Source: Brachionus manjavacas (Eukaryota > Rotifera > Eurotatoria > Ploima > Brachionidae). From it: a DNA stretch of 64,000 nt. The DNA lies in NCBI GenBank assembly GCA_019054805.1, contig JAHQIY010000003.1:2852001-2916000 (forward strand), read 5' to 3'. This document shows, one piece after another, positions 1-64,000 of this stretch. The position numbers and the translations under genes are program-made. Every line of letters begins with the position of its first letter. The stretch's first letter is position 1. The notes below the pieces were generated by a model that saw only the letters and a program-made list of their open reading frames with translations, made no database searches and was not told where the DNA came from.

Positions 1-670
1 TGATTGATTGAATCAAAGTTGTTAGAAGAAAGAAAACTCTGCAAACTTTCGTAGTTTGTAGTGTGTCTGAGATTTATTTCAGTACAAGAAAAACCTAAAT
101 CTCCGTAACTGAAGACCATAAATGATCTAAATTCATCTGATATTGATACAATTTGAAATGAGACTGTAGAATTTATAGCTAGATCTTGACTTCTAATGTT
201 AGACCAAGTTATAACAAAAGCATTATTTGGCTGAAATTTAACTCCATATCTATCACCGAATTGTGCTTGAATTAAAATTTTCAAATTCTCTAATTCAAAG
301 GAACGATTTACATAGCTTTGGTAGAAAATACTTCCATCACCGAACTTGTTTGTCATCATCGAGCGGTAAATGTTAATAAAAAAATCAGGTGATTTAAAAC
401 CAATGTAACCATATGGGCTCATGTAAAAACTATCATAGTAAATGTTCAAATAAGGAAATTTAAAGCCAATTTCATATTTATTGAACTCAACGTCCGTTTT
501 GGGAAGCTCGATGTCTCCTTTCCCGATTCCATAATCAAAAACTAGCTCTTAGATTAAAAGATTAGATCGAAATTTTTCTTAAAACATGGGTTGAGCTTAC
601 TTGGTGACACTGGATCTTCTCTTGTAAGAAGAATTATTAGAAAATTATAAAACAAAAATTTTTCCAACAT
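1..670 (-). CDS. NIDO-domain secreted protein, 5' part (runs off the window start)
   Basis: Two exons read on the minus strand. Exon 1 (670-601) begins at an ATG and encodes a hydrophobic leader (MLEKFLFYNFLIILLT) that looks like a signal peptide. A 53-nt GT-AG intron (600-548) follows, and exon 2 (547-1) is open to the window edge. After the join the protein continues KLVFDYGIGKGDIELP, then FITW-type and FQIV strands and FRSFMVFSYGDLGFSC. This order (acidic Gly-rich start, F-P-F/YDS strand, VTW strand, F.VFNYGD motif) is the NIDO domain of nidogen, mucin-4 and tectorin-type extracellular proteins. NIDO domains are found in secreted or cell-surface proteins; the downstream domains that would name the gene lie outside the window. 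Function beyond extracellular is not inferable. The start is chosen because the leader and both splice sites agree in frame. Confidence 0.8.
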
Positions 671-2329
671 TTTAATGTTAAAAATAAAATTTTTTTTTGC
701 CTTTATATTAAATAGTATTTAAATATTATTTCAAGTTTGAATTTCTGAAATATGATCTCATTAATTTGAGTAGAACTATCGAATTATTTATAAATATATT
801 CCTTTTTTTGTTTAGTAGGCAAATAAAACAAAAATACCGAGCGAAAGATTGTTTTCACTAAAATATTTTGAAGAAACTAGAAAAAAGACAATAATAGAAT
901 CTTTTAATTAAAACATTGAATTGCGTAATGAATTTACAAGACCCTGTCGAATGTTAAAATTTAAAGCCAGGAAAAAGTATAAATTTTGTTATAATTTCAA
1001 TCGCAACTAGCTTCACAAACAGTCAAATCATGTTTAGATTTCACTAGTACTTGACCCACTAGTACAGATGGTTACATCTCATAAAGGTAGATTTTTTATT
1101 TACTCTCTTTTATAATCTAAACTGCTGTAATGCTTTGCGTGAGTTTCTGATCCGTCACGGTTGAGTGGTTTTTGATCGATCTTCGATAATTTAATATAGG
1201 GAAAAACTAGACTTCTCTGTGCTTGAGTTGGTCAGCTTATGACCAAGTCTTTCGCCTAGTCCTTAGGGCCTCAAAGAACGAATCAATAGGATTTTTTAAT
1301 AATAGAATACTTTTCAGTAACCTGATAGATGAATTTTCAATCACCTATAAAATTGAACTAAAAGATACTATTAAATATCTTTTTCCGGAAAGTAAATTAA
1401 GATATAATTTTCTTTCTGATTAAGATTCTATATAAGTTTTTTAGTAAGTTTATTATTCAAAAATACAATTAATATATATACGAAAATTACAAAGCTATGA
1501 GAGTTTTTCTCATTAACTTTTCTAAAAATAACTTCAAGCTAAAATTTATTAAAATTTTATTTTTTCCTTTTTTTTAATCTTGAAATTAGATCTTTACATT
1601 GCTGAACAAAATTGTTATAAAAATTTTTAAAGATATGGTAATCTGTGAAAACCTTTATAAACAAAAAAATTGCCTAGTTTATTTTTAAGTTCTTTTGTGC
1701 AACCACTTCTTTGGGGTAATTTATTTCATTAATTTATTATTCTATTTATAAAAAAATTGGATCTCAAATCTGTCAGCCACAAACAAATGCTTGTTCATCA
1801 CAATGAAACAACAAACCTAAAACTTAATACCAAAAATAAATGTTTAATTTTTTCTTTTTTCAGACTTTTTCACAAATTTAGATAAATTTTAGGGATAAGA
1901 CCAGTCACCATTATTCTCAATTAAAATTACAATTACCTAATTTATAAAAGTTTATAGTTTCTCGCGGTTGTTGTTCCGTTAATATTTGCGGGCTACTTTT
2001 TCGCCTGTTTAGGAAACGTTCAAATTTATACCCTTATTATGGCGACCAAATTAACTTTTTGTCGTTCCAGGTTGTTATTGGGGAGACATTGTCAAAGTCA
2101 GAAAATAAATTTCAAGTCCTGCCTTTTTATAAAAAAGTCCTTTTTTTCAAATATTTTAAAAAATTCTAAAACCGCCGACATTGAGATGTTTTTTTTAGCC
2201 TGTCCGGTTACGGTTTTTAGATTTTTTTTTTAAATTAGAATGGTGAGTATTCATTAGTTTGACTTTCGAGTTAAAAAAGTTTTTTTTTTCTTTTTTAAAG
2301 AATCCATAATCGTAAGATAATATTTCCGA
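671..2329. other. AT-rich intergenic stretch
   Basis: Upstream of the NIDO gene. Two short open frames (1223-1423 and 2039-2233, plus strand) have low-complexity composition and no recognisable domain or splice context, so I do not call them genes. A small repeat of the palindrome actagtac occurs near 1043-1064. Nothing else is supported. Confidence 0.5.
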
Positions 2330-2871
2330 ATTTTGTCTCTTTAAATCCCGTATAGCCGAATGGTTTACGTGTTAGTCATACAAGCAGAGGGTGAAAAATT
2401 CTTCAAAATATCTCTGCAAAACGGGGCGAATATTTAAATTTTTTTATCATAAAAACAGGTGGAAAAGTTTCGACTGGGTAAGGCAATGTGAAATATTAGT
2501 ACAAAAATTACAGTACAAAAAGTTAAAACGCTATAATTTTTTTTTCTGCTCACAGTAAAATGTTGAACAAATTTGTTCAAACGAATACCAAGCTCTGCAA
2601 AAAATCTGCATTTTTCTGTTAAATGCACACCATCAAAAAATATTTGTTATGCATCAAATTGCAGAGTTTTTGCGGAGCTTGGTATTCGTTTCTAAAAAAC
2701 TTGTTTATTCACAGAACCATTTATGCACAATTAGAAAAAAATTCTCGATGCAGTAGCCTCTGTGTCAGATCGGAGCCGTTGCTCAAAAAGGTACTTGAAG
2801 AGGAGATGAGCGCCTCCCCATTATCCACTAGCATAGAATTGTGACAATTATTATTATTTTGTCTCTTTAAA
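2330..2871 (+). mobile_element. tRNA-derived SINE, copy 1, with 16-bp target-site duplications
   Basis: The 16-mer attttgtctctttaaa occurs at 2330-2345 and again at 2856-2871, bracketing the element as an exact target-site duplication. The head has an A-box-like tRNA sequence (tagccgaatgg, about 2354) followed by gttagtcat.caagcagag. The tail ends gcgcctccccattatcc and a short TTA-rich tract. Head, middle (cttcaaaatatctc, about 2402) and tail match the reverse complement of the element at 58020-58269. Relative to that copy, this one has lost the B-box segment and carries about 270 bp of foreign DNA (about 2460-2735) including a hairpin. The long duplication and A/T-rich tail are what LINE-type retrotransposition leaves. 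The parent tRNA isotype is not clear. Confidence 0.8.
2579..2691. repeat. Inverted repeat inside the SINE (25-bp arms)
   Basis: The arms are 2579-2603 (aaacgaataccaagctctgc plus an A run) and 2667-2691, complementary over 25 bp with one mismatch and separated by about 63 bp. Weaker complementarity continues outward towards cacag on both sides. It lies in the stretch that interrupts SINE copy 1, so it is probably part of a small foldback element that landed in the SINE. Confidence 0.7.
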
Positions 2872-2904
2872 GTCTCATCTTTAATAGCTTCGTCTATTTT
2901 AATA

Positions 2905-3105
2905 AATCGGAATCCCTGTTACACAGAATCTCAGTACCATTTAATACCCTATTTATAAATTTCAAATTTATTTCAAATTTTATTGCTTTCTTGTAAACTT
3001 CTTCAATAGTCTTTGGTTCTCTTATTTGAACTTCTAATGTAAATTGAACTTGCTCTTCATCTCGACTGTCCAACTCTGATCAACCTTATTAATTGCTTCT
3101 CACTT
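2905..3105 (-). mobile_element. Possible gag-like scrap of an LTR-retroelement fossil
   Basis: The minus strand encodes a stretch containing RDEEQVQFTLEVQIREP and a charged helix after it, of the kind found near the end of retrotransposon Gag proteins. It directly abuts the tandem block that starts at 3108 and may be an older relative of the same fossil family. It is too short for certainty. Confidence 0.3.
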
Positions 3106-3107
3106 CC

Positions 3108-3255
3108 TTGATAAACCTTTGTACCATTTAAGATTACCATCATATTATCCGATAGCTTTACCATAAACTAAAAAATTTGTTTTTTTTTTTGTTAAAATTA
3201 ATAATTGCGGAGGTACAAATGGTAAAGCTTCTTAAATGGTACAAAGGTTTATCAA
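3108..3255. repeat. 148-bp foldback element with perfect 25-bp terminal inverted repeats
   Basis: The arm beginning ttgataaacctttgtacc (3108-3132) is the exact reverse complement of 3231-3255. The interior is a T-rich loop. The same element is present at about 6558-6705 in tandem copy 2. Its outer left tip is the left breakpoint of the tandem duplication. No target-site duplication could be assigned. Confidence 0.8.
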
Positions 3256-3274
3256 AAGAGAGAGAATCAATTAA

Positions 3275-3834
3275 CATTAGAAGCAACGGCGATGTCATTC
3301 TGACATATTTCGAGTTATGATTCATCAAACCATTTAGTATATTAACGTTTTTAGGACTAAAATTTGTAAATAAGAGTTTTTTGTTGTTATTTACCAAAAT
3401 TAAATTCTTTGTTTTTTCAGATATTTAATTTCAAGATAAATTGACCAATGTACTGAAAAGCATCAAGAGATGTCATTTTGAAATCTATTAAAAATTTAAA
3501 GAAATGTTGTGTATTTTTTAATTTTTTCTGAATTGAAAAAGCTCTTTTGTCTTTTTTAGACCTATTCATTAACAACCTTTCATAATTGAGCAGCGCTGAA
3601 GAGTTTCTTTCGTATGTATCATTTTAAAATTGATTTTTTCAAGATTTTTGTATTTTTCATCCAATTTCTAAGATAATTTGAATGAATTCAAAACGATTTG
3701 AAAGCAAAAACTTTGAAAAAGTTAATTTTAACATTTAAATTTTAAATCTATTATAAAAAAGTTAAATAAAAAAACTCGCAATTTTATAGAAAGCATTGAA
3801 GATGTGTCAAAATGACATCGCCGATGCTTTTAAG
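3275..3834. repeat. Larger inverted-repeat element inside the tandem block
   Basis: The arms at about 3275-3306 (gcaacggcgatgtcattc core) and 3803-3834 (its reverse complement with a few changes) flank about 500 bp without coding sequence. A second copy sits at about 6725-7287. It resembles a non-autonomous DNA transposon. The family is unknown. Confidence 0.5.
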
Positions 3835-4541
3835 TATAAACAATTTCGGTGCTTCTAGTGTAAAAACAGTTATAAAAAAAAGATGCCACAAAGTGTGTTG
3901 CATTTTGTTACAGTAATTCCTCTAAAATATTTAAACATAAAGCCTTTTTCCTCGTTTTACTTTAATGATAACTGATTAAGGAACGATCTGTTTTTCTTTT
4001 ATTTCACAGTTTAGTTCCTATCTCGATATTGTTTTAATACTCTACCGTTCAGTGTCTTTGTCATTTTCAGTCTGATTTGATTTCTTTTTTAAAAAAGGTT
4101 CCAAATATGAGTAAAATTTTACCTTTCGCTGTTTTTTTCTCACTTTATTATAATTCATAAGCTTACTCTTAAAGATGGTTGAACAACTTTACATTTATTT
4201 ATTTATTTCAAAAAAATAAAATGAAAATGGTAATTTTTTTATTCTTTTTAACTGTTTTGAAATTTTTAAATTACGTTGTTTCATTAAAACTCAATACTTA
4301 AGCATGTTAAAATTTGAAATATAATCAATCAGAATTGTAAAATAGAAAAAAACTTGCCAAATTGTGTTTTTTTTATATATATTTTTACTAACTCTTTCCG
4401 TATGGTAAAAGCCTATCGAGTAAAATTTCTTAACGTAATTTGCAAGGAACGAGCGGCCGCTTGACGAGCATATTAAGCAGACGTGAGCATGCGTACAGAA
4501 TATAACGTCCTTTTTAAAAAGTTATCTTGACGTAAATAAGA

Positions 4542-6064
4542 TTAAAATACGCACAAAAAAAAAATACATGTTATTTTTAAAAGAACACAACATTTTATAT
4601 TTATGCATTTAAGACCTTCGATATTTAATTTTAATGCTTCTGTTTTACCATTTACTTTAACAATATTATTATCAGCCGTTTTAATTCTAATATCTGACTC
4701 CTTTACGGTTATTTTATTTCTTTCCAAAAAATTTCTGCTTAATATTGAAGTTGTACATCCGCCATAGTTAGTGTGATACCATCTATTGTTGGTGATATAT
4801 ATAAAAGGTTCCCTGTATCGCATGTGTACACATATTCTGGCTTTTCTTTCAGATTGTCTGAATCATTGTTTACTTCCTCAACCATATTAACCCTTCTTTA
4901 TTTCTGATTAGAGTAATTGTTATTGTTATTCAGTCTACATTGTGAAATCTTATGGCCTAGTTTTTTGCATCCGAAGCATATTAAGTTTTTCTTGAGCTCA
5001 TAATTCTGGTTTATAAATTTTTCCTTAGCATTTTGCTCATATTTCTGACCTTTAAATTTTGAGACCTATTCTTTTCTACTAATGAATGGTTTCATAAAAG
5101 AATCCTTATAAAAAATTTTTTGTCTTGAATAGTTGACAACTGTTGGTTTGCTAAAAATGCTTAATCCTTTAGTATAAACTCATGCATACCTGACGGCATC
5201 ATCTAGCGTTTATACATTCTTTCTCTCAAATTCGGCCCTTACTCTTGGGTGAAGTGCTACAAGAAAGAACCAGGCTAATTCGAACTCATCTATCTTATCT
5301 ATTTTGTTTGCAGTTGTCTGGAATTTAATTATGAAGTCCTCAAAATTTGACGTTAATTTAATACTTTTTAGTTCAAATCTTAGCCCTCTCTGAACATCAG
5401 CTGGTTTCAGGGTTGCTAATAATTGATTTTTAAATTTTTCCCATGTAACTGATTCATCTCTTTTTTGCATGTTTCTAAGCATTCGTAAGGCGTTTCCTCT
5501 TAGGAGTTTTGTAACGCAATCTATTAGCCTACTTCTAATAACTCCTTGGGTCCTAGCCTCAGTTTCTACTAGGTATATCCATTCATCCACTTTATCTCTA
5601 TCGTTACCAAATAATTTTTTGTATATCGTCTACTTTAAATTTATGATTCGTGTTTCCCTAAGTCCGAATCCTACGTTTTCTTGTAATACATCTTCATGTA
5701 TTAAAGTCTTCGATGAAGTGGCGATTTCTTGAAGGGTGCTTTTTGCTCCTTCCTCACTTTGTTTTGATTGATTAATATTCCTAAAACTATCTTCTTCTAT
5801 TTTCATCTTTTTGATACTAGCCAATAGCTCAGCTCTTTTGAAAAGTAGCATAATAAGCAACTTCTTAGACTTTCCTGAATTTTGAACATTTTGAAGCCAT
5901 TCCATTAGTTCGGCTTCTGTACAGCTTACCAATTCGCTGTCGTCATCTAATTTCTGGAATTCATTCTCAAAAGACCCATTTTGTGTCCTTATTAAGTTTA
6001 CGAGCTCTTGTACATTAAGTTTTTCAAGATAATCTTTTGAAATGGGTACCATAAAAAATATCAT
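4542..6064 (-). mobile_element. Gag-protease fragment of a Ty3-like LTR retroelement, fossil copy 1
   Basis: Minus-strand order: an N-terminal Gag-like region (6064-5630), a Gag core resembling the retrotrans_gag family (5590-5210), a zinc knuckle CX2CX4HX4C (4978-4937) and an aspartic-protease-like stretch (4823-4542). No reverse transcriptase, RNase H or integrase is visible in the block, so this is a broken element that lost pol or a gag-only derivative. It is interrupted several times between these parts. Near identity with copy 2 reflects the recent segmental duplication, not two transpositions. Confidence 0.75.
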
Positions 6065-6556
6065 ATTTTTATCGCTGCTACCAATTGTAACCGGTTTATA
6101 ATAAACAATGTTTAATCTTTTAAAAGCTTTAATTAAGATATTGAACGTTCTGAAGTTCTAAGAATGGAATACTTATTTATACCTATATGCTCGTGTCAAG
6201 AACACGAGCTTATAATTAAGTCAAGATGTGAGCTTAATGCTTAATTTATATGTCAGCATTTCGAAGCGTCTAACTGCTGAGATACGTGACAAGTATAATT
6301 CTTACTTATCTTTGTGCATCAGTTGACAAGCTTATGAATAAGTGATTATTCAGGGTAACAAACATAACATTTTTTTAAATTAATTAATTAACTTCTTCTT
6401 ACTCGCAATATAAAGCCCTGCTTCTTTATCTTAATTATTCAATTTTAAAAAAGGCATTTAAGTGGATGTATTGTACTCTTTTCTTTTTTCTTTTTTTTTT
6501 TTTTATATTCTTTAATTTGTCCATGGGACTTAAACTTAAACTTAAATAAATAAATT

Positions 6557-9500
6557 GTTGATAAACCTTTGTACCATTTAAGATTACCATCATATTATCC
6601 GATAGCTTTACCATAAACTAAAAAATTTGTTTTTTTTTTTGTTAAAATTAATAATTGCGGAGGTACAAATGGTAAAGCTTCTTAAATGGTACAAAGGTTT
6701 ATCAAAAGAGAGAGAATCAATTAACATTAGAAGCAACGGCGATGTCATTCTGACATATTTCGAGTTATGATTCATCAAACCATTTAGTATATTAACGTTT
6801 TTAGGACTAAAATTTGTAAATAAGAGTTTTTTGTTGTTATTTACCAAAATTAAATTCTTTGTTTTTTCAGATATTTAATTTCAAGATAAATTGACCAATG
6901 TACTGAAAAGCATCAAGAGATGTCATTTTGAAATCTATTAAAAATTTAAAGAAATGTTGTGTATTTTTTAATTTTTTTCTGAATTGAAAAAAGCTCTTTT
7001 GTCTTTTTTAGACCTATTCATTAACAACCTTTCATAATTGAGCAGCGCTGAAGAGTTTCTTTCGTATGTATCATTTTAAAATTGATTTTTTTTCAAGATT
7101 TTTGTATTTTTCATCCAATTTCTAAGATAATTTGAATGAATTCAAAACGATTTGAAAGCAAAAACTTTGAAAAAGTTAATTTTAACATTTAAATTTTAAA
7201 TCTATTATAAAAAAGTTAAATAAAAAAACTCGCAATTTTATAGAAAGCATTGAAGATGTGTCAAAATGACATCGCCGATGCTTTTAAGTATAAACAATTT
7301 CGGTGCTTCTAGTGTAAAAACAGTTATAAAAAAAAGATGCCACAAAGTGTGTTGCATTTTGTTACAGTAATTCCTCTAAAATATTTAAACATAAAGCCTT
7401 TTTCCTCGTTTTACTTTAATGATAACTGATTAAGGAACGATCTGTTTTTCTTTTATTTCACAGTTTAGTTCCTATCTCGATATTGTTTTAATACTCTACC
7501 GTTCAGTGTCTTTGTCATTTTCAGTCTGATTTGATTTCTTTTTTAAAAAAGGTTCCAAATATGAGTAAAATTTTACCTTTCGCTGTTTTTTTCTCACTTT
7601 ATTATAATTCATAAGCTTACTCTTAAAGATGGTTGAACAACTTTACATTTATTTATTTATTTCAAAAAATAAAATGAAAATGGTAATTTTTTTATTCTTT
7701 TTAACTGTTTTGAAATTTTTAAATTACGTTGTTTCATTAAAACTCAATACTTAAGCATGTTAAAATTTGAAATATAATCAATCAGAATTGTAAAATAGAA
7801 AAAAAAACTTGCCAAATTGTGTTTTTTTTATATATATTTTTACTAACTCTTTCCGTATGGTAAAAGCCTATCGAGTAAAATTTCTTAACGTAATTTGCAA
7901 GGAACGAGCGGCCGCTTGACGAGCATATTAAGCAGACGTGAGCATGCGTACAGAATATAACGTCCTTTTTAAAAAGTTATCTTGACGTAAATAAGATTAA
8001 AATACGCACAAAAAAAAAAAATACATGTTATTTTTAAAAGAACACAACATTTTATATTTATGCATTTAAGACCTTCGATATTTAATTTTAATGCTTCTGT
8101 TTTACCATTTACTTTAACAATATTATTATCAGCCGTTTTAATTCTAATATCTGACTCCTTTACGGTTATTTTATTTCTTTCCAAAAAATTTCTGCTTAAT
8201 ATTGAAGTTGTACATCCGCCATAGTTAGTGTGATACCATCTATTGTTGGTGATATATATAAAAGGTTCCCTGTATCGCATGTGTACACATATTCTGGCTT
8301 TTCTTTCAGATTGTCTGAATCATTGTTTACTTCCTCAACCATATTAACCCTTCTTTATTTCTGATTAGAGTAATTGTTATTGTTATTCAGTCTACATTGT
8401 GAAATCTTATGGCCTAGTTTTTTGCATCCGAAGCATATTAAGTTTTTCTTGAGCTCATAATTCTGGTTTATAAATTTTTCCTTAGCATTTTGCTCATATT
8501 TCTGACCTTTAAATTTTGAGACCTATTCTTTTCTACTAATGAATGGTTTCATAAAAGAATCCTTATAAAAAATTTTTTGTCTTGAATAGTTGACAACTGT
8601 TGGTTTGCTAAAAATGCTTAATCCTTTAGTATAAACTCATGCATACCTGACGGCATCATCTAGCGTTTATACATTCTTTCTCTCAAATTCGGCCCTTACT
8701 CTTGGGTGAAGTGCTACAAGAAAGAACCAGGCTAATTCGAACTCATCTATCTTATCTATTTTGTTTGCAGTTGTCTGGAATTTAATTATGAAGTCCTCAA
8801 AATTTGACGTTAATTTAATACTTTTTAGTTCAAATCTTAGCCCTCTCTGAACATCAGCTGGTTTCAGGGTTGCTAATAATTGATTTTTAAATTTTTCCCA
8901 CGTCACTAATTCATCTCTCTTTTGCATATTTTTAAGCATTTGCAGGGCGTTTGCTCTTAGAACTTTTGTAACGCAATCTATTAGCCTACTTCTAATAACT
9001 CCTTGGTTCCTAGTCTCTGTTTTTACTACGTATATCCATCCATTCACTTTATCTCTATCGTTACCAAATAATTTTTTGTATATCGTCTACTTTAAATTTA
9101 TGATTCGTGTTTCCCTAAGTCCGAATCCTACGTTTTCTTGTAATACATCTTCATGTATTAAAGTCTTCGATGAAGTGGCGATTTCTTGAAGGGTGCTTTT
9201 TGCTCCTTCCTCACTTTGTTTTGATTGATTAATATTCCTAAAACTATCTTCTTCTATTTTCATCTTTTTGATACTAGCCAATAGCTCAGCTCTTTTGAAA
9301 AGTAGCATAATAAGCAACTTCTTAGACTTTCCTGAATTTTGAACATTTTGAAGCCATTCCATTAGTTCGGCTTCTGTACAGCTTACCAATTCGCTGTCGT
9401 CATCTAATTTCTGGAATTCATTCTCAAAAGACCCATTTTGTGTCCTTATTAAGTTTACGAGCTCTTGTACATTAAGTTTTTCAAGATAATCTTTTGAAAT

Positions 9501-10013
9501 GGGTACCATAAAAAATATCATATTTTTATCGCTGCTACCAATTGTAACCGGTTTATAATAAACAATGTTTAATCTTTTAAAAGCTTTAATTAAGATATTG
9601 AACGTTCTGAAGTTCTAAGAATGGAATACTTATTTATACCTATATGCTCGTGTCAAGAACACGAGCTTATAATTAAGTCAAGATGTGAGCTTAATGCTTA
9701 ATTTATATGTCAGCATTTCGAAGCGTCTAACTGCTGAGATACGTGACAAGTATAATTCTTACTTATCTTTGTGCATCAGTTGACAAGCTTATGAATAAGT
9801 GATTATTCAGGGTAACAAACATAACATTTTTTTAAATTAATTAATTAACTTCTTCTTACTCGCAATATAAAGCCCTGCTTCTTTATCTTAATTATTCAAT
9901 TTTAAAAAAGGCATTTAAGTGGATGTATTGTACTCTTTTCTTTTTTCTTTTTTTTTTTTTTATATTCTTTAATTTGTCCATGGGACTTAAACTTAAACTT
10001 AAATAAATAAATT
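6557..10013. repeat. 3.45-kb tandem duplication, copy 2
   Basis: Second copy of the block at 3108-6556. The junction reads aaattgttgataaacc: the end of copy 1 runs straight into the start of copy 2 with a 2-base (tt) overlap of the two edges. After 10013 the sequence diverges into agcggcgtatcacag, which presumably was the original continuation. A misassembly of two alleles is the main alternative, but the divergent patch argues for two real copies. Confidence 0.88.
7969..9521 (-). mobile_element. Gag-protease fragment of a Ty3-like LTR retroelement, fossil copy 2
   Basis: Same parts as copy 1 in the same order: N-terminal Gag region (9521-9087), Gag core (9047-8667), zinc knuckle (about 8435-8394) and protease-like stretch (8280-7969). 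The element is broken and lacks pol. The start of the Gag core differs from copy 1 at about 20 of 155 bases while the sequence around it is essentially the same. Confidence 0.75.
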
Positions 10014-10344
10014 GTTAGCGGCGTATCACAGTAGTGAGAACCTGGAATGCTACACAGTCTCTCTGGAGAAAAAAATAATTAAAAGTCCTTAGTTTAAGTG
10101 TAAGTAACTTTGTTGCTAGTAGTTGTTACTCCATTAATAAAAATAAAATAGAATAAATACAAATTGTTACTAAGCCTAATTTATAACTGATAAGAAATAC
10201 TCTTCGTATACATAGACCGAGACTTTTAGATAAATGAGTGTGTATTCTTAAACTTAAATTGAAAAAAAAGACAGATTAATAATTTGTTCATACAGCACTT
10301 TTCACTCTTTTATTATGAGCACCAATGAGTCTTTAATCGCACGT

Positions 10345-10394
10345 CAACAAAATAAATAAATTAATAAATAGATAAATAAACAAATAAATAAATA
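10345..10394. repeat. AATA-type simple repeat
   Basis: Imperfect tetranucleotide run (aataaataaattaataaata and similar). No coding potential. Confidence 0.8.
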
Positions 10395-10409
10395 ATTCTT
10401 AATTATCTC

Positions 10410-10500
10410 CAGCGCGAACCGTTCTTTTTATTTCACAGTTCAATTTTTATCTTTATATTGTTTTAATACTCTACCATTCACTGTTTTTGTCATTATATGA
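10410..10500. repeat. Diverged third copy of a segment of the block; possible LTR remnant
   Basis: The stretch around tattgttttaatactctacc (10457-10476) with its flanks matches 3985-4070 and 7440-7528 at roughly 80 percent, in the same direction. One copy lies downstream and one upstream of the gag-protease part of unit 2, which is where long terminal repeats would be. The match is short and the repeat edges are unclear. Confidence 0.35.
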
Positions 10501-11453
10501 CGGTCTTGAGTTCATTTTTATGTCAAGTTCCTAGAAATTATTTAAACTCTACCGTTCACTAATTGTTCCTAGCATATAATTAATTGAACTAGCTAAAATG
10601 ATGAATTTTACTAGATAATAAAAAATTAGATAAAACAGATGAATTTTACTATATATTTTATTAAAACACTAGATAAAAAGATAAACGACTATTTATTTAG
10701 ATATTTCATTAGATTAAAAATAAAAATACAAGATAAAAAAATGAAAAAAATAGCGAAATAATGAAAAAATAAAAAATATAGATGAATTAGAACCTACGCC
10801 ACACTTTTTTGGTATACCACGCCCACGTTTGGTTTATAATATTTGACGATTGGAAATTAATGTTTTCAAGAGGCTCTAAATCTTTCATTTCAAATATCTC
10901 GCTTATACAATTTACGAATTCTGAACTTAATTTTTTTAATATATTTACTGACTCTGAATTTATCTATTTTCCATATTATTAACCAGCATTTTTAGACTTA
11001 TTTCTAGCTTTTAATTTTATTTTTATTTAATTTACTTATAATGATAAACTTAAATCTCTTAAAATATAAAAAAATTATAAATTTAGATAAAACAAGTGAT
11101 TTATTATAAACCAAAAAGTATTTATTAGAGAGAATTATAAATATAGATTAAAAATAAAGAGATAACAGGCATCGATATCTTTCAACGTTTTCATTCATTC
11201 ATTTAATCCATTAAATTTCTTTAATAAAAAAAGGTGTAAAATAATTCGTTTTTAAATTAAAGACTGTTTACACTTACCCACTACACTTAAAATATTACTA
11301 ATCATATTAAAACTGGAAGACATTAAATGGATTCACTAGTGAATTAAGATTTAAATAAATTTTTAAAAAGGGTGTTCAGAATTTTAAAGGTATTAAATTA
11401 TCAATTTAAATGCATTTAAAAATCACTTTATTTTTTCTTATATATGAATAAAA
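10501..11453. other. AT-rich intergenic stretch
   Basis: Low-complexity A/T sequence with recurring tagataaa and ttagat motifs at 10600-10780. No open frame, RNA gene or repeat boundary is recognised. Confidence 0.5.
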
Positions 11454-12702
11454 ATGACTATTTTTTATCTTCTGTTTTTTAATATTAAAATTTTGTTTGC
11501 ATGTTATGACTTTTGTTCTAACAAAACAACTTCAAACTATAAAAACTGCTTTTGCAGCGAATGTGATCTTTTTGGTGATTGTTGTTCTGACATGGCATTC
11601 AAAACAACATCTCCTTTGCAAAACTACGAGTGCAATTCTGAGCTAAAAGAATATGGTTCAATTTACACCATTGGCAAATGCTCGGACAGCTACCAAATCA
11701 AAAAAATAATGCTCAAATGCGTTCTCGAGCCTAGCATCATAATCCAGTCGATTCCAGTTTATTCTCATGGGACAAATAAATTTTTTAAAAATATATTTTG
11801 TGCACTATGTAATTTAAAAAGTGCAGAAATAAGCGATTTAAGATTGTTTTCTCTCGAGACCAAAATAGAATACAATGCATCAATCTTGGAACATAGAATC
11901 AAAAAACCTTGGCATGGTTATGAAGTCTCCAAGCCGGCTGGTGTGCCCTGGCCCAGAAAATGTATCAAAAACATCGGCACTTGTCCGAATAACTTCAATA
12001 ATTTGGAAATAATTTCACTTTGTTCAAATTACACCGCATACAGATTCTCAGAATCAGGAAAATTATATAAAAATGAATATTGTGCAAGATGCAATGAGCC
12101 AGACTCTATTTTAATTTGTTCTAAGGTAGGATTTGCATTTGTCGATTACATGAGTCTGCAAATTCTTTTTGATTTGAGAAATCTACAAAATGAGATAATA
12201 ATTGAAATGAATGTGACTGATTTTAATGAGAAAAAAAATTTTGTAAATTTCACAAGAATCAAATTTGATGAAAATCATTTTACCTTTGATTATGATCTTA
12301 AAAAATTATAACCGAATATCTTATGGGCACAGGATTTGTTTTATTTCGTCAAGCTTTGATCTGTGGATATTTTTTGTGGTGCCAGTTAGTCTTATAATAT
12401 TTGAAAATATTTTTCTGATGTTAATAAGTGTAAAGCTGATTTCAAGTGTGGACATGGATATCAAAAAATTCTCGAGCTTGCAGTCAAAAGTACCGGACAA
12501 AAACAGAATTGTCTTATTTCTCAAGATTTTTGTTATTACTGGACTTAGTTGGATTTTGGCAATCATTTGCACTGTAATAAACAACAAATATTCATTTATA
12601 TGGTATATCTATATAGTTGTTGGTTCTTTGCAAGGATTTTTTATTATGTGTATATTTTTATTTAATGATGTATCCTTTTTTTTTAGTATCAAAAAAAAAT
12701 AG
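11454..12702 (+). pseudogene. Methuselah/adhesion-type GPCR lacking TM1-4
   Basis: 11454-12311 encodes 285 residues: a signal-peptide-like start (MTIFYLLFFNIKILFACYDF) and a Cys-rich ectodomain with paired motifs FCALCN and YCARCN and several N-glycosylation sites. A second frame from about 12306 to 12702 encodes ISYGHRICFIS followed by three hydrophobic segments (FFVVPVSLIIFENIF; LKIFVITGLSWILAI; WYIYIVVGSLQGFFIMC). These look like TM5, TM6 and TM7 of secretin/methuselah-like receptors, where a Cys precedes TM5 and GLSW lies in TM6. The segments for TM1-4, roughly 200 residues, are absent and the two parts are in different frames, so an internal deletion is the simplest reading. A Ser/Thr-rich tail may follow near 12902 after a possible short intron. 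An unusual splice form cannot be excluded. Confidence 0.65.
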
Positions 12703-12949
12703 AGAAAAGGTAATTTGAAAAGATAGTTCTTTTAAATTGTGTTAATTGATACAATAAAATTTACAAATTTAGGATGTCTTGTTTTTTGATATTTTCACCT
12801 CAATTTTGATTTTCAAATAATTTATGAACTACTTAACATTTTTTTAGTGTCATCCACTCTCTAAACAAAATCAGTGATTTTAGGGTTTTATCAAAGCAAG
12901 ATATGACAAGCGACAATTTTCCAACTAATGCACGCATATCAACTGAGCA
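12703..12949. other. Spacer after the receptor remnant
   Basis: AT-rich. A possible donor (aaaaggtaattt, about 12708) and a small open stretch starting MTSDNFPTNARISTEH (12903 on) could be the receptor's cytoplasmic tail. I cannot separate this from the start of the adjacent LINE scrap. Confidence 0.3.
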
Positions 12950-13710
12950 TATGAATCGATTTCAAGAAGGTTTAATTTTAAAAAAGCAAAAAGGTTTTAT
13001 TTTAAAGAAATTCCAAGTGTTTCGATCTTTAGCCCAGATAGTATTGACGACTTTAATAATAAAATCTCAAAAAGAATAAAAAGTGATGCACACAAAAACA
13101 TGCCATTACAGTCATGAAAAATATATAAAACTACTCTACCACATGAAATCGTAAACTTAATAAAAGAACGTTGAAAATCAGGAAGTAATTCCAAAGAACT
13201 CGTTCTCAATAAACAAAACAAAAATTCAATTTTCTTAGCTTATTTTATTTCTTATCTCTCAGTTAAGAAACTCTTTTAAAAAAATTTATGAACAAAAATT
13301 GATCTAATTTTATTGATAAAAAGGGAAAGAATCCCTTATCCAGCAGGCCTCTCTGGAAAAAAATTAATAAATTTAGATCTAAAAAAGGTTCGAAAATAAT
13401 TCCAACCTTACTGGCAATTAATCAAGAACTAAACACAGATAATGAAAAAGCAAAATTCTTTGGAAAATCCTTGCCCTTTACTTTAAGTCCCAATTCTGAT
13501 TTGATTAATACTAAAGCTGACAGTAAAAAAACTAATTTTAACTCGAATTTTTTTGAAAGCCACAAATCGTTGATAATCAATGAACCAATAAGCCTAAAAG
13601 AGATCACTGTGACTATCAGAAAATTAAAAGGAGAAGGGGACCCTGACAAAATTAAAATTTATTGCCTTACTATTTCTTCTTTTTTCTCGACCATCAAATA
13701 TTTATAATAT
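12950..13710 (+). mobile_element. 5'-truncated, broken LINE fragment (region before the RT palm)
   Basis: Translated pieces in sequence order read KISKRIKSDAHKNMPLQS, SRPLWKKINKFRSKKGSK and ISLKEITVTIRKLKGEGDPD. The pattern WK.I...R.KK..., then EKAK.FG, then EI...I.KLK is the linker between endonuclease and reverse transcriptase in Jockey/CR1-type LINEs. The catalytic RT motifs are missing. It lies in several frames with stops and is dead. Confidence 0.6.
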
Positions 13711-13865
13711 GCATTCAGTTAATCTCTATCTAAATTTATCTAATTTTAATTTTAATATTTCTCTATTTTTTCATAATTTTTATTTTATTTTATTCAATTT
13801 TATTTTGATTATTTCTTTTTTTTTCTTCTTTAATCTGAAGTAGCTTAAGCTCGGTATTTTTAGTA

Positions 13866-14062
13866 AATATTGAAAGCATTTTCATATTTGAAATTGAACT
13901 CTTTAGTGAAATAGAATGAGTTTTATTTTTATTTTGAAATTTGAAAATAATTTTGGAAATTCTTTTTTAACTTCTAATTAATTCATTTATTTATTTTCTA
14001 CTCAGCAAATTCTCCTTCAGAACAAAAACATATAAAAAAACTAATAATAAAGTTATAAAAAA
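13866..14062 (+). repeat. Dispersed repeat R, copy a (right half)
   Basis: The sequence beginning gcattttcatatttgaaatt and containing gtgaaatagaatgag matches 52441-52640 and the reverse complement of 29430-29600. Only the right half of the repeat is present. Confidence 0.65.
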
Positions 14063-14119
14063 AAAAGATAAATAATTCATTTGATTAAAGTTTACATTCA
14101 ATCGTTGAAAAACTGAATC

Positions 14120-14338
14120 TAGTCGGTTAGGTGAACTAGTTCACTTATTATCAGAAAAATTATCGTTCTAAGATTTTGTGAACTATTGGTTCACCCAAAT
14201 ATTTTTTCAATATAGAATTAGGGTGAACAGAAATAGAATTAGACTAACAATTTTTTATTATGCGAACTAATAGTTAAAAAAACCTGAGAATAAGAATTTT
14301 TCGGAAAATAAGTAAACAATGGTTCACCTAACCGACTA
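14120..14338. mobile_element. 219-bp MITE with 17-bp terminal inverted repeats
   Basis: The terminal tagtcggttaggtgaac (14120-14136) is the exact reverse complement of 14322-14338. Both ends read TA at the outer edge, compatible with a Tc1/mariner-like TA target. There is no coding capacity. A related single end occurs at 25798-25885. Confidence 0.75.
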
Positions 14339-15025
14339 AGACCCGAATATATTTTTTCTTTCTCATAAAATTCTGACTTAAGCAAATTTGTATAAAAGTC
14401 ACCAGTCACAAGTCAAGTGCAAGTCAGGACTTGAATTCAAAAATTAAAAAAAAATTTTTTTTATAATTAATAAGTCTATCAAGAAGTCAAAAATTAAGAA
14501 GTATCTCCAGTTCAAATTAAGAAGTCTTAAATATCTGTATTGCTTGTAAAAATATTCAAGAGCACAGTCTCTAATTTTAAAATTGAGTTGGATAAAATTT
14601 TTTGTCATTAGAATATAAAGTAAAATATAATGAAATAATTTATTTATAAATTTAATGTTTGGTTTAAAAAGGGCTGTTAAAACAGCTAGTTGTTTTAAAA
14701 GCCTAGTTTAAATGTGAATTAATAAAATAAAGTTTAAATCTTTAAAAGAAAATAAAATTTAAAAGTAAAAATCTGACGTTGAATAATAACAGTTGACCAA
14801 CTCTTTATATTACATATGATATATCTGATGCAGAGTTTACTTGAGAGAATTTAAAATTTTTTGAGTGTTACGAGATTAAGTAAGAAGGAGATAAAAACAA
14901 AAAAAAATTTAGTCTTATTTAAATGAATTTAGTTCTTTGGATATGCTTATTTTTTAAGTTATTTTAATATCAAAATTAATTAGTCCTGAATCCTTTGAGA
15001 AAAAAAAAATTTTAATTTTTTTAAC

Positions 15026-15420
15026 TAGTTGGAGACGATGAATTTAATTTCGATTTTATTGAATCTAACGAAAACGAGGAAATCTCTCCAGAAGAGGAAG
15101 AAGATGATTTAACCAGTTCAGAAGAAGAAGAAGAATCATATTCAAATGTAATTGAAAGTTTTAACGAAACAATTCCAAATGAAAAATGTCATCTGAGATA
15201 TTTAGCTCATTCCATTCAACTTGTGGTAAAGGACAGCCTAAAAAAAGATTAATAATTTTCGTTAAGTGCTTTTAAAGTGTTACAAAATATCAGCAAAATA
15301 TATTAGCTTTTAATATTTATTTATGGCATGTCCAGATTAATAGACATAGAAATTTGAAATATTCTTGAGCCATTCGAATGGGATTCAAATGAGATACAAG
15401 GTAAATAATTATTCGAGTTT
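15026..15420 (+). pseudogene. hAT transposase remnant, central part
   Basis: The frame from 15029 reads an acidic stretch (EEEEDDLTSSEEEEE) and then HLRYLAHSIQLVVKDSLK, the conserved C-aHtLqLvvkdal segment of hAT transposases that starts the RNase-H-like catalytic region. Further on ILEPFEWDSNEIQGK matches the hAT pattern LEPFE.aT..lqG. Stops and frame changes separate the pieces, and no complete catalytic triad can be read. Confidence 0.75.
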
Positions 15421-15784
15421 TTTAAAAGTCTCATATTAAGTAGTAAGTAATTAAAATTAAGGTTAGGACTATATTAATTCAGGAATAGAATTGGGGGCTG
15501 GTCAAAAGGCAACGTGGCGGCTAATAAAACAGTCCAACATAAAAAATTTAGTTAAATATTTGAAAAAAAATAAAAGGCATTAAAAGCAACATTTATCTTT
15601 TATTTTAAATTAGTAAATATTTAAATATTAATATTTTTGATCAATTAAAAAAATGTATTTATTAAATGTTTAATAAAAATATAATGTACAGATTTTTGAA
15701 AAATATTAAATAAATTTTTATTTAGAAATTTAGATAAAGAAAAAATATTATTTTTAATGCTTAAAATTTTTTCAAAAACCTAAC

Positions 15785-15935
15785 CAAAACTTTTGTTTTG
15801 AGCCGTTTTCTGGCCGGTCGTCTGTTAAACAGCCACTCAAGTGGCCGACCACCACACGATCGGTATGTCTGCTGTTCGGCCACTTCACAGCCGTTTTTTT
15901 TTGTCCGATAGTTTGTCGTCCCCCAACACTATTTA
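15785..15935. other. Island of higher GC inside the hAT relic
   Basis: The stretch with gccggtcgtctg, agtggccgacc and ttcggccacttc is clearly richer in G and C than its surroundings and contains short self-complementary pieces (actcaagtggcc/ggccacttc). It may be part of another insertion whose other end lies near 15485 (ttgggggctggtc against gtcgtcccccaa). Boundaries are not established. Confidence 0.4.
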
Positions 15936-16333
15936 GAACTTTAACTTAAAATTAAGTCATTTTTAGAGAAAATTAAAAGGCCGTTCCTTGCTGTAATGAT
16001 GGCCACAAGAATTTTTGTAGGTAGTTAAATGGCAGCCTAGTTAAAATTACGTCCCGTTTCGGACTTGACTCTGGACTTGTGACTTTTATACAGCTCATGA
16101 ATTATTAAAATTGTTTAATTATAATTTAACTAATAAAACTAAAAATTGGAGAAAATTTATTGCACATTATGTTTAGTCGTTCCAAGTTTGTATCAGCTAA
16201 TTGATAACCTTAATCATTATGAGCCAAAAATAATAATCTTAGATCTTCCAAGCAAGATATAGAAATCAATTTAAGAAATCAAAAACAGTCAGTCTGATGA
16301 TACAAAAAAGATCAAGCATCAAGTTTAAGAATA

Positions 16334-16737
16334 CTAAAATATTAGTGATGTTGGTTTTGCTTGGTTTGGTGGTTAACAAATTTTGGTAAACCAAAAATTC
16401 GGTTAGCCAAAATATGTTAACCAAATTACCAAAAATTCTAAAAAAAATTTGACAACAAAAATTGGCTTAATTTTAATTTTATTTTTGTAAAAGTATAAGG
16501 AATCCTTTTCAATAAATCATTTAAATGAATTATTTTTTTATTAAATAAGAATTTATTTGAATAACATAAACCGAAACTAAAATTTACAAATACAAATTCT
16601 AAATTAATTTTTGGTTTACCAAATTTTGGCTAACCAGATTTTTGGTTAACATTTTTTGGCTAACCGATTTTTTGGTTAATCAAAATTTACAATATTGGTT
16701 AACCAAGCAGTCCATAACCAACATCACTCTAAAATAT
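16334..16737. mobile_element. 386-bp nested MITE, MULE-like, with exact 9-bp target duplication
   Basis: The element runs 16343-16728 and starts tagtgatgttggtt and ends aaccaacatcact. The 9-mer ctaaaatat lies directly outside on both sides (16334-16342, 16729-16737). The interior is two facing arrays of ggttaaccaa-type motifs, so the whole can fold back on itself. It sits inside the hAT relic. Its ends match the right end of the MULE at about 57955-58010, which makes a MULE-driven non-autonomous element likely. Confidence 0.8.
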
Positions 16738-16756
16738 GGAATATGATTTTATTTTG

Positions 16757-16925
16757 AGGTATTTTTGGTTGAAAAACAAATCAAGATCTCCGGATTTATA
16801 TTTATTAGTATTAAAATATATATCTATACCGGCTTCCTCGGGACCGATAGAAAGAACATTTTCGTATGCCGGCTACATTAATAAGCCTAAAGTTCAAGAC
16901 TAACAGCGAAAAATCTTGAAAAAAC
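16757..16925 (+). pseudogene. hAT transposase remnant, C-terminal dimerisation region
   Basis: The plus strand reads FWLKNKSRSPDLYLLV, then IPASSGPIERTFSYAG and INKPK. This is the hAT C-terminal dimerisation domain (W..n...P.L...a...l.IPasSa.sER.FS.aG.i). It is separated from the central transposase part by the nested MITE. Confidence 0.8.
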
Positions 16926-17512
16926 AATACTCTTACGTTGTAATCTCAATCTTCTAAACAATTAAAGAGTATTTTATGATGGAAAAAAAAACATAAGAAT
17001 TTTCTTTTTGATTTATTTAAATTTAAAAAAAAATGAACCTGAAAAATAATTAAACTTTAATTTACCAGTTAATAATTTTTATTATAAAATTTAATTTTGT
17101 TTGGTAGGTTTTTGTTTGCAACCGATTTCGTACGATTTTAAAGAAAAAAATAATTCATACGGTTGAAGTTACTTGTTTTGCGGTAGGTTGTTGTGATTTG
17201 ATTGCTACTAATTAGATTAAATGTCGGCTGTTAAAAAAAATAAAAAAATTAAAATATGTAATGTTGAATAAATCATGTTTCAATTTACATTTTGAAAAGA
17301 AGTTAAGACAAAAAATTTATTAAATAAAAATTTTTTTTTAAATTTTTCAAAAAAAACACCTTCAAAATCCTGACTTGTTTTTTTTAAATTTTTGAAACAA
17401 GGCAAGACTAGTTATTTTTAAAAAATATATTTACAAGTTCAAGTCATACTTTGACTTGCTTTTGACTTGTTAAGATTTTCTTTCCTGACTTTTATACAAG
17501 TCTGGACTAAAG

Positions 17513-18112
17513 TGATAATGGACTTTCGTTTGGTGCATTTTAACAAATACTCAATTTATGAAAAATGGAAAAATATTATCTTTAAGGATCATCATATCAC
17601 AAACTCCAAGTCAAAATTTATAAATATTAACTTATGATAATTTTTTTGAAACTGAAAATAATATTTGAAACATCGCACTTTTTCAATATTATTTCAAAAT
17701 TTGATATATTTTACACTTCAAACACAAAAAATTAATCCAATTTTATTTTAATATCTACTGAATGTCTCAGTCCATAAACTGGAATTTGTTTACAATTGAA
17801 TATTAAAAAAAAATTAAGCTAAATTACCTAACAAGGAATATTTTTTTTTTTAATTCTTGCAAAAAATCTTTTTGTCATTTTTTACATGTACTCTTAAAAA
17901 ATCATATTTGATTAAAAAATTTCTTTAATTTTTCCCAAAAAAAATAATTAATAATAATTAATAAAAAAAAATAATAATTTTCATGCTCATTAGTTAAGTA
18001 CATTGACTAAGTTGCGGTCATAAATATCAAATAATTGAAATAAAGACCAGCGCTTCTTTTGGTGTTTAACTTGATCGACATGAAATTTTAAAAACCTTTT
18101 ATTTAAAAATTT
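17513..18112. other. AT-rich spacer between hAT relic and Gemin5
   Basis: Contains a reverse-strand left half of dispersed repeat R at about 17635-17755 (fragment aaacatcgcactttttc). AATAAA on the minus strand near 18100-18112 could serve the Gemin5 transcript. Nothing else is seen. Confidence 0.5.
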
Positions 18113-21100
18113 TTATTCAATATTTAAATAAGCTTTGAACTTTTCTGATAAAAGTTTTAAGCAAAGTTCGAATTCTGAATCGTTTTTAGAGTTGCGTCTA
18201 ATTAATGTTTTGTAAGCATTCTCTAAATCACCAAGGCGAATGTAACACAGAACAGCCATTTCGTAGTCACCAACATGTGTCGAGTAGGCTGAGTAACTGA
18301 TCAAAATTTTGCTTAAAATCTCACTGTTAGCTGCTAGCCGAATTTGGGCAATACATAAGGCATATTGGTAAAGTTTATATTCCAAGCATATATCCACCGC
18401 TTTTTGTATCTGAAAGGTACAGCAGCAATGCAAAATTGCTTTGATTACACAATCTGAATTGTTTCCATTTAAAGACAATTGGTCAATGTAGCTATTTACC
18501 AGTTCCAAAGAACTTTTGTTTGGAACAGAAATCATAGATTGATACAAAGACATAATTAAATCATTTAATTGTTGAGAATCATTAAGTTCTTTGACAACTT
18601 TAAATAAGTTTCCTTTCCATATATCAAAAATCCACCATCTTTCAAAGCCTATCCGTTTGAGTTCAGTTTCTTCTAGTCTCAATAGGTTTAGTGAAGAAAT
18701 TCGATTGCAAAAAATGTTCAAAATTAGATTTTCTCTATCAAACTCAAATATTTCGGTATTTATATTTGAGAGTTTATTTTTCTCAATTAGATTTTCATAC
18801 AAGATTAGACAATCGTTTAATTTCAATTTTGGGGTTTTGTTGCCAGATGAGCTTAGAACAAATAAAGACTTTAGTTCAGCTGACTTTTGACTTTTAGGCG
18901 CTGTTTTGACCACTGGCTGAGTTATCTTAATCTTTTCAAGTTCAGTGTCGTTTTTGCATACCTCTTGTTCTTGACTTATTATTTGAGAGTCATTTGTGTT
19001 CACCTCTAGTTCTGTTTTTTTAGCATTAACTTGTTTTTTTATTTGTTTAATTTTTTTCTTTCCAAACAAAATTGGGCCTAAATGAAAATAGAAATCAACC
19101 TAAGCTATGTTTTTAGGAAATTTTACATTCTTCAGGTGGTGTTTTGAATTCTTGTGCATCTATATTCCATTTATGCAGACAGTAGTCTTCTCCGCCGGAA
19201 AAAACTTCATTTGTATTCTGGTTGGAAAATAAACAGCACAAAAGTTTATCACTATGTCCTCTATAGTTAGCTATCGCCTCTCCCGACTCCGTATTCCAAA
19301 TCTAAATAAAAATTTTATTTTAATTAGTTTCGAACATTTTTAATTTTTTGAAAATACATTTAATAAAAAAAGCTTGTTTTTATTTTATTAGAGTACAAAA
19401 ATAACATTATTGTTTGATAGGTAAATCAAGCCTTTTTTTGTATATTAGATTGAAAAAAATTCAAAATAAAATTTCACTCTTCATTTTATTTGTTAAATTT
19501 ATTTTGGTAATTTCAGCTCTGTTAATTTTCTGTTAAAATTTTTTTTGTCAATGATATTAAAAATATATAAAATACTGTTTTTGGTTAATGCAAATATTAA
19601 ATTTTATATTTTTTTTTCAAAATTTTAGAATTGATAATTTTTTTGTAATATTTTGTATACTTTTATACAAAAAATTCATACTAGTATACAAATTTTGTAT
19701 AATACCAGTAAGCATGCCTTAACAATTGGTAAACCAGACTCATCTATACCTTTCTTTCTATCATTATTTTTAATTTTAAATTTATTCTTTTCCAAATTGC
19801 CAAAAGTAAAAATTTAAAATAAATTAAATTCACTATCTTTACTTAAAATTATTATTTAAACCGAGAAAACTTAATTTTGTCCTTAAGTTTTTCATAATTA
19901 TACTTTAATTTCATAATTTGAAAATTTTGAATATTTTTTTTAAAACCAAATTTGGTCAAAAAATTTTACTTGACTCACGGTCACATAATTTTTTTGCCGT
20001 TCTTGAAAGTTATTGTGGTGGCCACGTCTAAGACAAAGTCGTTAGAATTAAAGTCCGGACTTGGGCTTAACTTATTAACATGACTTTTTTAACTTTAAAT
20101 TTTGTTCTGATTTTCGGAAAAAAAAAAACATATTTTTGTTCTGATTTTCGGAAAAAAAAAAACATATTTTATCAAAATTCCCAAAGTTTTTTTAATAAAT
20201 TGGAAGAAAATGTAAAAGCTAGTTATTTTGCTAAATTTAAAACAATTAATTTACCTGAACAGTAGAATCATAAGAACAGCTAGCCAGCAAGGTATGCAAA
20301 CCTTTGCACCAGCTCAGACACGTAATTCTTTCTCTGTGTCCCTCAAGCTTGAATTTGTATTTAGAGTATATACTAATTGGTTTGTGTGAATCATTTTGCT
20401 GGTTCAATATTTGGTTAAGCTCAACTATTATCACATTAAAATCATTCGATCCACTAGCCATATAGACTGATTTCTCTGAGCTCTCATCGTACTCATCAGC
20501 ACTCCATTTGATGCAAGTAATCAACTTTTGGTGATTGAACAAGCTGCAAATTTTTGACACTTGATTCGACTGACTTTTGTAGCATTCTATTGATCCGTCA
20601 AATTTACCAATGCTGAAAATATTTCCACCACCTTTTATCTTCAATACTGAAAATTCCGTCAGACCATATTCAGAATTTGTTTCTTCTTCGTTCAATAAAT
20701 TTTTTAAAAACTTATAAAAATTGACGCTTTTTACAGTGTCCGCACTGAGCGGGTCTTTTCCCAAAGAAAATGACTGAACATAGTGCTGCATTATTTTCCC
20801 ATCAGCTACTGAGAACAAATTTATTTTTTTTGAGGTGTCTTCGTCCGGGTCAGTGTTTAACAAATCCTCGCTCCAAACTAAAGTATACACGCTTTGATTG
20901 AAGCTTGTATAAATGTAGATGGCAGGCTTGGAACCTGAAATTATATCAGCAATTCCCACTTTTCCATCTTTGGTACCAAATGCTATCAAAGACTCTTTGG
21001 TCGGATGCCAAGTGATTTGAGTTACTTCGCTGCGTATATTATTCGAAAATGTCTTTACTTTATGCTTGTTTTTCATTAGTTTTATGCTAGAGTCTCCAAC

Positions 21101-24100
21101 TGCCACCGCAACAAAGTCTTTTTGAGATTTCATCAATTTGGAACTATTAATTTGTTTTAGCTAATTTTTTACTTGGATCAATTGGTGAAAATGCAACTGA
21201 ATAAACAAACCCGTTCAAGGTAAGAAGACTATTTTCTTGTTTAAAACTATTTAAACACCAAGTATTGAGCTAAATAAAGAACATTTTTTATTTTTTAAAA
21301 GACAATTTGAACGAAATCGGACAATTCTTAATGATAAAATATTTGAATCAATTTGGTACAAAAATAAATTTAAGTCAAATTCAAATTAGAAATTTGATTC
21401 TTCTAGAGATTAAATTTTGTATTCAAATTTCTAGTTAATTTTATTTTTTTTAATTTAAAATTTATTTAATTCTGGAAGTAAAAAAATTTATTTGAAAAAT
21501 AAAGGTGATCAAGGACAAGTAAAGTCGAGTTCTTACTTTGACTTTAACTTTAGTGAAAAACAAGTCTTAGAAAATGTGATTCACAGATAAAATGAAAACT
21601 AATTCAAAATGACGAAAAATGCATAAATAAATTTTATTTAGATGTGAAAATCACTTAAATCAATTTTTTTTTATGTCAAAAATTAAGTAATAAAAAAGTA
21701 ATACATGAAAATATTATGTCAATAAATAATTTTAAAAAAATTTTCTTTTTTTCCCATTTTAAATGAATTTTGCGTTTACAGCAATGTAATTGCAAAATAT
21801 AACTTACGCTGATTTTAAAAAGTTTTCAGGTATTTTTCTCATCTTCTTTTCTAAGTCTAACTTTTGCTTTTTTTGTCAAAAAGAATTAAGAACACATAAA
21901 TAACATTAAATTAAAAACTAAACAATAACTTTCAAATTCATTTTAATTTGACACAAAAAAATGTATTGAAACAAATGAAGAATCGATGAAATTTTTTTTT
22001 TCATTAATGAAACATTATGAATCTGCTAACTTCTCATCGATGAAAATTCGATTAAATTTTTTTTTCACAGATACTAGATCAAACTTTAATTGACTGGGTA
22101 ATTAATGAATATATCATGAGAAATTGTCTAACATGGTAGATCAGTTGAGCACTAGTGTTTAATTGCTAGAAAGATAATTCAAATAAAAGAAAAAACAAGA
22201 ATAATAAAAATTCAAATAAATTATTTACATATCACCATATGTAAATTTTTTAAATTAATTTTCAATTAAACTTGAATTTCATGCTTAAAATTTCTTTAAA
22301 TTTAAAATCTGTTTAATTTTCGAATTTTCATTTATTTGAATTATGTTTGAGATAAATGAAAAAAATATACTTGAATTTAACACTAGTACTTAAAAAAAAT
22401 ATATCAAACATATATTGGAAAAAAACACCGATTTAATTAAAAAAATTTAAAACATGGAATTTTTTATTCGAAGCAATGAGAAGGAACCCTGGGTTGTTCA
22501 AAACACATATTAGTCCTTATAGCTTTGAGATTTTTAGTCCCAAAAAATTAAAAGTTCTAAACAATAAAATATTAAGAATAATTTTTAATTTTATAAAAAT
22601 AACTTTGTGTTTTAAACTTTGATACTAATGGTTGTTCTTTAAAAATAATCTATTTTTAAAAGCGATACAAAAATTTAAAAATAATTGAAAAATATTAACA
22701 GTATTATAAAGGATATAATGTAATTTTGCCCGACTTAGTATCTTCTAACTTTTAATATGATTTAATTTGCTTTTTGAAGAAAATATAAAATATGTTGCCA
22801 AAGTATATCCAATAAATACATCAAAAGCTAAAAATAATGGGATGGCTGAAAACTCTTTTGATGATTTAATTAATTATTTACAAAATATACACAAAAAATA
22901 CAGGAAAAATCAGAGTTGTTTAAAAGTCACAAGTCTCAAGTCAAGTCCAAGTCCGAACTTTTTATTTTATTTATTTTTCAAAAGTAATGTGTTTTACGTT
23001 TTTTTTTTGCTTTTTTTCCCAAATCCCAAAAACTTAACAATTTTTTTACTAAACATTACTAGATAATTCTTAAATTGTGTTAAGTTAATAACTGTCCAAA
23101 TCTTGGTTGCTTCGGATAAAAGGACAATTTTTAAACATTTCTAAAATTTATACAAAATTCACTTTTTAAATATATGTGCCTTAATAATTATTATTTAAAA
23201 ATTTTTTAAAGAAATTACTCATTTCAATCTCTCTCATCTTTAAGTCAAACACATTACTTTTGGAAATGAAAAAAAAAGTCTGGACTTGGACTTTAATTTG
23301 GTACTTTTAAACAACTCTGGGAAAAATAACAACCTCTTTTAAAAAATTTTCCAATGTTATCTTATGGTGGTTTCTTGTTTCAAATTTCATCTAAGCCCGA
23401 ACAAAAAATAAACTGGCGATGTATTGAGACAAAATTTTCCAAGGTAAAAAATTTCTAATTTAATTGGTAGTATTTTTTATTTTGCTATTTTAATAAAGTT
23501 TATTGTCATTGTAATTAGTGCTTTCACTTTTTTTTGCTCAATTAACCTGGCTATCTTAAATATTGCTATTTTAAATGACTCCTGTAAAAATCCACGATTA
23601 TTTTTAATAGACATTTAAAATGATTGATTAGATTTAAAAAATAAAATTATAAATAAAATTTTACTTTGCTAAAAAAGGTTTTCCTGATTTCTCTTTTGTT
23701 ATTTTTCACCACTAATATATTGTCTCTTTCTGGTACAGCTATTTAGTTCACTTTGTTCGTCGAAGAAATTCAAGGATTTCTCCCAGCTCACCTTAGAGAT
23801 AGCATAAAATTGATGACGAATTATATTCTTTACCATTTTATCAGTAATAGAAAACATTTGAAATTGATTAAAATATTTTGTTAAAATTCATTTCTTTTTG
23901 TAAAAAAATTTATAAAATTTAATGTTTTCTACCATATTTTAGGTAAAAAAGGTAAATTATTTGCTTCAAAGCAGCACTGTATGTAGTAGATTACTCAAAT
24001 TTAATAAAAAATTGTTTAATTTTTAAAAAGAATTAAGCATATTATTGTTTTGAATTTTTTTGTATTGTAGTTAACTTGACTCTCTTATTCTCAAAGCAGA

Positions 24101-25313
24101 TTAATTTAAAAACAATAAAAATAAAACAATTCGAAAAATTGCCAAAAAAATAAAAATCAAGTAAAAAATAATTCTGAAAATATTTTTGTATGGGTCTTTT
24201 AAAATCTTGAAAACTTAAAAATCTAATAAAAGAAAAAATAATTTAAAATTTTACTTACTAATCTGTCTAAAGAAAGAGTGATAATCTTATCGTTCGAATA
24301 GATAATGTCAAAAATTATTTTTTTGTGACATTGCGGATCTGGCAAAGCGATAAAATGATTCCATTTAACCATGCTTTCATTTTCCGAAATTCCCTTTAAA
24401 TTCTCCAAATCAATAAAAAACAAATCTCCCCTAGAACCAACAATTAAATCCTAAAAGAGAATATTTTGCTAAAAATCTACTTAAATGATCCTGTTAGAAT
24501 AAGATTAATCTTTGGCCAACACAATGGGACATATTGGATTTGATTAGTTTTTGATTGCGCAGTCTTGGAGCCACTTGATGGAATTTTGAAGTTTTTGAGC
24601 TGAACTCCCTTCAATGTGTTCCAAATTCTAATCGTTTTGTCCTCAGAACTGCTTGCCAAAACGTGTTCTAAATTATCACATTTGATTTCTTCACAAACCT
24701 TCGAAGCATCAAACTGGCTCTTAGGACACCACAAAAGACAATTAATTGAATCTTCATGACTTTTAAGCTTGGCTAGAATGCTCATTTGATCGCTTTTTGA
24801 ATCCAATAAAACAATGGCTCCATTTTTGTATCCGATGGCAGTTTTGAATGAATTTTCAAGTATTCTAATTTGTGTTATGGGTTTATTCTCGGGAAAATAT
24901 CTCACATGATGATTAGTTCTTAAATTCCATTTGAATATATTTCCTTTGAAATCACAGCTTATTAGAGTCGGATCCAAAGAGTGGACTCGTATCCAGTCTA
25001 AGCAAGTTGGTGCATTGTGGTGTAATCTGTGAAGACTGGATAAACAGCGAGATTTAAAATTCCAAATTTTTATTTCCAAGTCATCTGAACATGAGGCCAA
25101 GTAGTCGAATGTGGGAATTTTGTAAAACGATACTGCATTAAGACGTTTGGAGTGAGCGTCTTTAATTGTTCCAATGTAACACTCGAATTTGGTGTCTGTT
25201 AAGATAATTGAATTTAAGGCGCATGTGGCCAACATTGAATCTTGCTCATTGAGGTCAACTGATCGAGATATGAACCAGTTCGGAGTTGGCAAAAAAATTA
25301 TTTCTGAATTCAT
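18113..25313 (-). CDS. GEMIN5: Gemin5, WD40-TPR scaffold of the SMN complex
   Basis: Gemin5 recognises snRNA codes for Sm-core assembly by the SMN complex in the cytoplasm. I assign six exons, all with GT-AG sites and matching phases: 25313-24481, 24430-24259, 21269-21173, 21117-20255, 19301-19127 and 19077-18113 (stop). The predicted product is about 1034 residues. WD40 repeats run through exons 1-5, e.g. LASSSEDKTIRIWNTLKG, LNGFVYSVAFSPIDP joined to FVAVAVGDSSIKLM, and WHPTKESLIAFGTKDGKVG, the last close to the human Gemin5 segment. Exon 6 has a Lys-rich linker, then helical TPR-like repeats (AILHCCCTFQIQKAVDIC, YALCIAQIRLAANSEI). Vertebrate Gemin5 is about 1500 residues; the C-terminal non-canonical RNA-binding region is not seen here. 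Introns are 50, 2989, 55, 953 and 49 nt; the longest holds a hAT MITE. The exon 1/2 acceptor is chosen because only the 50-nt intron keeps frame (TGSF-KGDLFFID). Confidence 0.9.
20095..20168. repeat. Two-copy tandem repeat in Gemin5 intron 4
   Basis: A unit of about 35 bp (core tgttctgattttcgg followed by an A run and catattt) occurs twice in tandem. It lies within the 953-nt intron and has no coding role. Confidence 0.8.
22903..23327. mobile_element. hAT-type MITE, copy A, in Gemin5 intron 2, exact 8-bp TSD
   Basis: The element runs 22911-23319 (409 bp). Termini are cagagttgtttaaaagt and its exact reverse complement. The octamer ggaaaaat flanks it at 22903-22910 and 23320-23327. Complementarity continues inward (aaaagtaatgtgttt against aaacacattactttt), so the arms are long. 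Internal caagtc/gacttg motifs are shared with the 3.1-kb hAT relic. The exact duplication and closely matching arms suggest a fairly recent insertion. Confidence 0.88.
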
Positions 25314-26101
25314 CTTTTAAAAATAAAATTTTCTGAAATTTTCAAATTTCAAAAATTAAAAAAAAATCACGTGACATTTTATACAGATGAACTAACTTAA
25401 ACTCATTAGAGAAAATTTTGACTTAAATATGCTATTAGTCTATTATTTTGCTGCAAAACATCAAATAAAATTGCAGAGGTATTTAATGAATAATAATTGA
25501 TGAAAAAGTATTCAATAGAGAAATATCAAAATCAAAAGTTAAATGAGTATTTTTGAATGAAATATGCGTGATTTAAAAATTAAATTTATAACAAAAAAAA
25601 CTTTTTATAATTTATTTTTTTATTTCGTTAAACACCTGGTTTAATTTTTTGTGTTTCTATTAAAAAATGTATCCAATGTTGAAATAAAATTGAAAAAGTG
25701 CGATGTTTTAAAATATTTTTTTCAGTTTAAAAAAAAATTATTTTTAAGTTAATATTGCAAACATGAAAAACTTTTTTTTCTATAAATTTTGACTTTCAGT
25801 TAAGTAGGTTAAGTGAACTTTGGTTCACCTGTTACTGAAACAGTTCTTGTTATCAGGTTTTATGAACAATTAGTTCACCAAATCTAAAAATTATTAACCT
25901 ATTTTGAAATTTTTTCATCTATTTAGAAAAGGGCTAAATGTAATATTCAAAAATAAGATAGAAAAAAAATTTACAGAAAAAAATTCAAAGTTGGACAGAG
26001 AAGGGAAAATTTGAAAAAATATATGTATATATGTTTCCGAAAGTCAAACACTTGAAGGACTTTGTATCTGAAATTTGAATTTGTATCATAAACATAAATT
26101 A
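25314..26101. other. Spacer upstream of Gemin5 with repeat R copy c and a MITE end
   Basis: 25615-25770 is the left half of dispersed repeat R (tggtttaattttttgtg, aaaaagtgcgatgtttt). 25798-25885 resembles one end of the 14120-14338 MITE (taggttaagtgaac and gttcaccaaat). The remainder is AT-rich with a gatgatcac stretch before the LINE. The Gemin5 promoter must lie in the first few hundred bases, but I see no defined motif. Confidence 0.5.
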
Positions 26102-29100
26102 TCATATATACTAATGATGATCACTGACGAATCGGAACGAACGCTAATAAAGATAGAACGCCTGCTGAGAGAGAGTTCGATAAATGTTTGAGAGAGGAGG
26201 CAAAGAAAAAGAATGCCAACATTCAAGGAGATGGTATCGTTATAGAAGGGAGGCTTAAATACATCCTTAAAGTTTTAATGCAAATCCAACATCAATTTGG
26301 CAACAAATGGGATGAGTTTAACCCTTTTGTTAGTGAGCTTAAAGTTTCCTCATCTGGTAGCGCTTGCGGAGACATGGTTCAATGCAACACTATTAGTAAT
26401 TTAACGAATTACAATATGTATCGTAGAGATATGAATGAACCCGATTTGCAAACAGGTGGTGGAGTGGTTATTTATGTCAGAAATTATTTAATATCTTATG
26501 AAATAGACTGTTTTCCAGTAAAATCCGTACAAGTGTAGTGGCAAACATAAACTTCTAATAAGATGTATTTATCGTCCACCAATAAGACAATATCGAAGTG
26601 TCAGTATTGGAAAGCAAACAATCGATATTAATAATCCTATCAAGTCAGAAAAATTGTTGATTGAGCGCAAGATATTCCCAAATATGCTGGTTTTTGGAGA
26701 TTTCAATTATTCCTCAATCTAATGGGAAGCGAAAGGTGGATCCCTAGATGGACTCGGATTCAAGGCAAGTGAAGAGTTTCTTGTGGTATTAAACGACTTT
26801 TTTTTGCATCAGTTCGTTATTGAGCCAATTTTTGGTGAGAGCGTTCTAGATTTGGTCATTGCTGAGGATCCTGACATTATTTATAATATTGAAATTTAAC
26901 CGCCAATTGGGTGCACTGATAAAATGAGACTGCATTTTAACTTGATGTTTGGAGTAATTTAGGAAGAAGGAGTCACAGCTAATGCAAATATGTTTAAAAG
27001 GCTGAACTACATCAAAGGCAATTATATTGACATTAGATTAAATTTTAATCCAGTTGACTGGTATGGTCTTTTTAATGAAAAATAATGTTGAAAAATTTTG
27101 TGAGCTTTTTCAAAACAAATATAATGAGATAATACGTAGGAACATTCCTGAGAAAAGAGTGTTGGTAGATCACAATAATAAAAATCCTGATTGGTTTAAA
27201 AATCAGACATAAAGTTAGCATGTCAAATTAAGTTCAGGGCTTTTGCCAAATAAAGAGGAGCTTCTACAACGAACAAACAAGAGTTGAAATCTAAATTCAA
27301 CAAGCAAGCTAGAAAAAATAAGGCGCTAGTTAAATTAGCTCATATGCGCTATGAAAAGTCAAAAGTCGATAAGTGCAAATCGAATCCATATATATTATTC
27401 TCGTATGTGAATAGTAAGAAAAACTTTTAGTGTAAAATCAGATCGCTTACTGACAAACTGGGAAACGGCAATGACAATCGCAAAATGTCTAAATGATCAT
27501 TTTTTCAGTTCATTTAAAGCAAATGATTTTGTAAATAGGGAACTAGAGTTCCCTAAGAGAGCTGAAATAGAGTGCATATTAAATCCGGATTTAGCTTACA
27601 GTCAAGCTGTTATTAATAGAGACTTGACAAAAACAAATCAATAGGTACCGATTGCATTCATCCATATGTACTTAGTGAATGTAGTGATGTATTTTGTGAA
27701 CCGTTATCTTTATTGTTCAAATTATCGTACGAGTCTAGTTTGAAGCTAGCATGTTGGAAAAGAGTAAATGTTACTCTAGTCTACAAAATGAAAGGTAGTA
27801 AAACAAATCCAGAAAACTACCGCCCAATATCGCTATTATCGGTTTTAATTAAAAAAAAAAAGAGAAAAGCTAATAGGATATTTAATGAAGACATTTATTG
27901 GAACACAATTTACTGTCAGTGCTTCAGCATGGACTTATGCATGCTAAATCATGTATAACTTACTTGCTAGAAACTCTAGATATCATCACTGAGGTATTGA
28001 ATAGAGGATTCAGTGCTTTGGTAGTATGCTAAGATTTTGCAAAGGCATTTGATTGCGTCTCGCATAAGTTACTTAAGATCAAATTAAAGAGTTATGGATT
28101 TACGGGTAAGCTTTTGGGGTGGCTATAAAGTTTTCTTCAAGATAGAAAACAGAGATTAGTGATAGGTCAGTTTGAATCTGATTCGGTTGATGTGCTAAGT
28201 GGCGTTCCACAAGGTTCAGTCCTTGGTCCTTCACTTTTTTTGATCTTCAAAAATGATTTACCATAGATAGTAAGTCACTTTTGAAAGCTGTTTACGGATG
28301 ACAGTAAATTGATTAGTATCTTTAGAAATACTGGTAATCAAATGCTAAAATATTATTACAAGATGGTTGAGTGGTCGAAGCGCTAGAGTATGGAGTTCAA
28401 TGAGCCAAAATGTAAAGTACTGCATATTGGCAACTCAAAGATTGCCAGGAAAGAAATCTCAATATTAAACACGAATGATATCAGAGTTGGATTAGGTAAG
28501 ACTTCTTCTTAGCGCGATCTTGGTGTAATGGTGGATAACAAACTCAAATGGATTAATAAAATTGATTGCTGTGTTATGAAAGCCAATATCATGCTTGGTA
28601 TGCTCAAGAAAACATTTGAATATTGGGATGCTCAATCATGTTAGACCCCATCTTGAATACTGTGTGCCTGCTTGGAATCCTTATTTAAAAAAGGATATAT
28701 TTCGACTAGAACAAGTACAAAGACGAGCAACGAAACTTGTTCTACAGTTAAAAAGTTTGAATAATGAGTTAAGGTTAGCTATTTAGGATTGGAAACTCTA
28801 AAAGAAAGGCGAGAGCGTGGAGACCTAATTCAATTTTATAAAATTCAAGACAAATATAATCATGTCAATTGGTATTATGATGCGGAAATTATGTGTTTAG
28901 TTAATAATGAAGGACCAAGTGGAGGACTAAGGGGAGCAAAGCATCGCATTTGCTCTCAGCTAACAAAATATGAAGCAAGGCGAAACTGTGAACAAATGGA
29001 ATTTGCTGCCAACGTCAGTTGTCACAGCAAGTTCAATTTACCAGTTCAAAAACAGACTGGATAATGTCGGCAGAAATAATAAAAAATGAAAAGTCTACTA

Positions 29101-29180
29101 TAGCGGGACTACTTTAGTCTTCCTGCTTCGTCATTTTAGATTAAATAAATTGATCGTAGAATATAAACTATTATTATTAT
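26102..29180 (+). mobile_element. CR1/L2-like LINE, near full length but broken
   Basis: Endonuclease pieces appear first: LVALAETWFN (frame near 26370), GGGVVIYVRNYL (26455), then IYRPP, GDFNYSSI and FLLD/LDLVIAEDPDI up to about 26890. Reverse-transcriptase motifs follow: NYRPISLLSVL (27815), DFAKAFDCVSHKLLK (28035), [14 protein letters not shown] (28198), a decayed F-DDS box (about 28290), NEPKCKVLHIGNSK (28400) and the C-terminal [15 protein letters not shown] with LETLKERRERGDLIQFYK (28645-28850). It ends in an ATT microsatellite-like tail at 29166-29184. Many stops and frame changes make it inactive. The 5' end is uncertain; 26102 is where EN-like coding sequence can first be followed. 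The clade call rests on the C-terminal RRERGDLIQ region. Confidence 0.8.
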
Positions 29181-29184
29181 TATT

Positions 29185-30018
29185 AAGGGTGAAAAATTAA
29201 TTTCAGTTATCCTTTTTTTTAATATTTTTTGTTTAAAGGCAAAGATTTAAGTACAGAGCGCATTTGGGTAAATGAGATTTTTGAAAGGGTAATACCAGGT
29301 CAAACAAATCAGAGCGAATGCTATTTCTAGAGCTCTTTCAAATTAAAAAAAACAAAAAAATTATTAACTTCAATTGTTTATTTTTTAATCGGCTTAGAAC
29401 ATAATTACTCTATTAAAAAGCTTTATTCAATTATATAGCTAAATTTGTAGTTTTACCAGAATTTGGTAAACAAATAAATATATTATTTCATAGCTTAGAA
29501 AAAGAATTTTCATTTTTTTCAAATTTCCAAATAAAAATTAAACTCTTTCTATTTCACTATCAAGTTTAATTTAAAATATGAAAATGCTTGCAATATTAAC
29601 TTAAATTATTTTTTTATTTGAAAATGAAAAAATTATTTGAAACATCGCACTTTTTGAATGGAATTTCATCATTGGAAACATTTTGTAATTCAGACACAAA
29701 AATAAAACCACCTTAAAGGCGATTTAAAAAAAAATTTTATAAAAAAATTGTAAAAAATTAATATACATCTTAAGCACTTCTTTGTTTTTAATTTTAATTT
29801 TAGATCAGAATTATGTTTTAAAATTAGAACTAAAAGACAGCCTTTTGTTTTATTATTTTTTAAATATCGTTTTTTGATTATTTTTTATGCTAAGTCTTTT
29901 TTTTGCTCAGTGTCCCATGCCTAGATTTTTTTCTTGAAAAAACAAACCAAATAATCATATTTTTGAGAATTCCACAAAACTTGTAAAAAAGCGGTTTTTT
30001 ATCGATTGCTTTCAATAG
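29185..30018. other. AT-rich spacer with dispersed repeat R, copy d
   Basis: 29430-29715 on the minus strand is the longest match to repeat R of 52325-52655, containing aaacatcgcactttttg, attaacttaaatta and ctatttcactatcaag. The rest has no recognisable feature. Confidence 0.55.
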
Positions 30019-30832
30019 GGTGCTACTAAAACACTGACACCCATTTTTTTTGCAAAGCGAAAATATTTTTGAAAGTTTTAATATATCATTTAGTTTGATT
30101 TTTTCTCTATTTTTTGAAAATTAAATTAGTTTTTCTCCGAAATTTTTATTTATTTGTGAAAATTGATCATTATTGTACTTTTAAAAACCTGACCTCCTAC
30201 AGACCCCAATTTTATACGACTGATTCCCAACTGACCCATATTTGAGAGAATTTAACGAGCTTTCTAAAAGTGTGCTTAGTTTTTCTCCAGGAAGTATATA
30301 TATATTAATATAGATATTTTAATTAAAATAAAAGACCTTGGTTATTATTGAAATCGAATTTAAAAATTTCTAATACGACATACCATTCGATTAGGAATTT
30401 TCTAAGATTTTTGACTGCTTTTTTGTTTTCTTAACTTAAAATTTATTTTTAATTTCGTATATATTGAATACGACTTAATTTTTTTAATCAAACTAATAAA
30501 ACAACATATATCAAATATTACAATTATAAATTGAATTTTCTTAATTAATATGAAATCATTTAAAACTATCTAAAACTTAACTTCCTGGAGAAAAATTAAG
30601 CAATTTTTAGAAAGTTCGTTAAATTCTCTCTAAGGAAAATGAGGGTAAGTTGGGGGTCAGTAGAGGGTCAGGTTTCTTTAAAATCAAATTATTGTATTTT
30701 CGCTAAAAAATAAAAATTTTGGGGAAAAATAATTAAATTTTCAAAAAAAAGAGAAAAAGGTAAAATTTTATAAATATTTTTTCTTTGCAAAAAAAATGGG
30801 AGTCGGTGTTTATAGTAGGACCATTTCGATAG
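30010..30832. mobile_element. Long inverted-repeat DNA element (about 260-300-bp arms)
   Basis: The left arm (from 30019, ggtgctactaaaacac) is the imperfect reverse complement of the right arm ending at 30822-30823 (gtgtttatagtaggacc). Further matching pairs are ccattttttttgcaaag/ctttgcaaaaaaaatgg, ctgaccctct/acctcctacag, and ttcctggagaaaaa/ttttctccaggaag near the middle. The outer 9-mers tttcaatag (30010-30018) and tttcgatag (30824-30832) agree at 8 of 9, a possible target duplication of MULE length with one base of slack. There is no transposase reading frame. Family assignment is tentative. Confidence 0.7.
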
Positions 30833-31009
30833 GAATATCCGATTTTCATGAAATTTTGCACAAATCTTCTTTGATATAAGACTATTGTTCCCTGCTAATA
30901 TTAAGCAGATCCGAGGTTCAATAAGATAAAATTTATAGTAAAAAAGTAAATAAAGGTCAGGTTTAGAATTCTTTATAAAAACATAAGTGAAAAAGGAAAA
31001 TTTTATGAC

Positions 31010-31190
31010 TTATTTAATTTTTCAACTTTTTAATTATTCAATGTTTTTTAAATCATTCTATTTATCAACTATTCAACTTTTCAACAACTCAATTATTCGA
31101 TTTTTTAGCTTTTGACTTTTCGATTATTCAAATTTTTTTACTTATCTAATATTTTTAATTTTTTTAATATTCAACTTTTAAAATTCTAGA
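31010..31190. repeat. Degenerate short tandem repeat rich in attattcaact
   Basis: Successive variants of ttattcaacttttt (ttcaactttttaattattc, caactattcaacttttc, ttcgattattcaaattt) occur at spacings of about 12-15 bp. The plus strand is pyrimidine-biased. It looks like a decayed minisatellite. Confidence 0.55.
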
Positions 31191-32180
31191 TCCGCTTTGT
31201 TAAATACAGCAAAATTAAAAAAATTTTAAATTTCACAGCAAGTACTTATAAAATTTAAAAAATATTTAAGAAATTTCGTTCATTATTTTTGCTGAATCAA
31301 ATTTCCAAATCCAAGTCCACGCCCTGAACCCCTTTATTTTATTTATTATAATAATAAATCTAATTATTAATCTAAAAAATTAAGTTTCTTTATATAAAAT
31401 TCATTTTTTTTTAATTTTTCTTTATGTAATTGATTTTTTTGATTGTACCCAATACTCAAAAAATGCAAAAATTACTAATTCGCTTTTTGTTTTATCTTAT
31501 TCATACTTTTCTTTAGATATTAGTAAATAAAATTTATTTAATATAATTAATTAAACTTAACTCTCAAGGTTAATCAACAGGCAAGTTTCCATGCCATGAA
31601 GACCGATTAACACTTCATTTATTTAATTTTATAAAATAATTATTACAAGTTAAAAATAAAAATTAATAAATGAGCAAGACTCTAATTAATAGAGCAAAAC
31701 ATTGAAATATTTAAATTAAATTTTTTGAATTTTTTTTTACAAATTCTGTAAAATCAAATTGATATTATTAAAAATAGAAAGCTTGAATGTTGCAAACTTC
31801 AGCATTGATCTCTTGATCACAAAGCTATTCATCAATCTTTTATAAAAATTTCAAAGGTTTTTCACCATTAGATATTTTTCTAGAAAATTATTAATATCAT
31901 TAAAGTTATCAAATTCAAATTTAAATTTAAATAATTTAAAAATTGAGAAATAATAACTTTAAGCAGGTTTAATTCATTCTCGAAGTGAATATTTTATTAA
32001 GTCTTTAATTACTTATTCATTTATTTTTTCCAAACTAAAGCCCTTTCAGTTAAAAATAAAAATTTAAAAAAAATAAAATGAGCGCTTAATTTTTAAGCAG
32101 CGAGTCTTGAATTGCAAAGTTATTTAATTTCATTTATCACTGACTTAAATTTTTAATTAGAATCAAAATTCATACCAAGA
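31191..32180. other. AT-rich intergenic stretch
   Basis: No frame, RNA gene or repeat boundary recognised. Scattered aaattta/taaattt motifs only. Confidence 0.5.
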
Positions 32181-33400
32181 TAAAGTTCGCTGTACCATAA
32201 ATAAAAATTTTTTAATGTTGAATTTTTCATCCTCTCGATGCTTTTTTTAACTTTTGTTTTTAACCCTTAGCTTTCATCCTAGCGTGATATCTCATTGACC
32301 AAAAATTGTCCAAGATAGCTAGAAGAGGTCTCCTGGGGGATGGTTTTGGAGGATTCTTATGAAATACATTCCTGGTACCTGTTTTGTACTTACTATGGAT
32401 AATCAAGGGCACTAAAAAATAAAATACGTTTTATTTCAGCTTATTCCGATTATAATTTGCGGAAATACTGCGTAAAAACCACCTTTTTACACATATTTTA
32501 AAACAGATATAAGTTGGAAGGTGATATCTAAAGGGCCGAAACAGACCACAAATTCTGATAGAAGAAGAAATTTAGAAAATTTTAGTTTTTTTGATTTTTG
32601 TAATTAAGCTTTTATTCGCGAAAATTTAATTTAAAATTTAAATAAACGTAGCCTATTTTCAAAAAATAAATTGTTTTTTTTTCAAAAGAATTAGGAATTT
32701 TGTTTATTTTTTATAAATTAGCGTTCTATTAGATCAGAGTTGTTTAAAAGTCCCAAAAAAAGTCCAAGTCCGGACTTTTTTTTATTTCTTTTTTAAAAGT
32801 CAATAATAACCACCTGGGACCGCAAAATTATCAATTCCTGGGACGGAATAAATTCCATTTGATCCTTAACATTCATTGAACGTGAAAAATTCCTGAATAA
32901 TTACTCTCCATGGAAAAATAGGAAGATTTATTTGAATAATTTTTAAAACCGGAGAAAAAATTGACTTTGGAATCTCGGAAAGTCGAGTCATCAAGATTAA
33001 GACAATTTATTATTTTAAAATATTTAAAGAATTTTTCTACTATAAAAGTCAAAAAAAATTAAAAGACTTTGACTCGGACTTTTGACAAAAAAAAAAAAGT
33101 CCAGACCTGTGACTTTTAAACAACTCTGTATTAGATCACCTAATGGCATTTTTCTATGACTTTTAACTTCTGCTTTAGCTTTAAAATGTGCACTCATTAC
33201 TGTTTTGCCTTCGATTACTCACAGTAGGGTCAAAACGGGTACGAGGAGCATATTTCCTCAGAATCCCCCAGAACCGTTTTCTAAAGGACCTCTTTTAATT
33301 ATCTTGGACAATTTTTGGTCAATGAGGTTAGGTAAAAGTAGCGTGAGGATGAAAAATTCATTTTTAAAAAAAGTTAATATTAATGGTGCAGCGAACTCTA
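32181..33400. mobile_element. Long inverted-repeat element interrupted by a nested hAT MITE
   Basis: The left arm starts taaagttcgctgtacc at 32181 and the right arm ends ggtgcagcgaactcta at 33400. Long complementary stretches follow inward: tgaatttttcatcctc (about 32220) against gaggatgaaaaattca (33345-33360), ctcattgaccaaaaattgtc (32292) against gacaatttttggtcaatgag (33307), and gaagaggtctcctggggga against tcccccagaaccg. The arms are about 200 bp and imperfect. Without the nested 402 bp (element plus one duplication) the host element is about 0.8 kb. No transposase is visible and no target duplication was found. The open frame at 33205-33525 lies in the right arm and is not a gene. Confidence 0.75.
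32727..33136. mobile_element. hAT-type MITE, copy B, exact 8-bp TSD
   Basis: The element runs 32735-33128 (394 bp), starting cagagttgtttaaaag and ending cttttaaacaactctg. The octamer tattagat is duplicated exactly at 32727-32734 and 33129-33136. Internal landmarks are aataaccacctgggaccg and ttggaatctcggaaagtcg; both recur in copies C and D. The interior carries gactttgactcggac-type subterminal motifs. Confidence 0.9.
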
Positions 33401-33910
33401 CTCGGTTTCTTTTTGTCTTTTTATTTTATTTCCATAGATTCTTGGATTTAGATCAGCAAATTCATTTTTATATTTTGAAAAGACCATTGATCAAAACTGT
33501 TCTAAATAATCTAAATATTTACTGAATTTATTTTCTAGACTACCCTGATGCAAAAAAATTGAAAAAACTTTTTCACTTTTTCAGTGATCTAAAGCTCATT
33601 TAACAGTAGTTCACCTTTGCACCAAAAATTCCAGCTCACATAGCACACTTTGCAGAAATCCAATCTAGAGGAGCCTTGTGGCACTCCTTCTCCTTTGAAA
33701 ATAATTTGAAGCTATTGTTAACATTCATTTCTCTCATGCTTTACTTAAAACATAGAAAAAGAGGAAAATTTTTTTAAACAAATTTATTTTTTATTTTGAT
33801 TAAAAATTTATTGATTTGTCGGAATGGAATCCAATTTGGAAATGGGTAGCTAGCTTTGCTTATTGCATAATAATCCTCCCCTTTAATTTGCTTTCCAAGT
33901 TGATGCAATT
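33401..33910. other. Upstream region of the EML gene
   Basis: Should contain the missing first exon of the EML gene. A candidate acceptor lies at about 33888-33898 (ttgctttccaag). No ATG exon could be fixed with confidence. The stretch 33480-33780 has no repeat or RNA feature I recognise. Confidence 0.4.
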
Positions 33911-36151
33911 TTGGCCAACGATGAGCTGAACACGTCAGATCGTCTTGAACAGCTGGAACGAAAAGTCAGCCTGCAGAACGACGAGCTGACATGTTTAAAA
34001 AGCGCCCTGGCCGACTGCATCCGTCGCATTCAGCTGCTCGAGTCCAAGCCGGCTGCGAATCCAGCGCCTGCTGCCCAGAACAAAATTTCACCCAAGTCCA
34101 TGCCTTTAGCTGTCAAAGCGCGATCAGAAAAGCGTCTCAGCCTGACGCCATCGACTGCGCGTTTATCAAAGGCCAACTCGTCAACACGTTCTTCGTCCAA
34201 CAGTCTAAACGAAAGCCAGACTTCACCATCCATGGTGTTCAAGCTGCGCGGACGCTCTGTCAAATTGTATGCTCAAACAGAACACTTGGCCGATTCAGTG
34301 GCTGCGCCCGACGCTAGTCTTAAACTCGAATGGGTCTACGGCTACCGAGGCAAAGACTGCCGCTCGAACATTTTTCTCCTGTCGACCGGCGAGCTTGTCT
34401 ACTTCATTGCCTCGGTAGCTGTGCTTTTCAGCTCGGAAGAAAACAATCAAAGGTTTTATCTGGGCCACACAGACGACATCAAGTGCTTGTCGGTGCATCC
34501 CAATGGAGTTCACTGTGCTACGGGTCAAACGGCAGGCCACAGTAAGAAGGACTCGCGGCCTCATGTCAGAATTTGGGATGCCATTAATTTGACCACTTTG
34601 AAAGTGATTAGCTCAGAGTTTCAGAACTCGATTTCGTGTTTGAGCTTTTCGAGGGTCAATGGCGATGTCCTGGCCGTGGTTGATGATGGTCATGACAAAT
34701 TTTTAAGTCTTTGGCAGTGGGAAACAGGCCTGAAACTTACGTCGACCAAGTGCTATTCTGATGCTGTTCTCAATTGTGAATTTCATCCGGTTGAAGCAAA
34801 TTTGCTCTTCACATCAGGCAAACAGCATTTGTTCTATTGGACTTTTGATGGAACTTTGTTGCACAAAAAGACGGCTGTTTTCGAGCCTGCTTCAAACACT
34901 GTGATTCAAAATTCGGAGAGTGGCAAAAATACCAAATTAGAAAAGCCTAAATTTGTTTTGTGCATGAGTTTTGACTCACGCGGTGATTTGATAACAGGAG
35001 ATTCAGATGGCAATCTGATTGTTTGGTCACACAAAGAAGCCAAAATGCTGCGCATGGTCAAAAAATTGAGCGACACAGGCATATTTACAATAAATGTAAA
35101 AGACGACTGCCTGATTTACGCAGGCAAAACCAACAAAATAGTGGAACTCGACTCGAACTATCAATTGACTGGCAGAAGTCTAGAACTTGGCGAAAACTGC
35201 GGAGGCTGCAGATGCATTTTGTACGTGAATAAAAACATGGTCATTGCTGGAACAATGAAAAACTCGCTGCACCAGGCTAACTTGGGAGAATTGAATTTTA
35301 GTAAATGTTTGATAAGTTCTCATTGTGATGAAATTTGGGGCCTTTGCAAAGGCAAAAATCCGAGCAGCTTTTTGACATGTGCAAATGATGGCTTTTTATC
35401 ACTATGGGACTCAATGTCTTTTGGCCAAGTCTGGTCGGCTAGCTTGCAAGATAAGCTCCGCTGTGTGGACTCGCATCCGAGTCTTGATTTGGCAGCAGTC
35501 GGATTCTCCAAGCCCAAATGGATTGTATTCGACTTGATTGAGAGAAAAACCATCTACATGCAATCAGAAGGTAGTGAGCAAATTGAAGTGATCAAGTTCT
35601 CTCCAAATGGGTCCTACCTGGCAGCGGGTAGTAGAGACAACAACATTTATGTTTATAGAGTAAGTGATAATGGATTGAGGTATAGTAGAATTGGTAAATG
35701 CTCGGCTCACTCGAGTTTTGTGACCCATCTAGATTGGTCGAGCAATTCCGAATACATGATGAGCAACTCGGGAGACTATGAAATTTTGTTTTGGCGCGCA
35801 GAGACTTGTAGACAAGTTGTGGATGTGCAAGTGATTAGGGATATTGAATGGGCGAGCAGAAATTGTGTGCTCTCAATGGAAACTTTGGGAATTTGGGATA
35901 ATGGATCGGACGGCACCGATATAAATGCATGCTGTGAATCCAAAAGAACAGGGCTTTTGGTGTCGGTAGACGATTTTGGAAAAGTAAATTTGTTCAAATA
36001 TCCATGTTCTAGTGTTAAATCGGCACGCAAAGTCTATGCAGGTCATAGTAGTCACGTGACCAATTGTAGGTTTATTAACAATGAGACAAGGCTTGTCACA
36101 ACAGGAGGAAACGATATGGCTCTATTTCAGTGGGAAATTTTGAATGACTGA
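33911..36151 (+). CDS. EML-family microtubule-associated protein, near complete
   Basis: One 2.2-kb exon encodes about 746 residues of an echinoderm microtubule-associated-protein-like protein, which binds microtubules and shapes spindle and interphase arrays. The N-terminus DRLEQLERKVSLQNDELTCL (residues about 10-30) and LKSALADCIRRI match the trimerising coiled coil of EML1-4. A Ser-rich linker (about 65-105) follows, then the HELP motif (LEWVYGYRGKDCRSNIFLL, about 138-157) and a tandem atypical WD40 (TAPE) domain to the end, finishing with a GNDMALFQWEI strand. Human EML4 is about 980 residues; EML2 is shorter. There is no in-frame ATG at the start of the coiled coil: the frame continues open upstream to at least the acceptor-like ttccaag (33892-33898), so a short 5' exon with the real ATG is expected. 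Codon use at the 5' end is richer in G/C than in the rest of the window. AATAAA follows at 36177. Confidence 0.9.
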   Translation: MANDELNTSDRLEQLERKVSLQNDELTCLKSALADCIRRIQLLESKPAANPAPAAQNKISPKSMPLAVKARSEKRLSLTPSTARLSKANSSTRSSSNSLNESQTSPSMVFKLRGRSVKLYAQTEHLADSVAAPDASLKLEWVYGYRGKDCRSNIFLLSTGELVYFIASVAVLFSSEENNQRFYLGHTDDIKCLSVHPNGVHCATGQTAGHSKKDSRPHVRIWDAINLTTLKVISSEFQNSISCLSFSRVNGDVLAVVDDGHDKFLSLWQWETGLKLTSTKCYSDAVLNCEFHPVEANLLFTSGKQHLFYWTFDGTLLHKKTAVFEPASNTVIQNSESGKNTKLEKPKFVLCMSFDSRGDLITGDSDGNLIVWSHKEAKMLRMVKKLSDTGIFTINVKDDCLIYAGKTNKIVELDSNYQLTGRSLELGENCGGCRCILYVNKNMVIAGTMKNSLHQANLGELNFSKCLISSHCDEIWGLCKGKNPSSFLTCANDGFLSLWDSMSFGQVWSASLQDKLRCVDSHPSLDLAAVGFSKPKWIVFDLIERKTIYMQSEGSEQIEVIKFSPNGSYLAAGSRDNNIYVYRVSDNGLRYSRIGKCSAHSSFVTHLDWSSNSEYMMSNSGDYEILFWRAETCRQVVDVQVIRDIEWASRNCVLSMETLGIWDNGSDGTDINACCESKRTGLLVSVDDFGKVNLFKYPCSSVKSARKVYAGHSSHVTNCRFINNETRLVTTGGNDMALFQWEILND

Positions 36152-36307
36152 AAATTATAGTTTGTTGATTTTTTAAATAAAATTAATTAAATATTTCTAG
36201 TATTCTCTTTATTAAGAATTAAATTTGGAATAAATTTTTTAAGAAAAAATATTTTTTTTAAATTTTAAATTTAAGTGTTGATTCGGGGAAAAAAATGGGA
36301 AAAAATT

Positions 36308-36324
36308 CGTCCCTAGGTGGATTC

Positions 36325-36361
<37 letters not shown>

Positions 36362-36381
36362 GCCGATTGCGCCATAGAGAC
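36308..36381 (-). tRNA. tRNA-Asn (anticodon GTT)
   Basis: Read on the minus strand the gene begins gtctctatggcgcaatcgg and ends cacctagggac plus discriminator G. It forms a 7-bp acceptor stem with one G-T pair, a D arm (gcgcaatcggctagcgc), an anticodon loop ctgttaa giving GTT, and a T arm with ggttcgaatcc. There is no intron. A T-run follows downstream (about 36303-36285 on this strand), as for RNA polymerase III termination. The internal A and B boxes are intact, so it looks functional. Confidence 0.96.
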
Positions 36382-36384
36382 TCG

Positions 36385-37059
36385 GTGGATTCTACCAACT
36401 TTTTTTTAAATTTTTTTAATTAATTTTTTTTTTTAATTGAATTTTACTTTAAATTTAATAAAAAAATAGATTTTCCTTTCTCATATGAATGTTGCTCTAG
36501 AATAAATTTTATTTTAGATTTAATTAAATTTAAAAATATTAGTTACAAAATCATCTTAGTTTATTTGTTATATAAAAAAAGGAAAAAAACTACTTTGTAG
36601 CTGATTTTTTTATTTTAATTAATGATAGCTTTTAGTAAAAATAGTTTTTAGTAAGAAAAATTTTAAAAAATTTGGTCTATTTAAGCGAAATAATTTTTAG
36701 AAAAAATATTTCATTTTAACAAAATTTAAATTTTCTGATTAAGTTTTTATCGATTAAATTCTGTTTTTAATAGAAAAAAAATCATTTACAGGTGTAAATT
36801 CTAAACTTTTTAAATTATTGGCAATAATGAAGAATAGTGAGAGTTTGCTTCGTAAAATCTAGAAATAAAATTTTTTCGGCAATCATTGAAGATTGAAATG
36901 TGTCTTAATGCATAACAAAGATTTTTCGGGTCTTTTCTAAAAGTTGATCAGTAGTACAGTTATCGTTAAATCAAATCTCATTTTTGAATAAATGTTAATA
37001 TCAAATTTAAAAATTGAACTTAAAGCGATTAAATGATTCTGATTGCACCATCTTCCATT
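36385..37059. other. AT-rich intergenic stretch
   Basis: No supported feature between tRNA-Asn and the LINE. Confidence 0.5.
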
Positions 37060-38112
37060 AATTCTTGATATGTAAAGAATTTGTCCAAAATTCATCTTGG
37101 ATAATTCTATTAATTTTTATGATAATTTTGAGTGCAACGTGATCCTGCAGGAGGGTACTTCAGAATACTTCGAAATTATGACAGGGGTCCGTCAGGGATA
37201 CATTCTTTCTCCATTACTTTTCTTGACCCTCATCGACTTTGCAATGAGGAGAAGAACTGAAGGACATCGAACTGGCATTTACTGGGGAATGCCTCTGGGT
37301 CGGATGGAAAATCTCGAAAATCTTGATTTTGCAAATGATATTGCCCTAGTATCACAGATGGAGAGCCATATGAGAGAAAAGACCGAGAAGCTGAAACGCA
37401 ATACGGGATATGTTGGCCTAGAGATAAACACCGGAAAAACAGAAATTATGTGCAGAAACAAAAAACTCAATGCACCAATTTCTGTTGGAGAAGAAAATCT
37501 TAAATTCATCGACAGCTTTACATACCTAGGTAGCGTGATTAGCAAAAAAGGTGGCTCCGAAAAAGACATTCGAAACAGATTAACGAAGGCCATAACTGCT
37601 TTTTTCAAAATAAGGCATGTTGAAATCATCATTCCTTCGACTGAGAACTAAATTGCATCTTTATAGTAGTCTTGTCAAATCAGTATTGTTGTATGGATCT
37701 GAATGCTGGAGGATTACTGACAGTGATCTTCAAAAGATCGAAGTATTCCATAACAATTGCCTACGAAAAATTTTGAGAATCTTCTATCCGAAAGTAATTA
37801 CAAATGAGGAGCTGTACAACAGATCAAGGGCCGAGCCAATCTGCAACATCAATGCAGAAGACGACTTTAGTGGCTTGGTCATGTCCTTAGAATGTCAACA
37901 GACAGAATTCCTAGAATTGCACTATTTTGGACACCTCAAGGAAAGAGAAATGCTGGAAGACCAAAGATGACCTGGAGGAGAACAGTTGAAAAAGATCAAA
38001 GAGATGAAACTCACATTGGGGCAGTCAGAAATTTTCGCTAAGGATAGGGTAGAATTGAGGGGACGTGTGGACGCCTTATGCTCCACTGGGAGTAGAAGAT
38101 AGAAGAAGAATT
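37060..38112 (+). mobile_element. RTE-like LINE, 5'-truncated and broken
   Basis: Begins in the reverse transcriptase: FYDNFECNVI, TGVRQGYILSPLLFLTLIDF (about 37180-37240), LENLDFANDIALVSQ (catalytic box with N for D), GLEINTGKTEIM, and FTYLGSVISKKGGSEKDIRN. A second frame from 37617 gives LVKSVLLYGSECWRITDSDL and NCLRKILRIFYP. The 3' end encodes the W..RVDALCS-type tail and the tatgctccac stretch (about 38078) also seen at 47893 and, inverted, at 52884. This arrangement is typical of the endonuclease-RT elements often placed in RTE or Proto2; I do not fix the clade. One frame change at about 37620 and later stops make it dead. Confidence 0.78.
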
Positions 38113-39160
38113 CTATTAATCTATTGTTTGTTAACTTTGGTCATTATTTCTTCTTTTATTTTTTTAAATATTCTTTTTTATAAATAAAATGAAATAATGT
38201 ATTATTTACCGGCTAAAGATGCAATTAAGATTTTTGATAAAGAAATACATCGATATGACATTGCGAGATTCAATTCATTTGACACATTCAATAATGTTCA
38301 ATTTGGTACATGAATTAACTCTTTCTTATTTTTTAATTTACCTGTCAATATTGTCAATTGCTTTATCTTTATCCAACCAATAAACATTTTTAAATATTTA
38401 AATAATTAAATGTTTTAAATTTTTTTGTTTGGTAAATATAATAAAAAATCAAAAATTAGAAAGATGAAGAAATATTATTTAGAGCAATAAAAAAATATAC
38501 AAAAAAAAAAAGCAAAAAAATATCAATAAAGAGAGAATATCAATATTCCAATATTGATCTCAATAAAGAGAAGCTATTTGGTAAAATACTTAGTTTACTT
38601 AAATTTAGACTCAATTAACTAGCTTGTTGTAACTTATATTATTATTATTATTAGATGGTTAAAGTTAATTTTTTAAAGTTAATTCTAACCTGAGGACCCA
38701 AATGCAATTGCTAAATTAGTTAAATTAATTAAATTGTAATTTTTTTTCAGGTATATGAAGAGAACATTGACATAGAAAAAAAAGGGCTAAAATTTTAAGC
38801 TATTAAGTTTTTTATCAAATTGTAAAAAAAACAAAAAAAAGAATAAATAACAATTGGTATTAGTAAATTTAAAACAGACAATCTATGCAAAATGAATAGC
38901 CTGGTGATTTTCGGTTGCCAATTTTAATCATATTTAAAAGCTTAGTTTAAAAATTTATTTTTAACTGAGAACTTTTTTTCAAAATCTTTAATTTCAACCC
39001 TGCACCCATGTGGATCTCGCAAGGGTTTCATTCAAATAAGATTTTAAAATATTTGTGAATTAAAAATTTTAAATTTAAATTTTTTTTTAATATTTTTTAT
39101 TCTGTTCACATTTTAACAGGGCCCTTAAATTTTCAAAATTAAAAGAAAAATTCACATTTT
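38113..39160. other. AT-rich intergenic stretch
   Basis: Contains an ATT run at 38636-38655 and otherwise featureless A/T sequence. Confidence 0.5.
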
Positions 39161-39250
39161 TATTTTGCTTAAAAAATAAATTATAATAAAATGGCTCGAT
39201 TGCAAGTCGTATGCATTCAAAAAAGTGCATTCAAATATTTGAAAGAGCAT
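39161..39250 (+). promoter_or_regulatory. Shared upstream motif, copy 1 (before LTV1)
   Basis: The sequence ttttgctta-aataaattataataaaat, then ctcgattgcaagtcgtatgc and attcaaatatttgaaag, ends about 30 bp before the LTV1 ATG. A close copy lies in opposite orientation at 46115-46190, before the RPS6KC1-like gene. Here a 13-bp insertion (aaaagtgcattca type) repeats part of the motif. It could be a core-promoter module or a small duplicated segment. No transcription-factor site is claimed. Confidence 0.5.
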
Positions 39251-39273
39251 GCTCATTTTGCATTAATTTTGTT

Positions 39274-40710
39274 ATGGGTGGTAAGAAAAAGCAGTTTATA
39301 AAAAAAGGCGAAGGTGTCAAGTTCCACTTGGTGCATCGGTCACAAAAAGACCCGCTCTACTTGGACGAAAACTTGGGCGAGAGGGTCTTGATGCCAGCAG
39401 ATGAAAATGTCGACGAAGAGTTAATCAAGTCAGTGAATGGTTTAAACTTGGCCAACAGCTCACAGATAGACCGCAGCGAGCAGCGTTTCAAGCGCATAGA
39501 GGAACAACACAAATTTGGTGTTTACTACGACGATGACTATGACTATTTGCAGCATTTACGCGACGCAGACCAAGAAGACCGCGTTAATTTAGAGCCAGAA
39601 ATGATCAAAGTAGGCTCAGTACTTATCAAAAACGAAGAGGAACCAGAAAAACCAAAGCTACAATTGCCCTCGTCAGTTTTTGCCAGTAAAGTCGAAGAGG
39701 ATGTTGGCTACTTTAATCAGGCTGCCCCTGATCACGACCCCAAAGTTGATTGGGATCCGGACATTGTCAAAATCCTTGATGAAGATGCCGATGTTGAATA
39801 CACAGATGATTTGGACGATGACTTTTTTGTCAAGGCAAACACTGAACTAGAAGGCCAAGAGCAACAAGAGGAAGATGAGGAAGATGATGAAGATGATGAA
39901 GATGATGAAGAAGACTATGACAGTGATGATTTGATCGAAGAGTCAGAGAGTGTCCAAGACTTTGAGACTAAATCTAGATTTTCGAACTATTCAATGACCA
40001 GTTCGGTGATTAGGCGCAACCAAGCTTTGAGTCACTTAGATGAACACTTTGAGAAATTTTTCGCCCAGTATGACGAAGACCAAATAGGTGCGCTGGACAC
40101 CGAGGACATAGATGGCTATAGAATTAATGATGACGTCATAGAAATGGCTTTGCAGGAGTTCAACAAATTTGTGGAGAAAAATAAATACCAGACAGAAAAA
40201 GTGTCGAGAAAAAGTCAACTAGGAGTTGTGGCCGAGGAGAATTCAGATGCCGAAAGTGATGATGAACACGATGAAAATAACAATGATTATGACATGGTTC
40301 ATTTTTACCATAAAAAAGACAAACAAGATAGATTCGATTGTGAGTCTATAATAAGCACTTATTCCAATTTGTACAACCATCCGTCGATGATATCGGAAAG
40401 GAGCGAGAAGATTGCGCTGTCGAAAAAAACCGGGCTGCCTCTCGGAGTGCTAGCGGAAAAGCCCAAAACACAAAAAGAGCTGGACAAGATAGACCATAGA
40501 ATAACACGGATATTGCCCGAAGTTCCGAAGAGACACAGGGACGAGAGCAAAGAGGAGAAAAAAGCGCGCAAACAAGCCATCAAGGAGCATAGGCGTGAAA
40601 GGCGAATTGAGAAAAAGGTCAATAAATTGGCTTTTAAAGAAGAAAAGAAAACTCAGGCCACTCAAATCAAAACTACGATGGACAACTCAAATATTGTTAA
40701 AATACCTTGA
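39274..40710 (+). CDS. LTV1: LTV1, 40S ribosome biogenesis factor
   Basis: LTV1 accompanies pre-40S subunits and is released by CK1 phosphorylation before final maturation in the cytoplasm. The single exon encodes 478 residues, close to human LTV1 (about 475). The start MGGKKKQFIKKGEGVKFHLV aligns with the human N-terminus, followed by HRSQKDPL and FGVYYDDDYDYLQHLRDAD, the family's most conserved block. The middle is very acidic (residues about 170-250), and the C-terminus is Lys/Arg/Glu-rich and helical with REERRIEKK-type repeats. An upstream in-frame ATG at 39211 would add 21 residues encoded by the shared upstream motif; I choose 39274 because homology starts there. A polyadenylation signal aataaa lies at about 40722. 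Confidence 0.95.
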   Translation: MGGKKKQFIKKGEGVKFHLVHRSQKDPLYLDENLGERVLMPADENVDEELIKSVNGLNLANSSQIDRSEQRFKRIEEQHKFGVYYDDDYDYLQHLRDADQEDRVNLEPEMIKVGSVLIKNEEEPEKPKLQLPSSVFASKVEEDVGYFNQAAPDHDPKVDWDPDIVKILDEDADVEYTDDLDDDFFVKANTELEGQEQQEEDEEDDEDDEDDEEDYDSDDLIEESESVQDFETKSRFSNYSMTSSVIRRNQALSHLDEHFEKFFAQYDEDQIGALDTEDIDGYRINDDVIEMALQEFNKFVEKNKYQTEKVSRKSQLGVVAEENSDAESDDEHDENNNDYDMVHFYHKKDKQDRFDCESIISTYSNLYNHPSMISERSEKIALSKKTGLPLGVLAEKPKTQKELDKIDHRITRILPEVPKRHRDESKEEKKARKQAIKEHRRERRIEKKVNKLAFKEEKKTQATQIKTTMDNSNIVKIP

Positions 40711-41059
40711 TATGTTTTTGACAATAAAGTACTTAAAACTTGACTATTTTTTTATTTTCATCATGGCAAATTTTAGATAAAAAATAAAAAACCCTTATTT
40801 AATAATGTGGCAAACTATCATTTATGAACAAGGTACTTTGGTGAAAATTTCTTTGTTCAAAAAAATCTGAGAAAAATTTAGCAGAAAAAAATTAATTAAT
40901 TATCTTTTTTAATTTCTTTATTTCATATGTTTACATTATGTTCTCAATGAAACTTCATCAATTATATTAGGATCCATAATATTTAAAAAAAAAAATTTTA
41001 ATTGAACATATTACAATTTTAAATAATTAAAACAAAAATAAAAAAATAATATTTTTATT
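40711..41059. other. LTV1 3' flank
   Basis: AT-rich, with the AATAAA of LTV1 at its start. Nothing else is seen. Confidence 0.5.
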
Positions 41060-41315
41060 TTTTTTTAAAAATCGGAGATGGTTTTTTGTTTAACCATTAG
41101 ACCCAAGATTTCTTTCTCAATTGAATTTAAGCTATCAATTGATGACTCAAAATTATGTTTTGATTTTGAAAGATGCTTCTTTTTTTGAATAGTCATTTTA
41201 GAACTTGTTGATTTGTCATTTCCTCGTCGTGTTCATCTTCATCATTGTCTTGCTGGTTCTCATCATCGTGTGAGTCGCAAACATTTTGACTTGAACTTTC
41301 ATCTTGTTTTTAATC
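41060..41315 (-). pseudogene. Possible coding remnant, acidic then Lys-rich, frame broken once
   Basis: The minus strand reads DESSSQNVCDSHDDENQQDN, then DEDEHDEEMTNQQV. After a one-base frame change near 41203 it reads MTIQKKKHLSKSKHNFESS and SLNSIEKEILGLMVKQKT, then a stop. Acidic and basic tracts with normal codon variety suggest former or terminal-exon coding sequence, but I recognise no family. It may be the last exon or relic of an unidentified nuclear protein, or chance. Confidence 0.3.
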
Positions 41316-41751
41316 ACATTAATTATTTCGTTGTCGGTTTTTTTTGTTGATATACAGCTAATTGATTATCAATTTCAACATAATCTTGACAAGAAATATA
41401 AATATATAAATATATATATAATGAATATAAATGTCTACCTTGTCTATAGTTGTATTCAAACGTTGCAATTTTCAATAGAGCTGGCAACAAAATGACTTGT
41501 GGGCTCTTCTATCTTGTTGCATAGTTTAAATTTACTATCTTAATGCTATTTAAACATATTCTTTTGGTGGTGGTACCTGATGTTAAATGCCTGATAGTTT
41601 ACTATCATGATTTAACCTTCCATCTCTTGTTTAAAATCGAAACTGCGAAGCCACTGCACAGACGCCTGCTTTCGACCAAATGTTCTGTCATTTTTTCAAA
41701 AAAATCGTTATTATTATTACTATTTAAAAAATATAAAAAAATATTAGTTAA
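41316..41751. other. AT-rich spacer before the LINE
   Basis: TATA-type simple sequence at 41400-41425 and an ATT run at about 41707-41720. No gene. Confidence 0.5.
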
Positions 41752-42797
41752 AGGGCGGACACAAAGAGTGGTGGTACTTGGAGAACCATCTTCACAATGG
41801 GCTGAAATAACAAGTGGTGTACCTCAAGGTTCCGTTTTAGGACCTATTCTTTTTTTTATCTTCATTAATGATATGTAAGAGATGACTGAATCAAACTGTG
41901 AAGCTTATGCTGATGATACGAAGATTATTTCAGTCGTTAAAAATTTCCAATCTTTGAAAAATCTTCAAAGGGACTTAGACAAAGTATCAAATTGATCAAA
42001 GAATTGGTCTACTCAACTTAATACTGATAATTGTAAAGTTGTGAACTTCGGTTATTCAAACACAAGGTTTGACTATGAAATTTAGTCAGAGAGTTTGGGT
42101 GGACAACCATTGGCAAAGTCGATTTGAGAGAAAGACCTCGGTATTTAAATCCAAAACGACTTAAAGTGGGACGTACTAGTGAAAAATTGTACTGCTAAGA
42201 CAAATAGAGTTTTAGGAATGATCAATAAAGCTTTTAATTTTCCTAACCAGGAAAACATCAGATTACTATACACATCATTGGTCAGACCTCATCTGGAATA
42301 TGCTATCAGTTCGTGGTGCCCGTATTTTGAAAAGGATAACGCGGAGCTTGAAAAAGTACAGAGAAAAGCGACGAAGCTTGTTCCGGAGCTCAAACATCTC
42401 GAATACCCGCAACGACTCATGAGACTAGGCCTAAGTGACCTGAAGACGCGAAGGTTGAGAGGGGATTTGATCCAAATGTACAAATTAGTAAATAAAATGG
42501 AGAAAGTGAATTTTGATCTGGGGCTGGCTCAAGCTGTGCTTCCAATCTTAGAAGGCACAAAAAAACGATTCATGGAGAAAAAGTAAAAAATTGTCTTCCA
42601 AGATTTAACTTTATTTTTTAACAGAGTTGTGAACGATTGGAATAAATTGCCGGAAGAGGTTATTGAAGCAAGAAGCCTGAACAGTTTTAAGTCGAAGCTT
42701 GATGACTGGTTGGCGAAAAAGTGTGTAACGACAGTTATAGCTCTATGAGCTCACTTGAACTGGTTTCAAGTTGCAGTTTATTTTACTACTACTAAGG
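41752..42797 (+). mobile_element. CR1/L2-like LINE, 5'-truncated
   Basis: Starts within the [22 protein letters not shown] (about 41798), EAYADDTKIISVV with an intact A-DD box (41900), NTDNCKVVNFGYS, then VLGMINKAFNFPNQENIR and HLEYAISSWCPYFEKD (42290). The C-terminus has LSDLKTRRLRGDLIQMYKL and RVVNDWNKLPEEVIEARSLN with FKSKLDDW. It ends in a short ACT/TTA tail (42781-42796). Several stops occur, so it is inactive. It is a different lineage from the LINE at 26102: the two agree in motifs but not closely in sequence. Confidence 0.8.
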
Positions 42798-44194
42798 GAA
42801 TTAATAAAAACAAAGAAAAATAAAAAAAAAATTATTAAAATTATTAAAAGAATATATAAAAGAGAAATTAATAAATAAATCAATCAGCTTATGAATTGAA
42901 ATCCATCAATTTTCTACGTTTTTCCAGGAAAGATAATTTCTATGTTTTGATATACATCCAAGTTAAGTAAAAAAAAGAAATAAAATAAGATTTCAAAAAT
43001 TCAAAATATAAAGTTGATCTCCTAGACAATTGTAGAATAACATTGAGACATCTAGTAGTAATCAGTTTCATGGCTTTTTTTTAAACTAAATTGGATTTAA
43101 ATGGAAATGAAAAAATTTTAAACTCTAATTTATGCCAAATTGAGGTACTAACTAAAAAAAACTAATCCAATTTTTTTTGCTTCTAATAAAACTTGAAATA
43201 TTTTCGAAAATTGAGATAAAAAAAATGTTAGACTTTTTTATCAGTTTATATCATTTGATTGAATCTGATAACAGCTGATACCGGTTTTGGAAAAAAAATG
43301 GTACAAATGATATCATCTGATACCTGATATAAACAGGTATCACATGACATCACCTGAGGGCTGTTACAAACCTAATGCCGGCACTGTAATCAATTCTTCC
43401 CTTTTTTTTGTATTTATGTAAAATCAAAATGAAATAAGAAAAATAGATTTATTCAAGAAAAAATTGATCAATCATAAAACATTTAATTCAGTAAAAAGAT
43501 TCAAAACAAATAATTTTATTTCTTATTTAAACAATTATTGCTAATCTTATTACTATTATATTTTGAACTATGATATTTCAAATTTAATTAGTTTTTGTTT
43601 AGAATTTTAAACGAATTTCTTGCTTTCAATTCACGTATAATACCATACTGAGTGGCAAGTTGACAAAATTGATGATTTTTGTTATAAATGCAAGAATATT
43701 AACTGAATCAGCTGGAACATGGTCTATGCCTCGTTCTGTTCCTTGAACAGTATTACCTTTCTAAGCTTCACCTAACCTGTGAATGTGGTGTTTTGATATC
43801 AGACTGTTTCGGACGTCTTGTATTTTGATAGCATTTGACAGAATGAAGGACTGCTTTAATGAACTGATAGTCAAAATATCATCCCTATTTTCCTTTTTCA
43901 ATTTAATTCTTCACTTTCTCCTTCTTTTAGCCTGGAAAGATAATTCACTTTTCTTATTTCTTGTTGACTCTACTTAAATACAATAATTTAGCTTAATAAA
44001 AAAAAAAAGAATTGATTATTTTACTTAAATGATTATTATTTGAGCTAAGTAATTAATTTTGCTTTTTCTATTCAACAGATACAATTAATTGAACAAAAAA
44101 AAATCGGTACAAAAGTAAAGAAATTTTTACAATTTGATATTTGAGGTTAAAATAGTTATTAGTTTTTTTCTTTTTTTTTTTGAAAAAAGAACAT
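42798..44194. other. AT-rich intergenic stretch with a GATATC-type repeat cluster
   Basis: At 43245-43365 several copies of (a)tctgatac, gatatca and ggtatca occur in both orientations, including gatacctgatataaacaggtatc, which can fold. It may be the end of a lost element. The open frame at 43783-43977 has no recognisable domain. Confidence 0.4.
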
Positions 44195-44490
44195 TGGCAA
44201 GATTTTTATTTCACGAATACATTTTTACCTTAAATTCATTTTTTTTTTTTAAGTAAAAATTATATTATGAAATATATAATTAAAAAATAAATCTACATAT
44301 TAAGAAATATATTCAAACTTTGTATATTGATTATTTAACAAATAGATAATAATTAAAAGTTAAAAAAAAAAATTAAGTGAATGAACAGATTAAAAGTATA
44401 ATTGATATGTCAAAAAATATGATTTTAAATTAAAAAAATACCAAATAAATTTAAGGTATAAAATGTATTCATGAAATAAAAATCTTGCCA
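44195..44490. mobile_element. 296-bp MITE with about 48-bp inverted repeats
   Basis: The left end tggcaagatttttatttcac continues gaatacattttta.ccttaaatt. The right end (44443-44490) is its reverse complement with about four differences, finishing cttgcca. The interior is A/T-only. Target duplication not resolved; family unknown. Confidence 0.75.
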
Positions 44491-45281
44491 TATAGTGATT
44501 ATTGTTTTATCCTTGGTTAAGGTCAAATTGTTTTTAAAGAATAGTTTTATTTTTTAAATGATATCAATATTTTCATGTTCTCGTATCAAAAAATGTATTT
44601 ATTTTATTCTTAGATTGGTAATAATTAAATTCAACTGACGGGTGGTATCAAACTAAAAAAAATAAAAATCTTGATTAATATCAAAATATTATGTTAAAAT
44701 GACCACAATGGTTGAGTAAAAAAAATACTTGGAAACATAAAATTGCATCAGCATGTCATGAAAAAGGCTTGGAATTGCTTTTAAGCGCCAAACATGTGCT
44801 TTCAGGAGAAAAATGAAAAAGGCAGACCTGATAACACAAAAAACGTAATTTAATATCAACCATAACAAACTATTTTAGGAGATTTGAAAGACGAATAAGA
44901 AACAAGTAGGGTCCAAGAACCATAAGAACATGTTGCAATACAAGCAATTAAAAAAGTAAGAAAGACCTGCAGGTTCAATTTTAAAAAATCAAAAAAAAAA
45001 TAGTTTGATGGCATCTTGAAGTTTATTTTCAATTTTTGATGCTCAAAATGAACAAACTATATTTTCTAAATAAAATTAATGCAGAGCTTAATTTTTTGGA
45101 TTTAAAATATTATGTTAGATCTAAAGGTAAACTCTGCAATATCAAAATGAACATTGCAGAGTTTTAAAAACAAAAATTTCAAAAACTTTTTCACTTGAAA
45201 AAAAACAAAAGTCATTTTGATTTTTTTTCTTAAATAAATTTAAAAAAAATTAATTTAATAATTTGATTTATTAAAGTATAG
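44491..45281. other. AT-rich intergenic stretch
   Basis: Slightly more complex sequence at 44720-44960 (e.g. catcagcatgtcatg, gcgccaaacatgtgc) may be decayed element DNA, but no protein motif can be read. The word ttgcagagtttt recurs at 45153 and 2660. Confidence 0.4.
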
Positions 45282-45547
45282 CAGAGTTGTTAAAAAGTCA
45301 CAAGTCTCAAGTCAAGTCCGGAATTTTTTTTTAAAGTCCGAGCCAAAGTTCCGAGATTCTAAAGTCAATTTTTTCTCCGGTTTCAAAAATTATTCAAATT
45401 AATCTTCCTATTTTTCCATGAAGAGTAATTATTCAGAAATTTTTCACGTTCAATGAGTGTGAGGAGACAAATTAAATTTCTCCCGTTCCAGGAAATGATA
45501 ATTTTGCGATCTGAGGTGGTTATTATGGAAGCCAAGCGAGTGTTGGA
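45282..45547. mobile_element. hAT-type MITE, copy C, one end missing
   Basis: Starts cagagttgttaaaaagtcac, then runs through tctaaagtcaattttttctcc, ggaaatgataattttgcg and ggtggttattatggaagcc. These are the reverse complement of landmarks in copies B and D. No closing terminal repeat is present, so it is truncated at about 45547. Confidence 0.75.
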
Positions 45548-46241
45548 CATTTTTATTTAAAAAAATTTTTTTAAACATTTCTGAAATAAAGTATAACTTA
45601 ATATATTAAACTAATAATAATATATTTGATCAAAATATTTACCAATGCTATAAAATTCCAGCTTTATAGGGAATAGAAAAAATTCAATAGATAGCAAGTT
45701 CAATATATATTAAGATTTGGGACTGAGATCAATGATCATTCATGCAGGCAATAAATTATTTTATTTAACTATTAAAATTTAGTGATGCAACTATTCGTAA
45801 AGGTTTACGGTATATAAACAAATTTAATTAAAGTATTTTCAACTTTTTTTATTTTATCAAATTTAAGTCACACAATAAATCACATTGTTCTGGCCATATT
45901 TGATCATTTTGATGTGAATTAAATACGATACCAAGTAAGACTACTTCAAATCCATGTTAAATGAGACAGATCATCAGATTAATTAAAATGACCAAAAGTA
46001 ATCAATTAACAACTAATTAATAGCTACATAAATTTTTATAATTTTATTTATTATCATCTCTGTTTGCCTAGAAAATTTTCCTTTTGAAATTGTTTTTTTT
46101 TCGCCCATTGCAAAAATTTTCCAACTTTCAAATATTTGAATGCATACGACTTACAATCGAGGTATTTTATTATAATTTATTCACTAAGCAAAAAATATAG
46201 AAAAAGGTAGATTTATTGTGGTTTTTTTTTTATTATTAAGA
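45548..46241. other. Upstream region of the RPS6KC1-like gene
   Basis: AT-rich. The only recognised element is the inverted shared motif at 46110-46195. Confidence 0.5.
46110..46195 (-). promoter_or_regulatory. Shared upstream motif, copy 2 (inverted, before RPS6KC1-like)
   Basis: Read on the minus strand: ttttgcttagtgaataaatt, ataataaaatacctcgattg and taagtcgtatgc, then attcaaatatttgaaag. This is the 39161-39250 motif without the 13-bp insertion, at roughly 90 percent identity over about 75 bp. It lies 50-130 bp before the chosen ATG. Confidence 0.5.
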
Positions 46242-49200
46242 ATGAACGATAGTTTGTTCGGTTTTTCCATTGACGAGGTCAACTCGGAGCCAGAAAGGCT
46301 CAAAATAGTGCTCATTAACTATTCGTCCAATGTTAAATCTTATGCCAAATGGTTCGAAATAAATGAAATAGACAAAAATGAAGAAAAGTTTACTTTATAC
46401 AAAGTTACCTACAGAGTAAAATATTTTATTATTATTAATAAAAATAAAATTAAAATTTTTTGTTTTTTTTGCCTAGTTCTTGCCCAAAGATCTGAACGAG
46501 TCGGTCAAGGAAGTGGTTGTTTGGAAGCGATTTAGGGACTTAAAAGAGCTCTACGAGTTCATGCACAACTACCATGTTAGCCTGCACCGCAAAGACAAAT
46601 TTCCTGATTTTCCCAAGGCCAAATTTTTCAACAGATTCGATGATCAGGTCATCTCGGAGCGAAAGGAAGCCATCCTGCGTCTCCTCCAGTTCATAGGCTC
46701 ACAGTCCCATTTGTACAGACACGACAAGTTCATAGAATTTTTATCAGTAGGAATTTTTTGGCTATGGCTAATTTTTTTAATTAATTTTTTGCCTAGGATG
46801 GAAAATTTTTTGATCATGCAAACATAAATTTGGAAAGAAGTGTTCTGCGGCCAACACGGCTTGATGTCAGCTCTCCAATTGATCGTCTGAAGAATTTAAA
46901 CTCTGAAATCAAACACCATTTAAGCAACCGCAGCCAAGAGTCGAATTTTGTCGACGCCTATTTGGCCAAGACAGTAAAATTGATCGAGTTGGCAATTGAA
47001 AATGAAAATTCAGACTATCACTTGACCACACTTAAATTTTTGAACAACTCCTCAAATATCCTGGGCGATTGTGTCAATGAATTGGAAAGATCCAATTTTT
47101 CTAGTACCAGACTGGTTTTTTTGAGATCAATTAATTCAAAATTGATAGATGTTACCAGAATTTTGTCGGAAAAAAATCAACAAAGCGAAGAAAGTGAAAG
47201 TAAAAATGAAAGTTTGGAACGTTCAGCCAGTGGAAAGTTTTTAAATGACTGGGTCTTGGACGACTTTAATTTGAAAAGTGATGATTTTAGCAATGAATTG
47301 TCATTAATTTCCGGAAATTTGTTCGATTTAAGCTTTAATTTCAAATTATGCCGCGTTCTTAATTACAATTGCTTTCTTCTGCAAACCAGATTTGACCAAG
47401 CAAATAGTGAAAAAAATAATAAATTCATTTTAAAGGTGAGTAAAATTTTAAGATTTTTTTATTCAATTTTATTAGCAATAAAATAGCTAAAAAGTTTTAA
47501 AAAAAAGTTTTATGATAAAAAAAGGTAATCATGCACCCAGGGTTCCAAAAATAGCAAACCCTTTAAAATCATTGTTGTTCTTTAAGACTCAAAATCTCAA
47601 AGATAAAACTTAATTATACTAAAAAAGTATATATTCTGAAAGAGCATAAAATTCTCTACATGCTAATGTAATTTACAAAAAAAAGGGTGTGGCGGTTTTT
47701 GTTGGCTAAAAAAAAGGAAAATGTGTTTTTTCTGGTTTGAATCGGATCTCCTCCGAGGGATCAATTATGAGCCCACTTTTTTTTTTTTTAAATCTAGAAA
47801 AAATTCTGAACAAATCTATGGTTTTACTTTTATACATTATTGCTTTATTGAGTGTAACTTCGACTTGAGTGTAACTCAAAAGTAATGACCCTATGCTCCA
47901 CAAGGAGTGAATTAGGAAAAAATAATGTGGAAACGGATCTTTCTGAGCTTGCATTACTAATTGGGAAAGTGAGAAATGTTCTGAATAACAAAGACATGAT
48001 TGGAAACATTTCTTTAACATGTGGTTTTAAAAAACATTTTTTTAAAATTAGTAATTTTTCCTCTTCTTTAATTGTATTATAGTTAAAATTTGATGTTTTT
48101 TGAAATGATACCAGAGATCAAGTTTAGTTTGTAAATTAACTAAAAAAAAAAGTTTCGAAATATTTCTTAACTATCGAAGATCTTTTGTTGATCTATCTTA
48201 AAGTCGCATGTTATCATTTTAAAAATAGTTGTAATTGGATTAATGTTGGACTCATAAAATCTTTCTTTAAAAAATTATAAAATGAATCAATAATGTCAAA
48301 ATAAACTTTAAAAAATGGTTTTTTTACTCCAAATCTTGGTTCTTCAGATTCATCGAAATCGTCCCGAAAACTTCTTTAAAATCGGCAATCATAATCAAAA
48401 TCATATTAAAATAATGTAAAGTCCCTTTAAAATAATGAATGGGGTGGTTTGAGCACCCTCAGGCCCCACTCTGGCTACGATTCTACGGTTCAGTACTGTT
48501 CCTATTTTATTCTATTTTATGTAACATTTATTAAGTCACAAAATAGTTTTAGATAAAAATAATTACAAATATACCATAGACGAAGTTTGACGAAAGTTTG
48601 TTTGATAGATAATTTTCGACCAAACCATAAGTCAAACTTTTCGACTTTAAAAATGATTTAAAATTGAAATTGAATTTTTTTTTCAATAATTTTTAAAAAG
48701 CAAATCTTAATCCCAACTTAAGTGATAAATAAACAGCATTACCTGTTCCATGCGGAACAAAAAATCTTAAAGAAAGTACTAATTCCTTTTGAAATTGAAA
48801 AATTCCTGAAAATCGTAAAAATGTCAATCATAAAAATATAAGTTTTTTTTACTCGAAACTTGAATAAAATTTCTTTTTATAAGAAAAGAGTTGAAATTCA
48901 ATTAGCAGTAGAATTTTTGGAAAAATTTTTTTTTCCTTATTATCTATTATGAATTAGCCAAAAAAATTAATAAATTAAATTATTTCACTTTTAATATCAA
49001 AAAATTTTCACAAGATTTAAATTTTTGGAAATAATTAATATACCATAAATTCATTTGTCAAAATTTTACTATCCATTACTCTTACGACACTTGTCTCTTT
49101 GGTTAATTTACGTAATATAAAAAAGAAAAATTTACCTAAAAATTGCTAAATAGGGCAAAAATTTCATCAATGTTTTAATTTTGGTAAAATAATATGAAAA

Positions 49201-51424
49201 ATTAATTTACGTTATAATTGTCCCTTTTGTTAGAAAATAACGGGGAAGTGATCATGCACTTTTTAATGGAAAAAAAAGATTTAAAAAAATGCTACTTTCA
49301 ATTTTATTTAATGTTTTTTTATCATTTTTTTTGTTTTATTACAACCACTTTTAAACTGTTGTTCGCTTTAAATCATGATAAACTAATGTACTTTTGGACC
49401 GTAAGAATTTTTATTAGTGACTTTAGATTTATTTGGCTAGTCAACTTTGTGATCACTGGTCATAATATTAACCTGGCTTGCTTGTTTTTGAAGGTGAGAA
49501 TTATGATCAAAAAAAAATTATTTTTCTCGATCAGTAATTTATTTTTTGAGCATAAAATTTATCCTAAAATTTGGTTTTGTTTTGTTGAAATTTTTTTTGG
49601 TATTATTTATGATCACGAAAAATGCTCTTATGCAATAGAAACATTTTAGTCGACAAAGTTCTTTATAAAATGAGGGTAGTATTAAGAATTATTTATTCAA
49701 AATCGCTTAGAAAGATAAAAATTTCATGCTATTAATATTATTAATTCAAGAATAGACTATTTTTGTTTTATTTTTTTAAGTATTCAAATAAAATAATAAT
49801 AATTAACTAATAAGTTTATAATGATAAAAAATGTGATCAGTTGGTCACAAAATTGACAATCCAAAAATTAAAAAAAAAAAAATTTGAATATATTAAAAAA
49901 TAATATAAACAATTATTTAATAAATAAAAATTTAAGCAATTATTTTTTCAATTTATAAATTAAAATTTAGAAAAATTTTAAAAAAATCAATTATAAGAGC
50001 TATTTATTATCTATGTAAATTAATCAAAAAGAAAAGTGTCAAAGCAGTACTGTATACTCAATAAATGAATTCGAATGCATGAAAAAAAAGCTCCTTTTTT
50101 TACAATAATATTCATTACTTAAAAAAAAATAATTAAAAATTTTTTAAAATTTAATTTTTTTAATAGAGATTGGGAAAATCGAACAACCCCAAAGTAACCA
50201 AAAAATCCATAGTGCCTTTTGCAAATAAAATACCCTACATGTGTCAGCTGCAAAAATATTACGAGTCCGATACAACAATTTTTTTGCTCATCGAATACTT
50301 CGAACACGGCCTATTGTACAATCACCTAAATTTTTTTTACCAAAACCCGGAGAATTTTTTCAAAGACTTACAAAATATAAAAAAACTCACTCGCCAGGAA
50401 TCAAACGAAACTATCCGCGAGAATTCACTGCACCGCCGCAATTCACTCTCAGTCATCCACGTAAGCTACTCTTCTAATCAATTAGCTAGACCCAAACGCA
50501 GAACTCAATCGGAAATGCATGAGCGAAAAACCATCTACAGACTGGAAAGTTTCAGCGAAAATCAGCTCACAGAAGTCAATTTGCCAGATTTTAAACTAAA
50601 TGAAGTAACATCTTCTGAATCAATTTCTTCATCTTCTTCATTGTCCGATACAGACACCAAAGCCGACCCGGACAGTGTTGTCATTTCAGTAAAAAATGAA
50701 AATAAAAAAATGAGTAAAATCAAAGATTTTTTAAAATTAAAATCAGATAACAAAAAATCGGTCATTTTTTTCAGAGCTAATAATTTAGAGCAGGACAATC
50801 AAAACCAAATATCAAAAAGTGACAGCCAAAGTAGCCATGATGAAAAAACAAATAATTTATCTAGTATGTATTTAAAGCAAGTTAAAATTTGGCTAGCCCA
50901 GCTGATAACCGCAGTTAAAAATCTGCACAAAATGGGACTTGTACTTAAAGACTTGAGCTGGAGGAATTTGTTGCTTGATAAAAGCGGAGCACTACTTTTG
51001 ACTTATTTTAGTAGTTGGAATCTGGTGGAGAGAAAATTGAGCACCAGTGCCTTGGATGAGATGTACGTGGCTCCGGAATTAAATGGACTTGTAAATTATG
51101 AAGTTAGTGAAGTGTGCGATTGGTGGTCTGTTGGTGTTATAGCTTATGAAATGTTAACGCTCAGAAAATTTACAGATATTCATTCAATTAGTCAGATTTA
51201 TGTCGAAAGGATAATGTTTGGTGAAAATTTTAAAAACAAAAAGGCCCAAATTTTTATTAAACAAGTGAGTTTTGAATTGGAAAAGATTTTTTTTTAATTT
51301 TCTATTTTAGATGCTGAGACTTAATCCCAATGAGAGATTAAACATCGAACAAATTGAGTGTCATTCTTTCTTTAAAAATATCGACTGGGTCAATTTGGAA
51401 AATTCGTTTTGGACCGATAAATAA
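46242..51424 (+). CDS. RPS6KC1: RPS6KC1-like PX-MIT-pseudokinase protein
   Basis: Human RPS6KC1 (RPK118) is an endosomal protein that binds phosphoinositide through PX and partners through MIT. Five exons with GT-AG sites all in phase 0: 46242-46415, 46477-46746, 46797-47435, 50167-51264, 51311-51424. The product is about 764 residues. PX domain (about 8-148): WKRFRDLKELYEFMHNYH and FPDFPKAKFFNRFDDQVISE. MIT-like helices (about 185-235): YLAKTVKLIELAIENENSD. Kinase N-lobe spans exons 3/4: NKFILK joined to RLGKSNN and KSIVP. A Ser/acidic insert of about 190 residues precedes the C-lobe, which has VLKDLSWRNLLL in place of HRDLKxxN, LTYFSSW in place of DFG, and CDWWSVGVIAYEMLT, then LNPNERLNIEQIECHSFF. 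Human RPS6KC1 shows the same altered motifs. Introns are 61, 50, 2731 and 46 nt. AATAAA lies at about 51482. Confidence 0.92.
47436..50166. other. 2.7-kb intron 3 of the RPS6KC1-like gene, with a LINE 3'-end scrap
   Basis: At about 47850-47925 cttcgacttgagtg, caaaagtaatga and ctatgctccaca match the 3' end of the RTE-like LINE at 52880-52930 (opposite strand). The open frame at 49218-49649 is hydrophobic and low-complexity and lacks splice support. A GC-richer patch at 48441-48490 (ggtttgagcaccctcaggcc) is unexplained. Without such insertions the intron would probably be about 50 nt like its neighbours. Confidence 0.6.
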
Positions 51425-52076
51425 GTTTTAGTTTTAGTTTTGAATTATTTATTTTGTGTAAAAATTTTAAGAAAATTTAAAAATAAAATTTTATCTTAAT
51501 ATTTATTTCGTTATTTGCTTCGAATCCAAAGTTGTTCACAAGTCATCAATTTTTCTTGACTTTCTTTTTCTTAACATTTTGAGTTGGATATTTGAAGTTG
51601 AGAACAGTTCTTCTCTAAGATAGATAGCATGAAAACTGTAATTTTCAAATAGATTTTAATTTATTAAATTTTTAGAAAAATTTCAAAACAACAGCCATAT
51701 GGGTCTTTTGATTTCAAAAATAAAAAATTAAAGAAGAGAAAAATGACTATTTCACCAGGTTTATTCAGAAGAAATGGGGCAATTAAAAAAGAAACCAGGC
51801 ATTTAAATAGAATTTTTTTTTTTATCTTCTTGAAAAATTTTTAAGGGGAGAGTGAAGTTGAGAGAATATTTTATCTGGAGCAAAGCAATTATTTAAAAAT
51901 ATTTAAAATCTGATTAAAATATAATAAACTAAACGAAATTTTAGAATATTAAAAATTTGTCAAATATAATCACAATTTCAAAATTTAAAAAATATTCAAA
52001 ATCAATTATTGATTTGTAAAAAAAAAATTAAATGTTGAATTTTTTATTTTTTTTATCAAAGTATGAACAAATTATA
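51425..52076. other. 3' flank of the RPS6KC1-like gene
   Basis: Poly(A) signal region and then AT-rich sequence without recognised features. Confidence 0.5.
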
Positions 52077-52212
52077 TTACCGTAAACTCTTGACCACTAC
52101 TCCTGGAACTATGTCAAAATTTTATAACATGGTTTCGATGGTATTAGTTCCATATAGAAAAAACCCAAATTTTGACATAGTTCCAGGAGTAGTAGTCAAG
52201 TGTTAACGGTAA
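52077..52212. mobile_element. 136-bp palindromic MITE
   Basis: The arms 52077-52122 and 52168-52212 are complementary over about 45 bp: ctactcctggaactatgtc against gacatagttccaggagtag, ending in ttaccgt/acggtaa. The loop is about 45 bp. It resembles a very small foldback element. Flanks are too AT-rich to define a duplication. Confidence 0.8.
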
Positions 52213-52324
52213 TTATCTTTAATATTTGATTTGAAAAATATTCGTCTGAAATATTTAGATTTTAATTATAAAAAAGGTTTTTAAATTTAACTAAATTTGT
52301 TAATTATTGTTAAAAAATAATTTT

Positions 52325-52655
52325 TTTGTCAATACGGTTTAATTTTTGGTGTTTGAATTACAAAATGTATCCAATGATGAAATAACATAAGTGCGATGTT
52401 TCAAATATTTTTTCAGTTTCAAAAAAAGAATTTTTAGTTAATATTACAGCATTTTCATATTTAAAATTAAACCTTGATAGTGAAATAGAATGAATTTAAT
52501 TTTTAATTTGAAATTTGAAAAAATTATTGAAAATTCTTTTATAACTTTTAAACAGTTCGTTTATTTATTTTTTACCGAGCAAATGCTCCTTCAGAATAAC
52601 AACAATTTAAAAAACTAAAAATAAAGTTTATAAAAAAAAAGATAAAATATTAAAA
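52325..52655 (+). repeat. Dispersed repeat R, copy e (longest plus-strand copy)
   Basis: Contains in order ggtttaatttttggtgtttg, aatgtatccaatgatg, agtgcgatgtttcaaat, gttaatattacagcattttc, gatagtgaaatagaatg and gagcaaatgctccttcag. Other copies are at 13866 and 25615 (plus) and 17635 and 29430 (minus). The copies overlap on different halves, so the full unit is about 330 bp. No terminal repeats or coding sequence are evident; type unknown. Confidence 0.7.
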
Positions 52656-52879
52656 GATCTAGTTTAAAGAATCTCTTAAGAAATTATCATATTTTAGATA
52701 AACAATAATTTTTGTAAGACATTGTCTCGGGAATCGAAAAAACAATTAAAGAAAATCTAAAAAAATTTTTTTGAGGAAAAATTGTAACATTCAATCTCGG
52801 TAAAGCCTTTTGTCCTATTGAAACCACTATGATTTAATCAGAGATGATAAATTTTTTGTTTGTTTGTCCTTATTTTCTC

Positions 52880-54300
52880 CATGTGGAGCATAGTATCATT
52901 ACTTTTGATTTCCACTCAAGTCGATTTTTTGCCTTTACCTTTGCTTCTACCAATGTCATTCCCATTTCGATGACCTCTTTCGTGATTGTTGACCTCCATG
53001 TAACTGCTGGTCGTCGCCCTTGAAGTGTCCATTGAAGGACTCTTTTTGGTATCCGTGTTTATTTCATACTTTCAAGTGCATGCCCGAGTCATCGCAGTCT
53101 TTTGTTCTTAATGCATTGACTTAATGACTCTGAATTTTTTCTTCTGTATAGGTCAATATTCGACAATGTCAAGGCTTCCCTATGGAAGGTGTTAAGACTT
53201 TTTCTGTCAGATTTACACATCCCCCATCATTCACTTCCGTACATCATTGTTGCTTTTACTAAACTGTTCTTTAGTTTAAGTTTTGTTTCCTTGCTGTAGC
53301 TGGTTGACTTCCATGCTGGTTTGAGTCTGGCGAAGATACTCTTTGTTTTAGCAAGCCTATTCTTAATGTCTCTGTGTGTTCCCAACGTTGTACTAATTGT
53401 GCTATCTAGGTATGTGAATTCATTTACACACTCGATTGGTGTACCATCTATGGTGATTGGGGTTTCCAATTTGGCATTTATGCACATAATTTTCGTTTTG
53501 GCCACATTTATTTCAAATCCGGTTGATTTAGCGTTTTTCGCAAAATCACGCGTCTTTATGTGCATATGTGCTTCTGTATTAGATATTTGCACCAGATCAA
53601 GCTTTGCTGTTAATCCCCATTGTATACCCCTCGCATGGCAGTTGTTTTATTTATGACATAGTCAATCAGTATTAGGAATAGAATCGGAGAGACAACAAAC
53701 CCTTGTCTGACTCCTGTAGACACTTTGCAGTTCTCAGATTTTCTTTTTCCAGAATTAAGCTACACTCGGATTTCTCGTAAAAGAGTTTTACCAAGTTAAC
53801 TATATACGCAAACTGTCGCAGGCCATAGGATCTTAATATGGCCCACAATGTTTCTCTGTGTATGCTATAAAAGGCTTTCTTGAAGTTAATGAATATATCA
53901 CCTTGCTTGCTATCGGTAACAGTGTTATTCATCGCCAATTGTCATAAATCACTTAGTAAACTTTCTTAGAAAGCTTGACAATTAGGCCTTATGACCAGTC
54001 CATTGGCATGATTTCTTGCCGCTATATCTTACTGAATAGGTCTTGTATTATCCCTATTGTGATCCTACCGTCAGCTTTCAACAATCTAAGGACTCTATAG
54101 GTTCTGGTCTATTTAAAACTCTTTAAGGTACTCAACTCATCTTTGCTTTTGCTCTTTTTCAATTGTTAGGAAACGACCTTTTTTGTCTTTCACTAATGTT
54201 TTTCTTTTCTGTGAAGAGCTACATATCGAATTAGTGATCTGGTGTAGTTTATGTAGGTCCTCTTTTGAGGTGGCTTCTTCATATTTTTTTGTAATCGGTG
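52880..54300 (-). mobile_element. RTE-like LINE, broken
   Basis: Minus strand, 5' to 3': VKDKKGRFLTIEKEQKQR and YLKEF (about 54200), then a decayed finger region, INFKKAFYSIHRETLWAILR (about 53870, F-D changed to F-Y), LFYEKSECSLILE, and IKTRDFAKNAKSTGFEINVA with KTKIMCIN (about 53500), ECVNEFTYLDSTIST, and KLKLKNSLVKATMMYGSE (53230). The 3' end carries gactatgctccacatggag-like DNA shared with 47893 and 38078. Same kind of element as that at 37060. Many stops; inactive. Confidence 0.75.
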
Positions 54301-55589
54301 AAATGTAAATATTTTATTACTTAATTAAGGCATTGTGCATTTTTATACGAACCTTCAAAAAATAACGAAAATTAAATTCTTTTTGATTAACATAAATAAA
54401 TAGATTTGAACTTTTTAAGCTTTAAGGATGAAGCATCATGAAACAAAATATGTTTCAAATGAATAAATAAATGAAAATAAATTTTGATTTACACGGTAAA
54501 TAAATATGATAAAAAAAGACATCAATATTTTGAGATTTCCCTTTATTCGTCTCTACAATCTATTTCAATTGTAATTTTTTTTTGTGAAATTTGTAAATTT
54601 ATTTTTTTTTAACCGTCCACGAAAATATTCTTTCTGAAACTTGCTTTTGATTGTGCCCTCCCTAATGTATAGAAATACTCGGACTATATCGGATATTTGA
54701 TTTTGATATCTTCAAAATTATGTCTTTTTTTGATTTTCGGCTTATCAAATGAAAATTAAATTAATTAATAATTAAATTAATTAATATTAATGTTTCGATA
54801 GACCAGAAGAATAAACAAGTTTTTGTTTCTTTTTACCTTTCATATCCTGTGGTGTCAAATTCGTTTTTTCAGATGAACTTTTTTTAATTTATTTAGTTTA
54901 AATTATTGTTTAACTTCCATATAGAAATTGGATACAATCGAATCTAAAAAATGGTCAATTAATAAAATCCGATTTAAAACCATGATTTTTTTGACACCAG
55001 ATTAATGGTGCAAAATATCAGGAGTAAATTAAATTTCTCGAAAAATTGAAAACCGAGATTTGTTCTTCTAATTCGATACTTTTCTTTCGGATTTTAAAGA
55101 TTCAACTTTTAATGAAAAATTTAAATCGCATGAAACTAAAAATTCAAAAATCTCATAAAAAAATTACAAGTTTAAATTTTTTAGAAACTTTGTGGCACCT
55201 CTTTTCTTTTTACATGCTATTTTAAGTTTGATTGTATCCTCTTTTTATTCTTTACTTCAGATTCAATCAAACATCCTCAATGTTTGTTATACTATAATTT
55301 TCTTTCTTGTCGTTAATTGTTATTAAAGATTCGGTAGCACTTCTTTGTTTCCACATATCACATGGCCTTTCTTCGAAAAAATTTTCCAAATTTGGATATT
55401 ATTTAAGTATCCTGAGTTTTTTTGTCACTAAATTTACTGAAGATGAGTATGATTATGATGAATATAACTCTTAACTTAATTAATGAACAGTTTAAATTAT
55501 CTCTTGATTTAATTTAATTATCTCCTGTGAGAGTTTTTTTTGTGGATATTTAAAGATGATCTAATGTGATCTAAGTTTTATCAAAGTAT
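54301..55589. other. AT-rich stretch upstream of the MULE
   Basis: No open frame or RNA gene. If the MULE had a left terminal repeat it should lie here, but I could not find the tagtgatg end. Confidence 0.5.
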
Positions 55590-58010
55590 TGAGATGTCTG
55601 ATAGTGAGTATCGAGTAGTTGATGACTATGTAACTTCTGAACAGAATCTGAAGACGAGGTTCAAGAATCCAATAAAAAGAAAAGAACCAGGAAGAACTGG
55701 ATCTATGAGAGAACATTCCACGATCAAAAAGCATCCAAAGAATGGTTAGATAATGAAAAGATTTGGCTTCTCTGAAAAGTAGTGAAACTGAGGTCGGTTT
55801 AAGAGTTGATTATCGATGCAATCTAGTGAAGAGAAAAGCACCTCAATGCGCAGCTGCAATTTATTTATTTTCTAAAAGTGAAAATCTATCAGTGGCTTTA
55901 TTTAAAACAAAGGATCAACACAATCATGATAAGATTGCCCACACTGGGCATGGTATTAACAAAGAGACCAAGGAATATATAGCGGACTTACTATAAAAAG
56001 GTGTTAAATTACCGCTTGTCCTTCTAAATAACATCGAGGAGGAAATAGAAAAAAAAAAAAAGAAAATATCATGACCGATTTACAAGTTCCAACTGAGAAG
56101 CAATTGTATAACTACCTAGCTCAGTATCGTAAACGTAAAGGCAACACCAGAATGAATTTTAAAAAGCTTTATGCATGGTGTACCGAGAATATAGCAATTC
56201 CTAGTAACGAGAATAAACATTTTTATCATCGTATCAAATCAGAGTGGATAGCGACGATACAAGTATATATCCAGAAGACAGAGATTCAATACAAATTGAA
56301 GAGCTAAGCTTTCGTCTTTTTCTGACTTCACAGCGTTTACTGAAAACTGCAAAGATTCAAAGTTTATTCAAGCAGATTCAACCTTCAAATTAATATGGAA
56401 CAATTTTCCTGTTTTAATTATCGGTACAAGTGATTATGATAACGTATTTCATCCATTTGGTACATCACTAACAAATACAGAGAATGAACATGACTATCAA
56501 TTTATATTCTCTTCTCTGTTAATTGGATTACAATTAACTAATCAACAAGAGCTAGGCTATGTTGATTTAGTAGCTGATGCAGCAGATTCTATCACTAACG
56601 GATTCAAAAATGAATTCGGAGTAAGAAAACGAGGCATGTGTTGGTTTCATGCGAAAAGGGCTATTACTACACGTATAACAATTGTCAACGACTCTACTCT
56701 ACAATCACAAATTATGCTTAATTTAGACGCATTACAGCTGTGTCAATCTGATTGTCTTTTTGAGAAGGCATCGAAGCTTTTCTTAAAAAAGTGGATTAAC
56801 CATTCAAACAAGAATATCAAGGACTTTCTCAGATATTTTGAAAGCGAGTGGCTCTTAAAGCATCCTGGTTGGTATGAAGGATTTCTCTCTGATGGAAATC
56901 ATTCAAACCAAGCAAAAACAATGGACTAGAATCTATTAATTCTACTGTAAAAAAGAATCATTCGTTCAGAAAACGCTTACCTTTACACCAGTTCTTATCT
57001 CTTGCAAAAGATATTATTAAGCATTGGTCGAAAATGAAATATCTTTTGCAAGAGTATAAAAAAACTAATCAAAGTATGTAAACAACTCTGAAGAGATCCA
57101 TTGTCAACTCAATTGCAAGAGATGAAGATAATATGATCATAAATTACACCAACTCGACGATGGCTAATGTAAAAGTTAATAATCAAAATATCAAGACTTA
57201 CCGATAGGCAGTTGAACATTAAAATTTCAAATCTTTGACGAATTCTATGGAATTTTGTTTAAAACTTGGGAAACAAGAATCAGCTCGGATAGTAACTCCG
57301 AAAACTGGATGCAAACAGCTAGTTGTTCCTGTCCTTCCTTTTTTAAAGATCATATTTGTAAGCATCTTGTTGGCTTTGCTGCAAAAATGAAACTTGTCAA
57401 AATACCAATCGAAGCTAAGCAAGTAGTTATTGGACAAAAATCTAGAAGAGGTAGACCGTGTAAGTCTAAAAAGGCGCTTGAGTACCAATCAGAAGCAGAT
57501 AAAGAAGAGAGAGTTGTCAGCTTAATAAAAGTTCTAAAGCGAAAGATAACAGAAGTAGAGGAAGAAACTCCACAAAAAACAGTTATACCAACAAAAAAGA
57601 ACAAAAAAACACTTGATAAGGAAGCTGAAAAAGTAGTGCAAGCATCAACCAGCAGTGATACAAGTAAGAAAGTAGAAGCTCCACTAAAGAGAGGTAGAGG
57701 TAGACCAAGAAAAAACTTATAAGATATTATTTTATTTGAAATTATTTGAAATTTTTTATAATTTTTTTTTAAATCAATTTAATAAATAAAAATAAGAGAT
57801 ACTTTAAGTAAAATTAGTTGCTGTTTTATTTAATTTAGGAGACAGATTAATAAATATAAGTTAAGGGTATTTAGTAAAATAAGAGATAGAAAAATATTAG
57901 TGATCGATTAAGTAATTTTAGAGATCGATTAAATACCTCCCATTAAAATTTAGCCAATTTGGCCAACCAAAATTAGCTAACCACATAACCAAGCATTATC
58001 AACATCACTA
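55590..58010 (+). mobile_element. MULE transposon, transposase broken, right end recognisable
   Basis: Transposase pieces in order: RKNWIYERTFHDQKASKEW and DYRCNLVKR...C...QHNHD, a FLYWCH-like Cys2His2 zinc finger (55690-55940); a linker (56071-56307); the MULE catalytic core with QADSTFKLIW (first Asp, 56371), LVADAADSITNGF (second Asp, about 56570) and CWFHAKRAI (56638); GLESINSTVKK (56930); a SWIM zinc finger CSCPSFFKDHICKH (57318-57362); and two AT-hooks, RRGRPCK (about 57445) and KRGRGRPRKN (57689-57718). Several frame changes separate these pieces, so it is inactive as it stands. The right end at about 57955-58010 has aaccaaaattagctaacc motifs and finishes catcacta, matching the end of the nested MITE at 16343-16728. 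The left end is not found. Confidence 0.8.
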
Positions 58011-58279
58011 TTTAAAGTACAATTGTCCCTTTTCTATCATAGCGGATAATGGAGAGGCGCAAGGGCGCCGGTCTGACATCGAGTTAATCATCTTCACCGC
58101 AATTATTATAAAGTCGCAAATAGTCACTTTTTTATGATGAAAGGGATTTAAACATTCGTCCCGTGCTGTTGAGATATTTTGAAGATTTTTTCAACCTCAG
58201 TGGGTTTTGAACCCTCGGTCCTCTGCTTGCATGACTAACACACAATCATTCGGCTATTGGGTCATTTCCATTTAAAGTA
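58010..58279 (-). mobile_element. tRNA-derived SINE, copy 2, with 10-bp target duplications
   Basis: The element (58269-58020, read on minus) has an A-box-like tagccgaatgattg, gttagtcatgcaagcagagg, a B-box-like gggttcaaaaccc, a body (cttcaaaatatctc, atcataaaaaagtgac) and a tail gcgcctctccattatccgc. The decamer atttaaagta lies at both edges (58010-58019, 58270-58279). It abuts the MULE right end exactly. This is the more complete copy of the family seen at 2346-2855. Confidence 0.8.
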
Positions 58280-58860
58280 GAGAAGTTTTTTCATCCTTTC
58301 TGAATAGTTCCTTAAGTAAGCAATTTACTTTTTGAGAGGTAGAAATAAAAATTAAGGATTGTTTTAAGATAAATTGTTATCATTTCGGTTTAATTTAAAT
58401 TACCACTTATTTTGTGCGCTATTTAATAAAAAATTAAAAAAAAATTAATAAAGTTAAATTCGCACTTTTTTAAATTAGTTAGATACAATTAATCAATCGA
58501 TTAGTTTTGAATAATTCGACTAAAAATCACAGCTACAATGTCTATTCAATTTATTTGAGAGGCAAAATTTTAACTTCACCAAAACTCATTTACAAATTTT
58601 AACATGGCGAAGACTTTTTCTCAAAAACTATTGTATTTCTTAATAGAATTTTTATTTTTTTTGTGAAAAATTTTTTGCTTTATTTTATTTTCTTTTACTC
58701 CAAACTTTATCGCCGCATTTATTTATATTTATCATCTTTTACTTTAACATTGTCTATTTTAAATTAAAATTTTAGTAATTATTTTACCATGATCAGGTTT
58801 TAAATTCTCAAAATTAATCTCTGAGCCAATATCAAAGACAAAGCATCACTTTGCGGGTGT
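58280..58860. other. AT-rich intergenic stretch
   Basis: No supported feature. Confidence 0.5.
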
Positions 58861-59117
58861 TTGGCTTCCATAATTACCACCTGGAACCGCAAAAATATCA
58901 TTAATAAAACCGGAGAATAAATTGAATTTGGAATTTCGGAACGTCGAGTCATCTAGATTTAGACAATTTATTATTTTAAAATTTTTAAAGAATTTTTCTA
59001 ATCATTGTCATCATCGTGAAAAAAAAAAAAAAATAATAAAAGTCTTTGACTCGGACTTTTGAAAAAAAAATCCGGACTTGGACTTGACTTGAGACTTGTG
59101 ACTTTTAAACAACTCTG
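58861..59117. mobile_element. hAT-type MITE, copy D, left end missing
   Basis: Ends gtgacttttaaacaactctg at 59117. Contains ttggcttccataattaccac, ggaaccgcaaaaatatca, ggaatttcggaacgtcgag and the gactcggactttt subterminal motif, in the same order as copy B. An internal deletion relative to B removes about 100 bp. The left terminal repeat is lost. Confidence 0.75.
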
Positions 59118-59333
59118 GTGTATACTATTCGGTTCCAATTTTTTTCCATAGACTAAAAATTAAATCAAATAATTTTTGCATAATTGTTTCCTATTAGAAA
59201 TAAAATGTATCCTTATGTTAGGAAACCAAAAAAGTATTGTTTAACTTTGTTATCTCATTCATGTCTTTAACATGTTCGATTTTCTCTTAAATAATTTTAT
59301 ATTTAAAAGTGGAGTATTTTTCAAAATTTAAAA
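59118..59333. other. Upstream region of the DOMON gene
   Basis: Short AT-rich 5' flank. No promoter motif can be fixed. Confidence 0.4.
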
Positions 59334-59929
59334 ATGAAATTGAAATCTAATTTTTATGCAATTTTTATTTTAAATCGATTTTTATTTTCATATTGTTTAT
59401 TGACTCCTTTAGTTCCAAGTGAATCTTATACTTACCAGCTTAGTTTGGATCCAACAAGGCCTCAATTAGTTAATTTGTACTGGAAATTAATAAACAACGA
59501 TGAAATTCAATTTGAACTTCACTGTCAAACAACTGGCTATGCTGCTTTAGGAATCTCACCAGATGGTAATATGCCAAATAGTGATATTGTAATAGGATGG
59601 GTCGACTCGAATGGATCTCATTTATTTGTAATTTAAAACATCTTTTTAAATTGAAATTATTTTCTTTTTAAAAGGACACATTTGCAACACGAAAATCATC
59701 ACCTCTAAAAGATAATCAGCAGGATTGGACCATGCTCGAAGCTAGAGAAGTAAATGGATTCACACTTATTAAATTAAAACGCAGGTTAAATACTGGAGAT
59801 TCTAACGATATAGTTATAACTAATAAACCTACGTTTTTAATTTTTGCATGGAACAATCAAGATCCAATTTCAGAAAGTTGGACATACCATGGGCCAAATA
59901 AATTATCTATTTACACTACCTTATTTTAA
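59334..59929 (+). CDS. Single-DOMON secreted protein
   Basis: Two exons (59334-59627 and 59675-59929) joined by a 47-nt GT-AG intron, phase 0, give 182 residues. The first about 30 residues form a hydrophobic leader (FYAIFILNRFLFSYCLL), a likely signal peptide. The rest is one DOMON domain: VNLYWKLINNDEIQFELHC, TGYAALGISPDGNMPNSDIV, IGWVDSNG, then DTFATRKSSP, NQQDWTMLEAREVNGFTL and IKLKRRLNTGD, ending with a FLIFAWN strand. DOMON domains bind haem or sugar and occur at the N-terminus of MOXD1/dopamine beta-hydroxylase-type monooxygenases. The motif D.YAT...P..D..QDW is close to that family, but no copper-oxygenase domain follows: the frame ends shortly after the domain. It is either a stand-alone DOMON protein or the N-terminal remnant of a larger gene. 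AATAAA lies at 59935. Confidence 0.88.
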
Positions 59930-61194
59930 TTAGAATAAATTGTTTATTTATCATTTAATTTCAAATCAAATGAAAGTCTAAATTAAATTTAAGTCATCTG
60001 CTTTAACTTTAATTTTTCAGTTTAAAAAATTTTAATAATAAATCAAATTTTGACTTTTTTATTTCATTTGCCAGGGAAAAAAATAAGCAATCGTAAATGT
60101 AGGCTTCAATACTTTTGTCACGATAATTTTGTTAGTCTTTTTAAAGGCTTATAATTTTTCTTTAACCAAAAATCATCATTTTTCTAAAATTTCTCATTGC
60201 ATTCTAAAAATACTCTTGTGATATTAGATTACTTTTTTTTCTAAAAAATTTCTCTTGAAACAAAAATACTTATGTTGTCTTAAAATACTCTTGTAAAAAT
60301 CAAATAAAAATCAGTTTAAAATAAAAATCCTATTTTTGTCTAAAATTACTTAAGTAAAATTAAAACATTTTTTTTTGTAATTTGTTAAATATAATTTCAA
60401 CGTTCCAGTAAATTCTTTTTCGTATGTTTAAGAGATTACAAGAATTGGAGTTTTAGGTCTGATTATCAATTTCGTTAGCAGATTATATCTTATCTTCGAT
60501 CGATGATTCATTAAATGTCTATTCCAGATCAATCATTTTTTTGTAATAATTTTGTATTAAAGAAGTAATTTTTATTCAATAAGTTATTTTGTTTGCAAGA
60601 AGTTATTTTGTTTAGTGCAAGTAATTTTGATTCATAAAAGTATTTTTAGAAAAGTGAGATTTTTTGGTGATAAAAAAGTAATATTAGTGCTAGAAAGAAA
60701 GAATCAAACATTGAAAGCCCTTTTTAAAAATATAAATAACCTCTCTCATAGGGAATTTAGAGTGAGAGTTAACAGTTCAATATTTTCTTTAATGATGAAG
60801 CTCAAAAAGTTCTTTTTTTTTGGAAAGTGAATTGCAGTTCCAATGAACAATTTTAAGAGCAGACGATTTGGATAAAGTTTTTTTTTAGAAATTTTATAAA
60901 AAGACATTTTAAAAAATTTTAAAGAAGAAAAATTTGAAATTAATTCAGAATTAGGCTTGCTTGAACTGAGATTGAGAAGTTTTGAGGCTTCTGATTCAAT
61001 TTTCTTGTCCATAAATTCCATACTTTTTTTGTTCTCTTTGTTTTTGGTGTTTTTGTGGTTTGTACTGTTAATCCAAGGCTTTTTTTCAGTAGCACCTTCC
61101 GGAGTGGACTTTTGGCCAAGCTTACGAGTCCTTTACCTCTAAATATTTAATAAATATTTAAAAAAACGCTCTCACTCAAGGTTAAATTTAATTT
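59930..61194. other. AT-rich stretch with an imperfect inverted repeat
   Basis: About 60206-60240 (tctaaaaatactcttgtg, agattactt) is an imperfect reverse complement of about 60615-60655 (aagtaattttgattc, aagtatttttaga). It may be the arms of an old 0.5-kb element. The frames at 60615-60830, 60746-61021 and 60957-61142 have no domain or splice support; GC rises slightly at 60940-61130 without a readable family. Confidence 0.4.
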
Positions 61195-61640
61195 AAAAAT
61201 GAGGCTTAGTTAGTCATTAGGTAATATGTATAAATCATTAACAAATTCAATTTTAGACTATTCATTTCCCTGTCTCAACATATTTTCAGAATCAAACATT
61301 GAAAGAAAACAGGCTATTCAAAACTCTGTAGTTCGATTCATACTTCAACTAAAATTTGATACACTTTGAAAAACTAAAACTATTAAAAATCTCTAATCGA
61401 CTTTTTGAGTTATGCGAGAGATATGTTGGAGTAGGACTGAGCCATTCTGTTCCATTAGTAACCAGACTGGTATAGAAGGTACATGAAGGGCTTCGAATCA
61501 AGATTCATCGAATAACCGACTCCACTGTGTAATTGCTACCTAACTTTTTCTTCTCATTTTCTTCTTACAGAATGTAAAAAAATTTTGAATTTTAATAAGT
61601 CAAGACTTTCTTAAAGAAGTGCTGTTGTCGAGTAAAATTT
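61195..61640 (+). mobile_element. LINE 3'-terminal fragment
   Basis: The plus strand reads NMYKSLTNSILDYSFPCLN, ERKQAIQNSVVRFILQLKF and, after a frame change, LKLLKISNRLFELCERYVG and LSHSVPLVTRLV. The pattern S-ILDY.fP, Q..AIQN..vR.I, then L.I..RL.EL...Y is the C-terminal region of Jockey/CR1-type LINE proteins, distinct from the two CR1/L2-like elements in this window. No RT core is present. Confidence 0.6.
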
Positions 61641-61674
61641 CTTAATAAATAAAATAAGATTTAGAATTTTTTCT

Positions 61675-61843
61675 TTAAATATATTCTTCGATTATTTCCT
61701 TAATATCATTTCTTGGTACAAGTACAGATTGACATAAATTTTGTGATAATGAGTGGATATTTAAACCTTTAACCATTTTGTTTAAAAAATTTGCTGCTAA
61801 ATTATATCCCCTTAAAATCCCGGAACTATCAACACATGTAGGA
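61675..61843 (-). CDS. Candidate terminal exon of an unrecognised minus-strand gene
   Basis: After an acceptor tttttccag (61852-61844) the minus strand is open for 55 residues to a TAA: PTCVDSSGILRGYNLAANF, LNKMVKGLNIHSLSQNLC and SVLVPRNDIKEIIEEYI. Codon variety is unlike the AT-only surroundings. A second small open stretch at about 62028-61934 (FPIIDTVGPHFVLIRDHFYH) may be an upstream exon. I recognise no family; it may be a relic. Confidence 0.3.
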
Positions 61844-62468
61844 CTGGAAAAATTGAAAATTGAATTTCAAAATTCAAAATAAAATGTAATAAAGTTAAAT
61901 ATTTTTATATTGATATTAATTTTTTTATTTCAGAAGTATTTGAAAAAGAATGCATGGTAGAAATGATCTCTGATTAGAACAAAATGTGGACCTACAGTGT
62001 CAATGATAGGAAAAAATTTAAGAGAAACTTATAATTTTTTATTTTTTATTTTTAAGAAAATAAATAGATTTAAAAAAATTTTTAATTCAATTTTTTTGGG
62101 GTAACAAAATTATAATTAGAAAATAGAAATTATTGAATAAAAAAATAGAAGATAACAAATTAGATAATTGAATTGTATCATTAATTAGTTATATATTTTT
62201 ATATTAATTTTGAATTTATTTTTGAAGAAAACAATTTTTGAATTCTCCCTTTTGCAATATTAACTTCAATTCAGTTTAAATCACTTACATATTTAGTATC
62301 AGACAACAAAATTATTTTAAGTTCATGGGTGTTTAATTTTTGATAAAAAATTACTCCCATATAACTATACAAAAAATAATTCAAAATCACAAAATAGGTA
62401 AATTATTTTGACTAAACCCCGCGGTTAAAAAGATAGCAAAAAAATCTGGAGTTATAATATAATATATG

Positions 62469-63275
62469 GGTATGAGCATACAATTAGACTCGAAAAAAAC
62501 TTGTACTCGCCTAACTCGGAAAATTCGAGTTTATACTCGTACCCGTACTCGGCAAACTCGTAAAACTCGAGTTAAAAATTGTGAATTTCACTAGTCAAAA
62601 TTTTTTTTGTTATATTTTTTAATAATTTTTATTATAGTTTATTAGTAAATTAAAATTTAATATCAAATCTATTTGAAAATATCTAATTTTAATAATTTTT
62701 TTTATTTCGCTTTGTTTTCCAATAAAGCCATATTTACAAATAAACCTTTCTATGAAAGCCGCCGACGCTGGAATTGAGAAAAGAATTAAAGCAACTTGTC
62801 TTAGTCTTGGAAATCTTTCAAAATACTCACTCCAAAACGACTTAGAACACTTTTCAGTAACAGTTTGGTCTTCAATAAAATTTAAAAAATCGATTCTTTC
62901 TTTTTTAATCTCTTCTTGCAAACTAAATCTCGCAACTTCTTCATGAGACTCATAATTTTTTGACTTTGTTAGCAAAGCCATTAATGATCTGTTTTCGTTT
63001 CTGGCAGATGATGTAGAAACTTTGATTGAAAAAATTTTGATTCGTGTTAATGTTGATTTATTAACTATAATAAAAATTATTAAAAAATATAACAAAAAAA
63101 ATTTTGACTAGTGAAATTCTTAATGTTTAACTCGAGTTTTTAGACTTTTTCGAGTTTTTACACGAGTAAATACTCGAGTTTTACGAGTTTGCCGAGTACG
63201 GGTACGAGTATTAATTCGAATTTTCCGAGTTCGGCGAGTTCGAGTTTTTTTCGAGTCTAATTGTATGGGTATGAG
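62469..63275. mobile_element. 791-bp hAT element with long inverted repeats and exact 8-bp TSD
   Basis: The element runs 62477-63267. The octamer ggtatgag is duplicated exactly at 62469-62476 and 63268-63275. The ends are catacaattagactcg and its reverse complement, with CA/TG termini as usual for hAT. The arms extend about 180 bp and contain many ctcgagt, actcgta and actcgg repeats, probably subterminal transposase-binding sites. They continue to attttgactagtgaaattc near 63095-63118, paired with gaatttcactagtcaaaat at 62583-62601. The interior carries only the C-terminal part of a hAT transposase on the minus strand. It looks like an internal-deletion derivative. Confidence 0.9.
62619..63095 (-). 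pseudogene. hAT transposase C-terminal fragment
   Basis: The minus-strand frame of 158 residues includes FWSEYFERFPRLRQVALIL, FSIPASAAFIERFICKYG and FIGKQ, the hAT C-terminal dimerisation domain (W..y...fP.L...al..l.IPaSsa..ER.Fs..G.i). The conserved S/R of sER is kept as ER. Everything upstream (BED finger, catalytic core) is missing, so it cannot be a transposase. The frame starts within the inverted repeat. Confidence 0.85.
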
Positions 63276-63370
63276 AGTCTAAGTCTATTCACAGCCTTTA
63301 ACTCAAGATTGTAAGTTGTTTTTTACGGCTATAATCTTGAATATTATAATAGTAGGAATATTAATTTTTA
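63276..63370. other. Short spacer
   Basis: AT-rich; the 3' tail of the neighbouring minus-strand LINE (ataataataataaa read on minus) begins at about 63380. Confidence 0.4.
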
Positions 63371-64000
63371 TTATTATTATAAGTTAATCTTCAACGGGTT
63401 TTAAACCGCGGAGCTAGGTACCTCAAGTTTAAAAGTGTTAGTTTGATTTGAAATCATCATATCTATTTTTAAATGCGTTCACTGTTGGTGCACTCGTAAC
63501 TTCTGGTGGTAGCTCATTTCATAGGGGTACTGTTCTATTGGAAAAGAAGTTGTCTCTCGGTGAGCAGTTTTTAACAAATTGCCTGTATAGTCTCTTCCGT
63601 GATAATCTGGTTGAGCCAGCAGGTCCCATGTTTTCAGATGCAGGTACATTGGCTATTGGATGATACCAACATACTTGATTAAAGTTGTTTTTGAATTTGT
63701 AGAGTTGGATGATGTCCCCTCTTTCCCTCCTTTCTTCTAATGTCGTCAGGTTAAGTGATGCTAATCTTTCTTGATATGATTTGTTTCTTAGTTGCGGAAC
63801 ACTCTTAGTAGCTCTTCTTTGGACCTTTTCGAGGAGCTTAATGTCTTGTTTTTTATGAGGGTTCCATGCTGGAGCAGCATACTCGAGTAATTGGCGAATA
63901 TGTGATGTGTATAAAATTTTGAATGTTTGCACATTCCATTTAGTAAACGATCTTTTGAGTCTACCCAAGACATTATTTGCTTTTAAAGTGACATTCTTAA
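63371..64000 (-). mobile_element. CR1/L2-like LINE 3' end, continues past the window
   Basis: Minus strand from the edge: KNVTLKANNVLGRLKRSFT, HIRQLLEYAAPAWNPHKKQ, LLEKVQRRATKSVPQL, LNLTTLEERRERGDIIQLYK, then FFSNRTVPLWNELPPEVTS and a stop near 63440. The tail read on minus is TTA/ATA-rich. This C-terminal set is close to that of the LINE at 26102-29180 (same QRRATK and LE-ERRERGD blocks), so it is probably another copy of that lineage. The frame is open over most of its length, so it is less decayed than the others. Confidence 0.85.

Follow-up and report, generated by a model that had tools for sequence, protein, structure and literature searches.

Origin of a hAT-type MITE family beside a decayed hAT element in the rotifer Brachionus manjavacas

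In a 64,000-nucleotide stretch of Brachionus manjavacas contig JAHQIY010000003.1 (positions 2,852,001 to 2,916,000; hereafter the window), four short elements with inverted repeats, A–D, share the DNA with a hAT relic. The initial annotation read the relic as their probable autonomous source. Did this element give rise to A–D, or are the two related in some other way? We compared the ends, flanks and transposase remnants of these elements with relatives across the 114-Mb genome. Judged by title, no paper among those listed in literature searches treats the A–D family.

Copies A–D and their genome-wide family

The copies and target duplications in the window are as follows.

22911..23319, + strand: MITE copy A, complete; TIRs with 0 and 1 mismatch, GGAAAAAT on either side (8/8)
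22903..22910, no strand: target duplication to the left of A, paired with 23320-23327, from flank comparison
32735..33128, + strand: MITE copy B, complete; both TIRs perfect, TATTAGAT on either side (8/8)
32727..32734, no strand: target duplication to the left of B, paired with 33129-33136, from flank comparison
45282..45583, - strand: MITE copy C, B-type interior reversed; left TIR with 1 mismatch, right TIR degenerate (5 mismatches), flanks 6/8
58858..59117, + strand: MITE copy D, truncated at the left; perfect right TIR

Copies A and B, with TIRs of 18 bp, stand as first described, bounded by TIRs and by exact 8-bp duplications. Copy C does carry the B-like interior ascribed to it (88% identity across 181 bp), in the orientation opposite to B; its right end, previously placed at 45547, is probably at 45583, and the family sequence AACACTCGCTTGG found in this copy is in line with the extended end. 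The right end proposed for D holds, its left end does not: a search for a left TIR found none, and the shared sequence ends near 58858.

Similarity searches with A and B scored the best 40 of 1081 and 644 first-look candidates, respectively. Across the genome, the family TIR (TIR1, CAGAGTTGTTTAAAAGTC) was found at 1355 ends with ≤1 mismatch, whereas the reversed control gave 1. The window holds 14 sites at ≤4 mismatches; as five mononucleotide shuffles average 1.8, a few of these are chance. Paired TIRs were sought in 33 elements (L002–L030 and A–D; L001 is B itself), and 24 pairs were retained, L006 and C among them on a 5-mismatch TIR, the other nine elements (L005, L011, L012, L015, L016, L020, L024, L025, and D) having no pair. 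Sizes were 348–589 bp in 22 of the 24; the exceptions, L006 (710 bp) and C (302 bp), are the two with 5-mismatch TIRs. Scoring these 24 pairs bore out the 8-bp duplications claimed for A and B: flanks were identical at 7–8 of 8 positions in 17 (mispaired null 0.5%), and length 8 alone was distinct, with a mean flank identity of 0.859 against 0.29–0.42 at lengths 5–7 and 9–11.

The hAT convention is a short TIR beginning CAG or TAG, accompanied by subterminal repeats, and TIR1 has this form. Subterminal CAAGTC/GACTTG motifs had been attributed to all copies. Their enrichment is evident, 23 of the 46 copies in the window lying within the five elements (4.4 kb) against 0.39 per kb elsewhere, but B has a single copy. 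The consensus of the target duplication separates the Buster (nnnTAnnn) and Ac (nTnnnnAn) groups of hAT elements. In 40 flanks read on both strands, with L003, L006, L009, and C omitted, position 4 was T and position 5 was A at a frequency of 0.46 each, and no sharp motif emerged. Short, TIR-bounded, present in high copy (1355 ends) and with no transposase gene detected, A–D are hAT-type MITEs, as originally proposed.

The relic, its insertions and its own MITEs

The long element comprises the following features.

14383..17504, + strand: decayed hAT relic, transposase on the + strand; TIR-like ends, 7/8 flanks, PF05699, collinear transposase fragments
15028..15301, + strand: transposase fragment 1, in two frames; 62% and 80% amino acid identity to L056 exon 1
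15490..15932 (approximate, boundaries by eye), no strand: fold-back stretch with inverted arms; self-complementary at 69% over 284 bp
16158..16229, + strand: transposase fragment 2; 71% amino acid identity to L056 exon 2 (24 aa)
16343..16729, no strand: MITE from another hAT family nested in the relic, TIR TAGTGATGTTGG; TAAAATAT duplication on both sides (8/8)
16733..16888, + strand: transposase fragment 3, from the hAT C-terminal dimerisation region; 72% amino acid identity to L056 (54 aa), PF05699

The hAT signatures and matching edge octamers first reported for this element were borne out. Its edges lie at 14383 (CAAATTTGTATAAAAGTC) and 17504 (CAGACTTGTATAAAAGTC, read inward), and the flanks GACTTAAG and GACTAAAG match at 7 of 8 positions. 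By tblastn it is collinear at three places with the better preserved transposase L056, and Pfam PF05699 (Dimer_Tnp_hAT) was found in both (E 4.8e-6 in the relic fragment, 2.9e-12 in L056); a Pfam search of the relic's upstream transposase fragments gave no match.

The relic also contains foreign DNA, namely a second hAT MITE (16343-16729) and the fold-back stretch around 15490-15932. The end of the nested MITE recurs in L036, L039, L044/L068, and L045/L072, in each case adjoining PF05699 matches, and the MITE is missing from the relic relative L047. The fold-back stretch, which has only weak partial matches elsewhere, is probably another insertion. At least three hAT lineages in this genome have given rise to short derivatives (the H lineage described below, the relic lineage, and the nested-MITE lineage), and the genome could therefore be used to study how ends and transposases pair or are exchanged.

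The relic has short relatives of its own. Both of its termini are common to L054, L058, and L059, the three relic-lineage MITEs compared, which belong to a family of 454–508 bp and have flanks matching at 7, 4 (in register), and 8 of 8 positions, respectively. Over 60 bp its right end is 88–95% identical to L058_R, L054_R, and L059_L, against a mean of 63% for the A–D family. The left end is ambiguous: it is 80–83% identical to its own MITEs, yet D_R reaches 80% and two further A–D family ends 78%, so shared ancestry of the relic and A–D stands. The end comparisons omitted L006 and the right end of C.

Candidate sources of the transposase

We consider it likely that the A–D MITEs were moved by a hAT transposase supplied in trans, most probably from the H lineage, and that the relic is a dead copy from a sister lineage. 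The transposase would recognise the ends of A–D through the TIR plus the subterminal CAAGTC motifs and would cut and paste the elements, copying 8 bp of target at each insertion. One MITE end would descend from the H 3′ end. The ends, duplications, copy number, transposase fragments and end similarities are observed, while the transposase that moved A–D, any cross-mobilisation and the source of the MITE interiors are inferred; the candidate source is formed by relatives of L056, of which the elements at C12:1191558-1194577 and C33 share the right TIR. The relic's sister lineage would have produced its own MITEs (of the L054, L058, L059 type), and the relic would later have been struck by a MITE from a third hAT family.

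The best H copy, on C12, spans 3020 bp between copies of GATTATTT (8/8), matches the L056 transposase at 70% and 90% (the latter over exon 2), and ends on the right in CAGAGTTGTTTAAAAGTCACAAGTC, with the same right TIR as B. Against H parentage, its left end is CAGACTTGTACAAAAGTC, leaving TIR1 on the right only; its transposase matches are interrupted by stops; and no dimerisation match came from this copy among the best 150 of 416 candidates scored. The right end of C33 is a perfect TIR1 adjoining dimerisation matches 77% and 82% identical to L056. With L097 taken as the 3′ end representing the lineage, 40 places similar to it were scored (of 1082 candidates), and 4 of these lay, by their coordinates, in or beside L056-like transposase pieces (C33, C12, C4:899409, and C8:248654). 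Among the H copies found in the genome, none was seen with both TIR1 at each end and an intact transposase.

The MITE ends point mostly the same way. When each a-type end was compared with L097 and with four left-type ends of the relic lineage, of which the best was taken, L097 was closer in 18 of 24 elements, with two ties and four (C among them) closer to the relic lineage. Mean a-end identity to L097 was 0.85; the H left end is known from C12 only, over 28 bases. Beyond the TIR (bases 19–52) the a-ends average 0.77 to L097 and 0.73 to the relic left end, so part of the H advantage resides in the TIR itself. Among the b-type ends, 20/22 resembled the H ends included in the comparison more than those from the relic lineage; their mean identities (L097 0.74, L056 0.65, relic-lineage ends 0.62–0.71) fit both lineages poorly. 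Trees built from such short ends (~50 bp), AT-rich and with recurring motifs, are weak.

Several other candidates were set aside. C1:7907327, a candidate hAT left end for the dimerisation match C1:7912261, belongs to an A-type MITE that an insertion has interrupted, and the transposase match C1:5561907 falls outside the supposed autonomous copy C1:5563546-5564604. Among the 30 best PF05699 loci (L061–L090), only L087 has a correctly oriented end behind the domain, 956 bp past it and of L098 type (TAGACTTGTTTTTAAGTC), not TIR1. The 3′ flanks of five L056-like relatives (L091–L095) contained none of four TIR types at ≤4 mismatches within 641 bp.

A less probable, though still credible, reading is that TIR1 MITEs were mobilised by several sister transposases, from the relic lineage, the H lineage and the L096/L098/L099 group alike, and would then have no single parent. 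The TIRs of the sister groups lie 1–3 of 18 bases from TIR1, and L099 (294 bp, flanked by the exact duplication ATTTCTTT) holds a hAT C-terminal fragment and at its right end shares 85% identity with several A–D family ends. Direct descent from the relic lineage, with A–D as internal-deletion offspring that have since diverged at two or three bases of their ends, we regard as improbable. Of the 18 bases of TIR1, the left TIR of the relic departs at 3 and the right one at 2, and the left end resembles D_R and two further family ends as given above, its DNA beyond the TIR being almost H-like in its average identity to the a-ends. However, the right end clusters with the relic's own MITEs, TIR position 10 is A in the relic and T in 44 of 46 A–D family ends, and A–D were absent among the 83 matched rows of the relic search (best 40 of 201 candidates scored). 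Direct parentage, as initially proposed, thus fails at the right end and is ambiguous at the left; A–D do not cluster with the relic at both termini. The likelihood that chance or unrelated fold-back DNA, and not transposons, explains the inverted repeats is practically negligible: the window has a G+C content of 28% and some 4-mismatch TIR sites are chance, but the 1355 ends against 1 in the control and the 8-bp duplications (17/24 against a 0.5% null) speak clearly against it.

With the relic ends fitting another MITE family and the a-ends mostly fitting H, the H-lineage reading describes an ordinary hAT/MITE community. On these end similarities, the relic and A–D are best regarded as cousins, the relic with short offspring that would not include A–D.

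End type and transposase may also have been swapped among these lineages, a possibility we hold to be rather doubtful. In the relic the transposase is preceded by a G-type end (ACAAGTC-like) and followed by a C-type end (CAGACTTGTA); in C12 the order is reversed. L056 has a C-type end after its transposase, which agrees with the C12 left end at 26 of 28 bases versus 19 of 28 for the C33 right end, and its DNA further in (~40 bp) aligns with C33. Against exchange, L056 and C33 still share 76% identity over their last 42 bp in a gapped alignment (L056 was read at the right end only). If termini were swapped, for instance through gene conversion from one end to the other, a transposase could capture another lineage's ends and found a new MITE family, in which case assigning a parent from TIR identity alone would mislead.

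Comparison with known hAT and MITE systems

The A–D family is a further member of well-known hAT/MITE biology, and for the window it represents ordinary repeat biology. Membership of the hAT superfamily is indicated by 8-bp duplications (≥7/8 in 17 of 24 pairs, 8/8 in C12, 7/8 in the relic) and by the C-terminal dimerisation region (PF05699) in the relic fragment and L056. The hobo elements and hobo-MITEs of Drosophila reportedly present the same combination of a hAT relic and MITE derivatives, a likeness drawn by description only. A caution follows for similar loci: a dead transposon lying a few kilobases from MITEs that have near-identical ends need not be their parent.

Elements of the hAT superfamily such as BuT2 resemble those described here in their 8-bp duplications, short TIRs, C-terminal dimerisation region, and 2.5–5 kb size class (PMC3942097). 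The Mar MITEs of Drosophila willistoni (Buster group) are likewise a hAT MITE family with TIRs and duplications and a relic transposase in the same genome; full-length relics are known and an origin by internal deletion is proposed (PMC3517528). The difference is that the relic near A–D would come from a sister lineage, not from the MITEs' own.

The A–D family of short hAT elements

The window has a G+C content of 28% and includes genes for an EML protein and LTV1. Beside a decayed hAT element (the relic), it carries four MITE copies and other fragments:

5210–6157 and 8667–9614 (−), ORF pair in two near-identical copies 3.46 kb apart, one ORF per copy matching retrotransposon gag
14383–17504 (+), relic
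22911–23319 (+), copy A
32735–33128 (+), copy B
37076–37651 (+), reverse transcriptase fragment (PF00078)
45282–45583 (−), copy C, probable extent
53227–53646 (−), ORF with sub-cutoff DUF6451 match
56300–57722 (+), upstream of D, MULE transposase domain (E 1.3e-6) with a SWIM zinc-finger match (weak, below cutoff) after it
58858–59117 (+), copy D, left end missing
62643–62891 (−), hAT C-terminal dimerisation fragment within ORF 62619–63107 (Pfam E 2.1e-5; 33% amino acid identity to L056, a better preserved hAT transposase), of a different hAT lineage

A and B are MITEs, as initially annotated, with near-perfect 18-bp terminal inverted repeats (TIRs) and exact 8-bp duplications. Across the genome (114 Mb, 61 contigs), the TIR occurred 684 + 671 times with ≤1 mismatch (reversed control: 0 + 1), and queries with B and A yielded 644 and 1081 first-look candidates (40 scored each). 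The TIR pair was found in 24/33 elements examined. Flanks of 8 bp matched at 8/8 in nine pairs and 7/8 in eight (17/24 together), a null of mispaired flanks reaching 7/8 in 0.5%; mean identity peaked at length 8 (0.859 vs 0.29–0.42 at lengths 5–7 and 9–11). These TIRs and duplications are the classic hAT signature. Of C and D, both described as sharing B's interior, C does so in reversed orientation, and it probably extends to 45583 (initially 45547), at a degenerate TIR with 6/8 flanks; D lacks its left end. C also contains AACACTCGCTTGG, a family sequence preceding the B-type interior in many other copies.

The relic and its own offspring

The relic was correctly recognized as a hAT element with 7/8 edge octamers: related TIRs lie at 14383 and 17504, and Pfam recognizes its C-terminal dimerisation region. 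Its transposase fragments, collinear with L056, stand among stops, with two further features between them:

15028–15301, transposase fragment, two frames
around 15490–15932, fold-back stretch (elsewhere weak partial matches only)
16158–16229, transposase fragment
16343–16729, nested MITE of another hAT family, flanked on both sides by TAAAATAT
16733–16888, transposase fragment

The nested MITE is absent from a relic relative (L047), and its end recurs beside hAT dimerisation matches at L036, L039, L044/L068, and L045/L072. A decayed TIR-like end with CAAGTC motifs (GACTTTTATACAG, 16096) may bound a further nested element. Three similar copies of one relic relative within 26 kb (C10:648113, C10:658127, and C10:673269) suggest segmental duplication.

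The proposal that the relic is the probable source of A–D fits poorly with its ends, most clearly on the right. Over 60 bp, its right end was 95%, 92%, and 88% identical to ends of the MITEs L058 (490 bp, flanks 4/8), L054 (454 bp, 7/8), and L059 (508 bp, 8/8), and its left end 80–83% identical to their other ends; means against the A–D family were 63% (right) and 70% (left). The left end groups less clearly, being 80% identical to D's right end. These three MITEs carry both relic termini, and a search with L058 returned 79 matched rows (134 candidates, 40 of them scored), among which nine, L058 included, reach to ≤6 bases from both ends; the relic lineage thus has offspring of its own.

A sister lineage and the probable mobilisation of A–D

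To find a closer match to A–D, we looked for the right ends of hAT elements whose transposase resembles that of L056. The copy on contig C33, whose right end serves here as the 3′ end of the sister lineage H, terminates in a perfect family TIR (TIR1); matches to the dimerisation region nearby are 77% and 82% identical to L056. The C12 element (3020 bp, GATTATTT on both sides) has CAGACTTGTACAAAAGTC as left TIR and, on the right, TIR1 followed by ACAAGTC; its transposase matches L056 at 70% and 90%. Among 40 scored C33-like ends (1082 candidates), six have, judged by coordinates, a C-type TIR as their left partner (C3:8441604, C4:899409, C8:248654, C12, C13:2323208, and C20:542828), and four (C33, C4, C8, and C12) are located within or next to pieces of transposase.

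For the a-ends, one of the family's two end types, mean identity to the C33 end was 0.85, and 18/24 resembled it more than they did the closest of four ends from the relic lineage (two ties, four closer to the relic lineage). The b-ends were closer to two H ends than to four relic-lineage right-type ends in 20/22, but weakly (0.74). Because a-end means beyond the TIR are near each other (0.77 to C33, 0.73 to the relic left end), assignment to H rests partly on the TIR. No intact A–D source was seen among the hAT copies examined. What is observed are the ends and duplications, the number of copies, and fragments of transposase. We infer that a hAT transposase acting in trans, with the H lineage as its most likely origin, cut and pasted A–D. 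Several sister transposases may possibly have moved them instead, a third end group being represented by L099 (294 bp, exact duplication, hAT fragment). Separately, L003:2121-2386 and L017:978-1440 (TIRs like CAGACTTGTTTATAAGTC; flanks 7/8 and 8/8) probably belong to yet another MITE group; their TIRs resemble the L098/L099 ends and the end behind the L087 hAT domain.

A C-type end follows the transposase in the relic and L056; C12 and C33 have a G-type (ACAAGTC-like) end in that place. L056 and C12 share 90% over exon 2, the C12 left end equals the L056 right end at 26/28 bases, and further inward from the end L056 aligns with C33. Terminal exchange between lineages would be one reading; it stays a lead because, aligned with gaps, L056 and C33 retain 76% identity over their final 42 bp, and of the two ends of L056 the right one was read.

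Comparison with known systems

hAT traits were taken from PMC3942097. hAT MITEs alongside relic transposases are well known, as in Mar (PMC3517528), and the window set belongs to this type of system.
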